DNA from: Cytobacillus kochii
GTDB lineage: Bacteria; Bacillota; Bacilli; Bacillales; Cytobacillaceae
NCBI RefSeq assembly: GCF_020171845.1
Contig: NZ_JAIVAM010000005.1
Coordinates: 124,001-188,000, forward strand
Reading direction: 5' to 3'
DNA length: 64,000 nt
The notes under the pieces were generated by a model. That model was given only the letters and a program-made list of their open reading frames with translations. It did no database searches and was not told the DNA's origin. Positions 1 to 64,000 of this stretch are shown piece after piece (the stretch's first letter is position 1; each line of letters opens with the position of its first letter). The translations under genes and the position numbers were made by a program.

Positions 1-282
1 ATACGCTGGATACTCCAGTGCGATGATAACTGCCAAAGCGGCAGATGCCATTCGCGACATTGTTCCTAGTGAACGCACCTTTTGCTCTTTCTCTACTGCT
101 TCTCGGAACTGAATCATCTTCCTTACAATTAACCAAAGATTAAAGAAGCTGAGAACGGTTCCCAAAATCAGGCCAAGAAAGATAGATTGATAAGACGTAA
201 AGCCCCAGCCGAGTACAAAGAACGACAACAAGAAAAGCATGTATTTACGTTGTCTACTGAATCTTTCTTGTATTTCCGGCAT
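1..282 (-). CDS. atpI: ATP synthase subunit I (AtpI-like), 3' end outside window
   Basis: The first 94 codons of a small membrane protein are visible; the C-terminus lies beyond base 1. It begins MPEIQERFSRQRKYMLF, followed by hydrophobic segments at about residues 15-30 and 35-53, a basic stretch (LIVRKMIQF), and the start of a third segment. The FSRQRKY start and the GLILGTVLSFFNLWLIVRKM region are typical of Bacillus AtpI, an accessory protein encoded first in the F1Fo ATP synthase operon and thought to help assemble the c-ring. It lies 6 bp downstream of a second small AtpZ/AtpI-type gene and should lead into atpB. Assignment rests on motif memory plus its position next to upp-glyA, as in B. 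subtilis. Confidence 0.85.
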   Translation of the reverse strand, partial: MPEIQERFSRQRKYMLFLLSFFVLGWGFTSYQSIFLGLILGTVLSFFNLWLIVRKMIQFREAVEKEQKVRSLGTMSRMASAALAVIIALEYPAY

Positions 283-288
283 ATTTGT

Positions 289-510
289 TTATTCTCCTGA
301 AAAAAATTGTTGGATTAAACGAAGCATGGCATAAATGCCCACTGTCAAACCTAGTAATAAACCGATTATTAGAAACAGTGGTTCGGTCTCTAGTAACCGA
401 TCGAACCATCTTCCAGCAAAAACACCTAGAAGGATGGCGCCTACTAATTGGGAAAGAATGGCGGACATGAGTGCCATCGCTTTAAAAGGGCGACGGTCAT
501 TATGACGCAT
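289..510 (-). CDS. AtpZ/AtpI-family small membrane protein
   Basis: A 73-residue protein with two hydrophobic segments (about residues 10-32 and 42-65) separated by GRWFDRLLETEP, the layout of the AtpZ/AtpI family encoded at the front of many F1Fo ATP synthase operons. Family members have been proposed to act with AtpI in c-ring assembly or as a divalent cation channel. The start at 510 is chosen because GAGAGG lies about 10 bases upstream and the protein then matches family length; the frame is open further upstream but that extension (to 723) is unlike the family. It ends 6 bp before atpI, so the two are probably cotranscribed. Confidence 0.75.
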   Translation of the reverse strand: MRHNDRRPFKAMALMSAILSQLVGAILLGVFAGRWFDRLLETEPLFLIIGLLLGLTVGIYAMLRLIQQFFSGE

Positions 511-823
511 TAAAACGCATCCTCTCAGTCGAGAATGGTAAGAGGTTTTCTGAGGAAAGCAGTATGTTAAATCGTCATTTTCATATGATATAAAACTATA
601 AAATCTGCTCATGAAAACCTTATCAATAATACCCTTTGTAAGCATACAATAGGGGCATGTCAATGTCAATGCGTTTAATGGGAATTTCGCCAGTTCTCTT
701 TTGGGCAAAATATGGATGTTCACACTTTTTTCATAAAATCTTCACTAGATTTTTCTTGCAAATTCAGAAAATTTATGCGTTATTTTTGCCAATTGTTTTT
801 CAATTATAATAATTTTATACTGC
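511..823. other. Intergenic gap upstream of the atp operon
   Basis: No convincing gene. It is very AT-rich and should hold the promoter and leader of the atp operon (minus strand) and the 3' end region of the subtilase gene. I see only weak -35/-10 candidates (TTGCAA about 18 bases before TTTATG) and no clear terminator for the subtilase. Confidence 0.4.
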
Positions 824-3070
824 TTAATTCCCTATCATTTCTAATTCACCATTAGCCCCAATGAATAAACGGGTCTCTATCCAATCTTCTTGTCCAGATT
901 TGCGAGCAAATACTTTTGCAATATACAAACCAGGTTGTGGTAAATCGCTTATGACTAAATCCTCTTCTACCTGGCCTTTCTTTACATCTTTCTTCCAATC
1001 GAGCATGCCTATAAAAGTTAATGAAGTTGAATCGAATAAAGCAATCCCAAACTCTTCAGCTCCACCTGGTAAATATACTTCATAGCGATACGTTTTCTTA
1101 CTATCACCTTTACCAAAACTAAAGCCCATGACACGGGGATAATCCGGTTCTTCCAATACGTATAAATAAGGAAGCTGAATCGTTTGCTTATTACTATTCA
1201 ATCGAATCGTACCGTCTGCCAGTTTTTCAGTGAGTTCTTTCGGATTAACGATCATATGTAAACGAATGGTTTTCTTCTCCTTAGGCTCAAGCATAAATGA
1301 TAATGGTAGACGCCATTCAATCCCCTTTTGTTTTTTCGGGATTTCAAAAGCATAGGACTGCTTTTCATCGGTTGTATTTTCTACCGTAATTTTTGCTACA
1401 TGGTCATGATGTTGTTCTGATAACTTAAACTTACCAAACTGTATGGACGATGGATAGATCAATGTGGATGTCATTAATGCTTCCTTCAATTGAATCCGGC
1501 CCGCACCTTGTTCAAAAGTCCGGTAAGGTGTACCATCTTCATTCACCATAGATAAGGCTGTATTCATGAGTGCTGCTTTTACTTGTTCAGGTCGCCAATC
1601 AGGATGAGCCTGTATTAACAAAGCAGCTGCCCCCGCCACATGAGGCGCTGCCATACTTGTTCCTTGTAATGGTGTGTACCCACCAGGTACCGTACTATTA
1701 ATGGCTACTCCTGGTGCAACCACATCGGGCTTTATTTCCCAAGTAGAAGTCACAGGACCCCTTGAGCTAAATTCAGCTAAGATGTCTTTTTCTTCCTTTA
1801 TCACTGTTTGTCCATATAATCTTTTAGCTTGTGAAAGCTCTTGATTAATCTCTTCCCCATCTGCCTTCGTTAAGGACACAACCGGGATATCTAACAGCTC
1901 TTCTAAATTGCCCATGAAGGAGCCCGGTGTATTATTGTAAATGAGCAAAGCAATTGCTCCTGCTTCCTTGGCATTCTTACTTTTTTCCGTGAAAGTTAAT
2001 TCCCCTCTCTCAACAATAACTACTTTTCCATTAGCCCCTTTTAATTGCTCCTCTTTCCCAATGCCACCGTTATATAACTCAAATGATTTATTTAAATCCC
2101 ATGGAATCGTTCCTTGCATTGGGTACAACTTCATTTCTTTTTTACCAATATGTAAATAAGGTACTTTTAATGTAGGGGTAGAAGCTCCTACAGAAATAGC
2201 TTTGGCAGCCGTACCCGGTGAGCCAACACTCCATATGCCAGGCCCTGAATTACCCGATGATGTAACAGCAACAATTCCACTATCGACTGCCTTATTTAAA
2301 GCAAGACTAATAGGGAGATCAGGTCCGTTCACATTATTTCCCAATGAAAGATTAATGACATCTACTTTATCTTTCATTGCTTGTTCTATTGCTTGTAACA
2401 CTTGCTCTGTCGTCCCGCTTCCTCCTGGGCCTAAAGCACGATAGGCAATAATCTCTGCTTTTGGTGCTACACCTTTTACTTTTCCGTTGGCTGCAATGAT
2501 ACCTGCCACATGGGTGCCGTGCAATGTATCCAACCGTCCCATATTCACTGTTTCCATCGGATCGTCATCTTGGTCCACGAGGTCTTTCCCACCACCATAA
2601 CTAATGCGTAAATCTGGGTGACGATAATCAATTCCCGTATCAATGACGCCAACCTTAACACCTTCTCCAGTGAGGCGGTGATTATCATCATCAAAATATC
2701 CTCTAATGGCTTCTCCACCAATCAGCTGAATATTGTCATTCTCTGCTTGCACAGTATAATTTTGTACGGTCGTAAGGTGATGAATTGGTTGATTCCCTTC
2801 TATTTGTGCTAACTTATCATTTGTTGCTTCAACTGAAAATCCTTTGAGGGCATAGTTAAATATGTATCTTATTGCGACACCTTGTGCTTTGAGCTTCTCC
2901 TTTTCTACTTGTAAGTCAGCGTCATCACTATAAACGATGATAGCTACTTGTTCTTCTGTTTGAATTTCATCCAAGGAAGGCACAATTAGTTGAGATGAAG
3001 ATGCGCTCATACCTAACGTACAAGGAAAAAGAAAAAGAATAATAACGAGAATAAATAGATTTTTCTTCAT
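824..3070 (-). CDS. Secreted subtilisin-family serine protease (S8, Vpr-like)
   Basis: A 748-residue subtilase. An N-terminal signal peptide (KKNLFILVIILFLF..., likely cleavage near residue 22-25) precedes an inhibitor-I9-like propeptide (about 30-105). The catalytic triad is visible as Asp144 in VGVIDTGIDYRHPDL, His184 in HGTHVAG and Ser472 in GTSMAAPHVAG. About 130 residues between the SSGNSGPG oxyanion region and the Ser motif hold a PA-type insertion (around 310-425), as in Vpr and other cell-envelope proteases; the C-terminal 250 residues look like beta-sandwich modules. GGAGG sits 9 bases before the ATG. It is exported and probably scavenges extracellular protein. In B. subtilis vpr is elsewhere, so this protease is a local difference from the otherwise shared gene order. 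Confidence 0.88.
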   Translation of the reverse strand: MKKNLFILVIILFLFPCTLGMSASSSQLIVPSLDEIQTEEQVAIIVYSDDADLQVEKEKLKAQGVAIRYIFNYALKGFSVEATNDKLAQIEGNQPIHHLTTVQNYTVQAENDNIQLIGGEAIRGYFDDDNHRLTGEGVKVGVIDTGIDYRHPDLRISYGGGKDLVDQDDDPMETVNMGRLDTLHGTHVAGIIAANGKVKGVAPKAEIIAYRALGPGGSGTTEQVLQAIEQAMKDKVDVINLSLGNNVNGPDLPISLALNKAVDSGIVAVTSSGNSGPGIWSVGSPGTAAKAISVGASTPTLKVPYLHIGKKEMKLYPMQGTIPWDLNKSFELYNGGIGKEEQLKGANGKVVIVERGELTFTEKSKNAKEAGAIALLIYNNTPGSFMGNLEELLDIPVVSLTKADGEEINQELSQAKRLYGQTVIKEEKDILAEFSSRGPVTSTWEIKPDVVAPGVAINSTVPGGYTPLQGTSMAAPHVAGAAALLIQAHPDWRPEQVKAALMNTALSMVNEDGTPYRTFEQGAGRIQLKEALMTSTLIYPSSIQFGKFKLSEQHHDHVAKITVENTTDEKQSYAFEIPKKQKGIEWRLPLSFMLEPKEKKTIRLHMIVNPKELTEKLADGTIRLNSNKQTIQLPYLYVLEEPDYPRVMGFSFGKGDSKKTYRYEVYLPGGAEEFGIALFDSTSLTFIGMLDWKKDVKKGQVEEDLVISDLPQPGLYIAKVFARKSGQEDWIETRLFIGANGELEMIGN

Positions 3071-3148
3071 TACGACGCCTCCTTTTTTATGTTAGCGTCT
3101 TCGATTTCTTGCCTCCCTATACTACGGAATATAATGGGAAGCGCAAAT

Positions 3149-3195
3149 AAAAAAGGTGAATACCTTTTTTAAACTTAGGCAATCACCTTTTTTAT
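3149..3195 (-). terminator. Probable terminator downstream of the epimerase gene
   Basis: An 11-base arm AAAAAAGGTGA is repeated inverted as TCACCTTTTTT about 25 bases later, giving an A-rich/T-rich hairpin able to act in either direction. It lies 170 bases past the end of wecB and upstream of the protease gene. Confidence 0.45.
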
Positions 3196-3364
3196 TATAG
3201 GCTGTTTAAAACCATGTGGAATGGAGCAGAAATCCTCGAGTTACCGTGCAGGCAAAATCCGAGGATGCTTATATGATCTTCGCGAAAAAGCGAGTGTCTA
3301 GTGCACAATGAAAAGAATCAAGTGTCATAAGTAGTTAAAAGCTACATCCGTTACAAAAATAGCG
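3196..3364. other. Untranslated stretch with a small inverted repeat
   Basis: No gene seen. ATCCTCG (from about 3232) and CGAGGAT (to about 3268) form a 7-bp inverted repeat around a 20-odd base loop. It may be the 3' UTR of wecB or the leader of the protease gene. Confidence 0.3.
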
Positions 3365-4519
3365 TTATGATATTAAGGGCTTAAATGGAGCTGGCCTCTT
3401 TAAACCTTCACGAAAATAATACCTAATGGCCTCTGCGATTCTTTCAGAAGCGTGACCATCCCCGTATGGATTAGAAGCTTTCGACATCGCATCGTACGCC
3501 TGTTTACTAGTTAATAGTTCATGAGCGTTTGCATAGATAACTTCCTCATCTGTACCAACGAGTTTCAATGTACCTGCTTGAATACCTTCAGGGCGTTCTG
3601 TTGTATCACGCAACACTAACACAGGCACTCCTAGCGATGGTGCTTCTTCTTGTACACCACCTGAATCAGTTAAAATTAAATGGGCACGCGAGGAAAAATT
3701 ATGAAAGTCGATCATTCCTAGTGGTTCAATCAAATGAATCCGAGGATGCCCTTGTAAAATTTCATTCGCGACTTCTCTTACAGCAGGGTTTAGGTGAACA
3801 GGGTATACTAATTGTACATCTTCATGCGTTTCGACAATTTTTTTGATCGCTTTAAACATATGTCTCATCGGCTCGCCAAGATTTTCCCTGCGATGGGCTG
3901 TCATCAAGATTAAGCGATCGTCACCAATTTTCTCTAAAATCTCATGCTGATATTCCGGTCGAACTGTGGTTTTTAACGCATCAATCGCCGTATTACCCGT
4001 AATGAATATTTGCTCTGCAGATTTATTTTCCCGCAATAGATTATCGGCCGATTTCTCTGTTGGCGAGAAATGAAGATCACTGATTACACCTGTCAGCTGA
4101 CGATTCATTTCTTCTGGGTAAGGAGAAAATTTGTTCCAAGTGCGTAAGCCTGCCTCCACGTGACCGACAGTAATCCCGTTATAAAAAGCTGCTAAACTAG
4201 CCGCAAATGATGTTGTTGTATCCCCATGAACAAGAACAATGTCTGGTTCAACCTCTTTCATTACTTCATCTAAACCAGACAATACACGGTTTGTCACTTC
4301 TACTAACGTTTGTCTTGCTTTCATAATATTTAAGTCAAAATCCGGTTCTATTTGAAAAATCCTAAGCACCTGATCAAGCATTTCTCGATGTTGAGCAGTC
4401 ACTGTAACGATAGAATGAAAGTCTTGTGGGTGCTTGTTGAGCTCAAGAATAAGCGGTGCCATCTTTATCGCTTCAGGTCTTGTTCCAAATATACTCATTA
4501 CCTTAATCGGTCTTTGCAT
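3365..4519 (-). CDS. wecB: UDP-N-acetylglucosamine 2-epimerase (non-hydrolysing)
   Basis: A 384-residue protein starting MQRPIKVMSIFGTRPEAIKM, the canonical N-terminus of WecB/MnaA. Recognisable blocks follow: VHGDTTTSFAASLAAFY, GHVEAGLRTWNK, PEEMNRQLTG, TGNTAIDAL, LMTAHRRENLG, and near the end DSGGVQEEAPSLGVPVLVLR with RPEGIQAGT. The enzyme interconverts UDP-GlcNAc and UDP-ManNAc in the cytoplasm, feeding teichoic acid linkage-unit and surface polysaccharide synthesis. The frame extends 61 codons upstream, but ATG 4519 is preceded by AAAGGTGG and matches the family start, while the extension would run through the upp terminator. It sits downstream of upp, separated by that terminator, so it probably has its own promoter. 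Confidence 0.93.
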   Translation of the reverse strand: MQRPIKVMSIFGTRPEAIKMAPLILELNKHPQDFHSIVTVTAQHREMLDQVLRIFQIEPDFDLNIMKARQTLVEVTNRVLSGLDEVMKEVEPDIVLVHGDTTTSFAASLAAFYNGITVGHVEAGLRTWNKFSPYPEEMNRQLTGVISDLHFSPTEKSADNLLRENKSAEQIFITGNTAIDALKTTVRPEYQHEILEKIGDDRLILMTAHRRENLGEPMRHMFKAIKKIVETHEDVQLVYPVHLNPAVREVANEILQGHPRIHLIEPLGMIDFHNFSSRAHLILTDSGGVQEEAPSLGVPVLVLRDTTERPEGIQAGTLKLVGTDEEVIYANAHELLTSKQAYDAMSKASNPYGDGHASERIAEAIRYYFREGLKRPAPFKPLIS

Positions 4520-4612
4520 AAAACACTCGTCCACCTTTCTAAAAGAAGTGCTGGTTGCACTCACCTTCCGACAAACAGCTGTCGAACAGATCTTTATCAG
4601 ATCCACTTCTTG

Positions 4613-4640
4613 TAAAAAAGCCCGTCCAAGGACGGGCTCA
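4613..4640 (-). terminator. Rho-independent terminator of upp
   Basis: GCCCGTCC/GGACGGGC (8-bp arms) followed, on the minus strand, by a run of six T (the A-run at 4614-4619). It lies 25 bp after the upp stop codon. Confidence 0.9.
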
Positions 4641-4664
4641 TTTTCTATAATTAACTTTATTTTA

Positions 4665-5294
4665 TTATTTCGTACCGAATAAACGATCTCCCGCATCCCC
4701 AAGACCAGGAACGATGTAGCCTTTTTCGTTTAACATTTCATCTAATGCAGCGATATATATATCCACATCTGGATGGGCTTCTTTTAATGCTTCTACCCCT
4801 TCAGGTGCAGCAATTAAACACATGAATTTAATGCTTTTTCCTCCGCGTTTTTTCAAAGAATTGATTGCTTCAATTGCAGATCCGCCTGTTGCAAGCATTG
4901 GATCAACAACAATGAAATCACGCTCTTCAATATCACCAGGGAATTTTGCATAGTACTCAACTGGCTTTAAAGTCTCTGGATCACGATATAGGCCAACATG
5001 TCCTACTTTAGCTGCAGGGATTAATTTCAAAATACCGTCTACCATCCCAATACCCGCACGTAAAATTGGTACAATTCCCATTTTCTTTCCAGAAAGCACT
5101 TTTGAATTTGTTTTTTGAACCGGTGTATCTATTTCAATTTCTTCTAAAGGCATATCTCTCGTGATTTCGAAAGCCATCAAAGTTGATACTTCATCAACGA
5201 GTTCACGGAATTCTTTCGTACCTGTATTTTTTTCACGAATGTATGTAAGCTTATGTTGGATTAATGGATGATCGAAAACATATACTTTTGCCAT
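4665..5294 (-). CDS. upp: Uracil phosphoribosyltransferase
   Basis: 209 residues, the standard length for Upp. It shows [13 protein letters not shown], the PRPP-binding loop [12 protein letters not shown] (around residue 128-139), and the uracil-binding C-terminus [17 protein letters not shown]. It converts uracil plus PRPP to UMP in pyrimidine salvage. GGAGAG lies 9 bases before the ATG, and a strong terminator follows. It is flanked by glyA upstream, as in B. subtilis, with a gap of about 200 bp containing the glyA terminator, so it is likely monocistronic. Confidence 0.97.
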
Positions 5295-5465
5295 AAATAT
5301 CTCTCCTTTTACTGATTGTACAAATCACACTTCGTACTATTTTACAGAAAAAATGTTTGTGGGGCAACTACGATTCTTGACGTAGAAACATTTATTCCCA
5401 TTGGAAGAAAAGAAAATGTTGAAGATGCTTTTAGAACATTCGTTATAGTTGGCATAACTTAACAA

Positions 5466-5492
5466 AAATCCAGCCCTCAAGAGAAGGCTGGA
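5466..5492 (-). terminator. Terminator of glyA
   Basis: CCAGCC/GGCTGG arms around CTCAAGAGAA, with TTTTTG following on the minus strand, 13 bp beyond the glyA stop codon. Confidence 0.8.
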
Positions 5493-5504
5493 TAAACTAG
5501 ATGA

Positions 5505-6746
5505 TTATCTTTCTGGATATAAAATAAATTTGCTTGTTAATGCTTCGACTCGTTGTGAAGCTTCAGCTAACTTTTCTTCGTCTTCCGCATTTTTCAACGT
5601 GAACGCGATAATAGAAGCAATCTCTTCCATATCGTTCTTTGCAAATCCACGAGAAGTAACTGCAGCTGTACCAATACGTATCCCACTTGTCACAAATGGG
5701 CTTTCTGGATCAAATGGAATTGTATTTTTATTAACAGTAATACCTACTTCATCAAGTACTTTTTCTGCTACTTTACCTGTTAAACCTAATGAACGAACAT
5801 CTACAAGTAAAAGATGGTTATCTGTTCCACCAGATACTAAGTCGATGCCTTCTTTTTTAAGTGACTCTGCTAAATGCTTAGCATTTGTGATAATGCTTTC
5901 CGCATATTCTTTAAAGCTATCTTCTAATGCCTCTCCGAAAGCTACAGCTTTAGCGGCAATGACATGCATTAATGGACCACCTTGAATACCTGGGAAAATC
6001 GATTTGTCGATTTTTTTTGCAAATTCTTCTTTGCAAAGAATCATACCACCACGTGGACCTCTTAATGTTTTATGAGTTGTTGTTGTTACGAAATCAGCGT
6101 ATGGTACTGGATTAGGGTGAAGACCAGCTGCCACTAAGCCCGCAATATGAGCCATATCGACCATTAAATAAGCGCCAACCTCATCTGCAATTTCACGGAA
6201 ACGCTTGAAGTCAATTACACGAGGATACGCACTTGCACCTGCTACAATTAGCTTCGGTTTATGCTCTTTCGCTTTTGCTAATACATCATCGTAATTGATG
6301 GTATGAGATGTTTCGTCTACACCATATTCAACGAAATTATATTGGACACCACTAAAGTTTACAGGACTCCCGTGCGTTAAGTGGCCACCGTGGGATAGAT
6401 TCATACCAAGGACAGTATCACCTTGTTCTAAAATCGTGAAGTACACTGCCATGTTTGCTTGCGCACCTGAATGAGGCTGAACATTCGCATGCTCGGCTCC
6501 AAAGATTTGCTTCGCACGATCTCTAGCTAAATCTTCCACTACATCTACATGCTCACAGCCACCATAGTAACGACGACCAGGATACCCTTCAGCATATTTA
6601 TTCGTGAGAACAGATCCTTGTGCCTCCATTACCGCCTCTGACACAAAGTTCTCTGAAGCGATTAATTCAATCTTACTTCTTTGACGTCCTAATTCATCTT
6701 GAATTGATTTGAAAACTTGCTCGTCCTGCTGCGCTAAATGCTTCAT
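5505..6746 (-). CDS. glyA: Serine hydroxymethyltransferase
   Basis: 413 residues, nearly the length of B. subtilis GlyA and similar in most blocks ([49 protein letters not shown]). The PLP lysine is in the [14 protein letters not shown] block. It interconverts serine and glycine, charging tetrahydrofolate with a one-carbon unit for purine and thymidylate synthesis. The start is ATG 6746 ([10 protein letters not shown]) with GGGAGG 8 bases upstream; a nine-codon upstream extension lacks support. A CCGAA-containing half-site resembling a PurR box is visible at about 6821-6833, in line with the PurR control known in B. subtilis, but I do not see a clear pair. Confidence 0.97.
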
Positions 6747-7028
6747 ACAATAATCCTCCCTTATCTCTACCACACTATCAAAAATGAATAGCTATTATGA
6801 AAATTCTCCTTTATTCTATCATGTTTTTTCGGGAGGATACAGGCAAGCTTACTGTTTATTGAGAGAAAAAAATTATCCATACTAACGGAAAACGGTTACA
6901 TGTAAATGATTATGAAATAGAGGGTAAAGTTGGTATTTTTGAATAAAAGGTGTGCAGAAATAATGAGCAACATACGTCATTTATCTACTTATTATCGCTA
7001 CCGGCACATTATCAGACATTGACTATTT

Positions 7029-7565
7029 CTATTGGTAGACCGCTCTTTCTCCTCCAATCAACTTCGGCCTAGTCGTTGCTAATGTGACGTGTGCACCACC
7101 TACTTCTTTTAATGAAAGACGTATAGGTACAACCACATGCTTCAAGTGCATGCCAATGAAGGTATCACCGATATCTATCCCTGCATCAGCTTTTATATGC
7201 TCGACTACAACAGGGTCATCCAAATGTTGAAACGCATAAGTCGCCATCGCACCACCCGCTTTTCGGATTGGCACAACACTCACCTCTTCTAAGTTATACT
7301 TCTTAGCGGATGCCCGTTCGAGAACAATGGCGCGATTTAAATGCTCACAGCATTGAAAAGCGATTTGAACATTTGTTTGTTTTTGTAAGTTCATTAGTTC
7401 TGAAAAGATGAATTCAGCCACACCCTCTGAACCAGCCGTGCCGATATGATTACTCATCACTTCACTCGTACTACAGCCAATAACAATTAATTTGTCTTCG
7501 TTTAGTGAGACTTTTTGTGTAAACTCTGTTAAAATATCCCGCCATTGTTGTGTTAACTCTTCCAT
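7029..7565 (-). CDS. ywlG: YwlG-family conserved protein (TIGR01440/UPF0340)
   Basis: 178 residues with the family blocks [49 protein letters not shown], and [13 protein letters not shown]. Its biochemical function is not established to my knowledge; the fold has been described as related to sugar-phosphate binding proteins. It lies between glyA and rpiB exactly as in B. subtilis. GAGGGAG precedes the ATG at a suitable distance. The gaps to glyA (280 bp) and rpiB (about 110 bp, containing the rpiB terminator) suggest it has its own promoter. Confidence 0.88.
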
Positions 7566-7615
7566 CGTCAGATGCTCCCTCTCTTCTCAGATTTATTCAT
7601 AACCTTAGCTAATAG

Positions 7616-7665
7616 ATAAAAAAGATGCATATGTCTTCCTTCCTTTCATGAAGTCAACATATGCA
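7616..7665 (-). terminator. Terminator of rpiB
   Basis: Nine-base arms TGCATATGT (7626-7634) and ACATATGCA (7657-7665), with a run of six T on the minus strand after the hairpin. It begins about 10 bp past the rpiB stop codon. Confidence 0.8.
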
Positions 7666-7673
7666 ACAAAGTT

Positions 7674-8120
7674 TTATAAATTTTCTTTTTCGTATTGATC
7701 TATCTTCCCAATACGGTTCTGATGACGACCGCTTTCATAATCCGTGCCAAGCCATACTTGGGCAATCTCTCTTGCAAGCCCTGGGCCAATGACTCTTTCT
7801 CCCATCGCTAACACATTACTATCATTATGCTGTCTGGTTGCTTTCGCACTGAAAGTATCATGAACAAGCGCACAGCGAATACCTTTCACTTTATTGGCTG
7901 CTATAGACATCCCAATCCCTGTCCCACAAACGAGAATACCTTTATCAAATTCACCGCTCGCTACTTTTTCAGCAACCGGCAAAGCATAATCAGGGTAATC
8001 TACAGAAGTACTACACTCACAACCAAAATCTTCATATTCAATATTGAGTTCTTCTAATAATGATTTTATTTCCGCACGAATGTTTAATCCACCGTGATCT
8101 GATGCAATTGCAACTTTCAT
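7674..8120 (-). CDS. rpiB: Ribose-5-phosphate isomerase B
   Basis: 148 residues beginning MKVAIASDHGG (Asp8/His9 of the sugar-phosphate site) with the catalytic Cys65 in LVCGTGIGMSIAANKV and the H-x-N pair in TRQHNDSNVLAMG. It interconverts ribose-5-P and ribulose-5-P in the pentose phosphate pathway. GGAGG lies 10 bases before the ATG. The order rpiB-ywlE-mntP is that of B. subtilis, except that a chemoreceptor gene now separates rpiB from ywlE. Confidence 0.95.
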   Translation of the reverse strand: MKVAIASDHGGLNIRAEIKSLLEELNIEYEDFGCECSTSVDYPDYALPVAEKVASGEFDKGILVCGTGIGMSIAANKVKGIRCALVHDTFSAKATRQHNDSNVLAMGERVIGPGLAREIAQVWLGTDYESGRHQNRIGKIDQYEKENL

Positions 8121-8220
8121 TTTTTTATGCCTCCAATCAAACTTGATTGTATGATTATCACTTTATTCTGACACAAAATTTAAAAATTATAAAGATGCAA
8201 TTACTTTTCAGTTGGGTAGG

Positions 8221-9510
8221 CTACACTTTAAATTTATTCATATCTGTTTTTAACTGGTTTGCTTGCTCTTGTAATTCTTTTACTAGTATGTCGACTGTAT
8301 CAATCACAGATGTTTGAGCCTCAGTTGAAGCAGCAACTTGTTGTGCACCAGCAGACGTTTCCTCCGCAATCGCTGCTACTTGCTGCGATTGGGCTGAAGT
8401 TTCCTGCATGGCATGCATTTGTTTATCTACTAGATCTTTAATCATGGTCACTGCAGCATTCATTTGATCTACAGTTTGCGTCATCTCTTCAATGACGGCA
8501 TGTGTCTCGGTCCCTTTTTGTGCTTCTTGATTGGCAGACTCCACTTGATTAGAAATTTGACTGACCACATTACGCACTTCTTCTTGAATGTTTTTTATTA
8601 ATTCCGATATTCCTTGCACAGCTTTCGCACTTTCATCAGCCAACTTGCGCACTTCTTCGGCTACTACAGCAAAGCCCTTACCATGCTCTCCTGCTCTCGC
8701 CGCTTCAATAGAAGCATTTAATGCTAATAAGTTTGTTTGCGTGGCAATATCGCCAACAAGTTGGATAATTTGTTCTACTTTGACTGCATTTTCTTCTAAA
8801 ATTTTTACAGTCTCTAACGATTTCTGATTACCTACTGCTAGTTTTTCTATTCCAGAAATAAGTGAATGCATGGCATGTTTGGATTTATTCAGATCACCGA
8901 AAAGCTCTTCAGATACTTGCTCAGATTGCTTTGCCTGCACCTGAACTTCTTCAGCAATTCGAATGACTTCATCAACAAGTTCGGCAACAGATTGAGTTGC
9001 GACCGCTGAGTTTTCTGCTCCTTGAGATATTTCTGAGATAGTTGTAGCAATTGCTTCAGCCTGCTCATTAGCAACCGAAGACTCCGAGGAAATTTCGTGC
9101 ACTTTTTTATTTGTCATAGCAAAGTTCTCATCAATTCGTTCAATCATTTCTCTTAAACTCGTTAACATTTGATTAAAGGCTAATCCTAAAGAACGTATTT
9201 CATCATCCGAACGCGACACCTGTGCCTTTTCTTGTAAATTACCATTCGCTGCTTTTATAGCAGAATGCTCTAAGTCTTTAAGTGGTTTTGTAATAAACCC
9301 TGCTGCAATAAACGCTAAGATCGCAGACCATATCGCTCCAAGCAAAAGGACAATAATCGTAAAAAATTCTTTACTAATCGGCATATTTCCCATTAAAGGA
9401 TATACGAACTGAATACATATCGCGCTTATTGAGTATGTAATAACGGCTAATACTGAGATGAGAAGAACCAATTTTTTTCTTAAACTAAATTTCATCTTAC
9501 GCGTCTCCAT
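8221..9510 (-). CDS. Methyl-accepting chemotaxis protein lacking an extracellular sensor
   Basis: 429 residues. Two membrane segments (about 13-37 and 46-72) are separated by only about 8 residues, so no periplasm-facing ligand domain exists. A HAMP region follows ([21 protein letters not shown], about 70-125), then a long coiled-coil signalling domain with the highly conserved hairpin tip [20 protein letters not shown] and [16 protein letters not shown]. The tip binds CheA/CheW. Without an external domain it may sense membrane state, redox or an internal signal. GGGGGC lies 5-6 bases before the chosen ATG; an internal ATG five codons later is an alternative. The gene ends 100 bp before rpiB and starts 23 bp after ywlE, so it may be cotranscribed with ywlE. 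Confidence 0.92.
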
Positions 9511-9533
9511 GATTGCCCCCTACTTCAACCTGT

Positions 9534-9995
9534 TCATCTTTGTTTATCTTGATTCCTATCTTTTAATATTTCTGCTATTTTTCTTATACTTCCCTGTAGT
9601 TCATTATAGGTTTCTTTATATTGTTGCAACGTCCCCCCGAATGGATCAATGATATCTTCTTGTTTACCATCATAAGCAAACTCTTTTATTAAAAAAACTT
9701 TTCCCTTAGCATTAGGAAAATGTGATAAAATCGCATGTTTATGTCCATTAGTCATCACTAATATATGTGTCGCCCATTGAATAAGCTCTTCATTCAATTG
9801 AGCTGATTGATGATTGATGCTTATGCCCTCTTCTTCTAAAACTTGCGATGTATAAGCAGATGCAGGTCCACCTTGACTTGCAAAAATCCCCGCAGATTTC
9901 ACCTTCACATCAGGAATGTCTATATGACGTAATATCGCTTCAGCCATGGGGCTTCGACAAGTGTTACCTGTACAAATAAATAAAACGTGAGCCAT
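9534..9995 (-). CDS. ywlE: Protein-arginine phosphatase (low-Mr PTP fold)
   Basis: 153 residues with the P-loop CTGNTCRSPMAEA at residue 8 (nucleophile Cys8, Arg14) and the general acid Asp in DIIDPFGG. The Thr at position 12 of the loop, in place of Ile or Val, is the residue that makes B. subtilis YwlE specific for phosphoarginine. It reverses McsB arginine phosphorylation, which marks proteins for ClpCP degradation and affects CtsR and stress response and spore germination. Two inverted 0A-box-like sequences lie 80-112 bp upstream. A chemoreceptor gene follows after 23 bp. Confidence 0.93.
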   Translation of the reverse strand: MAHVLFICTGNTCRSPMAEAILRHIDIPDVKVKSAGIFASQGGPASAYTSQVLEEEGISINHQSAQLNEELIQWATHILVMTNGHKHAILSHFPNAKGKVFLIKEFAYDGKQEDIIDPFGGTLQQYKETYNELQGSIRKIAEILKDRNQDKQR

Positions 9996-10043
9996 AAAGC
10001 TCGCCTCCTTCTCTTACATTATAATCCAAAACTCCTATTTGAT

Positions 10044-10065
10044 ATAGACAAAATAAGGTGTCTAT
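10044..10065. repeat. Short inverted repeat upstream of ywlE
   Basis: ATAGACA and TGTCTAT, 7-bp arms separated by 8 bases, about 50-70 bp upstream of the ywlE start codon. Position and symmetry suggest an operator or core promoter element, but the sequence matches no regulator I know. Confidence 0.35.
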
Positions 10066-10074
10066 CACCGACAT

Positions 10075-10107
10075 ATTTCGACAATTTTAAGAATTTTTTG
10101 TCGAAAT
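10075..10107. promoter_or_regulatory. Pair of inverted 0A-box-like sequences (Spo0A)
   Basis: ATTTCGACAA (10075-10084) and TTGTCGAAAT (10098-10107) form a perfect 10-bp inverted repeat with a 13-base spacer. Each arm contains TTGTCGAA, the Spo0A box core TGNCGAA with favoured flanks. It lies between mntP and ywlE, 80-112 bp upstream of the ywlE start. An alternative is a terminator for mntP, but no T-run follows on the minus strand. Confidence 0.45.
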
Positions 10108-10158
10108 ACATCAATAATACGCACCTTAACTGCTTTTTATTAGGAAATTTTAACCATA

Positions 10159-10710
10159 TTACATGAATAACATTTTGACGCCAAAAGCAAAAAGAATCGC
10201 CCCTCCAAGTGTCTCACTATATTTACCGAACCACCCTTGCATTCTTCTTCCTATCATTAATCCTGCCCAAGTAAGAACCATTGCAATTACACCAAATAAT
10301 GTAAGAACAAGAGCCGTTTTTGCCCCCAATACACCTAATGTAAGCCCGACTGAAAAGCTGTCTAAACTTACACTTAAAGCAAAAATTAATAAGCCAAAAC
10401 CTACAGGTGTTAACAGACTTTCTTTTTCAGCCTTTAAGCTTGACCAGAACATTTGCAGGCCCAAAAGCATCAACAAACCGGCACCAATATAGGCAGCAAT
10501 CTCACTAAAATAAACCGATAAAAACTTCCCTGCCATCATTCCTAACAATGGCATGATGACATGAAATACTCCAATCGTAAAGCCTATATATAATATTTGC
10601 CGATACCTTAATTTGTACATCCCCATACCTAATCCAACTGAAAATGCATCCATTCCTAAGGCAAACGCCATTAAACTTAAAGTTAAGACTTCACCTACTA
10701 ACAACGTCAT
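10159..10710 (-). CDS. mntP: Manganese efflux pump MntP
   Basis: 183 residues, six hydrophobic segments arranged as two related halves. The MntP signatures are [14 protein letters not shown] near the start and its second copy [17 protein letters not shown] near the middle; each contributes an Asp to the cation path. It exports Mn(II) across the membrane. The start at 10710 has GAGGAGG 9 bases upstream; the frame continues 16 codons further without an RBS. In several bacteria mntP carries a yybP-ykoY manganese riboswitch. I looked in the 370-bp upstream gap and did not recognise that fold, though the gap contains other hairpins. In B. subtilis the gene is ywlD. Confidence 0.92.
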
Positions 10711-11080
10711 CTCTTTAGCCTCCTCGGGACTTGCTCTTTTGAAGATATGCATGTCCAAGGAGAATTAGAATTGTTTTTTTAGGCGAAAACAAAACAGCTT
10801 CGATAGAATCAAATATGATGGTTAAAAACTCAGCGCCTCTCTATAGGCTGGGGGATGTAGTTACGCCGCAGGATCATGCAAAATGCATACATACAGGGAT
10901 TTTTGTATGGTTGTTTTGCCAGAGGATTCACAATTAAGGTAGGTTTTTTCTGTTTTCATAGTGATCTTCACTAGCAAAGATGCATCAATAGAGTTGCTTG
11001 CGGTGGATATCTTGTAGTAAAGAAGGAAACAAACGTTGTTTATAGATGATGAAATGTAAATTATTTGCAGGGTGAATCAT
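10711..11080. other. Structured non-coding gap upstream of mntP
   Basis: No gene. It contains a cluster of small inverted repeats: AGCGCCT/AGGCT near 10832-10849, ATGCA-AAA-TGCAT at 10876-10888 and CATAC/GTATG at 10890-10909. On the minus strand these would fold in the leader of mntP, with a C5 run (ATCCCCCAG) between hairpins. I could not match the fold to a known riboswitch or sRNA. Confidence 0.4.
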
Positions 11081-11643
11081 TTTTAGTAGGCATTTCGCGC
11101 ATGATTTGGCATGAGATTTCTTTTTTAGTAGGGCTTTTGCTCTTTTCACGACTTATCTTAGTTGGTTCTCCTTTTTTAGTCGCGTTTCTTGCCTTTTTGC
11201 GACTTATAAAGAGTTTCACTGCTTTTTTAGTCGCGTATTTGACCTTTTCGCGACTGATCATAGACGGTTCTCCTTTTTTAGTCGCGTTTCTTGCCTTTTT
11301 GCGACTTACAAAGAGTTTCACTGCTTTTTTAGTCGCGTATTTGACCTTTTCGCGACTGATCATAGTCGGCTCTCCTTTTTTAGTCGCGATTCTTGCCTTT
11401 TTGCGACTTATAAAGAGTTTCACTGCTTTTTTAGTCGCGTATTTGACCTTTTCACGACTTATCTTAGTTGGTTCTCCTTTTTCAGTCGCGATTCTTGCCT
11501 TTTTGCGACTTATAAAAAGTTTCACTGCTTTTTTAGTCGCGTATTTCCTCTTTTCACGACTTATCTTAGACGGTTCTCCTTTTTTAGTCTCGATTTTCCT
11601 CTTTTCGCGACTTATCAAGGACGGTTCACCTTTTTTAGTCGCA
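11081..11643. repeat. 51-bp tandem hairpin array A (about 10 units)
   Basis: Ten exact 51-bp periods run from 11123 to 11632, preceded by one degenerate 42-bp unit from 11081. Each unit has perfect or near-perfect arms AGTCGCG and CGCGACT (or AGTCGC/GCGACT) around a 12-15 base pyrimidine-rich loop, then a T/C-rich spacer. Two unit types alternate strictly (loop GTATTTGACC with a GGTTCTCC spacer, and loop GTTTCTTGCC with a GTTTCACTGC spacer), making a 102-bp higher-order repeat. Both strands are open for about 185-207 codons. On the minus strand GGAG is followed 8 bases later by ATG in several units. It lies between ywlC and mntP, which run in the same direction, and beyond the ywlC terminator. 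Confidence 0.95.
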
Positions 11644-11817
11644 CAAAATAAAAATGCTCCGCTAATAAGTAATACAATCGGAATATGATCATTTTACCCA
11701 CACAACTTACCGGATTTCTAATGAAATAGCACGCTATAGGAATCATTGAAAAAATCTTAGTAACCAACATTTGAGCTTCTGTTTTAGTTTTTAAGGTAAC
11801 AAGGGATAACAAATCAG

Positions 11818-11846
11818 AACCTGAACAATTTTCGTTCAGGTCCTGA
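11818..11846 (-). terminator. Probable terminator of ywlC
   Basis: CCTGAA/TTCAGG arms, extended to GAACCTGAA and TTCAGGTCC with mismatches, 25-50 bp past the ywlC stop. The following T-run is weak (TTCTGATTTG on the minus strand). Confidence 0.6.
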
Positions 11847-11867
11847 AACACTCATCTTTAAATCTAC

Positions 11868-12911
11868 TTATAATTGAATGCGCCGATGGCCTGCAGCTTT
11901 TTCTAAGCGATTCATAATCGCCACACCGACACCTTCATATGGGAAAACCTCACCTAAAATGATATCGACATTCTCATGATTAAATGCTCTCAAGGCATAG
12001 TATAAACCTGCAGCCACCGTATCTAGCGCTTCCCGCGCACCCATAGAAAGGACAACATCCGTTTCATAGAAATCTTTATTTTCATCTGTTGTCAGTACAC
12101 CTACTCGCAGTCCTTCTGCCCTTTTTTCATTGATCAATTGTTGCAACTGCATCGGAGTTGCATCGACTAATGTTAATGGTGCATCTGGTGCGTAATGTGT
12201 ATATTTCATACCAGGCGATTTTGGTTTGGCTTGTTGATTATGTAGCGCGGGATCTAATTTTACTTCACCTATCACCGCAATCATCTGTTCCTTGGTCACA
12301 CCACCCGGCCGTAAAATAACAGGTATCTCTTCTGTGCAATCAATAACGGTTGACTCCACACCAACGCCAGTAGCTCCTCCGTCTACCACACCAGCAATTT
12401 TTCCTTCTAAATCTTCCCACACGTGATCCGCTGTTGTTGGACTCGGTCTTCCCGAGCTATTTGCACTTGGAGCAGCTATTGGTAATTCCGTTTGGGCAAG
12501 AATGGCTAACGCTACAGGATGATCCGGCATACGGAAGCCAACGGTTTGTAATCCTGCTGTTGCTAAATCAGAAAGGCTACCCCTTTTTTTCTTAAGAATA
12601 ATCGTTAATGGTCCTGGCCAAAAGGCATCCATCAATTGCTCTGCCTTTAATGGAATCTCTTCAGCCAGTTCCTGCAGTTGCATTCTCTTTGCTATATGAA
12701 TAATTAAGGGATTATCTGCCGGCCTTCCTTTGGCAGCAAAAATTTTCTCTACGGCACCGTCACTTTTTGCATTCCCACCTAACCCATATACGGTTTCAGT
12801 TGGAAAAGCAACAACCTCATTTTCTTTAAGTAAATCAGAGGCTTGGACAATTTGTGGGTAACTATTCAAATTATCCACATTATTATCCACTGACCATCTA
12901 ATTGTTTTCAT
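11868..12911 (-). CDS. ywlC: L-threonylcarbamoyladenylate synthase (Sua5/YwlC)
   Basis: 347 residues, the long two-domain Sua5 form. The N-terminal YrdC domain (about 15-205) shows FPTETVYGLGGNA, KGRPADNPLIIHI, FWPGPLTIIL, VGFRMPDHPVA and PIAAPSANSSGRPSPT; the C-terminal Sua5 domain covers about 225-345 after the linker SPGMKYTHYAPDAPL. It makes threonylcarbamoyl-AMP from threonine, bicarbonate and ATP, the first step of t6A modification of ANN-decoding tRNAs. GGTGG precedes the ATG. An acetyltransferase-like gene lies upstream, as in B. subtilis. Confidence 0.95.
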   Translation of the reverse strand: MKTIRWSVDNNVDNLNSYPQIVQASDLLKENEVVAFPTETVYGLGGNAKSDGAVEKIFAAKGRPADNPLIIHIAKRMQLQELAEEIPLKAEQLMDAFWPGPLTIILKKKRGSLSDLATAGLQTVGFRMPDHPVALAILAQTELPIAAPSANSSGRPSPTTADHVWEDLEGKIAGVVDGGATGVGVESTVIDCTEEIPVILRPGGVTKEQMIAVIGEVKLDPALHNQQAKPKSPGMKYTHYAPDAPLTLVDATPMQLQQLINEKRAEGLRVGVLTTDENKDFYETDVVLSMGAREALDTVAAGLYYALRAFNHENVDIILGEVFPYEGVGVAIMNRLEKAAGHRRIQL

Positions 12912-13076
12912 TGTTATCCACCTTCAATATCTTTCATTCTAAATAGGAGAAATCCCCCTATTTTCAGTCTATCATCTAAGACAGTATAAAAGAAGCAAGG
13001 TGATAACTCAAGGTATTATCCACAAATTGTGAATAAACACATCGTTTTTGTGTATAACTTTGTGGATATATCCACA

Positions 13077-13529
13077 TTATTCGAGTGAATATTTCAAAAA
13101 GAAAGAGTTATCCACAGATTGGACATTTTTAATATGTTCTTTTTCTACTAAAAATGTTGGCAATTCCGATTTATCCACTTGTTGAAAACCCATTAATAAA
13201 AATAATTGTAGTGTACTTTTGCGATTTGATCCTAAATATACTGTGGATAACCCTTTTTCTTTTGCTAATAGAAAAATTTGTTGCAATAAATACAATAAAT
13301 CTGTCTGCACGGTTGTTTCTGACTTCATAACAAGCGAGCGTAACAAACCAACCGTTTCGTAAGGTTCGATGCCAATTGTCGCTTTTATTTCTCCCTCTTC
13401 ATCTTCCATAATTAAAAAGTAATCAATTAAGTCCGCCACACCTTCCGATCGAACTGACGCTTCTGTTAAAAATTTCATGAGCTCGTTTTCATCTTGCTTC
13501 TGTGCAACTCTTACAATACTTGTTTTCAT
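13077..13529 (-). CDS. GNAT-like acetyltransferase, YwlB-type
   Basis: 150 residues. The pattern (REAQKQDE-type start, ATIGIEPYETVGLLRSLVMKSE, then LLQQIFLLAKEKGLSTVYLGS and LFLLMGFQQVDKSELP) is that of a compact GNAT fold, with the acetyl-CoA binding region around the LLRSLVM strand. The substrate is unknown. Position between spoIIR and ywlC corresponds to B. subtilis ywlB, annotated as an N-acetyltransferase. GAGGGTG lies 6 bases before the ATG. Confidence in the family is moderate because the usual Q/RxxGxG/A motif is poorly conserved. Confidence 0.65.
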   Translation of the reverse strand: MKTSIVRVAQKQDENELMKFLTEASVRSEGVADLIDYFLIMEDEEGEIKATIGIEPYETVGLLRSLVMKSETTVQTDLLYLLQQIFLLAKEKGLSTVYLGSNRKSTLQLFLLMGFQQVDKSELPTFLVEKEHIKNVQSVDNSFFLKYSLE

Positions 13530-13614
13530 TCACTTCACCCTCTACTCATTTTATAGTCTATGAATATGAGTTAATTGAAATTGATAGAACTAAAAATTTG
13601 CTAGAGTTAAAATA

Positions 13615-14298
13615 TTATCCGAATAGCTTATCCCATATCTCTGCTAAAAAGAATTTTACTTCCACTTCTTCTTCATCTTGTTCACCTGCATAAACAGGGT
13701 CTTCTTCTTTTTCGGTCATTTCTTCCTCTACATTCTCTTCTTCCACTACTAATTCTTCCTCTTGCTGTTCTTCATCACTAAACCCTTCGCTCACAGCCAC
13801 ACCATTTGAAAAATCAAGAAAGCATAATGGTGGAAATAAAACACACCACCAGTTCGCACCGTCTCCATCACCAAGCGTAATTAGAATCGCTTCATACTCA
13901 CCAGCAGGGTATAAAAACTGGCCATAAAGTTTCGTCGGAAAATCTACTTTATCAAACTCCGTCTTAACTGTTTGTTTAGAGCCCGCTTCTGCTACAACTC
14001 GTTCGGCTATTTTTTGGATTTCTGGTAATTTTGATTGAATCAATGCTCTTGCTTCTTCTAAAGAGGTTAAATCAGATACCCACTCAGTTATATTTGCATT
14101 TACTTCGTCTCTCACCGCACGTTTAATCTTTTGATCTTTCTCCATATCGCTATTCGCTAGAATTCTTAAACGGATTGCTTCGTTAGGAATGACTAGTGAT
14201 TCATCAGCCACTACCTCTGTTTGCGGAATATATAAACTAAATAAAGTACCTAATGATAAAATTAAGATATATAAGTTCACAATCGATTTCGTTTTCAT
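13615..14298 (-). CDS. spoIIR: Stage II sporulation protein R
   Basis: 227 residues with an N-terminal signal or anchor segment (KSIVNLYILILSLGTLFSLYI) and the SpoIIR core IRLRILANSDMEKDQKIKRAVRDEV, FPTKLYGQFLYPAGEYEAILITLGDG and GANWWCVLFPPLCFLD. It is secreted from the forespore into the intermembrane space and activates SpoIIGA to process pro-SigE in the mother cell. Start 14298 has AGGGATGG about 9 bases upstream; a GTG at 14319 is the alternative. Near the end is an unusually long acidic stretch of about 38 residues rich in Glu before the terminal EVEVKFFLAEIWDKLF. A GTTTA-N17-CCACACTG element lies 28-57 bp upstream of the start. Confidence 0.92.
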   Translation of the reverse strand: MKTKSIVNLYILILSLGTLFSLYIPQTEVVADESLVIPNEAIRLRILANSDMEKDQKIKRAVRDEVNANITEWVSDLTSLEEARALIQSKLPEIQKIAERVVAEAGSKQTVKTEFDKVDFPTKLYGQFLYPAGEYEAILITLGDGDGANWWCVLFPPLCFLDFSNGVAVSEGFSDEEQQEEELVVEEENVEEEMTEKEEDPVYAGEQDEEEVEVKFFLAEIWDKLFG

Positions 14299-14492
14299 CT
14301 TCCTGCACCATCCCTTCACTATCCACAGTGTGGTCAGAAAGAGAACATCTTAAACTATTAAAATTAAAAAATTATAAAATAAGAAGGAAAGATAGACCCC
14401 ATTTAGATGGTAAACGGATTAAGTTAACATGTATCAAGCGTTACTATGTTAATAATCCATACATATGTCCATGGCGGGTCTTTTTTCTTTTA
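14299..14492. other. Upstream region of spoIIR
   Basis: No gene seen. It holds the candidate forespore promoter of spoIIR (14326-14355) and AT-rich DNA. Confidence 0.4.
14326..14355 (-). promoter_or_regulatory. Candidate forespore (SigF) promoter of spoIIR
   Basis: Minus strand GTTTA (14355-14351), 17-base spacer, CCACACTG (14333-14326). GTTTA fits the SigF -35 (GYWTA). The geometry equals that seen before rsfA and pbpG in this window, though the -10 is the weakest of the three. Transcription would start about 20 bases before the spoIIR ATG. Confidence 0.35.
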
Positions 14493-14675
14493 TAATGGGA
14501 GAAGCTTGCAGAAAATATCTTTGGGGGGTTTTTACATTTGTACCGCTGTTGGCTTTTTTACCTAGGACCGTTCATTTTGCAACGGTCTTACTCTTGGACG
14601 TTTCACCAAGTGCCGTCATTTTTCTTTTTCCACCGCGCTCTGTTCCTATTTCCTTACAGAGAGCGGTGGTTTTTA
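14493..14675 (+). ncRNA. Candidate small RNA with promoter -10 and terminator
   Basis: On the plus strand, against the flanking genes, TATAAT lies at about 14495-14500. It is followed by a G6 run, a perfect 7-bp hairpin GACCGTT/AACGGTC (near 14562-14585), and a strong hairpin from 14630 to 14669 (CCACCGC...TCTGT pairing with ACAGA...GCGGTGG) ending in TTTTT. That is a complete intrinsic terminator with no annotated plus-strand gene before it. No good -35 is visible. A 78-codon frame starting with TTG after the G-run is an alternative, but its aromatic-rich product is unlike a protein I recognise and it runs into prmC. Confidence 0.4.
14630..14675 (+). terminator. Strong plus-strand terminator between spoIIR and prmC
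   Basis: Fourteen-base arms with one mismatch (CCACCGCGCTCTGT / ACAGAGAGCGGTGG), then TTTTT. On the minus strand the hairpin would be followed by AAAAAG, so it acts on the plus strand only. Confidence 0.75.
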
Positions 14676-14730
14676 CACAGACACCATTTAACATTTCACT
14701 TAGTTCCTAATGATATAAACTCTCTTCACA

Positions 14731-15597
14731 TTAGTCACTTATTTCAGCGAAAACCATTCGATCTTTCCCGTTGATGTCAAAGACGACTTCGACCTGTGCT
14801 TGTGGGAGGGCACCTTTTAATAAGTTTGCGACCAATTCCCCTTGCCCTGCACCTACTTCAAATCCAACAAGTGCTTGTTCGTTTAGTACATGTGGTAATT
14901 CATTTACTAAACGGCGATAGATGTCTAAACCATCCTCTCCAGCAAACAAGGCACGATTAGGCTCATGTTCAGTTACAATCTCTGACATCCACGAACGATC
15001 TGCAGTTGGAATATAAGGGGGATTGGAGATAACTACATCTAATTTTACTCCAGAGTTGATAAAAGGCTGCAGCAAGTCCCCTACTATCCAATTTATGTCT
15101 GCGTCTAAATAAGCCCCATTACCCTTAGCTACTTCTAAACTTGCAGGATATAGATCAGTTCCAAAACAATCAAGCTGAGGGTTTTCTCGTTTCAGAGTAA
15201 TAGCGATTGCACCGCTACCTGTACCAACATCGGCCACTTTTAATCCTGTATCGTCTTGCCAACGTGCACGAATACGCTCAAGCGTAGCAAGGACTAACTC
15301 CTCTGTTTCTGGCCTAGGAATTAGAACTTCCTTATTCACCATAAATTTTCTACCATAAAACTCCTCATAGCCCATAATATACTGAATAGGCTCACCAGCA
15401 ATATGAGTGAGTATCGCCTTTGAAAAAAGTTGATCGATCTCCTCAGGAAGTTCTTCACGTAATCTTGTTAAGAATTCAGCTCGACTCATCTTCATATAAT
15501 GTCTTAGTAAAATTTCAGCAGCATATGCTTCCCGTTGATTTTCTTCTAAAAAAGAAGAAGCCCAGTTAAGGGCTTCGAATACTCTGCGATTACTCAT
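14731..15597 (-). CDS. prmC: Peptide chain release factor N5-glutamine methyltransferase
   Basis: 288 residues: an N-terminal helical domain (about 1-75), then a Rossmann SAM-dependent methyltransferase with [15 protein letters not shown] (motif I) and the catalytic SNPPYIP. It methylates the Gln of the GGQ motif in release factors. ATGAGTAA overlaps the prfA stop codon (8-base overlap), so the two are translationally coupled and the substrate is encoded directly upstream; a GTG nine bases earlier is an alternative start. In B. subtilis the same gene is ywkE. Confidence 0.95.
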
Positions 15598-16663
15598 TAG
15601 TCGCACTTTCTAGTTTAGCCGATTGCTCTTCTAAAATAAGAGCATCAATAATTTCATCAATCTTACCGTGTAGGATCTGGTCTAACTTTTGGATAGTTAA
15701 ACCAATTCGGTGATCAGTTACACGGTTTTGTGGGAAATTATACGTACGGATACGTTCAGAACGATCCCCTGTACCTACAGCTGATTTACGCTGCTGATCG
15801 TATTCAGCTTGTGCCTCTCGTTGGAATTTATCGTATACACGTGCACGCAAAACTTTCATCGCTTTTTCTTTGTTCTTAATTTGCGACTTTTCATCCTGAC
15901 AAGAAACGACAGTTCCCGTAGGAAGGTGGGTAAGTCTTACTGCGGACATAGTCGTATTAACACTTTGTCCACCCGGTCCACTAGAAGCAAAAGTATCCAC
16001 ACGGATATCCTTATCATGAAGCTCAATTTCCACTTCTTCTGCTTCAGGTAACACCGCTACTGTTGCCGTAGACGTATGAATGCGACCGCCTGATTCTGTT
16101 TCCGGTACACGTTGCACGCGATGCGCACCATTCTCATATTTTAATTTAGAGTAAGCACCGTTGCCGTTTACCATGAAGATAATTTCTTTATAGCCACCGA
16201 CCCCTGTACTACTTGCTTCAATGACGTCAATTTTCCAACCTTGGACTTCAGCATAGCGACTATACATACGGTACAAATCACCCGCAAACAGTGCAGCTTC
16301 ATCTCCACCAGCTGCACCACGAACTTCTACGATAACGTTTTTGTCATCATTAGGGTCCTTTGGAATGAGAAGGATTTTTAATTTTTCTTCTAATTGCTCC
16401 ACTTTTTCCTCTAATTCAGAAATCTCTTCTTTCACCATATCACGCATTTCAACATCTAGTTTCTCTTCCAACATGGCCTTTGCGTCTGTATATTGTTCAT
16501 GTATTTCTTTATATTCACGATATGTATCCACTGTTTCTTGGATATCAGACTGTTCTTTTGAATACTCACGTAATTTTTTTGGATCATTTACTATTTCTGG
16601 ATCACTAAGCAATTCATTAAGACGTTCATAGCGTTCCTCTACAGATTGAAGACGATCAAACAC
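15590..16663 (-). CDS. prfA: Peptide chain release factor 1
   Basis: 357 residues with an N-terminal coiled-coil domain (about 1-105), the codon-recognition region around [10 protein letters not shown], and the catalytic [10 protein letters not shown] loop. It recognises UAA and UAG and triggers peptidyl-tRNA hydrolysis. The start is a GTG (GTGTTTGATCG) with GAGGTG about 10 bases upstream. It overlaps prmC, whose product methylates its GGQ glutamine. Confidence 0.97.
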
Positions 16664-16879
16664 GGTTATTCACCTCTAATTCATTATTAACATGCATCTA
16701 TCTTATCACTGCTATCAGTATGCAGTTTCATTTCCAACGTATAACATTCTAATTATAGTATAGCCGCCTTGTTCAGTCAAAACCACTTTAGATTATTTTA
16801 GAAATTTCTGTTATTCGATTGATGAATCTTTCATCGTTTACTATAGTAAAGTTATCTACTTAAAAATGAGGTGCAGCAC

Positions 16880-17857
16880 ATGAAAGCCATTATGATTGGA
16901 ATACTCTCCGCATTCTTTTTTGCTTTTACATTTGTTTTAAATGCAGCTATGGAAATGAATGGAGGAAGCTGGTATTGGAGTGCATCGCTCCGTTACTTCT
17001 TTATGATCCCACTTTTACTTATCATTGTTTTATACCGTAAGAGCTTACGTGCACTTATGATTGAAATGAAAAAAGCCCCTGGAAAATGGATACTATGGAG
17101 CACAATTGGATTTGGGCTATTTTATGCCCCTATATGTTTTGCTGCTGCCTATGGTCCCGGCTGGCTAATTGCTGCCACCTGGCAAATCACAATTATTTCT
17201 GGCAGTCTACTTGCCCCATTATTTTATGAAATGCGCCAGACTTCTAAAGGAGTCATTCGCATAAAAGGGCAAATTCCTTTTAGAGGACTACTCATGAGTC
17301 TCATTATTTTAGTTGGCGTATTTGTTATCCAATGGGACCATGCCTCTGTTGTATCGGTGAAAGATACATTTATTTGCACCTTAGCCATTCTTATTGCATC
17401 GTTTGCTTACCCTCTAGGGAATCGAAAAATGATGGCCTTAACAAACAAGCGCTTAGATCCTTATCAAAGAGTGCTTGGTATGACAATAGCTAGCCTTCCC
17501 TTTTGGCTCTTACTTGCATTTATTGGTTTACAAACAGCTGGCATGCCATCGATGAGTCAAGTTTATCAATCGGGGTTAGTAGCCTTATTTTCCGGTGTTT
17601 TTGCAACAGTACTATTCTTTGCTGCCACCGATCTCGTTCAAGGCAACATGCAAAAACTTGGAGCTGTGGAGGCAACACAGTCCTTTGAAGTGCTTTTCGC
17701 AATGATTGGTGAAGTGATCATTTTATCTGCTCCTCTTCCTTCTGCCACTGCTACGGTTGGGATCAGTTTAGTAATACTCGGCATGGCACTTCATAGTTAT
17801 GTATCCAATTTACCTCAAAAGGGATTCAAAAAGAAAAAGGTAGAAGAGACGGTTTAA
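16880..17857 (+). CDS. Multidrug-resistance efflux (EmrE-like, 10-TM DMT) family transporter
   Basis: 325 residues, about ten hydrophobic segments beginning MKAIMIGILSAFFFAFTFVLNAAME. The sequence GGSWYWSASLRYFFMIPLL and the second-half VEATQSFEVLFAMIGEVIIL fit the PF13536-type transporters of the DMT superfamily. The substrate is unknown. It is one of the few plus-strand genes, divergent from prfA and convergent with the following lipoprotein gene, with which it shares a bidirectional terminator. GAGGTG lies 8 bases before ATG 16880; a GTG three codons earlier is an alternative. Confidence 0.75.
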   Translation: MKAIMIGILSAFFFAFTFVLNAAMEMNGGSWYWSASLRYFFMIPLLLIIVLYRKSLRALMIEMKKAPGKWILWSTIGFGLFYAPICFAAAYGPGWLIAATWQITIISGSLLAPLFYEMRQTSKGVIRIKGQIPFRGLLMSLIILVGVFVIQWDHASVVSVKDTFICTLAILIASFAYPLGNRKMMALTNKRLDPYQRVLGMTIASLPFWLLLAFIGLQTAGMPSMSQVYQSGLVALFSGVFATVLFFAATDLVQGNMQKLGAVEATQSFEVLFAMIGEVIILSAPLPSATATVGISLVILGMALHSYVSNLPQKGFKKKKVEETV

Positions 17858-17872
17858 TTCACCGTCTCTTTA
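17844..17872. terminator. Bidirectional terminator between convergent genes
   Basis: AAGAGACGGT/ACCGTCTCTT, 10-bp arms with a 7-base loop, followed by T-rich sequence on both sides. The arms overlap the last codons of the transporter gene and abut the stop of the lipoprotein gene. Confidence 0.85.
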
Positions 17873-18316
17873 TTCTGTATGATCTTCTCTAATTTTCACA
17901 TTTATATAATAGGTCGGCACCGCACCAACTAATTTTTTTTGCAAACTTTCCTCAGCTTTTTCACGTTCCGCTTTTGAGGAAAAGTCTTTATTCGTATACA
18001 CAGTTACATGCATATATTCCCCGTCAATCCATATACCACCTGGTTCATAATCAGTAAGCTTATTAATCGTTGATCTTGCTTGATTAATATCGCTACGGTC
18101 AGATTTTTTATCGCCATTGGTATTTAATAAGTTGGGATTTTGTTCATACATTGACCATTCCTGAACATCTTCGGAACGATGACCAGAAGGGCTGCTTATT
18201 CTAACGGTTTCGGTATGTTTGTTGATATCATAAGTTTTATCAGCATTTGCACCGTAATTATAAGAACAACCAGTTAGTAGACTGATTAACAAAACACCTG
18301 TAATGGTTTTTTTCAT
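17870..18316 (-). CDS. Small lipoprotein, YhcN/YlaJ-like (sporulation lipoprotein candidate)
   Basis: 148 residues with a lipoprotein signal MKKTITGVLLISLLTGCSYNYG (lipobox LLTGC, lipidated Cys17). The mature part has INQARSTINKLTDYEPGGIWIDGEYMHVTVYTN and a second half with EESLQKKLVGAVPTYYINVKI, the pattern of YhcN/YlaJ-type spore membrane lipoproteins whose function is poorly known. GGGGTG precedes ATG 18316. It is monocistronic, convergent with the transporter. The family assignment is from pattern memory and should be treated as tentative. Confidence 0.6.
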   Translation of the reverse strand: MKKTITGVLLISLLTGCSYNYGANADKTYDINKHTETVRISSPSGHRSEDVQEWSMYEQNPNLLNTNGDKKSDRSDINQARSTINKLTDYEPGGIWIDGEYMHVTVYTNKDFSSKAEREKAEESLQKKLVGAVPTYYINVKIREDHTE

Positions 18317-18420
18317 GAATGAATGGCACCCCCTACTAAATAAAATGCCCATTCATTTTAAAATTTCAGCAAGCAATTTTTCCTATGTAAAAAAATGTAT
18401 GACAAGGAGTTTTTCGTTCC

Positions 18421-18446
18421 AAAAAAGACGCCAAAGTTAGCGTCTC
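18421..18446 (-). terminator. Terminator of tdk
   Basis: AGACGC/GCGTCT arms with a CAAAGTTA-type loop and TTTTTT on the minus strand, 15 bp beyond the tdk stop. Confidence 0.85.
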
Positions 18447-18460
18447 CAATCAAAAATGTG

Positions 18461-19075
18461 TTACTTCATCATTTCCGTGTGATTTTTAATACTTTTTGGT
18501 TTGCCAATCACTTCATGATGTTCACGGCACCGAGGTTCATACGATTCAGATGCGCCCACAAGAATAGTGGGGTCTGTATATGATGCCGGTTTACCATCAA
18601 TTAAACGCTGTGTTCGACTAGCAGGTGATCCACAAACAGCACAAACGGCTTGTAGTTTTGTCACTAACTCAGCAGTAGCCATTAAATCTGGCATTGGACC
18701 AAAAGGCTCACCACGAAAATCAACGTCTAACCCAGCCACAATGACACGATGACCGTTTCCCGCAAGCATCTCCACAACTTCAATGATTTGATTATCAAAA
18801 AACTGAACTTCATCAATAGCTACGACTTCTGTATCAGACGTAACAAATGACAAAATATCCTCTGAGCAGGCTACAGGTTGAGCAATAAACGATGCCCCAT
18901 TATGAGAAACAACTGATTCTTCACTATAACGTTTATCGATTTGAGGCTTGAATACAGCAATTTGCTGTTTGGCAAATTGTGCCCTCCTTACTCTGCGAAT
19001 AAGCTCCTCTGACTTACCAGAGAACATACTCCCGCAAATTACCTCAACCCATCCATGATGATTGATAACATACAT
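18461..19075 (-). CDS. tdk: Thymidine kinase
   Basis: 204 residues, type II thymidine kinase: P-loop [15 protein letters not shown], Walker-B-like [11 protein letters not shown], the lasso region with [13 protein letters not shown], and a zinc site made by CAVCG and CREHH. It phosphorylates thymidine to dTMP in salvage. ATG 19075 has GGAGAG about 9 bases upstream; the frame is open 8 codons further. Position next to rpmE-rho matches B. subtilis. Confidence 0.95.
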
Positions 19076-19175
19076 GAAAGGTCTCTCCTTCCGCAACAAT
19101 CTAATCTATCTATAAACACCTATTACAGTCCTTACTGTTAAGGTCTCACAAAAGAAACATTCTTATGTTAAATGC

Positions 19176-19210
19176 CGAAAAATAGTGGTGGTGTGCACCA
19201 CTATTTTTCG
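19176..19210. repeat. Perfect 15-bp palindrome between rpmE and tdk
   Basis: CGAAAAATAGTGGTG and its exact complement CACCACTATTTTTCG separated by five bases. It is downstream of the rpmE terminator and about 100 bp upstream of tdk. It may be a second terminator or an operator; one arm contains TGTCGAA (0A-box core) on the minus strand. Confidence 0.7.
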
Positions 19211-19221
19211 ACATTCATGAA

Positions 19222-19250
19222 AAAACAGGCAAGTATCATGACTTGCCTGC
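19222..19250 (-). terminator. Terminator of rpmE
   Basis: CAGGCAAG/CTTGCCTG arms with an 8-base loop and a run of six T on the minus strand, 18 bp past the rpmE stop. Confidence 0.9.
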
Positions 19251-19267
19251 TTTGATTGTTATTTAAA

Positions 19268-19474
19268 TTACTTCTGTTTGATGCCGTATTTTTTATTGAA
19301 ACGGTCAACACGTCCGCCAGCTTCAGCGAATTTTTGACGTCCAGTATAGAATGGGTGGCATTCTGAGCAAGTTTCTACACGGATTTCTTCTTGTACAGAA
19401 CCCGTTTCGAATTCGTTACCGCATGCACATTTCACCATTGCTGTTTTATAGTTAGGATGAATTCCTGCTTTCAT
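19268..19474 (-). CDS. rpmE: Ribosomal protein bL31, zinc-binding form
   Basis: 68 residues. Cys16, Cys18, Cys36 and Cys39 (KCACGNEF and [10 protein letters not shown]) mark the zinc-binding RpmE type rather than the Cys-less YtiA type induced under zinc starvation. It ends [15 protein letters not shown] as in B. subtilis. The start at 19474 ([11 protein letters not shown]) is chosen because GGAG is 8-9 bases upstream; an ATG three codons earlier overlaps the Shine-Dalgarno sequence. Confidence 0.97.
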
Positions 19475-19629
19475 TCTTTTCATCTCCTTCCGCCCTGAAT
19501 CATTCTGAAACAGAGTTATATAGTTACGGATTCACCGTAATCTTAGAAACGCACTGGAATCATTATAACAAGGTCGAGCTTAATTTGCAATCATCGATTA
19601 CGAATGAGCTTTACCATTTGATTCCAAAC

Positions 19630-20898
19630 CTAATGAGAGCGCTTTGCTTTCATCTCTTCACTCAATAAGGCAAAGAAATCCTCATTCGATTTCGTTTGCT
19701 TTAATTTTCTCATGAGTTTTTCCGCAAAATCAGGAGAATCAGTCATTGATTTACGGATTGCCCATAGTTTATCAAGATGATCCTTAGGAATCAACAATTC
19801 TTCCTTACGGGTGCCAGATCGTCTAATATCAATTGCAGGGAAAATTCGTCTTTCAGCAAGCGAACGATCAAGATGTAACTCCATATTCCCCGTTCCTTTA
19901 AACTCTTCATAAATCACATCATCCATACGTGATCCCGTATCAACCAGAGCAGTAGCTAAGATAGTTAAGCTTCCGCCTTCCTCAATATTTCTTGCGGCAC
20001 CGAAAAACCTTTTCGGACGGTGGAATGCGGCTGGGTCAATACCGCCTGATAACGTACGACCACTTGGAGGAATGACCAAGTTATAAGCTCTAGCTAAACG
20101 TGTAATACTATCCATTAAGATGACAACATCGCGCTTATGCTCAACTAGACGCATCGCTCTCTCTAATACGAGCTCTGCCACTTTAATATGATTTTCCGGC
20201 ACTTCGTCAAATGTTGAACTAACAACATCACCAGCAACAGAGCGTTCAATATCTGTTACTTCTTCCGGTCTTTCATCAATAAGTAATACGATAAGCTCTG
20301 CTTCAGGATGATTCGTTGTAATACTGTTGGCAATTTCTTTTAACAACATCGTTTTCCCTGCTTTTGGAGGAGCGACGATTAAGCCACGTTGTCCAAAACC
20401 AACTGGTGAAATTAAGTCCATAATTCTAGTGGAAATATGTCTTGTTTTTGTCTCTAAATTCATATGACGATCAGGATATAGAGGCGTTAAACCTGGGAAA
20501 TGAACACGTTCCTTTGATGTCTCTGGATCATCTCCGTTAACCGCTTCCACTTGTAGCAAACCAAAATAACGTTCATTTTCTTTCGGCGGACGAACTTTAC
20601 CAGAAACTTTGTCACCATTTCTTAAATCAAAGCGACGAATTTGCGATGCAGAGATATAAATATCCTCTGAACTTGGCGAATAGTTAATCGGCCTTAAGAA
20701 ACCGAAACCTTCTGATTGAATGATTTCTAGAACACCTTCCATAAAGAAGTATCCTTCTTGTTCCGCTCTCGCTTTTAATATCGCAAAAATAAGTTCTTTC
20801 TTTGATAATTTACTATAATAAGAAACTTTATATTCTCTTGCATGTTCATAAAGTTCTTTCAATTTCATATTCTCTAGACTTGAAATATTTAGTCCCAT
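19630..20898 (-). CDS. rho: Transcription termination factor Rho
   Basis: 422 residues. N-terminal helical and cold-shock-like RNA-binding domains ([34 protein letters not shown]), then the RecA-type ATPase with the P-loop [15 protein letters not shown], Walker [16 protein letters not shown] and the R-loop [20 protein letters not shown]. It is a hexameric RNA translocase that ends transcription. AGTGGTG precedes the ATG. In B. subtilis rho is autoregulated through its leader; the roughly 300-bp gap upstream could serve this. Confidence 0.97.
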
Positions 20899-21164
20899 TT
20901 CTACACCACTCTTTAGATTTTTCGATTATTTCCCCCATATGCTAAAAAAATAAGATTCATTATATATTCGAATATGGTTGGAAAGGAAAGTATGTTTGAG
21001 GCTTCCTGAAGTAAACGAAGAGTTTGATTTAGTCAACTCTCCTTGTAATAGAGGAATGATTGGTCTTCCTTTGAAAATATCTTTTATTTTACCCCTAACC
21101 TCTATGTTAGGCAACTACATTTTATAGTAGGATATTTGGAAGGATTCTTTCTATTTTAATTTAA
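20899..21164. other. Leader/intergenic region of rho
   Basis: No supported gene. It has a 12-bp palindrome ATATTCGAATAT at 20964-20975 and a 62-codon minus-strand frame without a ribosome binding site. It is a plausible site of rho autoregulation. Confidence 0.35.
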
Positions 21165-21194
21165 CCTAAGAAATGCAAGGATGCACTTCTTAGG
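21165..21194 (-). terminator. Probable terminator of glpX
   Basis: CCTAAGAA/TTCTTAGG arms with inner TGCA/TGCA pairing, 12 bp after the glpX stop, followed on the minus strand by TTAAATTAAAAT rather than a clean T-run. Confidence 0.6.
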
Positions 21195-21205
21195 TCTATC
21201 ATCAA

Positions 21206-22168
21206 TTATTTAATTACAAGATTAGGTTTTTTCTTCAAGCTATGACGACCATCAATAAACCTTACTGTGCCCGATTTAGCACGCATAACGACTGAAGACG
21301 TCGAACCGTAAGATCCTTTAAATTGAACGCCTTTCAAAAGTTCTCCATCCGTAATACCTGTCGCAGCAAAGATTGCGTCATCACCTTTAACTAGGTCTTC
21401 CATCAATAATACTTTGTTAACATCTAATCCCATTTTAATACATCTTTCTAGTTCCGCATCGTTTTGGGGAAGCAGTTTACCTTGCAATTCACCACCAAGA
21501 CATTTCAATGCTACAGCTGCAACAACACCTTCAGGGGCACCACCTGCTCCAAATAAAATATCTACGCCTGTATGATCGAACGCCGTATTAATGGCTCCTG
21601 CTACATCGCCTTCATTAATTAGCTTAATTCTAGCGCCAGCGTCACGCAATTGTTCAATAATATGTTGGTGGCGATCACGATTAAGTACAGTTGCAACAAC
21701 GTCCTCAATATCTTTGTTTTTTGCTTTCGCAACAGCTCTCAAGTTATCAATCACTGGAGCATTGATATCGATTTGCCCAACCGCCTCAGGTCCAACGGCA
21801 ATTTTATCCATATACATATCTGGTGCATATAGTAAGTTACCTCGATCTGCCACTGCCAGAACCGCAAGCGCATTCCAACCACCAGAGGCAACAATACTTG
21901 TACCTTCGACAGGATCGACTGCAATATCAACTTGAGGGCCAGAACCTGTTCCAAGCTCTTCGCCAATATATAGCATTGGTGCTTCATCCATTTCACCTTC
22001 ACCAATCACTACTCTACCTTGCATAGGAACTGTATTAAAGATATCTCTCATTGCTTCAGTTGCTGCACCATCTGCTTCATCTTTTAATCCACGGCCCATC
22101 CAACGAGCAGATGCTAGTGCTGCACCTTCTGTAACACGAACCAACTCCATTGATAAACTTCTTTCCAT
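21206..22168 (-). CDS. glpX: Fructose-1,6-bisphosphatase class II
   Basis: 320 residues. Class II signatures are [46 protein letters not shown] and [15 protein letters not shown]. It hydrolyses fructose-1,6-bisphosphate in gluconeogenesis. Start 22168 ([15 protein letters not shown]) has GGGGAGG about 9 bases upstream. It sits between rho and murA, as ywjI/glpX does in B. subtilis. Confidence 0.95.
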
Positions 22169-22260
22169 TTTTACTTCCTCCCCAATATTCACTTCGTCTC
22201 AGTATGTACTGAAATCGATGCGGAATCTAGATGTACATTTATAACATTGTCAATTCATCA

Positions 22261-23547
22261 TTAAGCATTATTCATTTGTTCAATTTCTTGATCAGTTAGC
22301 TTTTCTCTCCAAATCGTTGCTCCTAAACCATTGAGTTTTTCAACTAAATGACTATAACCTCTATCAATGTGATCAACGCCAGTAACCTCTGTTACCCCTT
22401 CAGCCATAAGGCCTGCGATGACTAGCGCTGCTCCAGCACGTAAATCACTTGCCTTTACTTTGGCACCTTGCAATTTCATAGGGCCGTTAATAATAGCCGA
22501 ACGACCTTCCACTTTAATATTGGCATTCATTCTTCTCAATTCATCAATATGCTTAAATCTAGCCCCATATATCGTATCAGTTACCATGCTTGTTCCTTCT
22601 GCATTCGTTAACAATGCCGTTAATGGTTGCTGGAGATCAGTTGGAAAACCAGGATATACAAGTGTCTTAATATCTACTGCCTTCATTTTTTCAGCGGGAC
22701 CGACAAAAATTTGATCATCACCCGCTTCAATTTGCACACCCATTTCTCTTAACTTTGCCGTTAATGATTCAAGATGATGGGGAATAACATTATCAATTAA
22801 AACGCCCTCTCCAGAAGCTGCAGCAAGCACCATATAAGTCCCAGCTTCAATACGGTCAGGAATAATTGTATGCTGGCATCCATGGAGCTGATCTACACCA
22901 TCAATACGGATTACATCAGTACCCGCGCCTTTTATCTTTGCACCCATATTATTCAGCAATGTAGCAACATCAATAATTTCAGGTTCTTTAGCCGCATTTT
23001 CTATAACCGTACGACCCTTTGCCTTTACAGCAGCGAGCATAATATTAATGGTTGCACCAACACTGACGACATCTAAATAAATACGTGCACCTCTTAGTTC
23101 ATCTGCACGTAAATAAATCGCGCCTTGTTCATTTGTTACACTTGCGCCAAGTGCCTCAAAACCCTTAATATGCTGATCAATCGGTCTCGGTCCTAAATGA
23201 CAACCACCCGGAAGTCCAATGACTGCTTTATTAAATCGTCCAAGCATGGCCCCCATTAAATAATAAGAAGCACGAAGCTTTTTCACCTTGCCATTAGGCA
23301 TAGGCATCGAGATCATTGCAGAAGGATCAACCTGCATATCTCCATCAGCGAATGTTACTTCACCACCGATTTCCTCTAGTAAACCTTTTAAGATTTGCAC
23401 ATCCGAAATATCTGGTAAACCTTCTATTGTTACAGGCGAATCTGCCAGTATTGTTGCCGGTATTAAAGCAACTGCACTATTCTTCGCGCCGCTAATTCTC
23501 ACTGTTCCTTTTAATGGGTATCCGCCTGCAATCATAAGCTTTTCCAT
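22261..23547 (-). CDS. murA: UDP-N-acetylglucosamine 1-carboxyvinyltransferase
   Basis: 428 residues with the EPSP-synthase-like fold. The catalytic Cys116 is in [21 protein letters not shown], so the enzyme should be fosfomycin-sensitive; [10 protein letters not shown] near the N-terminus and [14 protein letters not shown] near residue 300 complete the signature. It transfers enolpyruvate from PEP to UDP-GlcNAc, the first committed step of peptidoglycan synthesis. Position matches the second B. subtilis paralogue (murAB/murZ). GGGAG is 7 bases before the ATG. Confidence 0.95.
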
Positions 23548-23970
23548 TTTGAACTCCCTTCTAAGCCGTTAACGCAACCCCTTTATAGAGGATGCTCTAT
23601 AAGAATAAGCTTGTCCTATGTGGAATCTTTGCTCTATCAGTCATAAAACAAACCCGCATTTTTAAAAAAACACAGGTGTAATCTACATTACCATTGTTGT
23701 CTATCTATTGAAAAAATAAGCATCTTTATGTTAACATGTCTAACAATTTTTAAAAAGCTCACATATGATAGGCATTTAGATGCATCTTCCTTCTTCTATT
23801 TTACACCATAACAATTGGAAATGTAGTTGTTGTTTCGAATTGTTATGAATATGTAAATTTTTAAGGAAACATTTGCATCATGGATTCATTCACCGATGGA
23901 AATTGTTGACTAATGAGTTTTCCGAGAGTCAAGAGGGATTGAATTGAGAAGTTGCTTTAAATAAGCTTAA
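23548..23970. other. Long gap between murA and fbaA
   Basis: No gene is visible. B. subtilis has a transaldolase gene (ywjH) between murA and fbaA; it is absent here. The gap holds a 10-bp inverted repeat, CATAACAATT (23807-23816) and AATTGTTATG (23838-23847), probably within the murA promoter region. Confidence 0.5.
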
Positions 23971-23996
23971 GAAACCGTTGAATGAACAACGGCTTC
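23971..23996 (-). terminator. Terminator of fbaA
   Basis: GAAACCGTTG/CAACGGCTTC arms (one wobble) with a 6-base loop, then TTAAGCTTATTT on the minus strand, 10 bp past the fbaA stop. Confidence 0.75.
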
Positions 23997-24005
23997 TTTT
24001 CTATT

Positions 24006-24863
24006 TTATGCCTTGTTAGCAGAACCAAACTCGCGCATTTTGCCAATTACTGTTGCTTTAATCGCTTCCCGAGCAGGCCCTAAATATTTACGTGGATCGT
24101 ACATTTTTTCATCTGCTGCAAGGACTTCACGTACTTTTTTCGCAGATGCAATTTGGTTCTCTGTATTTACGTTAATTTTTGCTGTTCCTAGAGAAATTGC
24201 TCTTTGAATATCTTTTGTTGGGATACCTGTTCCACCATGCAATACAAGTGGCACACCTGTTAATCCTCGAATTTCTTCCATTTCTGTAAACCCTAAGTTA
24301 GGCTCACCTTTGTATGGTCCATGGACAGACCCAAGAGCAGGCGCTAAGCAGTCAATCCCTGTTCTCTGAACTAATTCTTCACATTCTTTTGCATCTGCAT
24401 AAATAACGCCATCTGCAACAACGTCATCTTCTTGTCCACCAACAGTGCCAAGCTCAGCCTCAACAGATACGCCTTTTGAATGCGCATATTCTACTACTTT
24501 AGAAGTGATTTCGATATTTTGCTCAAATGGATCGTGAGAAGCATCAATCATAACAGAAGTAAACCCAGCATCGATTGCTTCTTTACATTTATCATAACTT
24601 GAACCATGATCAAGATGAATGGCTACTGGAACAGTAATATTATAGTCTTCCATTAGACCTTCTACCATTTTAACAACCGTTTTAAATCCACCCATATAAC
24701 GACCTGCACCCTCAGAAACACCAAGAATTACAGGTGATTTTTCTTCCTCAGCTGCTTGTAAAATTGCTTGTGTAAACTCTAAATTATTTAAGTTGAATTG
24801 ACCAACTGCATAGCCCTCTGCATTTGCTTTTTTCAACATTTCAGTCATAGAAACTAAAGGCAT
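24006..24863 (-). CDS. fbaA: Fructose-bisphosphate aldolase, class II
   Basis: 285 residues. Zinc ligands are in [25 protein letters not shown] and [10 protein letters not shown]; the phosphate site is [10 protein letters not shown]. It cleaves fructose-1,6-bisphosphate to GAP and DHAP in glycolysis. GGAGG lies 12 bases before the ATG. It is downstream of spo0F, as in B. subtilis, but a gap of over 200 bp separates them. Confidence 0.96.
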
Positions 24864-25091
24864 ATGTAAAAATCCTCCTTGTCTTATTCACTTCAGTCAT
24901 TCCTTTTAAAGGATTTCCTTCCAGCTACATGTTTATGTACCCTAATAGCTCTCCATCAAACGGAAAAAATGAAATGAACATATAAATTCCATTTGTATCA
25001 TACCAAAATGTGCAGAGAAAATCTATGATTAGGTTATAACTTTTCATAAATAAGATGTACTATTAATTAAAAAAGGCATAATTGTATAACC

Positions 25092-25460
25092 TTATTTAGG
25101 TACTGGTAAATATTTCTTGACCGCCGCCCGAATGTCATCTATGTCGAATGGTTTAGCAAAATGTGTTAAAGCACCTAAATCTTTTGCCTCTTGAATCATA
25201 TCTAATTCTCCATAAGCAGTCATAATGATGACTCTTATATCATGATGCCCTTCTCTCATTCTCTTTAGAATTTCAATCCCATCCATACCTGGGATCTTCA
25301 TATCTAATAATACTAAGTCTGGGTCATGCTTCGCTACAATATCAAGGGCTTGAATTCCGTTTGCTGCTTGGTACGTTTCATAGCCCTCCTTCTGTAAAAC
25401 TTCATTTAATAGAATCCTTATACCAAACTGATCATCGACAATCAATATTTTCCCTTTCAT
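25092..25460 (-). CDS. spo0F: Sporulation initiation phosphotransferase Spo0F
   Basis: 122 residues, a single receiver domain. Acidic pocket [11 protein letters not shown], phosphoacceptor Asp53 in [26 protein letters not shown], and Lys in [11 protein letters not shown]. It relays phosphate from sporulation kinases to Spo0B and on to Spo0A. The start at 25460 ([10 protein letters not shown]) has GGGGTG upstream; an ATG four codons earlier overlaps that RBS. A SigH promoter and a 0A box are visible upstream. Confidence 0.96.
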
Positions 25461-25505
25461 AATACACCCCATTCTCGTTTAATCAAGAATACTTAATGTT
25501 TTTAA

Positions 25506-25532
25506 ATTCGACCCTAAGTGTTTTTTTCCTGC
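25506..25532 (-). promoter_or_regulatory. SigH promoter of spo0F
   Basis: Minus strand GCAGGAAAA (25532-25524), 11-base spacer, GTCGAAT (25512-25506). This matches the SigH consensus RNAGGAWWW-N11/12-RNNGAAT at every position and lies about 45-70 bp upstream of the spo0F start, as expected for the SigH-dependent spo0F promoter known in B. subtilis. Confidence 0.8.
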
Positions 25533-25581
25533 ATTTGTTAGGAAAATAACTAGAATGAGTCATCGCCGTTAATTGCTATAT

Positions 25582-25589
25582 TTCGACAA
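25582..25589 (-). promoter_or_regulatory. 0A box (Spo0A site) upstream of spo0F
   Basis: TTGTCGAA on the minus strand, a full match to the 0A box, about 50 bp upstream of the SigH -35. A second, one-mismatch box (GGTCGAA) overlaps the -10. In B. subtilis Spo0A both represses and activates spo0F through such boxes. Confidence 0.6.
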
Positions 25590-25664
25590 GTTGATGGTTC
25601 TCTTTTCGTTGTGTATCAATCAAATACTGTCGCACTAAATACCAAAGTGTGCAGCCTGATTATT

Positions 25665-25692
25665 TTGTGATTTCGTCTTATTTCAATATAAT
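25665..25692 (+). promoter_or_regulatory. SigA-type promoter of ywjG
   Basis: TTGTGA (25665-25670), 16-base spacer, TATAAT (25687-25692), about 35 bp upstream of the ywjG start codon. Confidence 0.5.
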
Positions 25693-25726
25693 GATAATAT
25701 TGGGAGAAGTACAGGAGGAATTATTA

Positions 25727-26254
25727 ATGTTAAAGATTTTTTCTACACAATTATTCGGCTTATTTAAAAAATGGCAAGACAGTCATGAAGAATCAATAGA
25801 AGATGCTGCTCGAATTTTAGCTCAAGCGAGTGTCGGTGAGGGCCATATATATATTTACGGAAAACAGGAGATGCACGCTGTCGGTATCGAAGCAACTGAG
25901 GGAGTAGACGCACTGGCAAACGCAAAAGTCTGGGATTCTTCTGCATCATTTGACGATATCTCAGCTAGTGACCGTTTTCTCATTATCACTAGAGAGAGTG
26001 ATGACCAGGAAGCACTCCTATTAGCACAACATTTGAGTAATCAATTCATACCATTTGCAACAATAAGTGCCCTTCCATCTGATAGCACGGAACAATTAGC
26101 CTCCTATTCCGATGTACATTTCGACTTACAACTGAAGCAAGGACTTGTTCCAAATGAAAGCGGGGAACGAGTTGGTTATCCATCTGCAATTGGAGCATTA
26201 TTTATCTATCATGGAATTAAATTTACGTTAGACGAGATATTAGCAGATTATTAA
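25727..26254 (+). CDS. ywjG: DUF2529 protein (YwjG), SIS-like
   Basis: 175 residues. The body EDAARILAQASVGEGHIYIYGKQEMHAVGIEA and later DRFLIITRESDDQEALLLAQHL resembles a reduced SIS (sugar isomerase) fold. Its function is unknown. It is divergent from spo0F and convergent toward pyrG, as in B. subtilis. ATG 25727 has AGGAGG 8 bases upstream; the open frame begins 26 codons earlier but overlaps the promoter. Confidence 0.85.
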   Translation: MLKIFSTQLFGLFKKWQDSHEESIEDAARILAQASVGEGHIYIYGKQEMHAVGIEATEGVDALANAKVWDSSASFDDISASDRFLIITRESDDQEALLLAQHLSNQFIPFATISALPSDSTEQLASYSDVHFDLQLKQGLVPNESGERVGYPSAIGALFIYHGIKFTLDEILADY

Positions 26255-26272
26255 AATGTGTATTTATATGAG

Positions 26273-26311
26273 GCGAGGGATTCCGTTTTGACGGGGTTCC
26301 TTGCTTTTTTT
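26273..26311 (+). terminator. Terminator of ywjG
   Basis: A 13-bp stem (GCGAGGGATTCCG with CGGGGTTCCTTGC, including G-T pairs) and a 6-base loop, then seven T. It separates ywjG from array B. Confidence 0.85.
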
Positions 26312-26535
26312 ATATGTTATAGAAGGGCTTATTTATCGGGCGCATATATTCTTAACTACACAACGGCTTTGAAATAAATGATTAGTGTTTGTTTTATTGT
26401 CTCTTTAAACGAATATTACTTTTCTTTGCAAGTGTGAAGCGATTCTAAATTATTTACTGTGAACTTTTTTGTTTCGTTCATACATTTTTAGTGACAAATT
26501 TACGATATACACTGATACATGTTTCTTTCTCTTTC
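26312..26535. other. AT-rich spacer before array B
   Basis: Nothing clear. CTTTGCAAGTGTGAAGCGATT near 26425-26450 resembles a decayed array B unit. Confidence 0.3.
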
Positions 26536-26998
26536 TGAACGACATGCGGGCCTCTTTTGTAAAGCGCTCACCTTTGGTTTTCTCTCTGAGTGACTTGCAA
26601 ATCCCTTTTGCGAAGCGCTCACCTTTGGTTTTCTCTCTGAGTGGCTTGCAAACCCCTTTTGCGAAGCGCTCTCCTTTGGTTTTCTCTCTGAGTGACTTGC
26701 AAACCCCTTTTGCGAAGCGTTCTCCTTTGGTTTTCTCTCTGAGTGACTTGCAAACCCCTTTTGCGGAGCGCTCACCTTTGGTTTTCTCTCTGAGTGGCTT
26801 GCAAACCCCTTTTGCGAAGCGCTCACCTTTGGTTTTCTCTCTGAGTGACTTGCAAACCCCTTTTGCGAAGCGCTCACCTTTGGTTTTCTCTCTGAGTGAC
26901 TTGCAAATCCCTTTTGCGAAGCGCTCACCTTTGGTTTTCTCTCTGAGTGGCTTGCAAACCCCTTTTGCGAAGCGCTCACCTTTGGTTTTTCCTTCTGA
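26536..26998. repeat. 51-bp tandem hairpin array B (9 units)
   Basis: Nine contiguous 51-bp units start at 26536, 26587, 26638 and so on to 26944; the first is degenerate. Each contains TGAGTGACTTGCAAA pairing with TTTGCGAAGCGCTCA across a short CCCC(T) loop: 13 pairs (including G-T) and two mismatches. The 16-base spacer is CCTTTGGTTTTCTCTC. A single-base variant (GAGTGGCTTGC) recurs in every third unit, suggesting growth by 153-bp blocks. Both strands are open (177 and 159 codons) because 51 is divisible by three. The array fills the convergent gap between ywjG and pyrG and is bracketed by their terminators. Confidence 0.97.
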
Positions 26999-27095
26999 GT
27001 AACGTCATACCACTTACAGAAGCTAGCTTCATGAAGATTGATTGTAATAAAAATACCAACTTTTATTTTTACCCTTTTGAATTCTTGATTTTACA

Positions 27096-27130
27096 CAAAA
27101 AAAGGAAGAGATCCGGAAATCTCCTCCTTA
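27096..27130 (-). terminator. Terminator of pyrG
   Basis: AAGGAGGAGAT/ATCTCTTCCTT type hairpin with a short CCGGAA-type loop and TTTTTTT on the minus strand, just past the pyrG stop. Confidence 0.85.
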
Positions 27131-27137
27131 TAACAAT

Positions 27138-28760
<1,623 letters not shown>

Positions 28761-28890
28761 TCATAGCTTGTGCATTTATCCTTTGTTTAAAAAGATGAAT
28801 CTTATCTTTCATAAAAAATTGTCCCATGCACGACCTTTTATTTGAAAAACTTGGTAGAAGCAGCATATGCTCAACTATCAAGCCTTACTC

Positions 28891-28938
28891 AAAAAAATAA
28901 AAAGCGCCCCGCTTACTTTACTTAAGTAAGGGAGCGCT
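28891..28938 (-). terminator. pyrG leader attenuator
   Basis: Arms AGCGCtCCcTTACTT and AAGTAAGcGGgGCGCT (loop AAGTA) followed on the minus strand by TTTTTATTTTTTT. It sits 42-77 nt after the pyrG transcription start and 150 nt before the coding sequence, so it is a conditional terminator. Confidence 0.9.
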
Positions 28939-28979
28939 TTTAGCGTATCAATTTATGATCGTTCCTTTTTAAAGGAGCC

Positions 28980-29016
28980 CAAAAATGATTCTACAAGGCT
29001 ACAAGAAAAAAGTCAA
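28980..29016 (-). promoter_or_regulatory. pyrG promoter with GGGCTCC start site
   Basis: Minus strand TTGACT (29016-29011), 17-base spacer, TAGAAT (28993-28988), 7 bases, then GGGCTCC from 28980. In B. subtilis pyrG initiates GGGC; low CTP causes slippage adding U residues, and the U-rich 5' end pairs with the attenuator stem to prevent termination. The initial sequence and the attenuator are both present. The -35 begins 6 bp after the rpoE stop codon. Confidence 0.88.
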
Positions 29017-29021
29017 GGCTA

Positions 29022-29561
29022 TTATTTTCTGTCCTCATCGTCTTCATCTTCATCTAAATCATCATCTTCTAAATCATCGATGAGCTCATCGTCTTCATCG
29101 AAATCCTCTTCGATATCTTCATCGTCATCGTCTTCATCATCAAGAAGATCATCCACATCGTCGTCTTCATCTAGATCATCGTAATCCTCTAAATCATCGT
29201 AATCGATGTCTTCTTCTTCAAAATCTTCCTCTTCCTCATCTATTACAGATTTTTTCGCCTTTTTCTTCTTCGGCTTAATAACTGTAACAACTTCCTCTTC
29301 GTACTGTTCTACAGGGTACCATGCACGCAGTCCCCAACGATTGTCTCCAAGACCAATGAAATGCCCTTCGATATTTAAATCTGTATAGAACTGGGCAATC
29401 TTCTCTTGGAATTCTTTTTCACTAAGATCCAAAAGGTTTTTTAATTCACTCACAATGTCAGCAAACGCCAAAGGCTCTTTTCTTTCATTTAATAATTCAT
29501 GAGCCACTTCAATTAATGCCATTTCTTTTAATTGCTCTTTTGAGTATCCTTTTAAACTCAA
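29022..29561 (-). CDS. rpoE: DNA-directed RNA polymerase subunit delta
   Basis: 179 residues. The N-terminal winged-helix HARE-HTH domain (LKGYSKEQLKEMALIEVAHELL, FYTDLNIEGHFIGLGDNRWGLRAWYP, about 1-90) is followed by KPKKKKAKK and a nearly pure Asp/Glu tail. The acidic tail displaces nucleic acids and speeds RNA polymerase recycling. The best start is TTG 29561, with GGAAG 8 bases upstream; a GTG three codons earlier is too close to that RBS. In B. subtilis rpoE also directly precedes pyrG. Confidence 0.93.
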   Translation of the reverse strand: MSLKGYSKEQLKEMALIEVAHELLNERKEPLAFADIVSELKNLLDLSEKEFQEKIAQFYTDLNIEGHFIGLGDNRWGLRAWYPVEQYEEEVVTVIKPKKKKAKKSVIDEEEEDFEEEDIDYDDLEDYDDLDEDDDVDDLLDDEDDDDEDIEEDFDEDDELIDDLEDDDLDEDEDDEDRK

Positions 29562-29780
29562 GACCAGCACTTCCTTTCCCTATATCAAGCTATGTATTAG
29601 CAACATGTAATCAAATATTTCGTGCCTAATAGTATAACGCTAAAAATAAAAAAGACAACCTAAACATACTCGTCCAATCTCTAGGTTACAAGCAGCGGTG
29701 CCTTCTTAAAAGAAAAAAACGCATATTCTTCATTATAAACAAATTATTAGTGTTTATGCTACCTTTAACGATAAGTTTTC

Positions 29781-29954
29781 CTACTTTTTACATTGACCTT
29801 CGAGTTGTCTCTCCTTTTGATACAATCTTATTGCTAAAAGTGTAAAAAAGACAGACAACAAAAAGAAGGGGATGGCCCCTAGTTGTATTGAATAAAGATA
29901 TCGTGCACATATGATAAACACTATGAATGCAAAAACAATCATAATTTGCTTCAC
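29781..29954 (-). CDS. Small two-segment membrane protein of unknown function
   Basis: 57 residues: two hydrophobic segments (about 3-21 and 26-46) joined by a short loop YSIQLG, then a charged tail RLYQKERQLEGQCKK. I do not recognise the family. The likely start is GTG 29954, preceded by AAGGTGGG at good distance. It lies between rpoE and icmF, on the same strand, with gaps of 220-240 bp on each side. Confidence 0.6.
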   Translation of the reverse strand: MKQIMIVFAFIVFIICARYLYSIQLGAIPFFLLSVFFTLLAIRLYQKERQLEGQCKK

Positions 29955-30132
29955 ACTCGCACCCACCTTAAAAAACAAAATCCATACCGATACTATTATA
30001 TGATGATGGTTAGCAATTGTATATCTTATTTACTCAAGAAATTTTGTTGAATACGATCACTTTACTCCATTGTACCCAATTTATTCATTCCGGAAAAGTC
30101 AATGAATAAAATATCCTCTCTAGACGTTTAAA

Positions 30133-30173
30133 AACCCGAACTCACCTTTTAACATTTTTAGATGGTTCGGGTT
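30133..30173 (-). terminator. Terminator of icmF
   Basis: AACCCGAAC/GGTTCGGGTT arms with a 22-base loop, then TTTTTAAA on the minus strand, 20 bp after the icmF stop. Confidence 0.8.
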
Positions 30174-30192
30174 ATTATTCAGTTATGACAAT

Positions 30193-33100
30193 TTACATAT
30201 TCCGTCTGTATTGTCCGCCCACTTCATATAATGCATTTGTTATCTGTCCTAAACTTGCTACGTTAACCGTTTCCATTAGTTCGTCAAAAATATTCCCACC
30301 GCTTACTGCAACCTCTTTTAATCGTTGCAGTGCTTCTTGAGCAACTGCTTGATTTCTTTCTTGGAAAAGTTGCAGATTACGTATTTGTGTTTCTTTTTCT
30401 TCTTTAGATGCCCTGGCAATCTCCATACTGTCAACTGCATCATCTGCTGGTGGATTTGGATTGATATACGTATTAACACCAATAATCGGCAGCTCTCCTG
30501 TATGTTTTTTCATTTCATAATACATCGATTCATCTTGAATTTTGCCGCGTTGATATTGCGTCTCCATCGCACCTAGTACGCCACCGCGATCATTCATTCG
30601 CTCAAATTCAACTAATACTTGTTCTTCGACTAAATCTGTTAATTCATCAATAATGAATGCACCTTGTAAAGGGTTTTCATTTTTAGACAATCCATGTTCC
30701 TTTGTAATTATCATTTGGATAGCCATCGCTCGTCTAACTGATTCTTCTGTCGGTGTTGTAATCGCCTCGTCATATGCATTAGTATGAAGAGAATTACAAT
30801 TATCTTGGAGTGCCATTAACGCTTGAAGCGTTGTACGAATATCATTAAAGTCTATTTCTTGTGCATGTAAAGAACGACCAGATGTTTGAATGTGGTATTT
30901 TAATTTTTGACTTCTCTCATTTGCACCATATTTGTCGCGCATAACTGTCGCCCATATACGTCGCGCGACTCGACCGAGAACAGTGTATTCTGGGTCTAAA
31001 CCGTTCGAGAAGAAAAATGAAAGGTTTGGCGCAAAGTCATTGATATTCATCCCTCTACTTAAATAATATTCCACATAAGTAAAACCGTTGGCTAAAGTAA
31101 ACGCCAATTGAGAGATAGGGTTCGCCCCCGCCTCGGCAATATGATAGCCAGATATTGAAACAGAATAATAATTTCGAACCTTTTGATCAATAAAATATTG
31201 TTGAATATCTCCCATCATTCTTAAGGCAAACTCAGTGGAGAATATACAAGTATTCTGGCCTTGGTCTTCTTTTAAAATATCAGCCTGAACGGTTCCGCGT
31301 ACAGTTTGTAAAGTGAAAGCTCTGACTTCTTTACACTCTTCTACTGTGAGAACCCTACCTAGTTCTTTTTCTTTCTTTTCAACTTGCTGAGAAATGGCTG
31401 TGTTCATAAACATCGCTAGGATGATAGGGGCCGGACCATTTATTGTCATAGAGACAGAAGTCGTAGGGTGACAAAGATCAAAGCCCGCATAGAGCTTCTT
31501 CATATCATCAAGTGTACAAATACTTACGCCACTCTCTCCTACTTTTCCATATATATCTGGGCGATAGTCCGGGTCTTCTCCATATAAAGTAACTGAATCA
31601 AAAGCTGTACTTAATCGTTTCGCATCGTCATCTTTAGATAAATAATGAAAACGACGGTTGGTTCTTTCAGGTGTACCTTCACCTGCAAATTGTCTCTTCG
31701 GATCTTCTCCTTCTCGTTTAAAAGGGAAAACACCAGCTGTATAAGGGAAAGAGCCTGGTACATTTTCTTTATAAACCCACTTGATAATTTCCCCGTAATC
31801 TTTATAACTCGGTAGAGCTACTTTCGGGATCTCTAAGCCAGATAAGCTCTTCGTCCGCAGAATGGTTACTATCTCTTTATCTCTTATTTTTGTGACAAAC
31901 CTATCGCCTTTGTACTGCTCTCTTAACTGTTCCCAACCTTCTAATATCTTCTTAGATTCAATCGTTAATTGTTCATATGTCTTATCTTTTAACATTTGCA
32001 GGGCACTGTGCGCACTTGTATCTTTTTCTTCAGATAACATGGTCATTGCACCCTCTAGCTGAAAAAGCTTTCTTGCTAAATCCGCTTGTTCTTCGGCTTT
32101 TTTATGATAGGTGCGTACCGTATCAGAAACTTCTCTTAAATAGTAACGTTGATCATTCGGAATGATGACATTTTGTTTTTCTACATCAGCCGTTTTCTCG
32201 TAAGTGGTTACCCAATTTAAACCCGCTTGTTTATTTATGATTTCAACGAGATTAGCAAATACGGCATTCGTGCCCGGGTCATTAAATTGGCTGGCAATCG
32301 TACCGAAGACAGGCATGTCATCAAGTTCTTTTTCAAATAGCATGTGACTGCGCTGATATTGCTTTTGCACTTGTCTTTTCGCATCTTCCGACCCTTTACG
32401 TTCAAATTTATTGATAACAATTAAATCAGCATAATCAATCATATCAATCTTTTCTAACTGTGAAGGAGCGCCAAATTCACTAGTCATCACATACATAGAG
32501 ACATCACAAATATCCGTGATACCTGCATCCCCTTGACCGATACCACTTGTTTCGACAATAACTAAATCAAAACCAGCAGCTTTTACTACTGAAATCGCAT
32601 CCTTAATGGCCAGTGACAATTCACTTCTCGCTTTTCTCGTTGCCAGGCTTCGCATATAGACTCTCGGATGAAAAATCGCATTCATTCTTATCCGATCTCC
32701 GAGTAATGCCCCACCTGTTTTTTGTTTTGTCGGATCAACTGAAAGAATAGCTACTTTCTTATCAGGGATATCATGGATAAACCTTCTAATTAGTTCATCC
32801 GTTAATGAACTTTTACCCGCTCCCCCTGTTCCAGTGATACCAACGACCGGGACTTGTTTCTCTAGTTTCTTCACTTTATCCATTACGGGATCCAGACTGA
32901 CCGCAAGTTCTTTCTCTAAACTAATGTGATGTTCAGCGATTGTAATTAACCTTGCTATCGAGTTCACATTGCCTTCTGGAAGCTTCTTAACCAGGTTATC
33001 ATCTTGTTGAGTAAACGTAGGAAAATCACATTCTTGTAGCATTTCATTAATCATTCCTTGCAAGCCATTCTTTCTGCCGTCTTCAGGAGAAAAAATTCTT

Positions 33101-33456
33101 GCTATGCCATATTCGTGCAATTCTCTAATTTCACGTGGGATAATCACGCCTCCACCGCCACCATAGATTCGAATGTGAGGGGCTCCCTTTTCTTGTAAGA
33201 GGTCATACATATACTTGAAATATTCAACATGACCTCCTTGATAGGACGACATGGCAATTCCTTGGACATCCTCTTGTATCGCGGCATTCACTACTTCTTC
33301 AACTGACCGATTATGCCCAAGATGAATGACCTCTGCCCCGCTCGCTTGAATAATACGCCTCATGATATTAATAGATGCATCATGACCATCAAATAAACTT
33401 GAAGCGGTTACAAATCGGACATGATTCTTTGGTTTATAAACCTCTATCGTACTCAT
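30193..33456 (-). CDS. icmF: Fused isobutyryl-CoA mutase IcmF
   Basis: 1087 residues. The N-terminal B12-binding domain contains DGHDAS (Asp23, His25: base-off/His-on ligand). A MeaB-type G-protein chaperone follows, with the P-loop GTGGAGKS at 208-215, then a long linker and the TIM-barrel mutase with [19 protein letters not shown]. This order is diagnostic of IcmF, which interconverts isobutyryl-CoA and n-butyryl-CoA (some members also take isovaleryl- or pivalyl-CoA) by a radical mechanism with adenosylcobalamin. ATG 33456 has GGAGG 10 bases upstream. It is downstream of a TetR regulator and beside acyl-CoA dehydrogenase genes, suggesting a role in branched acyl-CoA use. B. subtilis lacks it. 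Confidence 0.95.
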
Positions 33457-33563
33457 GGATAAATCCTCCTCTTCATACAGCATTAATCATCACTTTTCTT
33501 TCTTTCGGTGAAGGCAAACTTAGTTGTGAAAATATTTTATTTTCAGTTATCTTTACAGGTAAC

Positions 33564-34196
33564 CTATTCTCGTTTCTCTGCATGTATTGCTTGAAAAAGT
33601 AAATCTGTTTGTAGTTCAATATATTCCTCAATCGTAAACATTCTTTGTAATGACCAACGCCTAAACGCCCACATTTGTCCTTGGACAAAAATATTATGAG
33701 CGATCATCTTGACCTTTGTCTCAGGTAATGAAAGCTCTCCATTTTCTATGCAAAGAACGATTACTTTCTCAAACATTGCCACCATTTCAATTTCTTTTTC
33801 TAAAACATAAGGTAACGCGTCTTTCGATAAAGACTTTACTTCCTGATACATTACTAGCACTTCATCCTGCATGCCATCAACGACTCGGAAATAATCTGCT
33901 ATCCCTTGTCTCAAGCTATCAATCGTTCCCTTTTTTGTGTCTAGCCCCTTTTGTAGATGCTCTCGAACCTTATCATAAATACTGTCACAGACAAGATATA
34001 GTACATCTTCTTTTGTTCCGATATATTCATATAATGTACCAATACTAAATCCAGAAGCTTTCGCAATCTCTCTTGTCGTCGTTCGGTGGAACCCTTTTTC
34101 GATGAATAAGTTCACCGCTCCTTTGATCATTTGATCTCTTCTTTTTTTTACAAGCTTTTCATCTTTGACAGAGGCCTGTACTTCTCTCTTTGACAT
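33564..34196 (-). CDS. TetR/AcrR-family transcriptional regulator
   Basis: 210 residues. The N-terminal HTH domain is KGAVNLFIEKGFHRTTTREIAKASGFSIGTLYEYIGTKEDVLY (about 25-67); the helical C-terminal domain should bind an acyl-CoA-like ligand. It lies between icmF and the acyl-CoA dehydrogenase pair on the same strand, so it probably controls the cluster. It is not an orthologue of B. subtilis FadR by sequence. GGACGG/GGTAGAT precede the ATG weakly. I see no clear palindrome in its own upstream gap. Confidence 0.85.
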   Translation of the reverse strand: MSKREVQASVKDEKLVKKRRDQMIKGAVNLFIEKGFHRTTTREIAKASGFSIGTLYEYIGTKEDVLYLVCDSIYDKVREHLQKGLDTKKGTIDSLRQGIADYFRVVDGMQDEVLVMYQEVKSLSKDALPYVLEKEIEMVAMFEKVIVLCIENGELSLPETKVKMIAHNIFVQGQMWAFRRWSLQRMFTIEEYIELQTDLLFQAIHAEKRE

Positions 34197-34346
34197 GATT
34201 ATCTACCGTCCTTTTATACCCTCCATCCATGTTGATGACTGTATAAACCTCTCTTTACTTAATGGATCTACGAGAAGAATCATTTAATGCGGGGCAACGA
34301 TCTAAATACGTACCAAAACATAATCGGAGCCCCATTTCTTTATTTG

Positions 34347-35486
34347 TTATTTCGTAACCATTCTTGAAATGACTAATCTTTGAATTTCTTGAGTACCCTC
34401 ATAAATTTGTGTAATCTTTGCGTCTCTCATGTAACGCTCGACAGGATAATCCTTTGTATAACCATAGCCACCAAATACTTGTACAGCATCCGTTGTCACC
34501 TTCATCGCTGCATCGCCAGCAAAAAGTTTAGACATAGCTGATTCTTTTCCATAAGGTAATCCGGCAGATTCCAACCAAGCTGCTTGATAGGTCAATAGTC
34601 TAGCTGCTTCCACACTTGTTGCCATATCTGCTAACTTAAAACCAATTCCTTGCTGAGTCGCAATCGGTTTGCCGAATTGAACACGCTCTTTTGCATAAGC
34701 AGTTGCCGCATCTAACGCACCTTGTGCAATTCCAACAGCTTGTGCAGCAATACCATTGCGACCACCATCTAACGTCATCATCGCAATCTTAAAGCCCTCA
34801 CCGACTTCACCGAGCACATTTTCAACTGGTACTTTGCACTCTTCGAAAATGATTTCAGTTGTAGGAGAAGAACGAATACCTAACTTTTTCTCTTTTTTAC
34901 CGACAGAGAATCCTTCATAATTAGACTCGACTATAAAGGCCGTTGTTCCTTTATGTTTATTTGAAGGATCAGTTAAAGCAAATACAACATAGATTTCTGC
35001 TTCACCACCATTTGTGATGAAAATTTTTGAGCCATTAAGAATGTAATGATTGCCCTCTAATCTCGCCGTTGTTTTCATGCCGCCAGCATCAGATCCGCTA
35101 CCTGGTTCTGTTAGACCATAAGCACCTATTTTTTCACCTTGTGCCATCGGCTTTAAATATTTTTGTTTTTGTTCCTCTGAACCAAATTTATAAATCGGCC
35201 ATCCTGCTAGAGATGTATGTGCAGATAAAGTTACACCTGTAGATGCACATACACGTGACAGTTCTTCCACCGCTATACAGTATGCTAAATAATCACTCCC
35301 AATACCACCATATTCCTCTGGCCAAGGAATACCTGTTAATCCTAGCTCAGCCATTTTATTGAATATATTGCGGTCAAAGCGTTCCTCTTCATCACGACTA
35401 GCAGCAGTCGGCGCCACTTCGTTTTGAGCAAAATCTCTTACCATTTTTCTAATCATTTCATGCTCTTCACTTAATTGAAAATTCAT
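34347..35486 (-). CDS. acdA: Acyl-CoA dehydrogenase (AcdA type)
   Basis: 379 residues. FAD/acyl-CoA dehydrogenase motifs: [42 protein letters not shown], and near the C-terminus [23 protein letters not shown] with the catalytic Glu in [13 protein letters not shown]. It is a cytoplasmic flavoenzyme passing electrons to EtfAB. GGAGG lies 8 bases before the ATG. It starts 23 bp after the preceding dehydrogenase, so both are in one operon. Substrate chain length cannot be read from sequence. Confidence 0.93.
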
Positions 35487-35509
35487 GATTATTCCTCCAA
35501 GATAAGTTG

Positions 35510-36640
35510 TTAAAGTTGTTTACTGATTACTAGCTTTTGAATTTCACTTGTACCTTCGTAGATTTCCGTTATCTTTGCATCACGGAAATACCTTTCTACA
35601 GGATAATCTTCTGTATAGCCATACCCACCAAATACTTGAATCGCATCCGTTGTGACTTCAACAGCTGTTTTAGAAGCAAACAATTTAGCCATTGATGCTT
35701 CTTTCCCACATTTTTGACCGTTTTGTCTCATATGAGCAGCACGATAGATTAGTAGTCTTGCCCCTTCAACTGCCGTTGCCATATCTGCTAACTTAAAGCC
35801 AATACCTTGCTGGGCTGCAATCGGCTTACCAAATTGGACTCTTTCTTTAGCATAAAGAGTGGCTGCGTCAAGGGCAGCTTCAGAAATCCCCAGGGCTTGG
35901 GCAGCAATGCCGATTCTCCCCACATCTAAATTAGACATGGCAATCTTAAAGCCTTCACCTTCTTCACCTAAAAGGTTTTCCGAAGGTACCTCCATATCTT
36001 CAAAGCTAAGCTGTAAAGTTCTTGAACCATGAAGTCCCATTTTATGTTCATCTTTTCCGATGACTAGTCCAGGGGTATCCTTGTCAACAATAAAAGCCGA
36101 TATTCCTTTTGTCCCTAATGCTGTGTTTGTGGAAGCAAAGACAATATAGACATCCGCTTCCCCACCGTTTGTAATAAATACTTTAGAGCCATTGATGATG
36201 TATTGATCACCTTTTTTTACCGCTTTTGACTTTAAGCTTCCTGCATCAGAACCTGCACTTGGTTCAGTCAAGCAAAACGCACCCAAATATTCTCCACTAG
36301 CTAACTTGGGAACATATTTTTGTTTTTGTGTTTCTGTACCGAAATAAACAATTGGATTCGTACCTACAGATGTATGGACAGATAGAATCACACCAATTGT
36401 TGCACTTACTTTAGAGATTTCATTAATAGCAATTATATAGGACATAAAATCCATTTCAGAGCCACCATATTTTTCCGGAATGGGAATCCCCATTAATCCA
36501 AGCTCTCCCATTTTTCTCAAGACTTCCCGTGGAAATTCGCCCGCTTCCATCCTTTCCACATATGGAGCTATCTCAGCTTGAGCAAAATCCCTCACCATTT
36601 TTCTCATCATCTCTTGCTCTTCAGTAAACTTTAAATGCAT
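35510..36640 (-). CDS. Acyl-CoA dehydrogenase (short/branched-chain type)
   Basis: 376 residues, a paralogue of the next gene with the same motifs ([71 protein letters not shown] with the catalytic Glu). Tandem acyl-CoA dehydrogenases commonly split substrates between short-chain and branched or longer acyl-CoAs. ATG 36640 has GGGGG upstream; the frame continues 14 codons further without an RBS. It belongs to the thiolase-hydroxyacyl-CoA dehydrogenase-dehydrogenase operon. Confidence 0.93.
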
Positions 36641-36735
36641 ATACTTAACCCCCGATGTCGTCAATTGTATGTGTCTTAGCAAGGTTCAAAACAGATTTTT
36701 ATCCACTTCGACTAATTATTTAACTTACTTAATCA

Positions 36736-37587
36736 TTAAGCGTATTCGTAAAAACCTTTACCAGTTTTCTTACCTAGCCATCCAGCCTTTACATACTTTC
36801 TTAGTAAAGGACATGGACGATACTTATCATCACCGAAGCCTTCGTGTAAAATTTCCATAATATAAAGACACGTATCTAAACCGATGAAATCAGCTAATGT
36901 CAACGGTCCCATCGGATGGTTCATACCCAGTTTCATAACGTCATCGATTGCTTCTTTCGTTGCAACTCCCTCATATAATGTATAGACAGCCTCATTAATC
37001 ATCGGCATGAGAATGCGGTTAGAAACAAAACCTGGAAAGTCCTCCACTTCTACTGGCACCTTGTTTAATTGTTTCGTCATGTCCTCAATGGCTTGATACA
37101 CTTCGTCTGTTGTTGCTAAACCACGTATAATTTCGACTAATTTCATGACTGGTACAGGGTTCATAAAATGCATACCAATCACTTTATCGGGACGTTTAGT
37201 CGCTGCGGCAATTTCAGTAATCGGTAAAGAAGATGTATTTGATGCTAATATCGTATGTGCTGGCGTAATTTCATCTAGTTGGTTAAATATCTTTGTCTTC
37301 ACTTCCATATTTTCAACAGCTGCTTCTATCACTAAATCCACCAGTTTTGCATCTTCTAATGAAGTAGAGGGAATCAGATTAGCAAGAACTTTTTCCATTT
37401 CTTCTGCTTGCATTCTGCCCTTATCTACTTGTCTCGTTAAATTCTTTTTAATCACACTTAATCCGCGGTCTAAAAATTCCTGCTTTAAATCATTTAAATA
37501 AACACTGAATCCCGCTTGTGCACAAACTTGCGCGATCCCTGAACCCATTTGTCCTGCACCGATAACCATTACTGTATTGATACTCAT
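36736..37587 (-). CDS. 3-hydroxybutyryl-CoA dehydrogenase
   Basis: 283 residues. N-terminal NAD(P) fold VMVIGAGQMGSGIAQVCAQAGFSVYL, catalytic His in KVIGMHFMNPVPVMKLVEII, and C-terminal helical domain with DDVMKLGMNHPMGPLTLADFIGLD. It oxidises 3-hydroxybutyryl-CoA (or reduces acetoacetyl-CoA) in the cytoplasm. GGGGAT precedes the ATG. It lies 22 bp downstream of the thiolase, equivalent to mmgA-mmgB in B. subtilis. Confidence 0.95.
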   Translation of the reverse strand: MSINTVMVIGAGQMGSGIAQVCAQAGFSVYLNDLKQEFLDRGLSVIKKNLTRQVDKGRMQAEEMEKVLANLIPSTSLEDAKLVDLVIEAAVENMEVKTKIFNQLDEITPAHTILASNTSSLPITEIAAATKRPDKVIGMHFMNPVPVMKLVEIIRGLATTDEVYQAIEDMTKQLNKVPVEVEDFPGFVSNRILMPMINEAVYTLYEGVATKEAIDDVMKLGMNHPMGPLTLADFIGLDTCLYIMEILHEGFGDDKYRPCPLLRKYVKAGWLGKKTGKGFYEYA

Positions 37588-37609
37588 TTATTTATCCCCT
37601 CCAGGAAAA

Positions 37610-38797
37610 TTATTGTTTGGCCACTTCTATCATTACTGCGTCACCTTGACCTCCACCTGAACAAATCGCAGCAATGCCAATACCGCCACCTCTGCGCTTT
37701 AATTCATGCATGAGTGTTAAAATAATCCTTGCACCACTTGCACCAATCGGGTGACCGAGGGCAACCGCACCGCCATTCACATTTACCTTCTCTTCATCTA
37801 AATTGGCAATTCTTCCACTCGTTAAGGCAACTGCTGCAAATGCTTCGTTTATTTCAAATAAATCAATATCATCTAAGCTTTTACCTGTCTTTTTTAATAA
37901 CTCATTAATGACTAAGCCAGGTGTTTGCGGAAAGTCCTTTGCTTCTACCGCAATTGCTGTATGACCAAGAATTACTGCCCCTATCTCTTTTCCTTCACGC
38001 TCTGCCTTTTCTGCACTCATCAGTACAAGGGCAGCCGCACCGTCATTTACACCAGGAGCATTTCCTGCAGTAATACTTCCACCTGGACCAAACGCGGAAC
38101 CTAATTTAGCTAACTTTTCTAAGGATGTATCTTTCCTAGGCGCTTCATCTTCTGAAACGACGATGCTCTCACCTTTTCTTTGCTGTACTTCAACTGGCAC
38201 AATTTCTTCAGCTAATTTACCTGATTTAATTGCTTCTGTTGCACGCTGATGACTTCTCAATGCCCATCTATCTTGTTCTTCTCTACTAATGTTGAATGCT
38301 TCAGCTGTTTCATTCCCATAAGTGCCCATATGCACGCCAGAAAAGCTACAAGTTAAACCATCATATGTCATTAAATCCTGCACTTTGCCATCGCCCATTC
38401 TTAATCCCCATCTAGCCTTTGGCAGAAGATATGGAGCATTACTCATCGATTCCATCCCACCGGCAACAATGATCTCTTCTTCACCTAGTCTCAAAATTTG
38501 ATCTGCTAAGGTCACACTTCTCATTCCTGAAGCACAAACCTTATTGATTGTTTCCGTCTTCACTTCCCAAGGTAAGTCAGCTTTTCGCGCTGCTTGCCTT
38601 GACGGGAGCTGTCCTTGTCCTCCTTGTAAGACTGAGCCCAAGATTACTTCGCCCACATCTTGCCCAGCAACATTCGCTCGTTTTAGAGCTTCTTTAACAA
38701 CGATTCCGCCTAAATCTGAAGCGGTGAAAGAGCTTAGCCCACCAGCAAATTTACCAAAAGGTGTTCTTGCACCTGCAACAATGACTGTTTTACTCAA
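37610..38797 (-). CDS. Acetyl-CoA C-acetyltransferase (thiolase)
   Basis: 395 residues. The nucleophile Cys is in [14 protein letters not shown], the His in [16 protein letters not shown], and the second Cys in [16 protein letters not shown]. It condenses or cleaves acetoacetyl-CoA. The preferred start is TTG 38797 ([17 protein letters not shown]), with AGGA about 10 bases before it; an ATG three codons earlier abuts the RBS. It is the first gene of the fatty-acid operon; a cre-like and a FadR-like site lie in the gap upstream. Confidence 0.93.
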
Positions 38798-38860
38798 AAC
38801 TTTCACTCCATTCCTATTTATCTCTTATTCAATTAATTTTCTTTTAACGAAAGAGGCTAT

Positions 38861-38878
38861 TGACTGAACGCTCGCTCA
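38861..38878 (+). promoter_or_regulatory. FadR-like operator upstream of the thiolase operon
   Basis: TGACTGAACGCTCGCTCA, 13 of 18 matches to the B. subtilis FadR box TGAATGAMTAMTCATTCA, 63 bp upstream of the thiolase start. It resembles the stronger site upstream of fadF. Confidence 0.45.
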
Positions 38879-38918
38879 AAGGATGTCCACAGAAAAAGAA
38901 GAATTTCTGCAAATATCA

Positions 38919-38932
38919 TGAAAGCGCTTTAT
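38919..38932 (+). promoter_or_regulatory. cre-like site (CcpA) upstream of the thiolase operon
   Basis: TGAAAGCGCTTTAT matches cre (TGWAANCGNTNWCA) at 10 of 12 constrained positions. B. subtilis fatty-acid degradation operons are known to be catabolite-repressed. Confidence 0.45.
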
Positions 38933-39040
38933 TTACTTTATTTTACACGAAAAAAGAGAAGAATTAAAACAATATCCTAAAAATTCATAAAATTTATTTT
39001 TACTGAATTTTTATACGTTTCAATTCCTCTCTCCTTATTT

Positions 39041-41149
39041 CTATGAAGCGAGTGTTTGTTCACCGATAACAGCTTTTTCTAAAAGCTCAGCTACATCATA
39101 TGTTTGTACATTTTCTTCTACTTCTTTTGCTTTTGTTCCATCTGATAACATCGTTAAGCAATATGGACACCCTGAACTAATAACCGTTGGATTGACCGCT
39201 AATGCTTGTTCCGTACGTGAAACATTAACACGATTGCCTGTTTCTTCTTCCATCCACATTAATCCACCACCAGCACCGCAGCACATTCCTTTTTCGCGAT
39301 TTCTCTCCATTTCAATTAGTTTCACACCTGAAATCGATTTTAAAATTTCACGAGGTGGATCATATACTTCGTTATAGCGTCCTAGATAACAGGAATCATG
39401 GAAGGTAATCGTTTCTTCTACGGCATATTGTGGTTTTAACACACCGTCCTTCACTAATTTCGCTAATACTTCTGTATGGTGGTATACCTCGGCCTTAAGC
39501 CCAAAGTCTGGATATTCATTTTTAAAGATATTATAAGCATGTGGATCGATTGTTACGATTTTCTTCACTTCATTTTTCTCAAACTCTTCGATATTCTTTG
39601 TTGCTAACTCTTGGAATAAGAACTCATTCCCTAGACGTCTTGGTGTATCACCTGAGTTCTTTTCTTTATTGCCAAGGATAGCAAATTTAACTCCCGCCTC
39701 ATTCAAAAGACGAGCAAAGGAAAGGGCAATCTTTTGGCTACGGTTATCATAAGAACCCATTGCTCCTACCCAGAACAGATACTCATAAGATTCATCTGCT
39801 TTCTTCATTTCTTTCACTGTAGGAACATGTACATCTTCACGAAGACTTCTCCAATCTTCTCGCTCTTTCCTATTTAGTCCCCATGGATTTCCTTGACGTT
39901 CAATATTCGTCATCGCACGTTGTGCATCGGCATCCATTTTACCTTCTGTTAAAACAAGATATCGGCGTAGGTCAATAATTTTATCTACATGTTCGTTCAT
40001 AACTGGGCATTGGTCTTCACAATTACGGCAAGTTGTACATGCCCATATTTCTTCTTCTGTAATGACTTCTCCAATCAAACTCGGACTATAAGCGAGACTC
40101 GCTGCCGCCTCTTCAGCTCCCTCTGCCCCAGCTGCTAAAGCAATTTGATTTCCCTTCGTATTCGAAAAGGCAAATGTCGGTACCCATGGTTGTTTTCTAG
40201 TCACCGCTGCCCCGTGGAATGTTAAATGGTCACGCAACTTAATGATAAGATCCATCGGAGAAAGCATTTTACCTGTTCCAGTCGCCGGACACATATTTGT
40301 ACAACGACCACACTCAACACAAGCATAAAAGTCGATCATTTGTAATTGCGAAAACTCCTCAATATGTCCAACACCAAATGTCTCTTGTGATTCATCTTCG
40401 AAATCGATTGGTTTTAACTTTCCTGGGTTATCTAATCTATTGAAATATACATTTACTGGTCCTGCAATCAAATGAGCATGTTTCGATTGTGGAATATAGA
40501 CTAGGAAAGCGAGTAGGAATAATAAGTGAATCCACCAAGAAACATAAAAGACTACAATAGAAGCTGTTTCACCAATCCATGATAAGGCGATGGCGAAAAG
40601 CGAAGCGACCGGTTCGGTCCATACAGGATCATGTCCGTGCCAAATCATCGACATGCCATTTCCTAATAAAACAGATAACATCAAGCCGCCAATAAAAATT
40701 AAAACAAGCCCTGATTTAAAACCTCTTTTTAAACGAACAAGCTTTTCAACATATCTTCTGTGAAATGCCCAGATGACGGCAACCAAAATCATTAAAGTAA
40801 CGATTTCTTGGAAAAAAGTGAATCCTGGATACAACGGACCTAATGGAAGATGTGATCCAGGCGATATTCCTTTGATAATAAAATCGATTGCACCAAACTG
40901 TACTAAAATAAAGCCATAGAAGAACATGACGTGGATAGCGCCACTTTTTTTATCCTTTAAAAGCTTTTTTTGTCCAAATACATTGACCCAAATTTTGTTC
41001 ATACGCTCTTTGACATTATTGTCAAATGCCGTTTTCTTTCCAAGCTTAATGTACTCATATCTGGTCTTGAGCAAATAAGCAAACAAACTAAGTGCGTAAG
41101 CGATTACAAGAACGGTCGCAATAAGGTTAACCCATAATAATGCATTCAC
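39041..41149 (-). CDS. fadF: FadF-type (Fe-S) oxidoreductase, membrane electron carrier
   Basis: 702 residues. The N-terminal third is a NarI-like membrane domain with about five segments and His residues able to bind heme. Two 4Fe-4S motifs follow: CVECGRCTNMCP and CTTCRNCEDQCPV. The C-terminal part has CCG-type cysteines (CCGAGGGLMW, SGCPYCLTML). It likely moves electrons from EtfAB to the menaquinone pool during beta-oxidation. The start is GTG, with GGAG about 10 bases upstream. It lies upstream of, and transcribed with or parallel to, the thiolase operon. Confidence 0.9.
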   Translation of the reverse strand: MNALLWVNLIATVLVIAYALSLFAYLLKTRYEYIKLGKKTAFDNNVKERMNKIWVNVFGQKKLLKDKKSGAIHVMFFYGFILVQFGAIDFIIKGISPGSHLPLGPLYPGFTFFQEIVTLMILVAVIWAFHRRYVEKLVRLKRGFKSGLVLIFIGGLMLSVLLGNGMSMIWHGHDPVWTEPVASLFAIALSWIGETASIVVFYVSWWIHLLFLLAFLVYIPQSKHAHLIAGPVNVYFNRLDNPGKLKPIDFEDESQETFGVGHIEEFSQLQMIDFYACVECGRCTNMCPATGTGKMLSPMDLIIKLRDHLTFHGAAVTRKQPWVPTFAFSNTKGNQIALAAGAEGAEEAAASLAYSPSLIGEVITEEEIWACTTCRNCEDQCPVMNEHVDKIIDLRRYLVLTEGKMDADAQRAMTNIERQGNPWGLNRKEREDWRSLREDVHVPTVKEMKKADESYEYLFWVGAMGSYDNRSQKIALSFARLLNEAGVKFAILGNKEKNSGDTPRRLGNEFLFQELATKNIEEFEKNEVKKIVTIDPHAYNIFKNEYPDFGLKAEVYHHTEVLAKLVKDGVLKPQYAVEETITFHDSCYLGRYNEVYDPPREILKSISGVKLIEMERNREKGMCCGAGGGLMWMEEETGNRVNVSRTEQALAVNPTVISSGCPYCLTMLSDGTKAKEVEENVQTYDVAELLEKAVIGEQTLAS

Positions 41150-41264
41150 GTGTGTTCTACTCCTTTCTCGTCTAATCCATGTGTATAAGAAGATTATTCA
41201 ATGTAAAAAGAAAATTTTATCGTATTAAAATTTTCTGAATTTAAATCTTAGTTCCATTATATAA

Positions 41265-41282
41265 TGAATGAGCATTCAGTCA
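41265..41282. promoter_or_regulatory. FadR-like operator upstream of fadF
   Basis: Plus strand TGAATGAGCATTCAGTCA; its complement TGACTGAATGCTCATTCA matches the B. subtilis FadR box TGAATGAMTAMTCATTCA at 16 of 18 positions. It lies 116 bp upstream of fadF and 110 bp upstream of cls. Confidence 0.7.
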
Positions 41283-41390
41283 ACTACTTTTTATTTATTT
41301 TATCCTTTTTTCTTCAGTCAATAAAAGCGATAATAGAATAGGTCTCTATGGAGATACTATTTAAACATACTGTTTTGGGAGATGATCAAC

Positions 41391-42608
41391 TTGACAATCC
41401 TTCTTTCTGTTGCGGTCATCTTGCTGATTGCTATCGTATTTATTTTTCTTCTGTGGGTCGATTATGCCCTTGGTCGTAAAAAACATTTAAAAACAGTCAG
41501 CCGAATGAACCCCTCCCCCGCTTTCGCTAACTTTGTCCTTTTTGCGGACGGACCTTCATTATTTGATGATTATTTTACGGAATTAAAAAAAGCAAAACAC
41601 CATATCCATATTCTCTTTTATATTGTTAAAGACGAAGGAATAGGACAGGAATTTTTAACTATCTTAAAGCAAAAAGCAAATGAAGGTGTAGAGGTACGTC
41701 TGCTATTAGATTGGGCAGGTAGTTTACCGATTATTCTGAATTTTAAACTCAAAAAAGAGTTACGATCTCATGGTATTCAATTAGCCTTTGCCCATACACC
41801 TACGTTTCCCTTTCTATTTTACAACGTACAAGCAAGAAATCATAGGAAAATTTCTGTAATTGATGGAAAAGTAGGATATTTAGGTGGATTTAATGTAGGC
41901 CCTGAGTATATAAACCTTGACCGTAAACTCACACCATGGCGAGACTACCATTTAAAAGTAAGTGGAGAAGGTGCACATACTTTACAAAGTGTTTTCCTAC
42001 AAGATTGGGCAGATGCTAGCAACCAACTAATAAGTAAAACTGAAAAGTATTTTCCAGAAGATATAACAAAAGGCAGTGTACAACATCAGTTTAAAGTGAC
42101 TGATGGCGCATTCTTGAAAGAGGAATATATCACACTGATTGAAAATGCTGAACAATTCATTGAAATTGGTACACCCTATTTTATTCCCGGTGTAGAAGTA
42201 ATGCAGCATCTATTGTCCGCATTAACAAGAGGGGTAAAAGTAACGATTATGATTCCCTATACGAGCGACCACTTTCTTGTCAAAGAAGCTTCCCATCGTT
42301 ACTTACGTCCATTACTGAAGGCAGGGGCAGAAGTGTATGAGTATAAAAAAGGTTTTTATCATGCAAAAGCAATGATCGTCGATGAAGTGGCTGTTGTCGG
42401 AACAGCTAATTTTGATAAAAGAAGCTTCTTTCTTAATGATGAAATAAATTGTTATAGTAAGGAGCCTCATTTTCATAAAGAACTAAGTGAAGTATTTCAT
42501 AAGGATTTAGCCTATGCAGAAAAACTACAATATCAAGATATTTCTGGTTTCAACCTGAAGAGGCAAGGGAAAGAATTATTAGCACGATGTGTAGATCTCT
42601 TTTTATAA
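41391..42608 (+). CDS. clsB: Cardiolipin synthase-type phospholipase D protein (YwjE/ClsB)
   Basis: 405 residues. An N-terminal membrane segment (TILLSVAVILLIAIVFIFLLW) is followed by two HKD motifs: HRKISVIDGKVGYLGGFN and HAKAMIVDEVAVVGTANFD. These are the catalytic HxKxxxxD motifs of the PLD superfamily. It should condense phosphatidylglycerol to cardiolipin at the membrane. The family position matches B. subtilis ywjE, directly upstream of uvsE. The likely start is TTG 41391, 9 bases after GGGAG; an ATG three codons earlier abuts the RBS. uvsE begins 14 bp later. Confidence 0.9.
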   Translation: MTILLSVAVILLIAIVFIFLLWVDYALGRKKHLKTVSRMNPSPAFANFVLFADGPSLFDDYFTELKKAKHHIHILFYIVKDEGIGQEFLTILKQKANEGVEVRLLLDWAGSLPIILNFKLKKELRSHGIQLAFAHTPTFPFLFYNVQARNHRKISVIDGKVGYLGGFNVGPEYINLDRKLTPWRDYHLKVSGEGAHTLQSVFLQDWADASNQLISKTEKYFPEDITKGSVQHQFKVTDGAFLKEEYITLIENAEQFIEIGTPYFIPGVEVMQHLLSALTRGVKVTIMIPYTSDHFLVKEASHRYLRPLLKAGAEVYEYKKGFYHAKAMIVDEVAVVGTANFDKRSFFLNDEINCYSKEPHFHKELSEVFHKDLAYAEKLQYQDISGFNLKRQGKELLARCVDLFL

Positions 42609-42622
42609 GGAGCCGATAACTA

Positions 42623-43582
42623 TTGATTTCAATACGTTTCGGGTATGTATCTCATGCGATTACATTATGGGATGCCTCCCCTGCAAAAACACTTACTTAC
42701 GCCCGCTATCAACAATTAAATGCTCATGAAAGATTAGATAAACTCAAGGAAATTACTGCACTTAATCTTGCTCACACAAGGCGAATGGTTCATTATAATA
42801 TTGCTCATGAAATCCCATTATACCGATTATCAAGTTCGATCGTGCCACTTGCGACACACCCTGATGTGAAATGGGATTTCCAAACTCCATTTAAGGACGA
42901 GTGGCATGCATTAGGTAAATTAATTACAGACCATCAATTACGGGTAAGCTTCCATCCTAATCAATTTACTTTGTTTACTTCTCCAAGACAAGGAGTGACA
43001 GAGAATGCCGTGACTGATATGCAGTACCATTATGACATGCTCCAAGCAATGGGTCTAAGCGATACCGCAATTATTAATATACATATAGGCGGTGCTTACG
43101 GTGATAAGGAAACCTCACTAGAACGTTTCGAGAAAAACCTTAAAACTTTACCCACTCATATCAAGTCGAGAATGACGTTAGAAAACGATGATAAAACCTA
43201 TAATGCCGAGGAAACACTTGCTGTATGTGAAGAAGAAAAGGTGCCAATGATTTTTGATTATCATCACCATATGGCTAATCTCGTGGACATTCCTTTAATA
43301 GAATTATTGCCTCGCGTGTTTCAAACATGGAGCCATATTGGTTTGCGACCAAAAATTCATGTGTCTTCGCCTAAGTCAGATAAAGCCTACCGATCACATG
43401 CTGACTATGTAGATTTCCAATTTGTTAAGCCACTGCTCTCGACTCTCCATGAAATAGGACAAGATGTTGATTTAATGATTGAAGCGAAAGCAAAGAACTT
43501 AGCCTGTTTACAACTTGTTGAAGATGTCGCTAGCATTCGCGGGGTAAAGCGTGTTGGTGGTGGAACGGTTGAATGGAAATAG
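42623..43582 (+). CDS. uvsE: UV damage endonuclease
   Basis: 319 residues, a TIM-barrel [83 protein letters not shown] and DLMIEAKAK carry the metal-binding residues. It nicks DNA 5' to UV photoproducts. The start is TTG with GGAG 10 bases before. It is cotranscribed with the cardiolipin synthase gene as ywjE-ywjD is in B. subtilis. A strong hairpin terminator follows. Confidence 0.94.
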
Positions 43583-43624
43583 CGGATAAGACAATATATA
43601 CTCTGATGCATACCGATAAAAATA

Positions 43625-43674
43625 AAAGAACCTAAAGTAGACTAATGATCTTATTTAACTGCTTTAGGTTCTTT
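43625..43674. terminator. Terminator of uvsE (bidirectional)
   Basis: Perfect 13-bp arms AAAGAACCTAAAG (43625-43637) and CTTTAGGTTCTTT (43662-43674) with a 24-base loop. Between uvsE and array C. Confidence 0.8.
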
Positions 43675-43744
43675 CTATGTGTAATGATAAATGTGCCATG
43701 TAAAAACTTAATAACACCATCCCCTTTCTTCTGTCTTTTACTGC

Positions 43745-44370
43745 GGAGACATAACTTACGCGCAATTCTTCATCTCCTCCCTTTACCTTTTGCGTGCAAA
43801 CACGACTTACGCGCAATTCTTCTCCTTCTCCCTTTGTCTTTTGCGTGCAAACATAACTTACGCGCAATTCTTCATCTCCTCCCTTTACCTTTTGCGTGCA
43901 AACACGACTTACGCGCAATTTTTCTCCTTCTCCCTTTGTCTTTTGCGTGCAAACATAACTTACGCGCAATTCTTCATCTCCTCCCTTTGTCTTTTGCGCG
44001 CAAACAAGACTTACGCGCAATTTTTCTCCTTATCCCTTTGTCTTTTGCGCGCAAACATAACTTACGCGCAATTCTTCATCTCCCCCCTTTACCTTTTGCG
44101 TGCAAACACGACTTACGCGCAATTCCTCTCCTCCTCCCTTTACCTTTTGCGTGCAAACATAACTTACGCGCAATTCTTCTCCTCCTCGCTTTACCTTTTG
44201 CGCGCAAACACGACTTACGCGCAATTCTTCTCCTTCTCCCTTTGTCTTTTGCGTGCAAACATAACTTACGCGCAGTTCTTCATCTCCTCCCTTTACCTTT
44301 TGCGCGCAAACACGACTTACGCGCAATTCTTCTCCTTCTCCCTTTGCTTTTTGCACGCAAACACAACTTA
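43745..44370. repeat. 51-bp tandem hairpin array C (12 units)
   Basis: Twelve exact 51-bp units from 43754 to 44365, with partial copies at both ends. Each has TTACGCGCAA, a T/C tract of about 23 bases, and TTGCGTGCAA or TTGCGCGCAA. The arms pair as TTGCGTGCAA/TTACGCGCAA across a 7-base loop (ACACGAC, ACATAAC). Two unit types alternate without exception: ACATAACTTACG with a CATCTCC tract, and ACACGACTTACG with a CTCCTTC tract, so the real repeat is 102 bp. Open frames exist on both strands (268 and 193 codons plus, 118 and 108 minus). It fills the convergent uvsE/argS gap between both terminators. Confidence 0.97.
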
Positions 44371-44687
44371 GTTACTCTATTGATTCGAGATGAATCTTTC
44401 AATATTTTGAAGATTACTAACTTCAGATTTTATAAAGAGAGGTGGGAATGATAGCGTTATTTAGTCTACCAGCATCTACTTCCTTTTTCGGTTAAGGAAA
44501 TCTACCTGTAGTATCCCCATCCTAATATAAAATAAGGTCATATTTGGTCATGATAGATAATCCTCTACAGTGCAATTCGCTTCGCACCTCTTGATATTTA
44601 TGAAACTTTTTAATTCTCCTATTACTACTCTGCAAGCAACCAACAAAGCCTGAATATATTGTGTGAATCTATTTTTATTTCAAGAAA
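44371..44687. other. Spacer between array C and the argS terminator
   Basis: No gene. AT-rich sequence with a short GTGC-type hairpin near 44570 (CAGTGCAATTCGCTTCGCAC) and no promoter I trust. Confidence 0.3.
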
Positions 44688-44717
44688 AAAAGCGCCCACT
44701 ACATGAGTGGGACGCTT
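44683..44717 (-). terminator. Terminator of argS
   Basis: AAGCGCCCACT/AGTGGGACGCTT arms with a short ACATG loop, then TTTTTTTC on the minus strand, 13 bp past the argS stop. Confidence 0.88.
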
Positions 44718-44729
44718 GCTGTACGGCAC

Positions 44730-46400
44730 TTACATTTTTTCAGGAGCTGATACACCGATCAATGCTAATGCATTTTTCAATGTTGTTTGTACCGCTTTAA
44801 TTAGCGCTAGTCTTGCTTTTGACTTTTCAGGCTGTTCGCTATCTAAAACTTTTTCAGCATTATAGAAGCTATGGAAAGTAGATGCTAAGTCAAAGATATA
44901 ATTGGTAATTCGATGAGGCATGCGCTTCTCAGCTGCTTCAGCTACCGCTTGTGGAAATTCGCCAATTTTCTTCAATACATCTAGTTCTTTTTCTGCTCCG
45001 ATAAAAGATAAGTCAGCTTGGGCGTCAAGAACTAACCCTTGTTCTTCACCTTGTCTTAAGATGCTTGAAATACGCGCATGTGCGTATTGTGCATAATATA
45101 CTGGGTTCTCGTTAGACTGTGATACAGCTAAATCTAAATCAAAATCTAAATGAGTGTCTGCACTTCTCATCGCGAAGAAATAACGAGTCGCATCTAAACC
45201 GACTTCCTCTACAAGATCACGCATGGTTACTGCTTTACCTGTACGTTTACTCATTTTCATTTTCTCGCCATTTTTATATAAATGAACGAGCTGAATAATT
45301 TCAACTTCAAGGGCATCTTTACTATAGCCAAGTGCTTGAATGGCAGCTTTCATACGCGGGATATAACCATGATGGTCTGCACCCCAAACGTTAATAATTT
45401 TTTCAAAGCCACGCTCTAATTTATCTTTATGATAAGCAATATCTGGTGTTAAATACGTATAGGAGCCGTCATTTTTAATCAAAACACGATCTTTGTCATC
45501 ACCGAAAGTAGTAGAGCGGAACCATGTCGCACCATCTTCTTCGTATATATGACCATTCTCTTTTAATGCTTCCAATGCACGGTCGATTTTTCCATTATGA
45601 TAAAGTGAAGTCTCTGAATACCATACATCATAAGGAACACGGAAATCTTCCAAGTCATTTTTTAATTTTTCCATTTCATATTTCAGACCATACTCACGGA
45701 AAGTGTCAAAACGCTTTTGGGCATCGTAATCGACATACTCATTACCATGTTCTTTAGCAAGTGTTTTACCGATATTAATAATATCTTCCCCATGATAACC
45801 GTCTTGCGGCATCTCTTTTTCCATACCTAACGCTTGGAAATAACGGGCTTCTACAGAATAAGCGAGATTATTAATTTGATTGCCGGCATCGTTAATATAG
45901 TATTCACGCGTAACATCATAGCCTGCCTTCGCTAGAATGTTGGATAATGAATCACCAACAGCTGCCCCGCGCGCATGCCCTAGGTGTAAATCACCTGTTG
46001 GATTAGCAGATACGAACTCTACTTGAACTTTTGTGCCATTACCTACATTTGTTTGACCGTAGGCTTCATCTGCTTCTAACACGGTAGGAATTAAGTTCGT
46101 TAAATAACGATTATCCATGTAAAAATTCAGAAATCCTGGCCCAGCGATTTCCATCTTTTCAATCGAAGCTTTTGATTGATCAAAGTGAGTAATGATATCT
46201 TCAGCAATCATTTTTGGCGCTTTTTTTGCCACTCTTGCAAGTTGCATTGCCATATTTGTAGAATAATCACCATGCGTTTTGTCTTTTGGTATTTCTAGAA
46301 TAACATCAGGAATTTGTCCCTCTTCAGCTAAGCCAGCTTTTATGACCGCTTGTTTAATTTCCTGTTTCAAATTGTGTTGCACCTGTTCAACGATATTCAC
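44730..46400 (-). CDS. argS: Arginyl-tRNA synthetase
   Basis: 556 residues, class Ia. An N-terminal tRNA D-loop-binding domain precedes the HIGH-equivalent [23 protein letters not shown] appears as [16 protein letters not shown]; the C-terminal anticodon-binding helical domain ends with FYNAEKVL. The start is GTG 46400, directly abutting the ywiB stop (AACTGAGTG) with GGAGG inside ywiB, so the two are translationally coupled, as in B. subtilis. Confidence 0.97.
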
Positions 46401-46850
46401 TCAGTTTTCCTCCTCAAATGCGATGGTTAGATGATAGGTTCCTGCTTTAGCTCCTTGCATGTTTAAATCATACATCAAATCAATAGAGCCAGTGCTTGTC
46501 TCTTCTTTAAACTCATGCACCATTCTCTTCGTTAAAGTTTTTAAATTAAATACACCATATGGGGTCGTATAATTGCCTCTTAAAGACTGATGCATTTTAA
46601 ATGGCAAGCGCATTTTTATCGAACCACTTCGTAAGATTAAACCGTCATCCTCAGTCATTTTTACAATGGTTTTCACCATGCCTACATCCATCTCTTCTTC
46701 ATATTGAAGATATCTAGCATTTCCTTTTTTATAGTATCGACCAACCGCCGTTAATTCAAAAGTATCCTTACTATTCCCATCATGGATGGTCGTTTTCACA
46801 TTTATTTTTACAGGAATTTGATCATCTAAAACTTTCGACAATCCCTCCAC
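46401..46850 (-). CDS. ywiB: DUF1934 beta-barrel protein (YwiB)
   Basis: 149 residues. The pattern IPVKINVKTTIHDGNSKDTFEL and GRYYKKGNARYLQYEE, with later MVKTIVKMTEDDGLILRSGSIKMRL, fits the YwiB/DUF1934 calycin-like family, whose function is unknown. It always sits before argS in Bacillus. The start is uncertain: GTG 46850 follows AAAGGAT closely; TTG at 46841 is another candidate. The homologue in B. subtilis begins near the IPVKINVK segment, so the true protein may be slightly shorter. Confidence 0.85.
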   Translation of the reverse strand: MEGLSKVLDDQIPVKINVKTTIHDGNSKDTFELTAVGRYYKKGNARYLQYEEEMDVGMVKTIVKMTEDDGLILRSGSIKMRLPFKMHQSLRGNYTTPYGVFNLKTLTKRMVHEFKEETSTGSIDLMYDLNMQGAKAGTYHLTIAFEEEN

Positions 46851-47072
46851 ATCCTTTTATACCGTTTCAAACGAAATTTCTATAACCTTATTAGTATAAA
46901 ACAAATTAATGTTATCTTCCAGTCATGAATAATTATACAATAACAACTTTGACCACTAGTATACCACGGGCGTCCACAGGACTTTTCTGATGAAAAGCGT
47001 ATGATGAAGCTTTTCACGTAGTTTTTTATTTTTGAACTAAACACAAGATATCACACAAAACCAAATAAAAAA

Positions 47073-47104
47073 CGAACAAATTCTCCAATAATAGAATTTG
47101 TTCG
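47073..47104 (-). terminator. Terminator of speB
   Basis: CGAACAAATTC (47073-47083) and GAATTTGTTCG (47094-47104), perfect 11-bp arms with a 10-base loop, then TTTTTTATTTGG on the minus strand, 11 bp after speB. Confidence 0.9.
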
Positions 47105-47114
47105 CATCATCAAT

Positions 47115-47987
47115 TTATTTCACCCAACCTAAAATCATTTCACGAATAAGCTTACTAGCTGTATTGGCAGTTTGTTCTGATGGGTCATAAATGGGTGCCA
47201 CTTCAACTAGGTCACAGCCAACTACATTCACATTGGCACGAGCAATTTCATGAATAGAGGCTAAAAGCTCCTTAGAAGTAATGCCTCCAGCATCCACAGT
47301 ACCTGTACCCGGCGCATGTGCAGGATCAAGGACATCGATGTCAATTGTCACATAGACAGGACGACCAGCTAATTGTGGCAAAACTTCCTTCAAAGGTGCT
47401 AACACTTCAAATTTAGAAATATGCATCCCTACTTCTTTAGCCCATTGAAACTCTTCTTTCATACCAGAACGAATCCCAAATGAATAGACGTTTGTTGGAC
47501 CAATGAGATTAGCCGCCTTCTTGATTGGTGTGCTATGAGAAAGTGGTTCGCCTTCGTAATCGTCTCGTAAATCTGTATGTGCATCCATATGGATAATCGC
47601 TAAGTCAGGGTATTTCTTATACATCGCCTTTATGACTGGCCAGCTAACTAAATGCTCCCCACCCATACCAATAGGGAATTTATTATCTGCAAGTAGTCCG
47701 TCAATGTATTCCTCTATCATATCGATACTTTTTTGCGGGTTTCCAAATGGTAATGGAATATCTCCTGCATCGAAAAATTTCACTTCTTCTAGTTCCCGAT
47801 CTAAATAAGGGCTATACTCTTCAAGGCCGATGGACACTTCTCTTATTCTTGTTGGGCCGAATCTTGAACCAGGACGATAGCTGACTGTCCAGTCCATTGG
47901 CATCCCATAAATAACAGCACTGCTGTCTTCATAATGCGGATGACTTTTAATAAACACATTTCCTGAATAAGCTTCATCAAAACGCAT
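47115..47987 (-). CDS. speB: Agmatinase
   Basis: 290 residues. The ureohydrolase manganese ligands are in GMGGEHLVSWPV, IIHMDAHTDLRDDYEG and YVTIDIDVLDPAHAPGTGT. It hydrolyses agmatine to putrescine plus urea. GGAGG lies 8 bases before the ATG and overlaps the end of speE, 12 bp upstream; the pair forms the spermidine-synthesis operon as in B. subtilis. Confidence 0.95.
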   Translation of the reverse strand: MRFDEAYSGNVFIKSHPHYEDSSAVIYGMPMDWTVSYRPGSRFGPTRIREVSIGLEEYSPYLDRELEEVKFFDAGDIPLPFGNPQKSIDMIEEYIDGLLADNKFPIGMGGEHLVSWPVIKAMYKKYPDLAIIHMDAHTDLRDDYEGEPLSHSTPIKKAANLIGPTNVYSFGIRSGMKEEFQWAKEVGMHISKFEVLAPLKEVLPQLAGRPVYVTIDIDVLDPAHAPGTGTVDAGGITSKELLASIHEIARANVNVVGCDLVEVAPIYDPSEQTANTASKLIREMILGWVK

Positions 47988-47999
47988 AGAGAGTCCTCC

Positions 48000-48827
48000 T
48001 TATTCCACTAAATCTTGAACAAATTTTGGTAGTACAAATGCAGCCTGATGTAGTTCTTTTGTATAATATTTCGTCTCAATTTCGTGGAAACGCTCTTCTT
48101 CCACTTTTAGTGGATCGTGCTTTTTCGAACCGATAGTGAATGCCCATAATCCACTAGGATAAGTAGGGATATTCGCCACATACAGACGTGTAATTGGGAA
48201 AATTTCTTTTACATCCTTTTGAACATTGCGGATTAAGTCTGCTTTAAACCACGGATTATCTGACTGCGCTACGAATAAACCATCTTCCTTCAATGCTTTA
48301 GCAATACCTGCATAAAAACCTTTAGTAAATAAGTTAACTGCCGGACCCACTGGTTCTGTTGAATCGACCATAATAACGTCATATTCGTTTTCACTTTCAG
48401 CAATATGCATGAAGCCATCGCCCACTTTTACTTCTACACGCGGGTCTTCAAGCTTTCCTGCAATTTCTGGCAAGTACTTTTTCGAGAATTCAATAACCTT
48501 CCCATCAATATCTACAAGTGTCGCTTTTTTCACGCTAGGGTGCTTTAACACTTCACGAATAACGCCTCCGTCTCCACCACCGACAACGAGGATATTCTCA
48601 GGGTTTGGGTGAGTAAATAAAGGCACATGAGCGACCATTTCATGATAAACAAACTCATCCTTCACAGAAGTCATGACCATATCATCAAGAAGAAGCATAT
48701 TGCCCCACTCTTCTGTTTCTACCATGTCTAGCTTTTGAAAATCTGTCTGTTCCGTATGTAAAGTTCGATTCACCTTCATCGTGATACCGAAGTTCTCTGT
48801 TTGTTTTTCAGTAAACCAAATGCTCAT
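48000..48827 (-). CDS. speE: Spermidine synthase
   Basis: 275 residues. Decarboxylated-SAM-dependent aminopropyltransferase: [41 protein letters not shown] (nucleotide motif), [12 protein letters not shown] and the catalytic Asp in [13 protein letters not shown]. It adds an aminopropyl group to putrescine. GGATTG sits 8 bases before the ATG. It is the first gene of speE-speB and divergent from pbpG. Confidence 0.95.
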
Positions 48828-49246
48828 TATTCTTCAATCCTTTCTATTAAAAAAGTGCCTCATTTAACCTTATCGTTCCCGAAAAGCAAAATGACAAACA
48901 TGAGAAAAGTATAGAGGATTCTAGCAAAATTGCAAGTGAAAATTTTGTTAAAAAGAAGATACCCTTTAAAAAGAAGAGTGGGCTAATAGAATCTTCGCAC
49001 TCAGTCATTATGAAATCGGACCCGTCTTTGACTTTTTGGCTATATGATTGAACCGATTTAGATGTTTGCTGACCTGACTTTCTCTTTTATGTTCATGGCT
49101 TTGACTTTACTATTCATGTTTGACCCATTCCAGGGGTTTCATGCAGACTTTAGAGATTCGTGTAATCACAAATATGCATGTTTAAAATACCCTATAGTTT
49201 TCAATACTATATGTAAACGAAGCACATTAAAATGGGGGTGGTATAT
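48828..49246. other. Divergent intergenic region speE/pbpG
   Basis: No gene supported; a 65-codon plus-strand frame at 49062 lacks an RBS. It holds the candidate forespore promoter of pbpG at 49180-49209. Confidence 0.45.
49180..49209 (+). promoter_or_regulatory. Candidate forespore (SigF/SigG) promoter of pbpG
   Basis: GTTTA (49180-49184), 17-base spacer, CAATACTA (49202-49209). The element before rsfA (GTATA-N17-CAATCCTA) has the same spacing and words. The -35 fits SigF (GYWTA); the -10 region resembles the SigG -10 (CATNNTA) with one extra base. pbpG is SigF-dependent in B. subtilis. Confidence 0.5.
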
Positions 49247-51325
49247 GTGGAAATCATGACAAATCAGCGCTTTAGAAATGCAGGTAAATATTTGCGAGCA
49301 CTCGTCATTTGTAGCTTAATAGGTTCAGCGTTAGTGGTCTGCCTGCTCATCGGTATTTTCATTTATGCCAAAATTTTAGGTCCACCACCACTTGCCGTAC
49401 CACAATCCACTTTATATATGGCAAGTGACGAATCTATTATTGGTGAAAGTCACACAGGGGAGAAAAGGTATTGGGCAGATATTACTGATATTTCCCCAGA
49501 TTTAATTCATGCGACGATCGCGATTGAGGACCAGAGTTTCTATGAACATCATGGCTTTGATTATAAAAGAATTGCTGGCGCCTTGCTGGCAGACCTAAAA
49601 GCAATGGCAAAGGTACAAGGTGCGAGTACAATTAGTCAGCAATACGCTAAAAACCTTTTTCTCGATCAAGATAAAACGTGGACAAGGAAAATAAAAGAAG
49701 CGTTTTATACCCTAAGAATAGAAATGAGTTACACAAAAGAGCAAATACTAGAAGGCTATTTAAATACAATCTATTACGGTAACAGGGCTTACGGTGCACA
49801 AGCAGCTAGTCAGTTTTATTTTGGAAAAGATGCAGCTGATTTAACTTTAGCCGAATCCGCTATGCTCGCAGGTATTCCGAAAGGACCAAGTGCCTATTCA
49901 CCTCTTGCCTCATTCGAGAAAGCGAAACAAAGACAAAAGTTAATCTTAACTTCTATGGTAGGGAATCAATATATTACGAAAAAGGAAATGGTAAATGCTT
50001 TTAATGAAGAGCTTACTTTCGTTGGTGAGCATCAATATTACGTGAACACTGTTGCCCCCTACTTTCAGGATGCAGTCAAAGCTGTACTAAAATCTCAATT
50101 AGACCTTGATGAAAGAATGGTTGAACTTGGTGGATTACGAGTTTACACAACACTAGATCGCCAAAAACAAGAGATAGCAGAGAAAACAATTGAAGAAGTG
50201 ATGACAGAAGATACTTCAATGCAAGTCGGGCTCGTATCAATGAATCCTAAAAATGGACATGTAGAAGCCATGGTTGGAGGTACAGATTATGAAGAGAGCT
50301 CATTTAATAGAGCTTTACAAGCGATTAGACAGCCTGGATCTACGATGAAGCCCCTTTTATATTACGCGGCCATTAAACAAGGATTTACACCAGTATCAAC
50401 AGTAATGAGCAAACCTACTACTTTTCGGTTTGACGATGGACAATCAACATATGCACCTCATAATTATAATAATAAGTATGCAGATGGAGATATAACGATG
50501 GCGCAGGCACTAGCGCTCTCGGATAATATATATGCCGTGAAAACCCACCTTTTTTTAGGTGAAGAAACGCTCGTTAAGACCGCTAAAGATTTTGGTATTC
50601 AGTCTAAGATGGCCAAAGTCCCTTCACTCGCCCTGGGTACATCCGGATTAAGAGTAACAGAGCTTGCCAATGCATACAGCATGTTGGCTAATGGTGGGAA
50701 GCGTACTGACCCTGTTTTTATAACAAGAGTTGAGGATTATAAAGGCGATGTCCTTTACGAGGCTAAGGGATCAAATGAGCAAGTATTAGATAAGGATACA
50801 GCCTTTGTCGTGACAGAGATGATGACGGGCATTTTTGATCAGACATTAAATGGTTATGCTAGTGTGACTGGATCTACTATTAGCGATCAACTCACAAGAC
50901 CATACGCAGCAAAATCTGGTTCGACGGAGACTGATAGCTGGATGGCTGGATTCTCTCCCCAGCTCGTTACTGCTGTATGGACAGGTTACGATGATAATCA
51001 AACGATCGACCTTGTGAAGGAAAAGGCGTTTGCAAAGGAAATTTGGGGGAATTATATGGAAGATGCCCACCAGGGACTTCCAATTCGCCAGTTCACACCA
51101 ACAAAGAATACAGTAGGCGTTTATGTTGAACCTTCCACTGGCAAACTAGCAACAGAAAATTGCCCTGCCAAACGTCTTACCTACTTTATTAAGGGAACCG
51201 AACCAACTGAATACTGTTCGCTTCACCTGCCTGAATACCATGCAGAGGAAAAACAAATAGAGAAAGAGCCAGCCCCTAAGGAGAAAAAGCCTTGGTACAA
51301 GAAGATATTACCATGGACTTCATAA
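49247..51325 (+). CDS. pbpG: Class A penicillin-binding protein, PbpG type
   Basis: 692 residues. Short cytoplasmic N-terminus and membrane anchor (about 18-42), a glycosyltransferase domain (IAIEDQSFYEHHGFDYKRI, GASTISQQYAKNLFL, GYLNTIYYGN) and a transpeptidase domain with the SxxK motif in RQPGSTMKPLLYY, SxN in ALSDNIYAVK and KSGST in AAKSGSTETDSW. The C-terminus is Lys/Pro-rich. It makes spore-cortex-related peptidoglycan in the forespore. The start is GTG 49247, 5 bases after GGGGGTGG; the ATG three codons later is too far from the RBS. Divergent from speE, as in B. subtilis. Confidence 0.92.
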   Translation: MEIMTNQRFRNAGKYLRALVICSLIGSALVVCLLIGIFIYAKILGPPPLAVPQSTLYMASDESIIGESHTGEKRYWADITDISPDLIHATIAIEDQSFYEHHGFDYKRIAGALLADLKAMAKVQGASTISQQYAKNLFLDQDKTWTRKIKEAFYTLRIEMSYTKEQILEGYLNTIYYGNRAYGAQAASQFYFGKDAADLTLAESAMLAGIPKGPSAYSPLASFEKAKQRQKLILTSMVGNQYITKKEMVNAFNEELTFVGEHQYYVNTVAPYFQDAVKAVLKSQLDLDERMVELGGLRVYTTLDRQKQEIAEKTIEEVMTEDTSMQVGLVSMNPKNGHVEAMVGGTDYEESSFNRALQAIRQPGSTMKPLLYYAAIKQGFTPVSTVMSKPTTFRFDDGQSTYAPHNYNNKYADGDITMAQALALSDNIYAVKTHLFLGEETLVKTAKDFGIQSKMAKVPSLALGTSGLRVTELANAYSMLANGGKRTDPVFITRVEDYKGDVLYEAKGSNEQVLDKDTAFVVTEMMTGIFDQTLNGYASVTGSTISDQLTRPYAAKSGSTETDSWMAGFSPQLVTAVWTGYDDNQTIDLVKEKAFAKEIWGNYMEDAHQGLPIRQFTPTKNTVGVYVEPSTGKLATENCPAKRLTYFIKGTEPTEYCSLHLPEYHAEEKQIEKEPAPKEKKPWYKKILPWTS

Positions 51326-51360
51326 TTCGCACACAAACATGACAATAGTAGAAATAATGA

Positions 51361-51390
51361 AAAACCTCGACAGTAGCTGCCGAGGTTTTT
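51361..51390 (+). terminator. Terminator of pbpG (bidirectional)
   Basis: AAAACCTCG/CGAGGTTTT arms with an 11-base loop, followed by T on the plus strand, 35 bp after the stop. Confidence 0.85.
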
Positions 51391-51520
51391 CGTGTCCTAG
51401 TTCTATACAGTGCTTCGCACTAATATTAAGTTTACTTTTTTTATCCACTTGAAGCAATACTTTGTAAATTCCTTCAATAAACTGTCACAAATACGCCACA
51501 ATTATGGCTGAATTTGTCTC

Positions 51521-52027
51521 TTATGCTTGCAAATCTGTTTTTAGTTGTTCTGATGATCTCTCCCACATACCTGCATCATAATCTTGTAGGAATTTTGCTA
51601 ATACTTCTTTAGATGAAACATCCATATGATCCACGATTACTTGACCTTTAATTGATTTATCCATTCGATTCACATGTTCAGGAAGTGACTTATACCCTCT
51701 TCTAATTGATCGATCAACTGTAAACTCACAAGCTGTTACACCCGCATAATACGTACCTTCTTCCCCACGTTCTACCGTTACCCAGATTAACCAGTACGGC
51801 TTTCCATTAGGGACTTCTTCTTTTGTCTTTAAAAACTTAATGCCTTTTTCCTGTGGGCTGCGGGCATGCATTGCCCCAACCTCGATTGAAGCCTCTTTTT
51901 CATTGACATCTATAATAACCGGCGAAACATTATCTAAACTAAAAGCACCGGCCCCGAATCCACCATGCCCCTCGGTTGGGTCACTTTTAATAATATTAAA
52001 CTCCATTTTTTTCTTATTCTCTGCCAT
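51521..52027 (-). CDS. ywhD: YwhD-family protein
   Basis: 168 residues. It shows the family blocks FNIIKSDPTEGHGGFGAGAFSLDNVSPVIID, VGAMHARSPQEKGIKFL, YWLIWVTVERGEEGTYYAGVTAC and GYKSLPEHVNRMDKSIKG. Function unknown. ATG 52027 has GGAGGAG 8 bases upstream, and that RBS overlaps the end of ywhC, so the two are coupled. Confidence 0.88.
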   Translation of the reverse strand: MAENKKKMEFNIIKSDPTEGHGGFGAGAFSLDNVSPVIIDVNEKEASIEVGAMHARSPQEKGIKFLKTKEEVPNGKPYWLIWVTVERGEEGTYYAGVTACEFTVDRSIRRGYKSLPEHVNRMDKSIKGQVIVDHMDVSSKEVLAKFLQDYDAGMWERSSEQLKTDLQA

Positions 52028-52045
52028 TTGAAACTCCTCCTTCAT

Positions 52046-52702
52046 CTATGATCTCACAAATAATGTATAAAAGAATGCGCTTAGGTTTTCCATAATCGCT
52101 GGAAGTAATGTATTCAGGATAGGGCTAATCGTATATTGACTGAGCGGTGTAATCACAAGGATGAGAAAAATAAGACCTCCATAATTCTCAATTGACGTCA
52201 TCTTCGCTCGCCAATCATTTGGTACTAAATCTGCAATCACCCGATAGCCATCTAAAGGCGGCAAAGGGATTAAATTAAATATGAAAAGAAGCATATTTAG
52301 ACCAATAAAAATATTGAGAAACGCGAGCAACGACTCCGGCACTGTATAACCATTTCCAATTAACCAATACCATAAACCTAAAGCAAATGTAGCCAAAACA
52401 AAATTACTCAATGGACCAGCTAAAGAAACACATACACCAGCAAGCCTCGGATTTTTAAAAAAGAAGCGGTTAACAGGGACTGGTCTCGCCCACCCAAAAC
52501 CCGCTATAAAAATTAAGAGTGTCCCAATTGGATCTAAATGACTAATGGGATTCAACGTCAATCTGCCTTGATTTTTTGCCGTTGGATCACCAAATTTATA
52601 GGCGACCCACGCATGTGCAAGCTCATGAAGAGTGAAGGCAATAATTAACGTGATAGCTACATAGGGAATATCCCTAAGTGGATAGGCTAAGAATTGTTCC
52701 AC
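52046..52702 (-). CDS. ywhC: Site-2 protease-family membrane metallopeptidase (YwhC)
   Basis: 218 residues, about six membrane segments. The zinc site HELAH (His26, Glu27, His30) follows FTL in the first segment; the third ligand Asp is in NLIPLPPLDGYRV. This is the short M50 type without a PDZ domain; its substrate is unknown. The start is GTG with GGGGAT upstream. It immediately precedes ywhD. Confidence 0.9.
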   Translation of the reverse strand: MEQFLAYPLRDIPYVAITLIIAFTLHELAHAWVAYKFGDPTAKNQGRLTLNPISHLDPIGTLLIFIAGFGWARPVPVNRFFFKNPRLAGVCVSLAGPLSNFVLATFALGLWYWLIGNGYTVPESLLAFLNIFIGLNMLLFIFNLIPLPPLDGYRVIADLVPNDWRAKMTSIENYGGLIFLILVITPLSQYTISPILNTLLPAIMENLSAFFYTLFVRS

Positions 52703-52924
52703 ACTTTAATCCCCTTTTTTAACTCATGAATGAGTGTTTTATACCTTTTCATTAACCATATGTAAACCTTATCTTTGTCATACATATTAAAGTATAACGC
52801 ATCATTCCTGCAATAAGGAAATCATGCGCTACTATAAATTTGCTTGTCTAAATGAAGAAAATATGGAAAACTTAAAATAATCGTTGTTCAGAAACAGCGC
52901 GAATTCATTTAGGAGGAAGAACTT

Positions 52925-53110
52925 ATGCCATACGTAACTGTTAAAATGCTTGAAGGACGTACAGAAGATCAAAAGAAAGCACTCGTAGAAAAAGTCACAG
53001 TAGCCGTGAGCGAAACAACAGGTGCTCCAAATGAAAAAATCACTGTATTTATAGAAGAAATGAGCAAGAACCATTACGCTGTTGGTGGCAAGCGTCTGAG
53101 CGACCAATAA
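52925..53110 (+). CDS. ywhB: 4-oxalocrotonate tautomerase family protein (YwhB)
   Basis: 61 residues starting MPYVTVKMLEGRTEDQKKAL, so Pro1 (after Met removal) is the catalytic base; Arg11 is kept. The sequence is near the B. subtilis YwhB. It should tautomerise enol acids in vitro; its physiological role is unclear. AGGAGG is 8 bases before the ATG. It is divergent from ywhC and ends at a hairpin before array D. Confidence 0.93.
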   Translation: MPYVTVKMLEGRTEDQKKALVEKVTVAVSETTGAPNEKITVFIEEMSKNHYAVGGKRLSDQ

Positions 53111-53130
53111 AATACAAGATTGAAATATAT

Positions 53131-53173
53131 CGGCACTGACAATGTTAGTTATTCGTTGGTGCCGGTTATTTTT
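53131..53173 (+). terminator. Terminator of ywhB
   Basis: CGGCACTGA / TTGGTGCCG hairpin with imperfect centre, then TTATTTTTTTG, 20 bp beyond the stop. Confidence 0.75.
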
Positions 53174-53523
53174 TTGTGTTCCTGGTGAATTCCTTTATGT
53201 ACGATTCTCTATTGTTCTTGTACACTATTATTGATTTTGCCTAGGTTCTTCATATCAGAATTTCCTCTCGAATCCTTTTTTTCACTCATTTTCGGCCGAA
53301 TCCAATCAAATTTTCGCTCCGCCTTCCGGATCCCATTAGATTTAAGAGAACTACGCAATTCTGAGGGAAATACAACGTTTTCTTTTCAGACATGAAGAAA
53401 CTTCCCAGGGTGAGGATAAGCCGGAACAAATTAAATTTTATACGCGTAAGTAAGAGCGTAAAAATACAGCATGAGATATGTGTATTTTTACGGTTTAGTT
53501 GCGCTCTCATCTTCATTTTTTTC
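53174..53523. other. Non-coding gap before array D with decayed repeats
   Basis: Around 53285-53345 two copies of a roughly 32-bp word occur (GAATCCAATCAAATTTTCG and GATCCCATTAGATTT, read in a minus frame as NLMGSGRRSE and NLIGFGRKMSE). At 53457-53492 a perfect 12-bp inverted repeat CGTAAAAATACA/TGTATTTTTACG flanks a 12-base loop. No gene with an RBS is visible. Confidence 0.5.
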
Positions 53524-54252
53524 TGAGTGACTCGCAAACTTCATTTATGAAGCGCTCAGCTCCTTTTCTCTTTCTGAGTGACTCACAAACCTCAGCTGCG
53601 AAGCGATCATTCTCTTTACTCCTACTGAGTGACTCGCAAACCTCATTTGCGAAGCGCTCAGTTCCTTTTCTCTTTCTGAGTGACTCACAAACCTCAGCTG
53701 CGAAGCGCTCATTCTCTTTTCTCACCTTGAGTGACTCGCAAACCTCATTTGCGAAGCGCTCATTCTCTTTTCTCACCTTGAGTGACTCGCATACTTCATT
53801 TGCGAAGCACTCATTCTCTTTTCTCACCTTGAGTGACTCACAAACTTCATTTACAAAGCGCTCATTCTCTTTTCTCACCTTGAGTGACTCACAAACTTCT
53901 TTTGCGAAGCGCTCATTCTCTTTTCTCACCTTGAGTGACTCGCAAACCTCATTTGCGAAGCGCTCAGCTCCTTTTCTCTTTCTGAGTGACTCACAAACTT
54001 CATTTACAAAGCGCTCATTCTCTTTTCTCACCTTGAGTGACTCACAAACTTCATTTGCGAAAACTCATTCTCTTTTCTCACCTTGATTGACTCACAAACT
54101 TCATTTGCGAAGCACTCATTCTCTTTTCTCACCTTGAGTGACTCGCATACCTCATTGGCGAAGCGCTCATTCTCTTTTCTCCCACTGAGTGACTCACAAA
54201 CCTCATTTGCGAAGCACTCAGTTCCTTTTCTCTTTCTGAGTGACTCACAAAC
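53524..54252. repeat. 51-bp tandem hairpin array D (14-15 units)
   Basis: Fourteen units from 53524 to 54236 plus a partial one; all are 51 bp except unit 11, which lost one base (near 54060). The core is TGAGTGACTCGCAAA pairing with TTTGCGAAGCGCTCA over a 5-base loop (CCTCA, CTTCA): the same fold as array B, with C-G where B has T-G. Two spacers are mixed, TTCTCTTTTCTCACCT and GCTCCTTTTCTCTTTC. Some arms carry TCACAAA and TTTACAAAG, a paired (compensating) change in at least two units. It lies between convergent ywhB and ywgA. Confidence 0.97.
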
Positions 54253-54349
54253 TCTAATCCATCAAAACAGAAGCACTCAATTCTTATTACCGATTAAGTC
54301 ACGCAATATCATTTCCACACGAGCATAAATATAAACAACCTCAATATGA

Positions 54350-54384
54350 AAAAGACCGCTCCTATGATAGGATAGCGGCTTTTG
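54350..54384 (-). terminator. Terminator of ywgA
   Basis: AAAAGCCGCTATCCTAT/ATAGGAGCGGTCTTTT stem (two mismatches) around one base, overlapping the end of ywgA and followed by TTTTTC on the minus strand. Confidence 0.8.
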
Positions 54385-54874
54385 TATTTAAGGCATCGAT
54401 ATAGTGATAAGCTTGGTTAATCTCTTCTTCTGTATATCGTTGTTTGCTTTTGAGCGTGAAGATCTTTTCCTTTACTTCTTCTTTAGGCAGTTCCTCGAAG
54501 TATAAGACAGTGGATACTAGCTCTAGAAATCTTGCTGATTGTTCATTCATATCAACGAGACAGTCTTTTAAATGAGGCATATTTACTTCATTTAATTCTA
54601 GAAATTCTGTTCCCGATTCGGTTAGTGTATAACGATATTGATAGTATCCACCTTTTTTTTCTTTAATTTCATTCAAGAATCCCATATTGCATAGTTCTTC
54701 AATACGAAGAGTGAGTTCTTCTGAATAAGGTCCATAAAAGTGAAAGGCAAATTTCTCATGAAAAGGATAATTGATTTTTTTTGCAATGTAAATCATTTTT
54801 TGTAGCTTTTTACGGCCGACAATTTCATCCGAGGCAGCAATGGCATGAATGATTTTTGCATGGTCTTTCAGCAC
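54362..54874 (-). CDS. ywgA: YwgA-family protein
   Basis: 170 residues, helical and charged, with GRKKLQKMIYIAKKINYPFHEKFAFHFYGPYSEEL, a pattern shared with the YwgA/SocA-like group of small cytoplasmic proteins (the GPYS segment resembles the DUF4065/SocA antitoxin fold). Function unknown. The start is GTG with GGAG 10 bases upstream. It lies 45 bp after ywfO on the same strand, as in B. subtilis. Confidence 0.82.
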   Translation of the reverse strand: MLKDHAKIIHAIAASDEIVGRKKLQKMIYIAKKINYPFHEKFAFHFYGPYSEELTLRIEELCNMGFLNEIKEKKGGYYQYRYTLTESGTEFLELNEVNMPHLKDCLVDMNEQSARFLELVSTVLYFEELPKEEVKEKIFTLKSKQRYTEEEINQAYHYIDALNTKAAILS

Positions 54875-54919
54875 ATTGATTCATCTCCTAATTATTTATT
54901 ACGTTCCATTCGAACTTTT

Positions 54920-56224
54920 TTATTCTAAGTCTAGTAATTTTCGTATTTGTTTCTTAATCTCTTTATGTGGCCCTTCATCATGAAGGAGATTGGCAGGGTA
55001 GTATAATTTATGATCGGTCCTTCTTTTACCTGAGATAGCATCAACAATCGATGATTCCCGAGATAATTCCCTTACCTCTCCATTTTTCGATAATAAATGA
55101 ATCGGTAAACGCTCCTCTTCTTCACCCGGTCGATAAAAATCATAAGGTAAATCAGAGGAAGAATCGACAACTAAGTAATATTCAGGGTCAATTCCCGCTT
55201 TTAAAAATAATATAGACAGCTCTGACAGTTTCTTATATTCCTTGGCTGGGTCAAATTCAACATACTTAAAGAGATGACGGTCTAAGAAACGTTGCGCTAA
55301 ATCACTTAAAATCTCATCTTCTTCCCACTGCCACATTTGGAAATAGTATAGAACAATTGATTCATCCAGATGAATGTAATCATCCACCGTTATTTCGCCT
55401 TTAAATAAAGAATAAAAATGAGCAGGGGCTTGTTTGAACTGATAAGATGCTTCATATAGAGCCTTTGCCCTATGGAGAATTTTTGTTAAGATTACCTCTG
55501 CACTTCTCGTTACAGGGTGAAAATACACTTGCCAATACATTTGGTATCGACTCATTATGTAATCCTCAACAGCATGCATGCCACTTTGTTTAATCACAAC
55601 CTGGTCTTCCCTTGGCCTCATCACTCGTAAAATACGTTCCATATCAAAATGACCATAACTCACGCCTGTAAAATAGGCATCTCTTTGTAAATAATCCATC
55701 CGGTCGGCATCAATTTGACTAGAGATTAAACTGATAACTAATTTGTTTTTAGACGTTTTCGCAATTATTTCTTCTACTTTTTTTGGAAAATCATCACTTA
55801 CTCTTCTTAACACATTGTTAACTTCTGTGTTACTGAGAATAATTTTCTTTGTAAAATTTTCATGATCTAAGCCAAATACCTTTTCAAAAGAATGCGAGAA
55901 CGGCCCATGACCTAAATCATGTAACAATGCTGCACAAAGGGTTAATAAACGATCGTCATCATTCCACTCTGGACGTCCTTTGAAGACATCATCGACAATT
56001 CGCCTAACAATTTCATAGACACCAAGCGAATGATTAAACCGGCTATGTTCCGCTCCGTGAAAGGTAAGAAAGGTTGTTCCTAACTGTTTAATCCTTCTTA
56101 GACGTTGGAATTCTTTAGTACCAATCAAATCCCAGATAAGACGATCTTTCACGTGAATATATCGGTGAACAGGATCTTTAAATACCTTTTCTTCAGTTAA
56201 TTTTTCTGTCGCATATGACATCAT
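54920..56224 (-). CDS. ywfO: HD-domain dNTP triphosphohydrolase-like protein (YwfO)
   Basis: 434 residues. The HD domain shows RLRRIKQLGTTFLTFHGAEHSRFNHSLGVYEI (first His), LLHDLGHGPFSHSFE (HD and Hs) and a later Asp in SSQIDADRMDYLQRDAYFTG. These are dGTPase/SAMHD1-like metal-binding residues; B. subtilis YwfO has been described as hydrolysing dNTPs. GGAGG precedes the two Met codons. It is upstream of ywgA. Confidence 0.93.
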   Translation of the reverse strand: MMSYATEKLTEEKVFKDPVHRYIHVKDRLIWDLIGTKEFQRLRRIKQLGTTFLTFHGAEHSRFNHSLGVYEIVRRIVDDVFKGRPEWNDDDRLLTLCAALLHDLGHGPFSHSFEKVFGLDHENFTKKIILSNTEVNNVLRRVSDDFPKKVEEIIAKTSKNKLVISLISSQIDADRMDYLQRDAYFTGVSYGHFDMERILRVMRPREDQVVIKQSGMHAVEDYIMSRYQMYWQVYFHPVTRSAEVILTKILHRAKALYEASYQFKQAPAHFYSLFKGEITVDDYIHLDESIVLYYFQMWQWEEDEILSDLAQRFLDRHLFKYVEFDPAKEYKKLSELSILFLKAGIDPEYYLVVDSSSDLPYDFYRPGEEEERLPIHLLSKNGEVRELSRESSIVDAISGKRRTDHKLYYPANLLHDEGPHKEIKKQIRKLLDLE

Positions 56225-56502
56225 GACACCTCCTTTTTTTATATAGACATAACCAATATATTAACTTCTTTTTTTACATTCAAACATTTGACTGCTCTTC
56301 ATCTGTTTTTTTCTTCCCCTATTATATCTTTCTCTTTCTTTTGTTTCACCCCCCGAATGTAATAGACCAACCTCTCCTGCACATACGAACCCCTGTCCTA
56401 GTTGTTTTTTGGCGAAATGAGAATTTTTTTCGACATTTTTAACATGATTTACCATACGTATCTATTAGAAATCATCTTCTACTATCCTTTCAAACATAGA
56501 AT

Positions 56503-56532
56503 GTATAAAACCTTTTATTCTTGACAATCCTA
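56503..56532 (+). promoter_or_regulatory. Candidate forespore promoter of rsfA
   Basis: GTATA (56503-56507), 17-base spacer, CAATCCTA (56525-56532), about 45 bp upstream of the rsfA ATG. rsfA is SigF-dependent in B. subtilis. A TTGACA at 56521-56526 without a good -10 at 17 bp is the weaker alternative (SigA). Confidence 0.5.
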
Positions 56533-56575
56533 TTGCTAAAGCTTAACTATTATAAAAATTTAGGGAGTTGAGATC

Positions 56576-57307
56576 ATGAAAGTACGTCAAGATGCATGGT
56601 CAGAGGAAAATGATTTATTATTAGCAGAAACGGTTTTAAGGCATGTACGTGAAGGTAGTACGCAATTAAATGCATTTGAAGAAGTTGGAGATAAGTTGAA
56701 TCGCACATCAGCTGCTTGCGGGTTTCGCTGGAATGCAGTTGTACGGCACCAATATGAAAAAGCCCTTCAACTAGCAAAAAAACAACGAAAGCAACGACAA
56801 AGAATGCTTGGAAAAGAGCAAGGTGGAAAGAAAAAACTATTATATTCACCACCAGTTCCTACATTAGATGACGTAGAAACAGCGATGGAGCCGATGAATG
56901 ATTTGCTATTTGAAGAACCTGAAGTCACAACAACTAATGCGACTCCTACTGAAGAAGTGGAAACACCTGTATTCAAAACGGAGGAAACTTCATCATCTAA
57001 TATGACGATGGCAAGTGTCATTCAATACCTTGAATCATTAAGTCACTCAAGTATTAAACTGGATATCTTAAAAAATGAGAATGAAAGACTTAAGCGCGAG
57101 AATGCTTCTTTAAAGGCTAGAAACCAAGAATTAGCGGCAAGAGTAAGCAAGCTAGAGCAGAATAGTGTCACTATCCAAGAAGATTACGAGACATTAATGA
57201 ATATTATGAACCGTGCTCGAAAATTAGCGATTTTAGATGATGAGGAAAGAACCGCCACTAAATTCAAAATGGATCGTAATGGCAATTTAGAAAAACTAGC
57301 AGAATAA
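56576..57307 (+). CDS. rsfA: Prespore-specific transcription regulator RsfA
   Basis: 243 residues. A Myb/SANT-like N-terminal DNA-binding domain ([26 protein letters not shown] and [22 protein letters not shown], about 4-60), a variable acidic middle and a coiled coil at about 155-205 ([20 protein letters not shown]). It tunes SigF-dependent gene expression in the forespore. GGGAG lies 8 bases before the ATG. It is followed by a convergent terminator shared with lipL. Confidence 0.92.
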
Positions 57308-57341
57308 ATGATTAGACTGTGGTTTACCACAATCACTTATA

Positions 57342-57386
57342 AAAATAACTGAGTAAAAGGCTGAATCAGCTTACTCAGTTATTTTC
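57342..57386. terminator. Terminator of rsfA (bidirectional)
   Basis: AAAATAACTGAGTAA (57342-57356) and TTACTCAGTTATTTT (57371-57385), perfect 15-bp arms with a 14-base loop, then CTTTC. Confidence 0.88.
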
Positions 57387-57522
57387 TTTCTATTTTGCGT
57401 GACTTACTAGATTAAGATTTATTCGTACATTTGATAAGCCCTTCAACAGTGGTAAAACAAGCAAAAGAGCACCTATTTCATTCTAAAATCTGCAAATTAT
57501 TCGGGAGCTGTCTGGACTCATA

Positions 57523-58365
57523 TTATTTCTTGTTCATGATTTTTTCGTTTCTATCGACTACACGGTCGAAATAGTTTTCAAACATTGGTGCTTCAGTAAC
57601 GGTTAACTGACCTGAATGAAGCGTGCCACTATATTTCTTTAATGTTTGTAGGAAGCGGAGCATCACATCTTCTATGGTGAATTCCGTTTGGAGTAGTTCA
57701 GCTAGCGAAGCCATCACTGTTGGATCAATGTCAGGATAAGTAAACTTAGTCTTCTCATCCTCTTTACTAATACGGTAAAATTCTTGAATGAGTTGCGCTC
57801 GTTCACTGCCACTGCCATTTACACAAAGGTAGATTTGCACAGCGACACCCTTTCTCAATCTGCGTTGTGAAATGCCTGCAAATTTCTGGTCACCAATGCT
57901 TAGATCATAACTCCCTGGACAGTAGGACTTGGTGATCTCTTTCGCTTCAATTTCTACGGGAAAATCAGCGAACATTTCTTTCACTAAAAACCACATCGCA
58001 TCATATCCACGGTTAATATCAATACCTTTTTCCGTTTCCTGCAGCACTAAAGTAATATTCAAGACACCTTCATCGAGAACAACCGCAAGCCCACCTGAAT
58101 TCCGCACAATACAGTCATAACCTTGTTGCTGTAAAAATTGAACCCCTGCGTTAATAAAAGGCAGTTTTGTATCTTGAATACCAAGTACGATTGTGCGGTC
58201 ATGCACCCAGCTTCTCGCAGTAGCAGGAGAGAGTCCCGCTCCAACCGAAGCGCATAAAGTATCATCCATACCGAAAGAGTGAAGTGCACTGACAAATCGC
58301 CCTGATTGCGACTGATCAATTATACGCCATTCTTTTTGTTCTAATAAATTTAAAGCCTCTTCCAT
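57523..58365 (-). CDS. lipL: Octanoyl-[GcvH]:protein N-octanoyltransferase
   Basis: 280 residues, cofactor-transferase fold. The catalytic Cys149 is in [24 protein letters not shown], the latter also giving the lysine/SQRR motif; [19 protein letters not shown] is the substrate-binding strand. LipL moves octanoyl groups from GcvH to the E2 subunits of lipoate-dependent dehydrogenases. In B. subtilis the gene is ywfL, next to pta as here. GGAG lies 8 bases before the ATG. Confidence 0.93.
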
Positions 58366-58392
58366 TCCTTCTGCTCCTTTACCATTTAAGAA

Positions 58393-59370
58393 CTATTCGA
58401 CTAAAGCTTGACTAGCCGTAATAATCGCAAGCTTATAGACATCTTCCTCATTACAACCGCGGGAAAGATCATTAACCGGTTGATTCAAACCTTGTAAAAT
58501 CGGACCTACCGCTTCAAATCCGCCTAATCTTTGCGCTAACTTATAGCCAATATTCCCTGCTTCAAGGCTTGGGAATACAAAGACATTAGCTTGGCCATTG
58601 ATTGGTGAACCCGGCGCTTTTTTCTCTGCGACAGAAGGTACGAACGCTGCGTCAAACTGAAGTTCTCCATCAATGACAAGCGCTGGATTTTTTTCTTTGG
58701 CCATAGTTACTGCCTCAATGACCTTATCAGTTTCTGGAGAATTTGCAGATCCTTTTGTCGAAAAGCTCAACATAGCCACACGAGGATCAATATCCATCAT
58801 TTTTGCTGTTTTTGCACTCTCTACAGCGATTTCTGCTAATCCTTCTGCATCAGGGGAAATATTGATCGCACAGTCAGCAAAGACATATTGTTCTTCCCCA
58901 CGAACCATAATAAATACACCAGAGGTCCTTTTCACCCCTGCTTTTGTTTTAATGATTTGTAATGCCGGTCGGACAGTGTCTGCTGTTGAATGTGCCGCTC
59001 CACTTACCAAGCCGTCCGCTTTGTTTGCATAAACAAGCATCGTTCCAAAATAGTTTCCATCCAAAAGAATTTCCTTTGCTGCTTCCGCTGTTACTTTCCC
59101 TTTTCTCCTGTCGACGAATACAGGAAGCAATTCATCCATATACTCACTATTTTTCGGGTCAATGATTGTACAATTTTCTAAAGAAACCCCTAATTTAGTG
59201 GCCTGATTAGTAATTCCCTCTTCATCTCCAAGTAAAATAGGTACAAGAATGCCTTCCTCAGCTAAGCGACTGGCAGCTACAAGAATTCTATCGTCTGTGC
59301 CTTCAGGAAAAACGATTTTCAAGCTCTTCCCGTTTATTTTTGCTTTCATTATTTCAAATAAGTTGCTCAT
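58393..59370 (-). CDS. pta: Phosphate acetyltransferase
   Basis: 325 residues, short single-domain type. Motifs: KIVFPEGTDDRILVAASRLAEEG, DGLVSGAAHSTADTVRPALQIIK, VAMLSFSTKGSANSPETDKV and PGSPINGQANVFVFPSLEAGNIGYKL. It converts acetyl-CoA and phosphate to acetyl-phosphate. Start 59370 (MSNLFEIMKAK) has GGAGGGG 8 bases upstream; a TTG five codons earlier overlaps the RBS. It lies 28 bp upstream of lipL, so likely cotranscribed. A 12-bp palindrome TGAAGCGCTTCA lies about 140 bp upstream. Confidence 0.96.
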   Translation of the reverse strand: MSNLFEIMKAKINGKSLKIVFPEGTDDRILVAASRLAEEGILVPILLGDEEGITNQATKLGVSLENCTIIDPKNSEYMDELLPVFVDRRKGKVTAEAAKEILLDGNYFGTMLVYANKADGLVSGAAHSTADTVRPALQIIKTKAGVKRTSGVFIMVRGEEQYVFADCAINISPDAEGLAEIAVESAKTAKMMDIDPRVAMLSFSTKGSANSPETDKVIEAVTMAKEKNPALVIDGELQFDAAFVPSVAEKKAPGSPINGQANVFVFPSLEAGNIGYKLAQRLGGFEAVGPILQGLNQPVNDLSRGCNEEDVYKLAIITASQALVE

Positions 59371-59508
59371 ATTAAGCCCCTCCAATTAATCATTTAAAAT
59401 ACAATTATTTCTTCTCTTCTTCCATTACAATAGACCGCTCGTTAAATAGCAATAGAAAAGGCAAATGTCGGTTAATTCTAAAAAATGAATTCTTTTTAAT
59501 AAAACAGT

Positions 59509-59524
59509 GCACTGAAGCGCTTCA
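59509..59524. promoter_or_regulatory. cre-like palindrome upstream of pta
   Basis: TGAAGCGCTTCA is a perfect 12-bp palindrome resembling the symmetric cre but one base short on each half. CcpA activates pta from an upstream cre in B. subtilis, so the site is plausible but not consensus. Confidence 0.3.
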
Positions 59525-59660
59525 TTCATATCATACTTATAACCTATCCATTAAGCAAAATAACTAATCAACACTAGCTGGTTTTAATCGTGTGGTTTGC
59601 TGGCTAAACTATGGTATAGTAAACATGAAGTAAATAGTACATATATGAGGAGCGATGACA

Positions 59661-60413
59661 ATGAACGAAGCAGCAAAAACTCTTGACGGCTGGTATTGTC
59701 TCCATGACTTCCGTGCCATCGATTGGACTACATGGAAAATGATTTCTAGCGATGAGCGTGAAGCCGCTATTCACGAATTTCTATCACTGGTTGATAAATG
59801 GAACACCACGCAAGCTGCCGAGCAAGGTAGCCATGCACTATATACAATTGTCGGTCAAAAAGCAGACTTTATGATGATGCTTTTACGCCCAACAATGGAA
59901 GAATTAAATGAGCTAGAAAATGAATTCAATAAAACAAAATTAGCAGAATATACGATTCCGACTTTCTCTTACGTTTCTGTCGTTGAATTAAGTAACTATA
60001 TGGCAGGAGATTCTAATGAAGACCCTTATCAGAATCCTCATGTGAGAAGTCGATTATATCCAACACTTCCACAAGCGAAATATGTTTGCTTCTATCCAAT
60101 GGATAAGCGTAGACAAGGTGAGGACAACTGGTATATGCTCCCAATGGATCAACGTCGTGAATTAATGCGCAGCCATGGTCTCATCGGACGCTCTTATGCT
60201 GGCAAAGTTAAACAAATCATCACTGGCTCAGTCGGATTTGACGATTATGAGTGGGGCGTCACTTTATTTGCCGATGATGTGCTACAATTCAAAAAGCTCG
60301 TATACGAAATGCGTTTTGATGAAGTAAGTGCTCGTTACGGAGAGTTCGGTGCCTTCTATGTAGGTAACATTTTACCAGAAAATGGTTTAAGTAAGTTTTT
60401 ACATGTTAATTAA
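59661..60413 (+). CDS. hemQ: Coproheme decarboxylase HemQ
   Basis: 250 residues, chlorite-dismutase-like fold. [15 protein letters not shown] opens the protein; the reactive Tyr is in [20 protein letters not shown], and the proximal heme His in [36 protein letters not shown]. It decarboxylates coproheme III to heme b in the coproporphyrin-dependent pathway of Gram-positive bacteria. ATG 59661 has GAGGAG 8 bases before; an ATG two codons earlier is too close. In B. subtilis it is ywfI. Confidence 0.95.
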
Positions 60414-60424
60414 TCGATATCGTT

Positions 60425-60453
60425 CCCGTCAATTTATTGGCGGGAGTTTTTTT
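60425..60453 (+). terminator. Terminator of hemQ
   Basis: CCCGTCAA/TTGGCGGG arms with a TTTA loop, then a run of seven T. Confidence 0.9.
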
Positions 60454-60454
60454 G

Positions 60455-60485
60455 TCATAAATGAAAAGGCTTATACATAGTTATA
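60455..60485 (+). promoter_or_regulatory. Possible SigE promoter of cwlJ-gerQ
   Basis: TCATAAAT, about 13 bases, then CATAGTTA, about 65 bp upstream of cwlJ. It partly resembles the SigE elements (ATA at -35, CATACANT at -10) known to drive cwlJ-gerQ in B. subtilis. An 8-bp inverted repeat AGGCTTAT/ATAAGCCT flanks it. Confidence 0.3.
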
Positions 60486-60548
60486 AATAGTGAGTTTATG
60501 AATAAGCCTCTATCTAGCAACATGGCAAACTTTTTAAGAGGTGATTGT

Positions 60549-60971
60549 ATGGGCGTGATAGCCTACACAGAAGCAGATGTAAAGCTACTAGCAAGACTTT
60601 TGCGTGCAGAAGCAGAAGGTGAAGGAAATCTTGGTATGTTAATGGTTGGCAATGTCGGCGTCAATCGCGTCCTTGGTAATTGCTTGGATTTTAAAGACAT
60701 TACATCCATTAGGCAAATGGTTTTTCAAAATCCTGGTGGGTTTGAAGCAACGCAGAAAGGCTATTTTTATCAAGCGGCACGATCGAATGAATTGAACTTA
60801 GCAAGAAGAGCTTTAAAAGGCGAAAGGCAACACCCTGCTAGTAATGCTTTATGGTTTTTTAGACCAGGTGGCGATTGTCCAGCACAATGGTATAACCAAT
60901 GGAATTCAGGTAGGTTCAAATCACACTGTTTCTACATCCCTACCGAATCAGATTGCCCATCTGTTTATTAA
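60549..60971 (+). CDS. cwlJ: Spore cortex-lytic enzyme CwlJ
   Basis: 140 residues, hydrolase_2 (SleB-type) domain. The catalytic Glu lies in LARLLRAEAEGEGNLGMLMVGNVGVNRV, with GGFEATQKGYFYQAARSNEL and ASNALWFFRPGG further on. It degrades cortex muropeptides during germination, activated by Ca-DPA, and sits at the coat. ATG 60549 has AGAGGTG 6-7 bases upstream; the frame continues 17 codons further. gerQ starts 20 bp later in the same operon. Confidence 0.95.
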   Translation: MGVIAYTEADVKLLARLLRAEAEGEGNLGMLMVGNVGVNRVLGNCLDFKDITSIRQMVFQNPGGFEATQKGYFYQAARSNELNLARRALKGERQHPASNALWFFRPGGDCPAQWYNQWNSGRFKSHCFYIPTESDCPSVY

Positions 60972-60991
60972 TTTATTTGGAGGGAAGTGCA

Positions 60992-61435
60992 ATGACTCAA
61001 CAAGGTTATCCTTATTATGGTGGGAATCCCCAACAACAACAACAGCAATACAACAACCAATATCAGCAGCAGCCTCAACAGAATTTCAACACTCAACCAC
61101 CTTCAGTAAACATACCAACACAAGGGATGCCAACAAACGTTCAAGGTCAATCAACAGGTCAACTGCCAATGGAACAATCCTTTATTGAAAATATTCTCAG
61201 ATTAAATCGCGGCAAGCTTGCATCCATCTATACAACATTTGAAAATAATTCACAATGGAATGCCAAAGTGTTTAAAGGAATCATTGAAGCAGCTGGACGT
61301 GATCATGTCATTATTAGTGATCCCGAAACGGGTGAGCGCTACTTAATCCCAATGATTTATTTAGATTATGTTGTTTTCCCTGAGGAGATTGAATACTATT
61401 ATCCAGCGCAATTAACACAATACAACCCAAGGTAA
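60992..61435 (+). CDS. gerQ: Spore coat protein GerQ
   Basis: 147 residues. A Gln-rich N-terminus (NPQQQQQQYNNQYQQQPQQN, about 12-31) offers transglutaminase substrates; the C-terminal domain IENILRLNRGKLASIYTTFENNSQWNAKVFKGIIEAAG is the conserved GerQ core. It is cross-linked in the inner coat and needed for CwlJ localisation. GGAGGG lies 8 bases before the ATG. A three-copy 127-bp repeat begins 3 bp after the stop codon. Confidence 0.95.
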   Translation: MTQQGYPYYGGNPQQQQQQYNNQYQQQPQQNFNTQPPSVNIPTQGMPTNVQGQSTGQLPMEQSFIENILRLNRGKLASIYTTFENNSQWNAKVFKGIIEAAGRDHVIISDPETGERYLIPMIYLDYVVFPEEIEYYYPAQLTQYNPR

Positions 61436-61438
61436 GCA

Positions 61439-61819
61439 GAAAAGCGGAAGCGGCTCGCTCTGGAGCGACAAGCATAAGACGAAGATGGCTTTGAGGTTGT
61501 TCTTTACCTCATAGACAGCTTTGACTTATGACCTCGAGCTCCATGACGCTGGAGCTAGACATGATGAAAAGCGGAAGCGGCTCGCTCTGGAGTGACAAGC
61601 ATAAGACGAAGATGGCTTTGAGGTTATTCTTTACCTCATAGACAGCTTTGACTTATGACCTCGAGCTCCATGACGCTGGAGCTAGACATGATGAAAAGCG
61701 GAAGCGGCTCGCTCTGGAGTGACAAGCATAAGACGAAGATGGCTTTGAGGTTATTCTTTACCTCATAGACAGCTTTGACTTATGACCTCGAGCTCCATGA
61801 CGCTGGAGCTAGACATGAT
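61439..61819. repeat. Three tandem copies of a 127-bp structured element (array E)
   Basis: Units begin near 61439, 61566 and 61693 with an exact 127-bp period. Copies 2 and 3 are nearly identical; copy 1 differs at a few sites (GGAGCGACAAG against GGAGTGACAAG; GGTTGTTC against GGTTATTC). Each has several inverted repeats: AGCTCCA/TGGAGCT (7 bp, 6-base loop), TTGAGGT/ACCTCAT at the centre, and ATAAG/CTTAT outside it, so the element could fold as RNA or cruciform. From memory it resembles a dispersed AAAAGCGGAAGCG...GGAGCTAGACA element seen in many Bacillus-like genomes; not verified. Confidence 0.9.
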
Positions 61820-61853
61820 AACTCATTGAAAAATTTTATACTTTCTGTTGAAA

Positions 61854-61884
61854 AAGGGCTGAACATCATAAATGTTCAGCCCTT
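61854..61884. terminator. Terminator of ywdK (bidirectional)
   Basis: AAGGGCTGAACAT/ATGTTCAGCCCTT, perfect 13-bp arms with a 5-base loop. On the minus strand it is followed by TTTTTCAAC, 8 bp past the ywdK stop; it also closes the gerQ side. Confidence 0.9.
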
Positions 61885-61891
61885 CATTATA

Positions 61892-62263
61892 TTATAAGTG
61901 TTTTACAGCAAATACAAGAATAAGTACCCAACCGACAAGGAATGCTACACCACCAATAGGTGTAATGGCGCCTAATATGGATATTTTCGTTAATGCTAAG
62001 ATATATAAACTTCCAGAGAAAAATAAGATACCAAATGCCATTAACCAGCCAGACCAAGTTAATAAGGAAGAGTCTGGCATTTTCGATAATAATAAAGCAA
62101 CAATAAAAATCCCAATAGCATGGAACATTTGATATTGTACAGCCGTTTGCCAATTATCCATATACTTGCCTACTACTTTACCTTCTAAAGCATGGGCTCC
62201 AAATGCACCAAATGCAACAGCTAGAAAGGCAAAAATCGCCCCAATAATGATGAAAAGCTTCAT
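61892..62263 (-). CDS. ywdK: DUF423 membrane protein (YwdK)
   Basis: 123 residues, four hydrophobic segments. The signature FGAFGAHALEGKV and WQTAVQYQMFHAIGIFIVALL plus ITPIGGVAFLVGW define the DUF423 family, of unknown function. GAGG is 8-10 bases before the ATG. It is followed by a strong terminator, and gerQ converges on it. Confidence 0.9.
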   Translation of the reverse strand: MKLFIIIGAIFAFLAVAFGAFGAHALEGKVVGKYMDNWQTAVQYQMFHAIGIFIVALLLSKMPDSSLLTWSGWLMAFGILFFSGSLYILALTKISILGAITPIGGVAFLVGWVLILVFAVKHL

Positions 62264-62325
62264 TTATTTTCAGCCTCTTTCTTTTAAGTATGTATTTAGT
62301 ATAACAGGTAAAGTAAAGCTACTCC

Positions 62326-62607
62326 TTAAAAGTCAAAAATCGACTCACCGTTTGCCTCATCACCCATTTTCATTGGTTTTTCATTCAGACTTACCTGTTG
62401 AGGACCGGGGATATTCGTCTGAGGAGTTACCATCGGTTGTTGCTGCGTTTGCGCAGTCCGTACTACTCCCGTTGATTGATCAAGAATCACTTCACACAAC
62501 GTTTTAATAGCATGGACTCTTTCTCTTACTGCCGAATCATTTAACCCTTTCGCCTCAATAATCTCAGCTTCCATTTTACTTAGCATTTTCTCGATTGAAA
62601 TACTCAT
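62326..62607 (-). CDS. ywdI: YwdI family protein
   Basis: 93 residues: a helical N-terminus MSISIEKMLSKMEAEIIEAKGLNDSAVRERVHAIKTLCEVIL, a Gln/Thr/Pro-rich middle, and the conserved end ANGESIFDF. This pattern is shared by the small YwdI (DUF5327) proteins near ung in Bacillus; function unknown. ATG 62607 has AGGTGA 5-6 bases upstream; the frame is open 8 codons further. Confidence 0.75.
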   Translation of the reverse strand: MSISIEKMLSKMEAEIIEAKGLNDSAVRERVHAIKTLCEVILDQSTGVVRTAQTQQQPMVTPQTNIPGPQQVSLNEKPMKMGDEANGESIFDF

Positions 62608-62651
62608 GTATTCACCTACTTCATCTACCATCTTTTTCTTCCTATAGTGTA

Positions 62652-62822
62652 TCAGTTCTTCTTTTCAAAACGCAAACACGATTGCCCTGACGCAGTATGA
62701 ACCTCCATCGACGGCCATTTTTTTGTTTTAAAACCAAATGCCTTGCAGCCTCTGGGAAATCTTTGATCCCATGTAACATAGAAATATTTACATTTGACAC
62801 AGCTTACCTTTTTCTCCGGCAT
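62652..62822 (-). CDS. Small Cys-rich (CxxC) conserved protein downstream of ung
   Basis: 56 residues beginning MPEKKVSCVKCKYFYVTWD, with further Cys in FPRGCKAFGF and GQSCLRFEKKN. Cys8, Cys11, Cys26 and Cys49 would make a four-Cys metal site. I recall similar short proteins annotated loosely in Bacillaceae genomes next to ung or elsewhere, without a known function. GGGG lies 10 bases before the ATG. It starts 46 bp after the ung stop, and a parS-like site lies between them. Confidence 0.7.
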   Translation of the reverse strand: MPEKKVSCVKCKYFYVTWDQRFPRGCKAFGFKTKKWPSMEVHTASGQSCLRFEKKN

Positions 62823-62839
62823 TTCGACATTACCCCTCT

Positions 62840-62855
62840 CGTTTCACGTGAAACA
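62840..62855. other. parS site (ParB/Spo0J binding)
   Basis: CGTTTCACGTGAAACA matches the chromosomal parS consensus TGTTNCACGTGAAACA at 15 of 16 positions (only the outermost T is C). It is 13 bp downstream of the ung stop and just upstream of the small Cys-rich gene. In B. subtilis, parS sites are known around 330-334 degrees, where ywd/ung genes lie. Confidence 0.9.
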
Positions 62856-62867
62856 TGACGAAAAGTC

Positions 62868-63533
62868 TTATATATTGTCTATTTTCCAATCTATTGGTTT
62901 CTCTCCCCATTCTAATAATTTTTGATTAATTTTTGAGAATGGCTTGCTACCAAAGAAGCCTCTATGAGCAGATAACGGACTCGGATGGGGCGCGAGGATA
63001 GTGGCATGTTTTTCTGTATTAATTAACTTTAACTTCGCTTGCGCGGGCTTCCCCCACAACACAAAAATAATAGGCTTCTCTCTATGATTTAAAGAAGTAA
63101 TAATATGATTCGTAAACTCTTCCCACCCTTGTCCACGATGAGCATTGGCCTCTCCTTCTCTTACTGTTAATACCGTATTTAATAATAATACCCCCTGCTT
63201 CGCCCAAGAAATGAGGCAACCATGGTTAGGTATGGGACAACCAATATCTGTTGCTAATTCTTTATATATATTTCGTAGAGACGGAGGTATTTTCACACCA
63301 GGTTGTACCGAAAAGCTTAAGCCATGCGCCTGATTGGCACCATGATATGGGTCTTGACCAAGGATAACCACTTTTGTCTCTTCAAAGCTTGTATATTCCA
63401 ATGCATTAAAGATATTTCCCTTTACAGGATAAATCGTATGATTCCGATATTCCTGTTCTAAAAAGCTCATCAACTTTTGGAAGTAAGGCTTTTCTTTCTC
63501 CGAAGAAAGTCTTTTCTGCCAATCCGAATTCAT
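62868..63533 (-). CDS. ung: Uracil-DNA glycosylase
   Basis: 221 residues, family 1. The water-activating loop [18 protein letters not shown], the uracil-binding [20 protein letters not shown], and the Leu-intercalation loop [18 protein letters not shown] are all present. It removes uracil from DNA. ATG 63533 has GGAGAG about 8 bases before; the frame is open about 50 codons further without support. Divergent from the racemase-like gene. Confidence 0.97.
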
Positions 63534-63655
63534 CTCTTTCTCTCCTTCATTAGTTTTTATACTATTTTCATTGATTATTAGATATACTATAGAGAATACA
63601 ATTAACTGCTCGGAAATGAAAGCACGAAAGCGGAAAGGATGAGGTGATAGATAAA

Positions 63656-64000
63656 ATGAAGGTTGCCTTAATACACGCAACAACGACTGCTTTAAAGCCT
63701 ATAGAAGAAGCGTTTAGAAAAGTGGCGCCTGAGGTTGAATTATTACATTTCATGGATACTCACTTACTGACGATGATTGAAGAAAGCGGCTCATTGACAC
63801 CAGAAATTGCTCGGCGCTTTTCAAAATCTGTCTCTTTAGCAGCTGAAGCTCGCCCTGATTGTATTCAACTAACTTGTTCGGCATTCAATCCTTTAACAGC
63901 TATCCTTCAACCACTTTGTCGAGTGAAAATGTTCCGTTCAGACGAAGCGATGCTAGATGAGGCTTTAGAATATAATCGAATCGGTTTAATCTCTACCGTC
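63656..64000 (+). CDS. Asp/Glu racemase superfamily protein, 3' end outside window
   Basis: The first 115 codons are visible. It begins [20 protein letters not shown] and has [13 protein letters not shown] with a Cys where the racemase superfamily (aspartate/glutamate/hydantoin racemases) places its first catalytic Cys. The second Cys would lie beyond the window. GAGGTG is about 10 bases before the ATG. Divergent from ung. Confidence 0.65.

What the first reader, a model, noticed from the sequence alone, without database searches (positions are those of the whole stretch)
11081..54252. Four tandem arrays with unlike sequences but an identical 51-bp period
Arrays A (11081-11643), B (26536-26998), C (43745-44370) and D (53524-54252) have 9-15 units each. 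A, C and the B/D pair share no obvious sequence, yet every array has exactly 51-bp units, one imperfect hairpin per unit, and T/C-rich spacers on the plus strand. Shared length without shared sequence implies that the period and fold are maintained, by a copying mechanism or a binding partner that counts 51 bp. Gaps between arrays are about 10-17 kb, so many copies could exist genome-wide. I know of no description of this class.
Basis: partly seen in the sequence, partly recalled or inferred. Interest (0 to 1): 0.85.

Follow-up and report, generated by a model that had tools for sequence, protein, structure and literature searches.

The report
Known fixed-length satellites between Bacillus genes
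These are non-coding DNA repeats of one fixed length but many different sequences, a class already described in Bacillus without a known function; the new clues are that the length is close to five turns of the DNA helix and that the repeats nearly always point the same way relative to DNA replication.

Summary
Four arrays of exactly 51-bp units lie at about the stated places; A, C and B/D are three unlike sequence families. The period is genome-wide: all 14 distinct non-coding arrays of the 50-53-bp class with at least four units in 669 kb of the own genome are 51 bp. But the class is in print: Subirana and Messeguer 2021 (PMC8161180) describe it in Bacillus (51-53 and 20-21 nt, constant size, unlike sequence, function unknown).

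Not found in what I could read of that work:
- this species and C. stercorigallinarum are fixed at 51 (40 of 40 class entries) against 52 in sampled relatives (30 of 32);
- the purine-rich strand is the leading strand in 74 of 76 entries, and 0 of 60 classified arrays lie between divergent genes;
- indels per substitution are about six-fold lower than in ordinary intergenic DNA;
- over 40 family representatives A/T content oscillates five times per unit, the helical repeat, though in this window only array A shows it strongly.

Best reading, partly inference: DNA shaped as whole helical turns for a wrapping protein. RNA-level and purely mutational readings stay open. The hairpin is a class tendency, not present in every family.

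The parts
11120..11642 (-). Array A: 10.3 units of 51 bp, 102-bp higher-order unit; purine-rich (leading) strand is minus; between two minus-strand genes
   Evidence: A/T power at 5 cycles per unit 4.77
26554..26989 (-). Array B: 8.5 units of 51 bp; downstream of pyrG, between convergent genes; same family as D
   Evidence: A/T power at 5 cycles 0.26
43749..44370 (-). Array C: 12.2 units of 51 bp, 102-bp higher-order unit; between convergent uvsE and argS
   Evidence: A/T power at 5 cycles 1.17
53524..54253 (-). Array D: 14.3 units of 51 bp; between two minus-strand genes; same family as B
   Evidence: A/T power at 5 cycles 0.63
11813..11846 (-). Terminator-like hairpin between the upstream leading-strand gene (11868-12911) and array A
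   Evidence: simple finder; coordinates worked out from its offsets
27099..27131 (-). Terminator-like hairpin between pyrG and array B
   Evidence: simple finder; coordinates worked out from its offsets
44690..44713 (-). Bulged terminator-like hairpin between argS and array C
   Evidence: by eye; the finder reported none here
54354..54379 (-). Terminator-like hairpin between the upstream leading-strand gene (54362-54874) and array D
   Evidence: simple finder; coordinates worked out from its offsets

Best explanation
The four arrays are members of the published 51-53-nt non-coding satellite class of Bacillus relatives. Shown here: the length of the unit rather than its sequence is kept; arrays come and go between sister species; 59 of 60 classified arrays lie downstream of a leading-strand gene and none between divergent genes; over many families A/T content is phased with the helix, with a whole number of turns per unit (5 for 51-53 bp, 2 for 20-21, 4 for 40-42). 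Inferred: the unit works as double-stranded DNA, as a run of whole helical turns whose A/T-rich grooves face one side, so that a DNA-wrapping protein can bind repeatedly in register. The partner I think likeliest is DNA gyrase, or else a nucleoid protein, acting where positive supercoils gather behind and between transcription units, much as E. coli BIME-2 elements do. Arrays would grow and shrink by unequal exchange or slippage, and out-of-register units would be lost because they break the helical register. The leading-strand purine polarity is a further constraint that this model does not explain.
For: Class membership: against PMC8161180. Length constraint: own arrays 36 indels to 2070 substitutions (0.017), sister species 13 to 383 (0.034), relatives 34 to 1464 (0.023), against 133 to 1211 (0.110) in 77 ordinary intergenic segments; Fisher P 6e-27 for own arrays (units of an array are not independent). 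A/T power at 5 cycles per unit averages 2.63 over 40 family representatives, against 1.02 in 500 shuffle rounds (z 10.4), 1.20 in 7040 intergenic windows and 0.59-1.16 at the other harmonics 1-12. In 32 arrays of 20-21 bp harmonic 2 is highest (10.8; next 4.3), in 11 arrays of 40-42 bp harmonic 4 (8.5; harmonic 2 5.7) (families not thinned, no shuffles for these). Later-fetched stretches: 4 arrays of 51-52 bp have harmonic 5 first of eight (3) or second (1). A/T at phase peaks is substituted less (ratio 0.62, 0.46-0.81). Context 30 convergent, 29 co-directional leading, 1 co-directional lagging, 0 divergent, against control gaps 219, 694, 91, 314. Gyrase: E. coli motif with 47-bp flanks of 10.75-bp GC periodicity, 35-52-bp fragments wrapped on GyrA CTDs, BIME-2 as transcription-independent gyrase sites (PMC6379681, passages).
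Against: In this window only A shows strong phasing (4.77); C 1.17, D 0.63 and B 0.26 do not, and B/D is the largest family found (18 arrays). In the 13 representatives of the 51-bp clade harmonic 5 averages 2.19 but is top in only 2. Substitution damping at phase peaks is not fully specific: 6 and 7 cycles give 0.74 and 0.80, and the reverse change shows no clear effect (0.88, 0.74-1.05). One of two 21-bp arrays fetched later has harmonic 1, not 2, on top. The strand polarity (74 of 76) and purine spacers are not foretold by a double-stranded model. The uniform 51 of one clade, within the tolerance of five turns, is not explained. No binding data exist here.
Confidence: 0.4

Rival explanations
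1. RNA-level: arrays are transcribed in the leading-strand direction as chains of hairpins joined by single-stranded purine-rich linkers, acting as a sponge or scaffold for an RNA-binding protein or as a regulatory RNA.
For: Purine-rich strand is the leading strand in 74 of 76 entries and 59 of 60 classified arrays follow a leading-strand gene. Purines 0.773 in spacers, 0.526 in arms (arrays with stem P<=0.2). G-T exceeds A-C at stem pairs on that strand, 206 to 156, where non-stem rates foretell 404 to 419; 37 arrays to 21. Stem positions diverge less than the rest. B. coagulans satellites are reported transcribed (PMC8161180; PMC8625621 passages).
Against: A terminator-like hairpin separates gene and array in 33 of 59 by a simple finder. 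No compensatory changes within arrays beyond permutation (4 against 4.8 own; 4 against 2.8 relatives). Stem P<=0.05 in only 1 of 9 own families. No Rfam match on any array of the window. RNA gives no clear reason for helical A/T phasing of DNA.
Confidence: 0.25
2. Purely mutational or selfish satellites: replication slippage and unequal exchange make and homogenise arrays, and the fixed length is inherited as arrays seed each other; no function.
For: Rapid turnover between sister species; a lone unit-like stretch at three of seven array-less sites. The B/D family at 18 places. Higher-order units. Within a sampled clade the period is uniform, as spread from one founder length would give.
Against: Indels are about six-fold rarer per substitution than in ordinary intergenic DNA. 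Purine bias far exceeds fourfold-site bias (0.522-0.540). Helical A/T phasing in unrelated families. No divergent contexts (0 of 60). Few lone units outside arrays (5 places against 0-2 with shuffled queries in own genome).
Confidence: 0.25
3. Coding: 51 bp is 17 codons, so the arrays encode 17-residue repeat proteins.
For: Long ORFs cross each array of the window. Purine-strand consensus frames are open more often than in shuffles, 63 of 123 against 44.0 (sd 4.3) (18 of the 41 arrays are one family).
Against: Relatives' arrays are mostly 52 bp, not a multiple of three. 25 of 41 arrays of the 51-bp clade have no purine-strand frame open throughout, 15 of 41 none on the other strand, and substitutions show no codon-position pattern (0.442 against 0.452 permuted).
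Confidence: 0.02
4. REP/RAYT-type elements: hairpins spread by an IS200/IS605-like Y1 transposase.
For: Inverted repeats in extragenic, dispersed families.
Against: No Y1_Tnp (PF01797) match in the own genome, while the control search rings in 5 of 14 well-known genomes. Few lone units. Many families without a significant stem.
Confidence: 0.02
5. Polar motifs for a DNA translocase (SRS/KOPS for SpoIIIE or FtsK).
For: Strict leading-strand polarity.
Against: The recalled B. subtilis SRS octamer occurs once on the purine strand of 76 arrays, 3.7 expected from shuffles.
Confidence: 0.03

Closest known systems
51-53-nt ('52 nt') tandem repeats of Bacillus, Subirana and Messeguer 2021 (PMC8161180)
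   Same: Non-coding, constant unit size, unlike sequences within a genome, species-specific families, partial conservation between strains, several units per array.
   Different: Here the whole sampled clade is at 51 rather than 52. Strand polarity, gene context, indel constraint and helical phasing were not in the text I read.
20-21-nt tandem repeats of Bacillus (same paper)
   Same: Also found in the relatives sampled (31 entries). They show the same helical A/T phasing, at harmonic 2, and sit in like contexts (27 co-directional leading, 10 convergent, 1 divergent).
   Different: Two turns instead of five; weaker purine polarity (31 of 43).
E. coli BIME-2/REP elements as gyrase sites (PMC6379681, passages)
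   Same: Extragenic inverted repeats; A/T-GC periodicity near the helical repeat in the gyrase motif.
   Different: No Y1 transposase here; no sequence likeness tested; gyrase binding unknown here.
Leptospira interrogans non-coding satellites (PMC6749651)
   Same: Dispersed non-coding satellite families in a bacterium.
   Different: Several sizes there (37, 46, 69 nt in its Table 2), not one size for unlike sequences.

Membership tests
51-53-nt satellite class of Bacillus (PMC8161180) | Unit of 51-53 nt, at least four units | tested here: met
   A-D 51 bp, 8.5-14.3 units
51-53-nt satellite class of Bacillus (PMC8161180) | Same size but unlike sequences within one genome | tested here: met
   13 clusters at 65% identity in 41 array entries of two sister genomes
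51-53-nt satellite class of Bacillus (PMC8161180) | Non-coding | tested here: met
   one contrary sign, an excess of open purine-strand frames
51-53-nt satellite class of Bacillus (PMC8161180) | Species-specific sequences | tested here: met
   B family: 0 of 30 other genomes matched at E<=0.001; lone unit-like remains in C. stercorigallinarum
51-53-nt satellite class of Bacillus (PMC8161180) | Short sequence and its reverse complement in the same unit | tested here: inconclusive
   stem P<=0.05 in 7 of 34 own entries, 21 of 37 in relatives
51-53-nt satellite class of Bacillus (PMC8161180) | Partial conservation of arrays between close genomes | tested here: met
   3 of 10 comparable own arrays have an array at the site in C. 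stercorigallinarum; species, not strains
REP/BIME with RAYT | Y1 transposase in the genome | tested here: not met
   PF01797 0 matches in own genome
REP/BIME with RAYT | Gyrase binding | not testable with these tools
   needs ChIP-seq or Topo-Seq
CRISPR | Unique spacers between constant repeats | tested here: not met
   spacers are shared by the units of an array
CRISPR | cas genes | not tested
   not searched

The most novel reading that the evidence does not exclude
The two satellite size classes of Bacillus relatives (20-21/40-42 and 51-53 bp) are one thing: runs of whole helical turns (2, 4 or 5) with A/T grooves phased to one face, laid on the leading strand behind transcription units as shape-coded, sequence-free landing arrays for a DNA-wrapping enzyme such as gyrase. 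A clade-wide 51 instead of 52 would reflect a change in the partner's geometry or in the effective helical pitch of that chromosome.
Probability: 0.25. Interest if true: 0.8.

Novelty: new member of a known kind. Interest (0 to 1): 0.5.

Why it matters
The class is in print with its central puzzle open: why a constant length without a constant sequence. Helical phasing, strand polarity, avoidance of divergent gaps and the indel constraint turn the puzzle into testable claims. They also give a cheap test (harmonic 5 or 2 of A/T content; purine strand against GC skew) for the 4029 arrays catalogued in PMC8161180. A clade at 51 against 52 elsewhere is a natural experiment on what sets the length.

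Tried and rejected
Coding, REP/RAYT and the SRS octamer are given under rivals. Known RNA family: the only Rfam hit in the window at gathering threshold is an L31 leader at 19484-19515. One shared binding motif over 13 cluster representatives: only purine-tract words pass the shuffle level (GAAAA in 10, 95% level 8; CTTTTC in 6, level 5). Compensatory change within arrays: none beyond permutation. One ancestor for all own families: between-cluster identities average 0.454 against 0.434 for shuffled pairs, with 4.7% above the shuffled 99% level, and the 13 clusters merge to 8 at 60%, so weak kinship of some is not excluded.

Caveats. The 15 stretches were chosen by likeness to B/D, so that family is over-represented; the genome-wide statement rests on the other 33 sources, one of which is the window itself (14 distinct arrays with it, 10 without it). 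One array is split over L209 and L210 and counted twice in the figures 33, 34, 40, 41 and 76. 'Non-coding' and gene contexts come from mechanical ORFs of at least 100 codons; one 51-bp array of C. stercorigallinarum and one each of 51 and 52 bp in relatives were flagged as inside ORFs and left out of the non-coding counts. 16 of 76 entries had no context call. My array caller needs a steady period, which could hide arrays with many indels; the TRF rows show none of size. The intergenic control dropped segments differing by over 30 bp or under 75% identity, which lowers its indel count, so it errs against my reading. Arrays of one family are not independent in the orientation and context counts. 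The two exceptions to polarity are L057 6381-6728 (own) and L115 4359-4578 (relative). The one lagging-context array (L210 13642) keeps the leading polarity, though skew and gene balance disagree in that stretch. Short-read assemblies may lose or break arrays; several stretches at contig ends begin or end in arrays (L058, L063, L150, L158, L219).

Literature seen. PMC8161180: main text parts 1-4 of 5. PMC6749651: parts 1-3 of 5. PMC8625621, PMC6379681, PMC12393610: found passages only. The J Bacteriol 2020 paper of the same authors is not held. That phasing, polarity and context are not in print is judged from these readings and from searches only. Supplements were not read.
Full report
What is there. 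TRF finds four arrays with 51-bp units at 11120-11642, 26554-26989, 43749-44370 and 53524-54253, close to the stated coordinates. The window is contig 5, 124001-188000, of a 4.97-Mb genome in 46 contigs. The best of 80 kept named loci for its argS (98% identity) is Cytobacillus stercorigallinarum. Genome G015 is taken to be that species because its contig 38 has the same length, 221372, as the named record. Flanking genes above their NCBIfam cut-offs are an L-threonylcarbamoyladenylate synthase (A), pyrG (B), and uvsE and argS (C); the other flanking genes have weak matches or none. B and D are one family; A and C are others.

How far it reaches. In 33 sources of the own genome (the window, 20 stretches at round coordinates and the rest of contig 5; 669 kb) there are 15 entries, 14 distinct arrays, of period 51 with at least four units. 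The other non-coding arrays are single cases of 12, 27, 41 and 127 bp. By extrapolation that is about 80 (without the window) to 105 arrays per genome. With 15 more stretches chosen around B/D-like hits, 33 of 35 non-coding entries of at least four units are 51. In C. stercorigallinarum 7 of 8 are 51 and one is 27. In relatives (79 of 80 argS loci, 20 pyrG loci, and 17 stretches of B. infantis and Neobacillus cucumis; L066 left out as a duplicate of G015) the 50-53 class has 30 of 52, one of 51 and one of 53; 31 entries are 20-21 bp, two 41, one 18 and one 60.

Prior art. Subirana and Messeguer 2021 (PMC8161180, parts 1-4 of 5) describe this class in 176 Bacillus genomes: 1886 arrays of 51-53 nt and 781 of 20-21 nt, constant size, species-specific unlike sequences, only partial conservation between strains, function unknown. 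They discuss a nucleoid protein lattice or RNA and note that 20-21 nt is two helical turns. Their 2019 survey (PMC6749651, parts 1-3) reports families of long-unit non-coding satellites in bacteria only for Leptospira interrogans.

Length is constrained, sequence is not. Own arrays (443 units) carry 2070 substitutions and 36 indels against their consensus, 0.017 indels per substitution; the sister 0.034, relatives 0.023. Ordinary intergenic segments between the sisters (77 segments, 7.2% divergence) give 133 indels to 1211 substitutions, 0.110; Fisher P 6e-27 against own arrays.

Turnover. Of 14 arrays on contig 5, ten can be compared with G015 contig 38 by their flanks; one lies beside a large indel and three beyond the aligned part. 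At seven sites the sister has no array; at three of these (B, D and the array at contig 5 87601) a lone unit-like stretch is left. At three sites both have arrays: one pair is of one cluster, two pairs (site A and contig 5 59792) are of different clusters but both 51 bp.

Orientation and place. The purine-rich strand is the leading strand, by GC skew outside the array, in 33 of 34 own, 7 of 7 sister and 34 of 35 relative entries. Arrays average 0.656 purine on that strand, against 0.517 in 776 array-free gaps, 2% of which reach 0.6. The bias lies in the spacers (0.773) rather than the arms (0.526), and fourfold sites give only 0.522 and 0.540. Of 60 entries with a context call, 30 are convergent, 29 co-directional leading, 1 co-directional lagging and 0 divergent; control gaps are 219, 694, 91 and 314. 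A terminator-like hairpin lies between the upstream leading-strand gene and the array in 33 of 59; the simple finder missed the bulged one of argS, seen by eye.

Hairpin. Inverted repeats exceed shuffles on average (5.9 against 4.8 own, 6.0 against 4.6 sister, 7.9 against 4.9 relatives), but P<=0.05 is reached in 7 of 34, 3 of 8 and 21 of 37 entries (the sister and relative sets include three ORF-flagged arrays) and in 1 of 9, 0 of 4 and 17 of 27 family representatives. Arms diverge less than the rest (0.071 against 0.108 own; 0.051 against 0.122 relatives) without compensatory change inside arrays. Between two own arrays (L047, and L061 at 2084) both arms differ together while the loop is kept, a single suggestive case read.

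Helical phasing. 51-53 bp is close to five turns, 20-21 to two, 40-42 to four. For 40 family representatives, normalised A/T power at five cycles per unit is 2.63, against 1.02 in shuffles (z 10.4), 1.20 in 7040 intergenic windows and 0.59-1.16 at the other eleven harmonics; harmonic 5 is top of twelve in 15 of 40. Harmonic 2 is highest in the 20-21-bp arrays (32) and harmonic 4 in the 40-42-bp arrays (11), as the idea foretells. Twenty stretches from ten congeners, fetched after the idea was noted, hold four arrays of 51-52 bp: harmonic 5 is first of eight in three and second in one, and the purine strand is leading in four of four. Of two 21-bp arrays, harmonic 2 is first in one. Against this, in this window A has 4.77 but C 1.17, D 0.63 and B 0.26, and in the 13 representatives of the 51-bp clade harmonic 5 is top in only two (mean 2.19). 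A/T at phase peaks is substituted less (0.62, 0.46-0.81), but six and seven cycles also fall below 1.

How it may work. Shown: fixed length, drifting sequence, turnover, polarity, absence from divergent gaps and phasing as a class property. Inferred: selection on double-stranded DNA shape, whole turns with A/T grooves on one face, for a wrapping protein. Gyrase fits best among those I considered. Its E. coli motif has 47-bp flanks with GC content periodic at 10.75 bp, 35-52-bp fragments are thought to wrap its C-terminal domains, and BIME-2 elements behave as transcription-independent gyrase sites (PMC6379681, passages); a 2025 preprint restates the motif (PMC12393610, passages). That positive supercoils gather downstream of and between convergent transcription units is established knowledge, not tested here. 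Weak points are B/D without phasing, the unexplained polarity and the uniform 51. The RNA reading explains polarity, purine spacers and the G-T excess at stems (206 to 156) better, and the period and phasing worse.

Verdict. A real feature, correctly seen, of a published class; a new member fixed at 51 bp, with added evidence on what keeps the length.

Noticed in passing
window 61439-61819: Three near-identical 127-bp units (99% matches), kin to a dispersed element: 10 matches in the own genome; a like 125/312-bp tandem of 14 units stands in congener G016 (L171 2314-6945).
   Followed up: partly
window 19484-19515: L31-Firmicutes ribosomal protein leader, minus strand (Rfam RF03156).
   Followed up: no
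L210 3091-3250 and L190 1894-2107: A 27-bp array on contig 5 of the own genome and on contig 38 of C. stercorigallinarum, seemingly at matching places; it may be coding.
   Followed up: no
L057 6381-6728: One B/D-family array with the purine-rich strand on the lagging side, the only such own-genome case of 34; a natural inversion to compare.
   Followed up: no
L094 14664-14940 and L095 14664-14881: Nearly the same 52-bp unit at the same place downstream of argS in records named Robertmurraya siralis and Bacillus methanolicus: either a kept array or a misnamed record.
   Followed up: no
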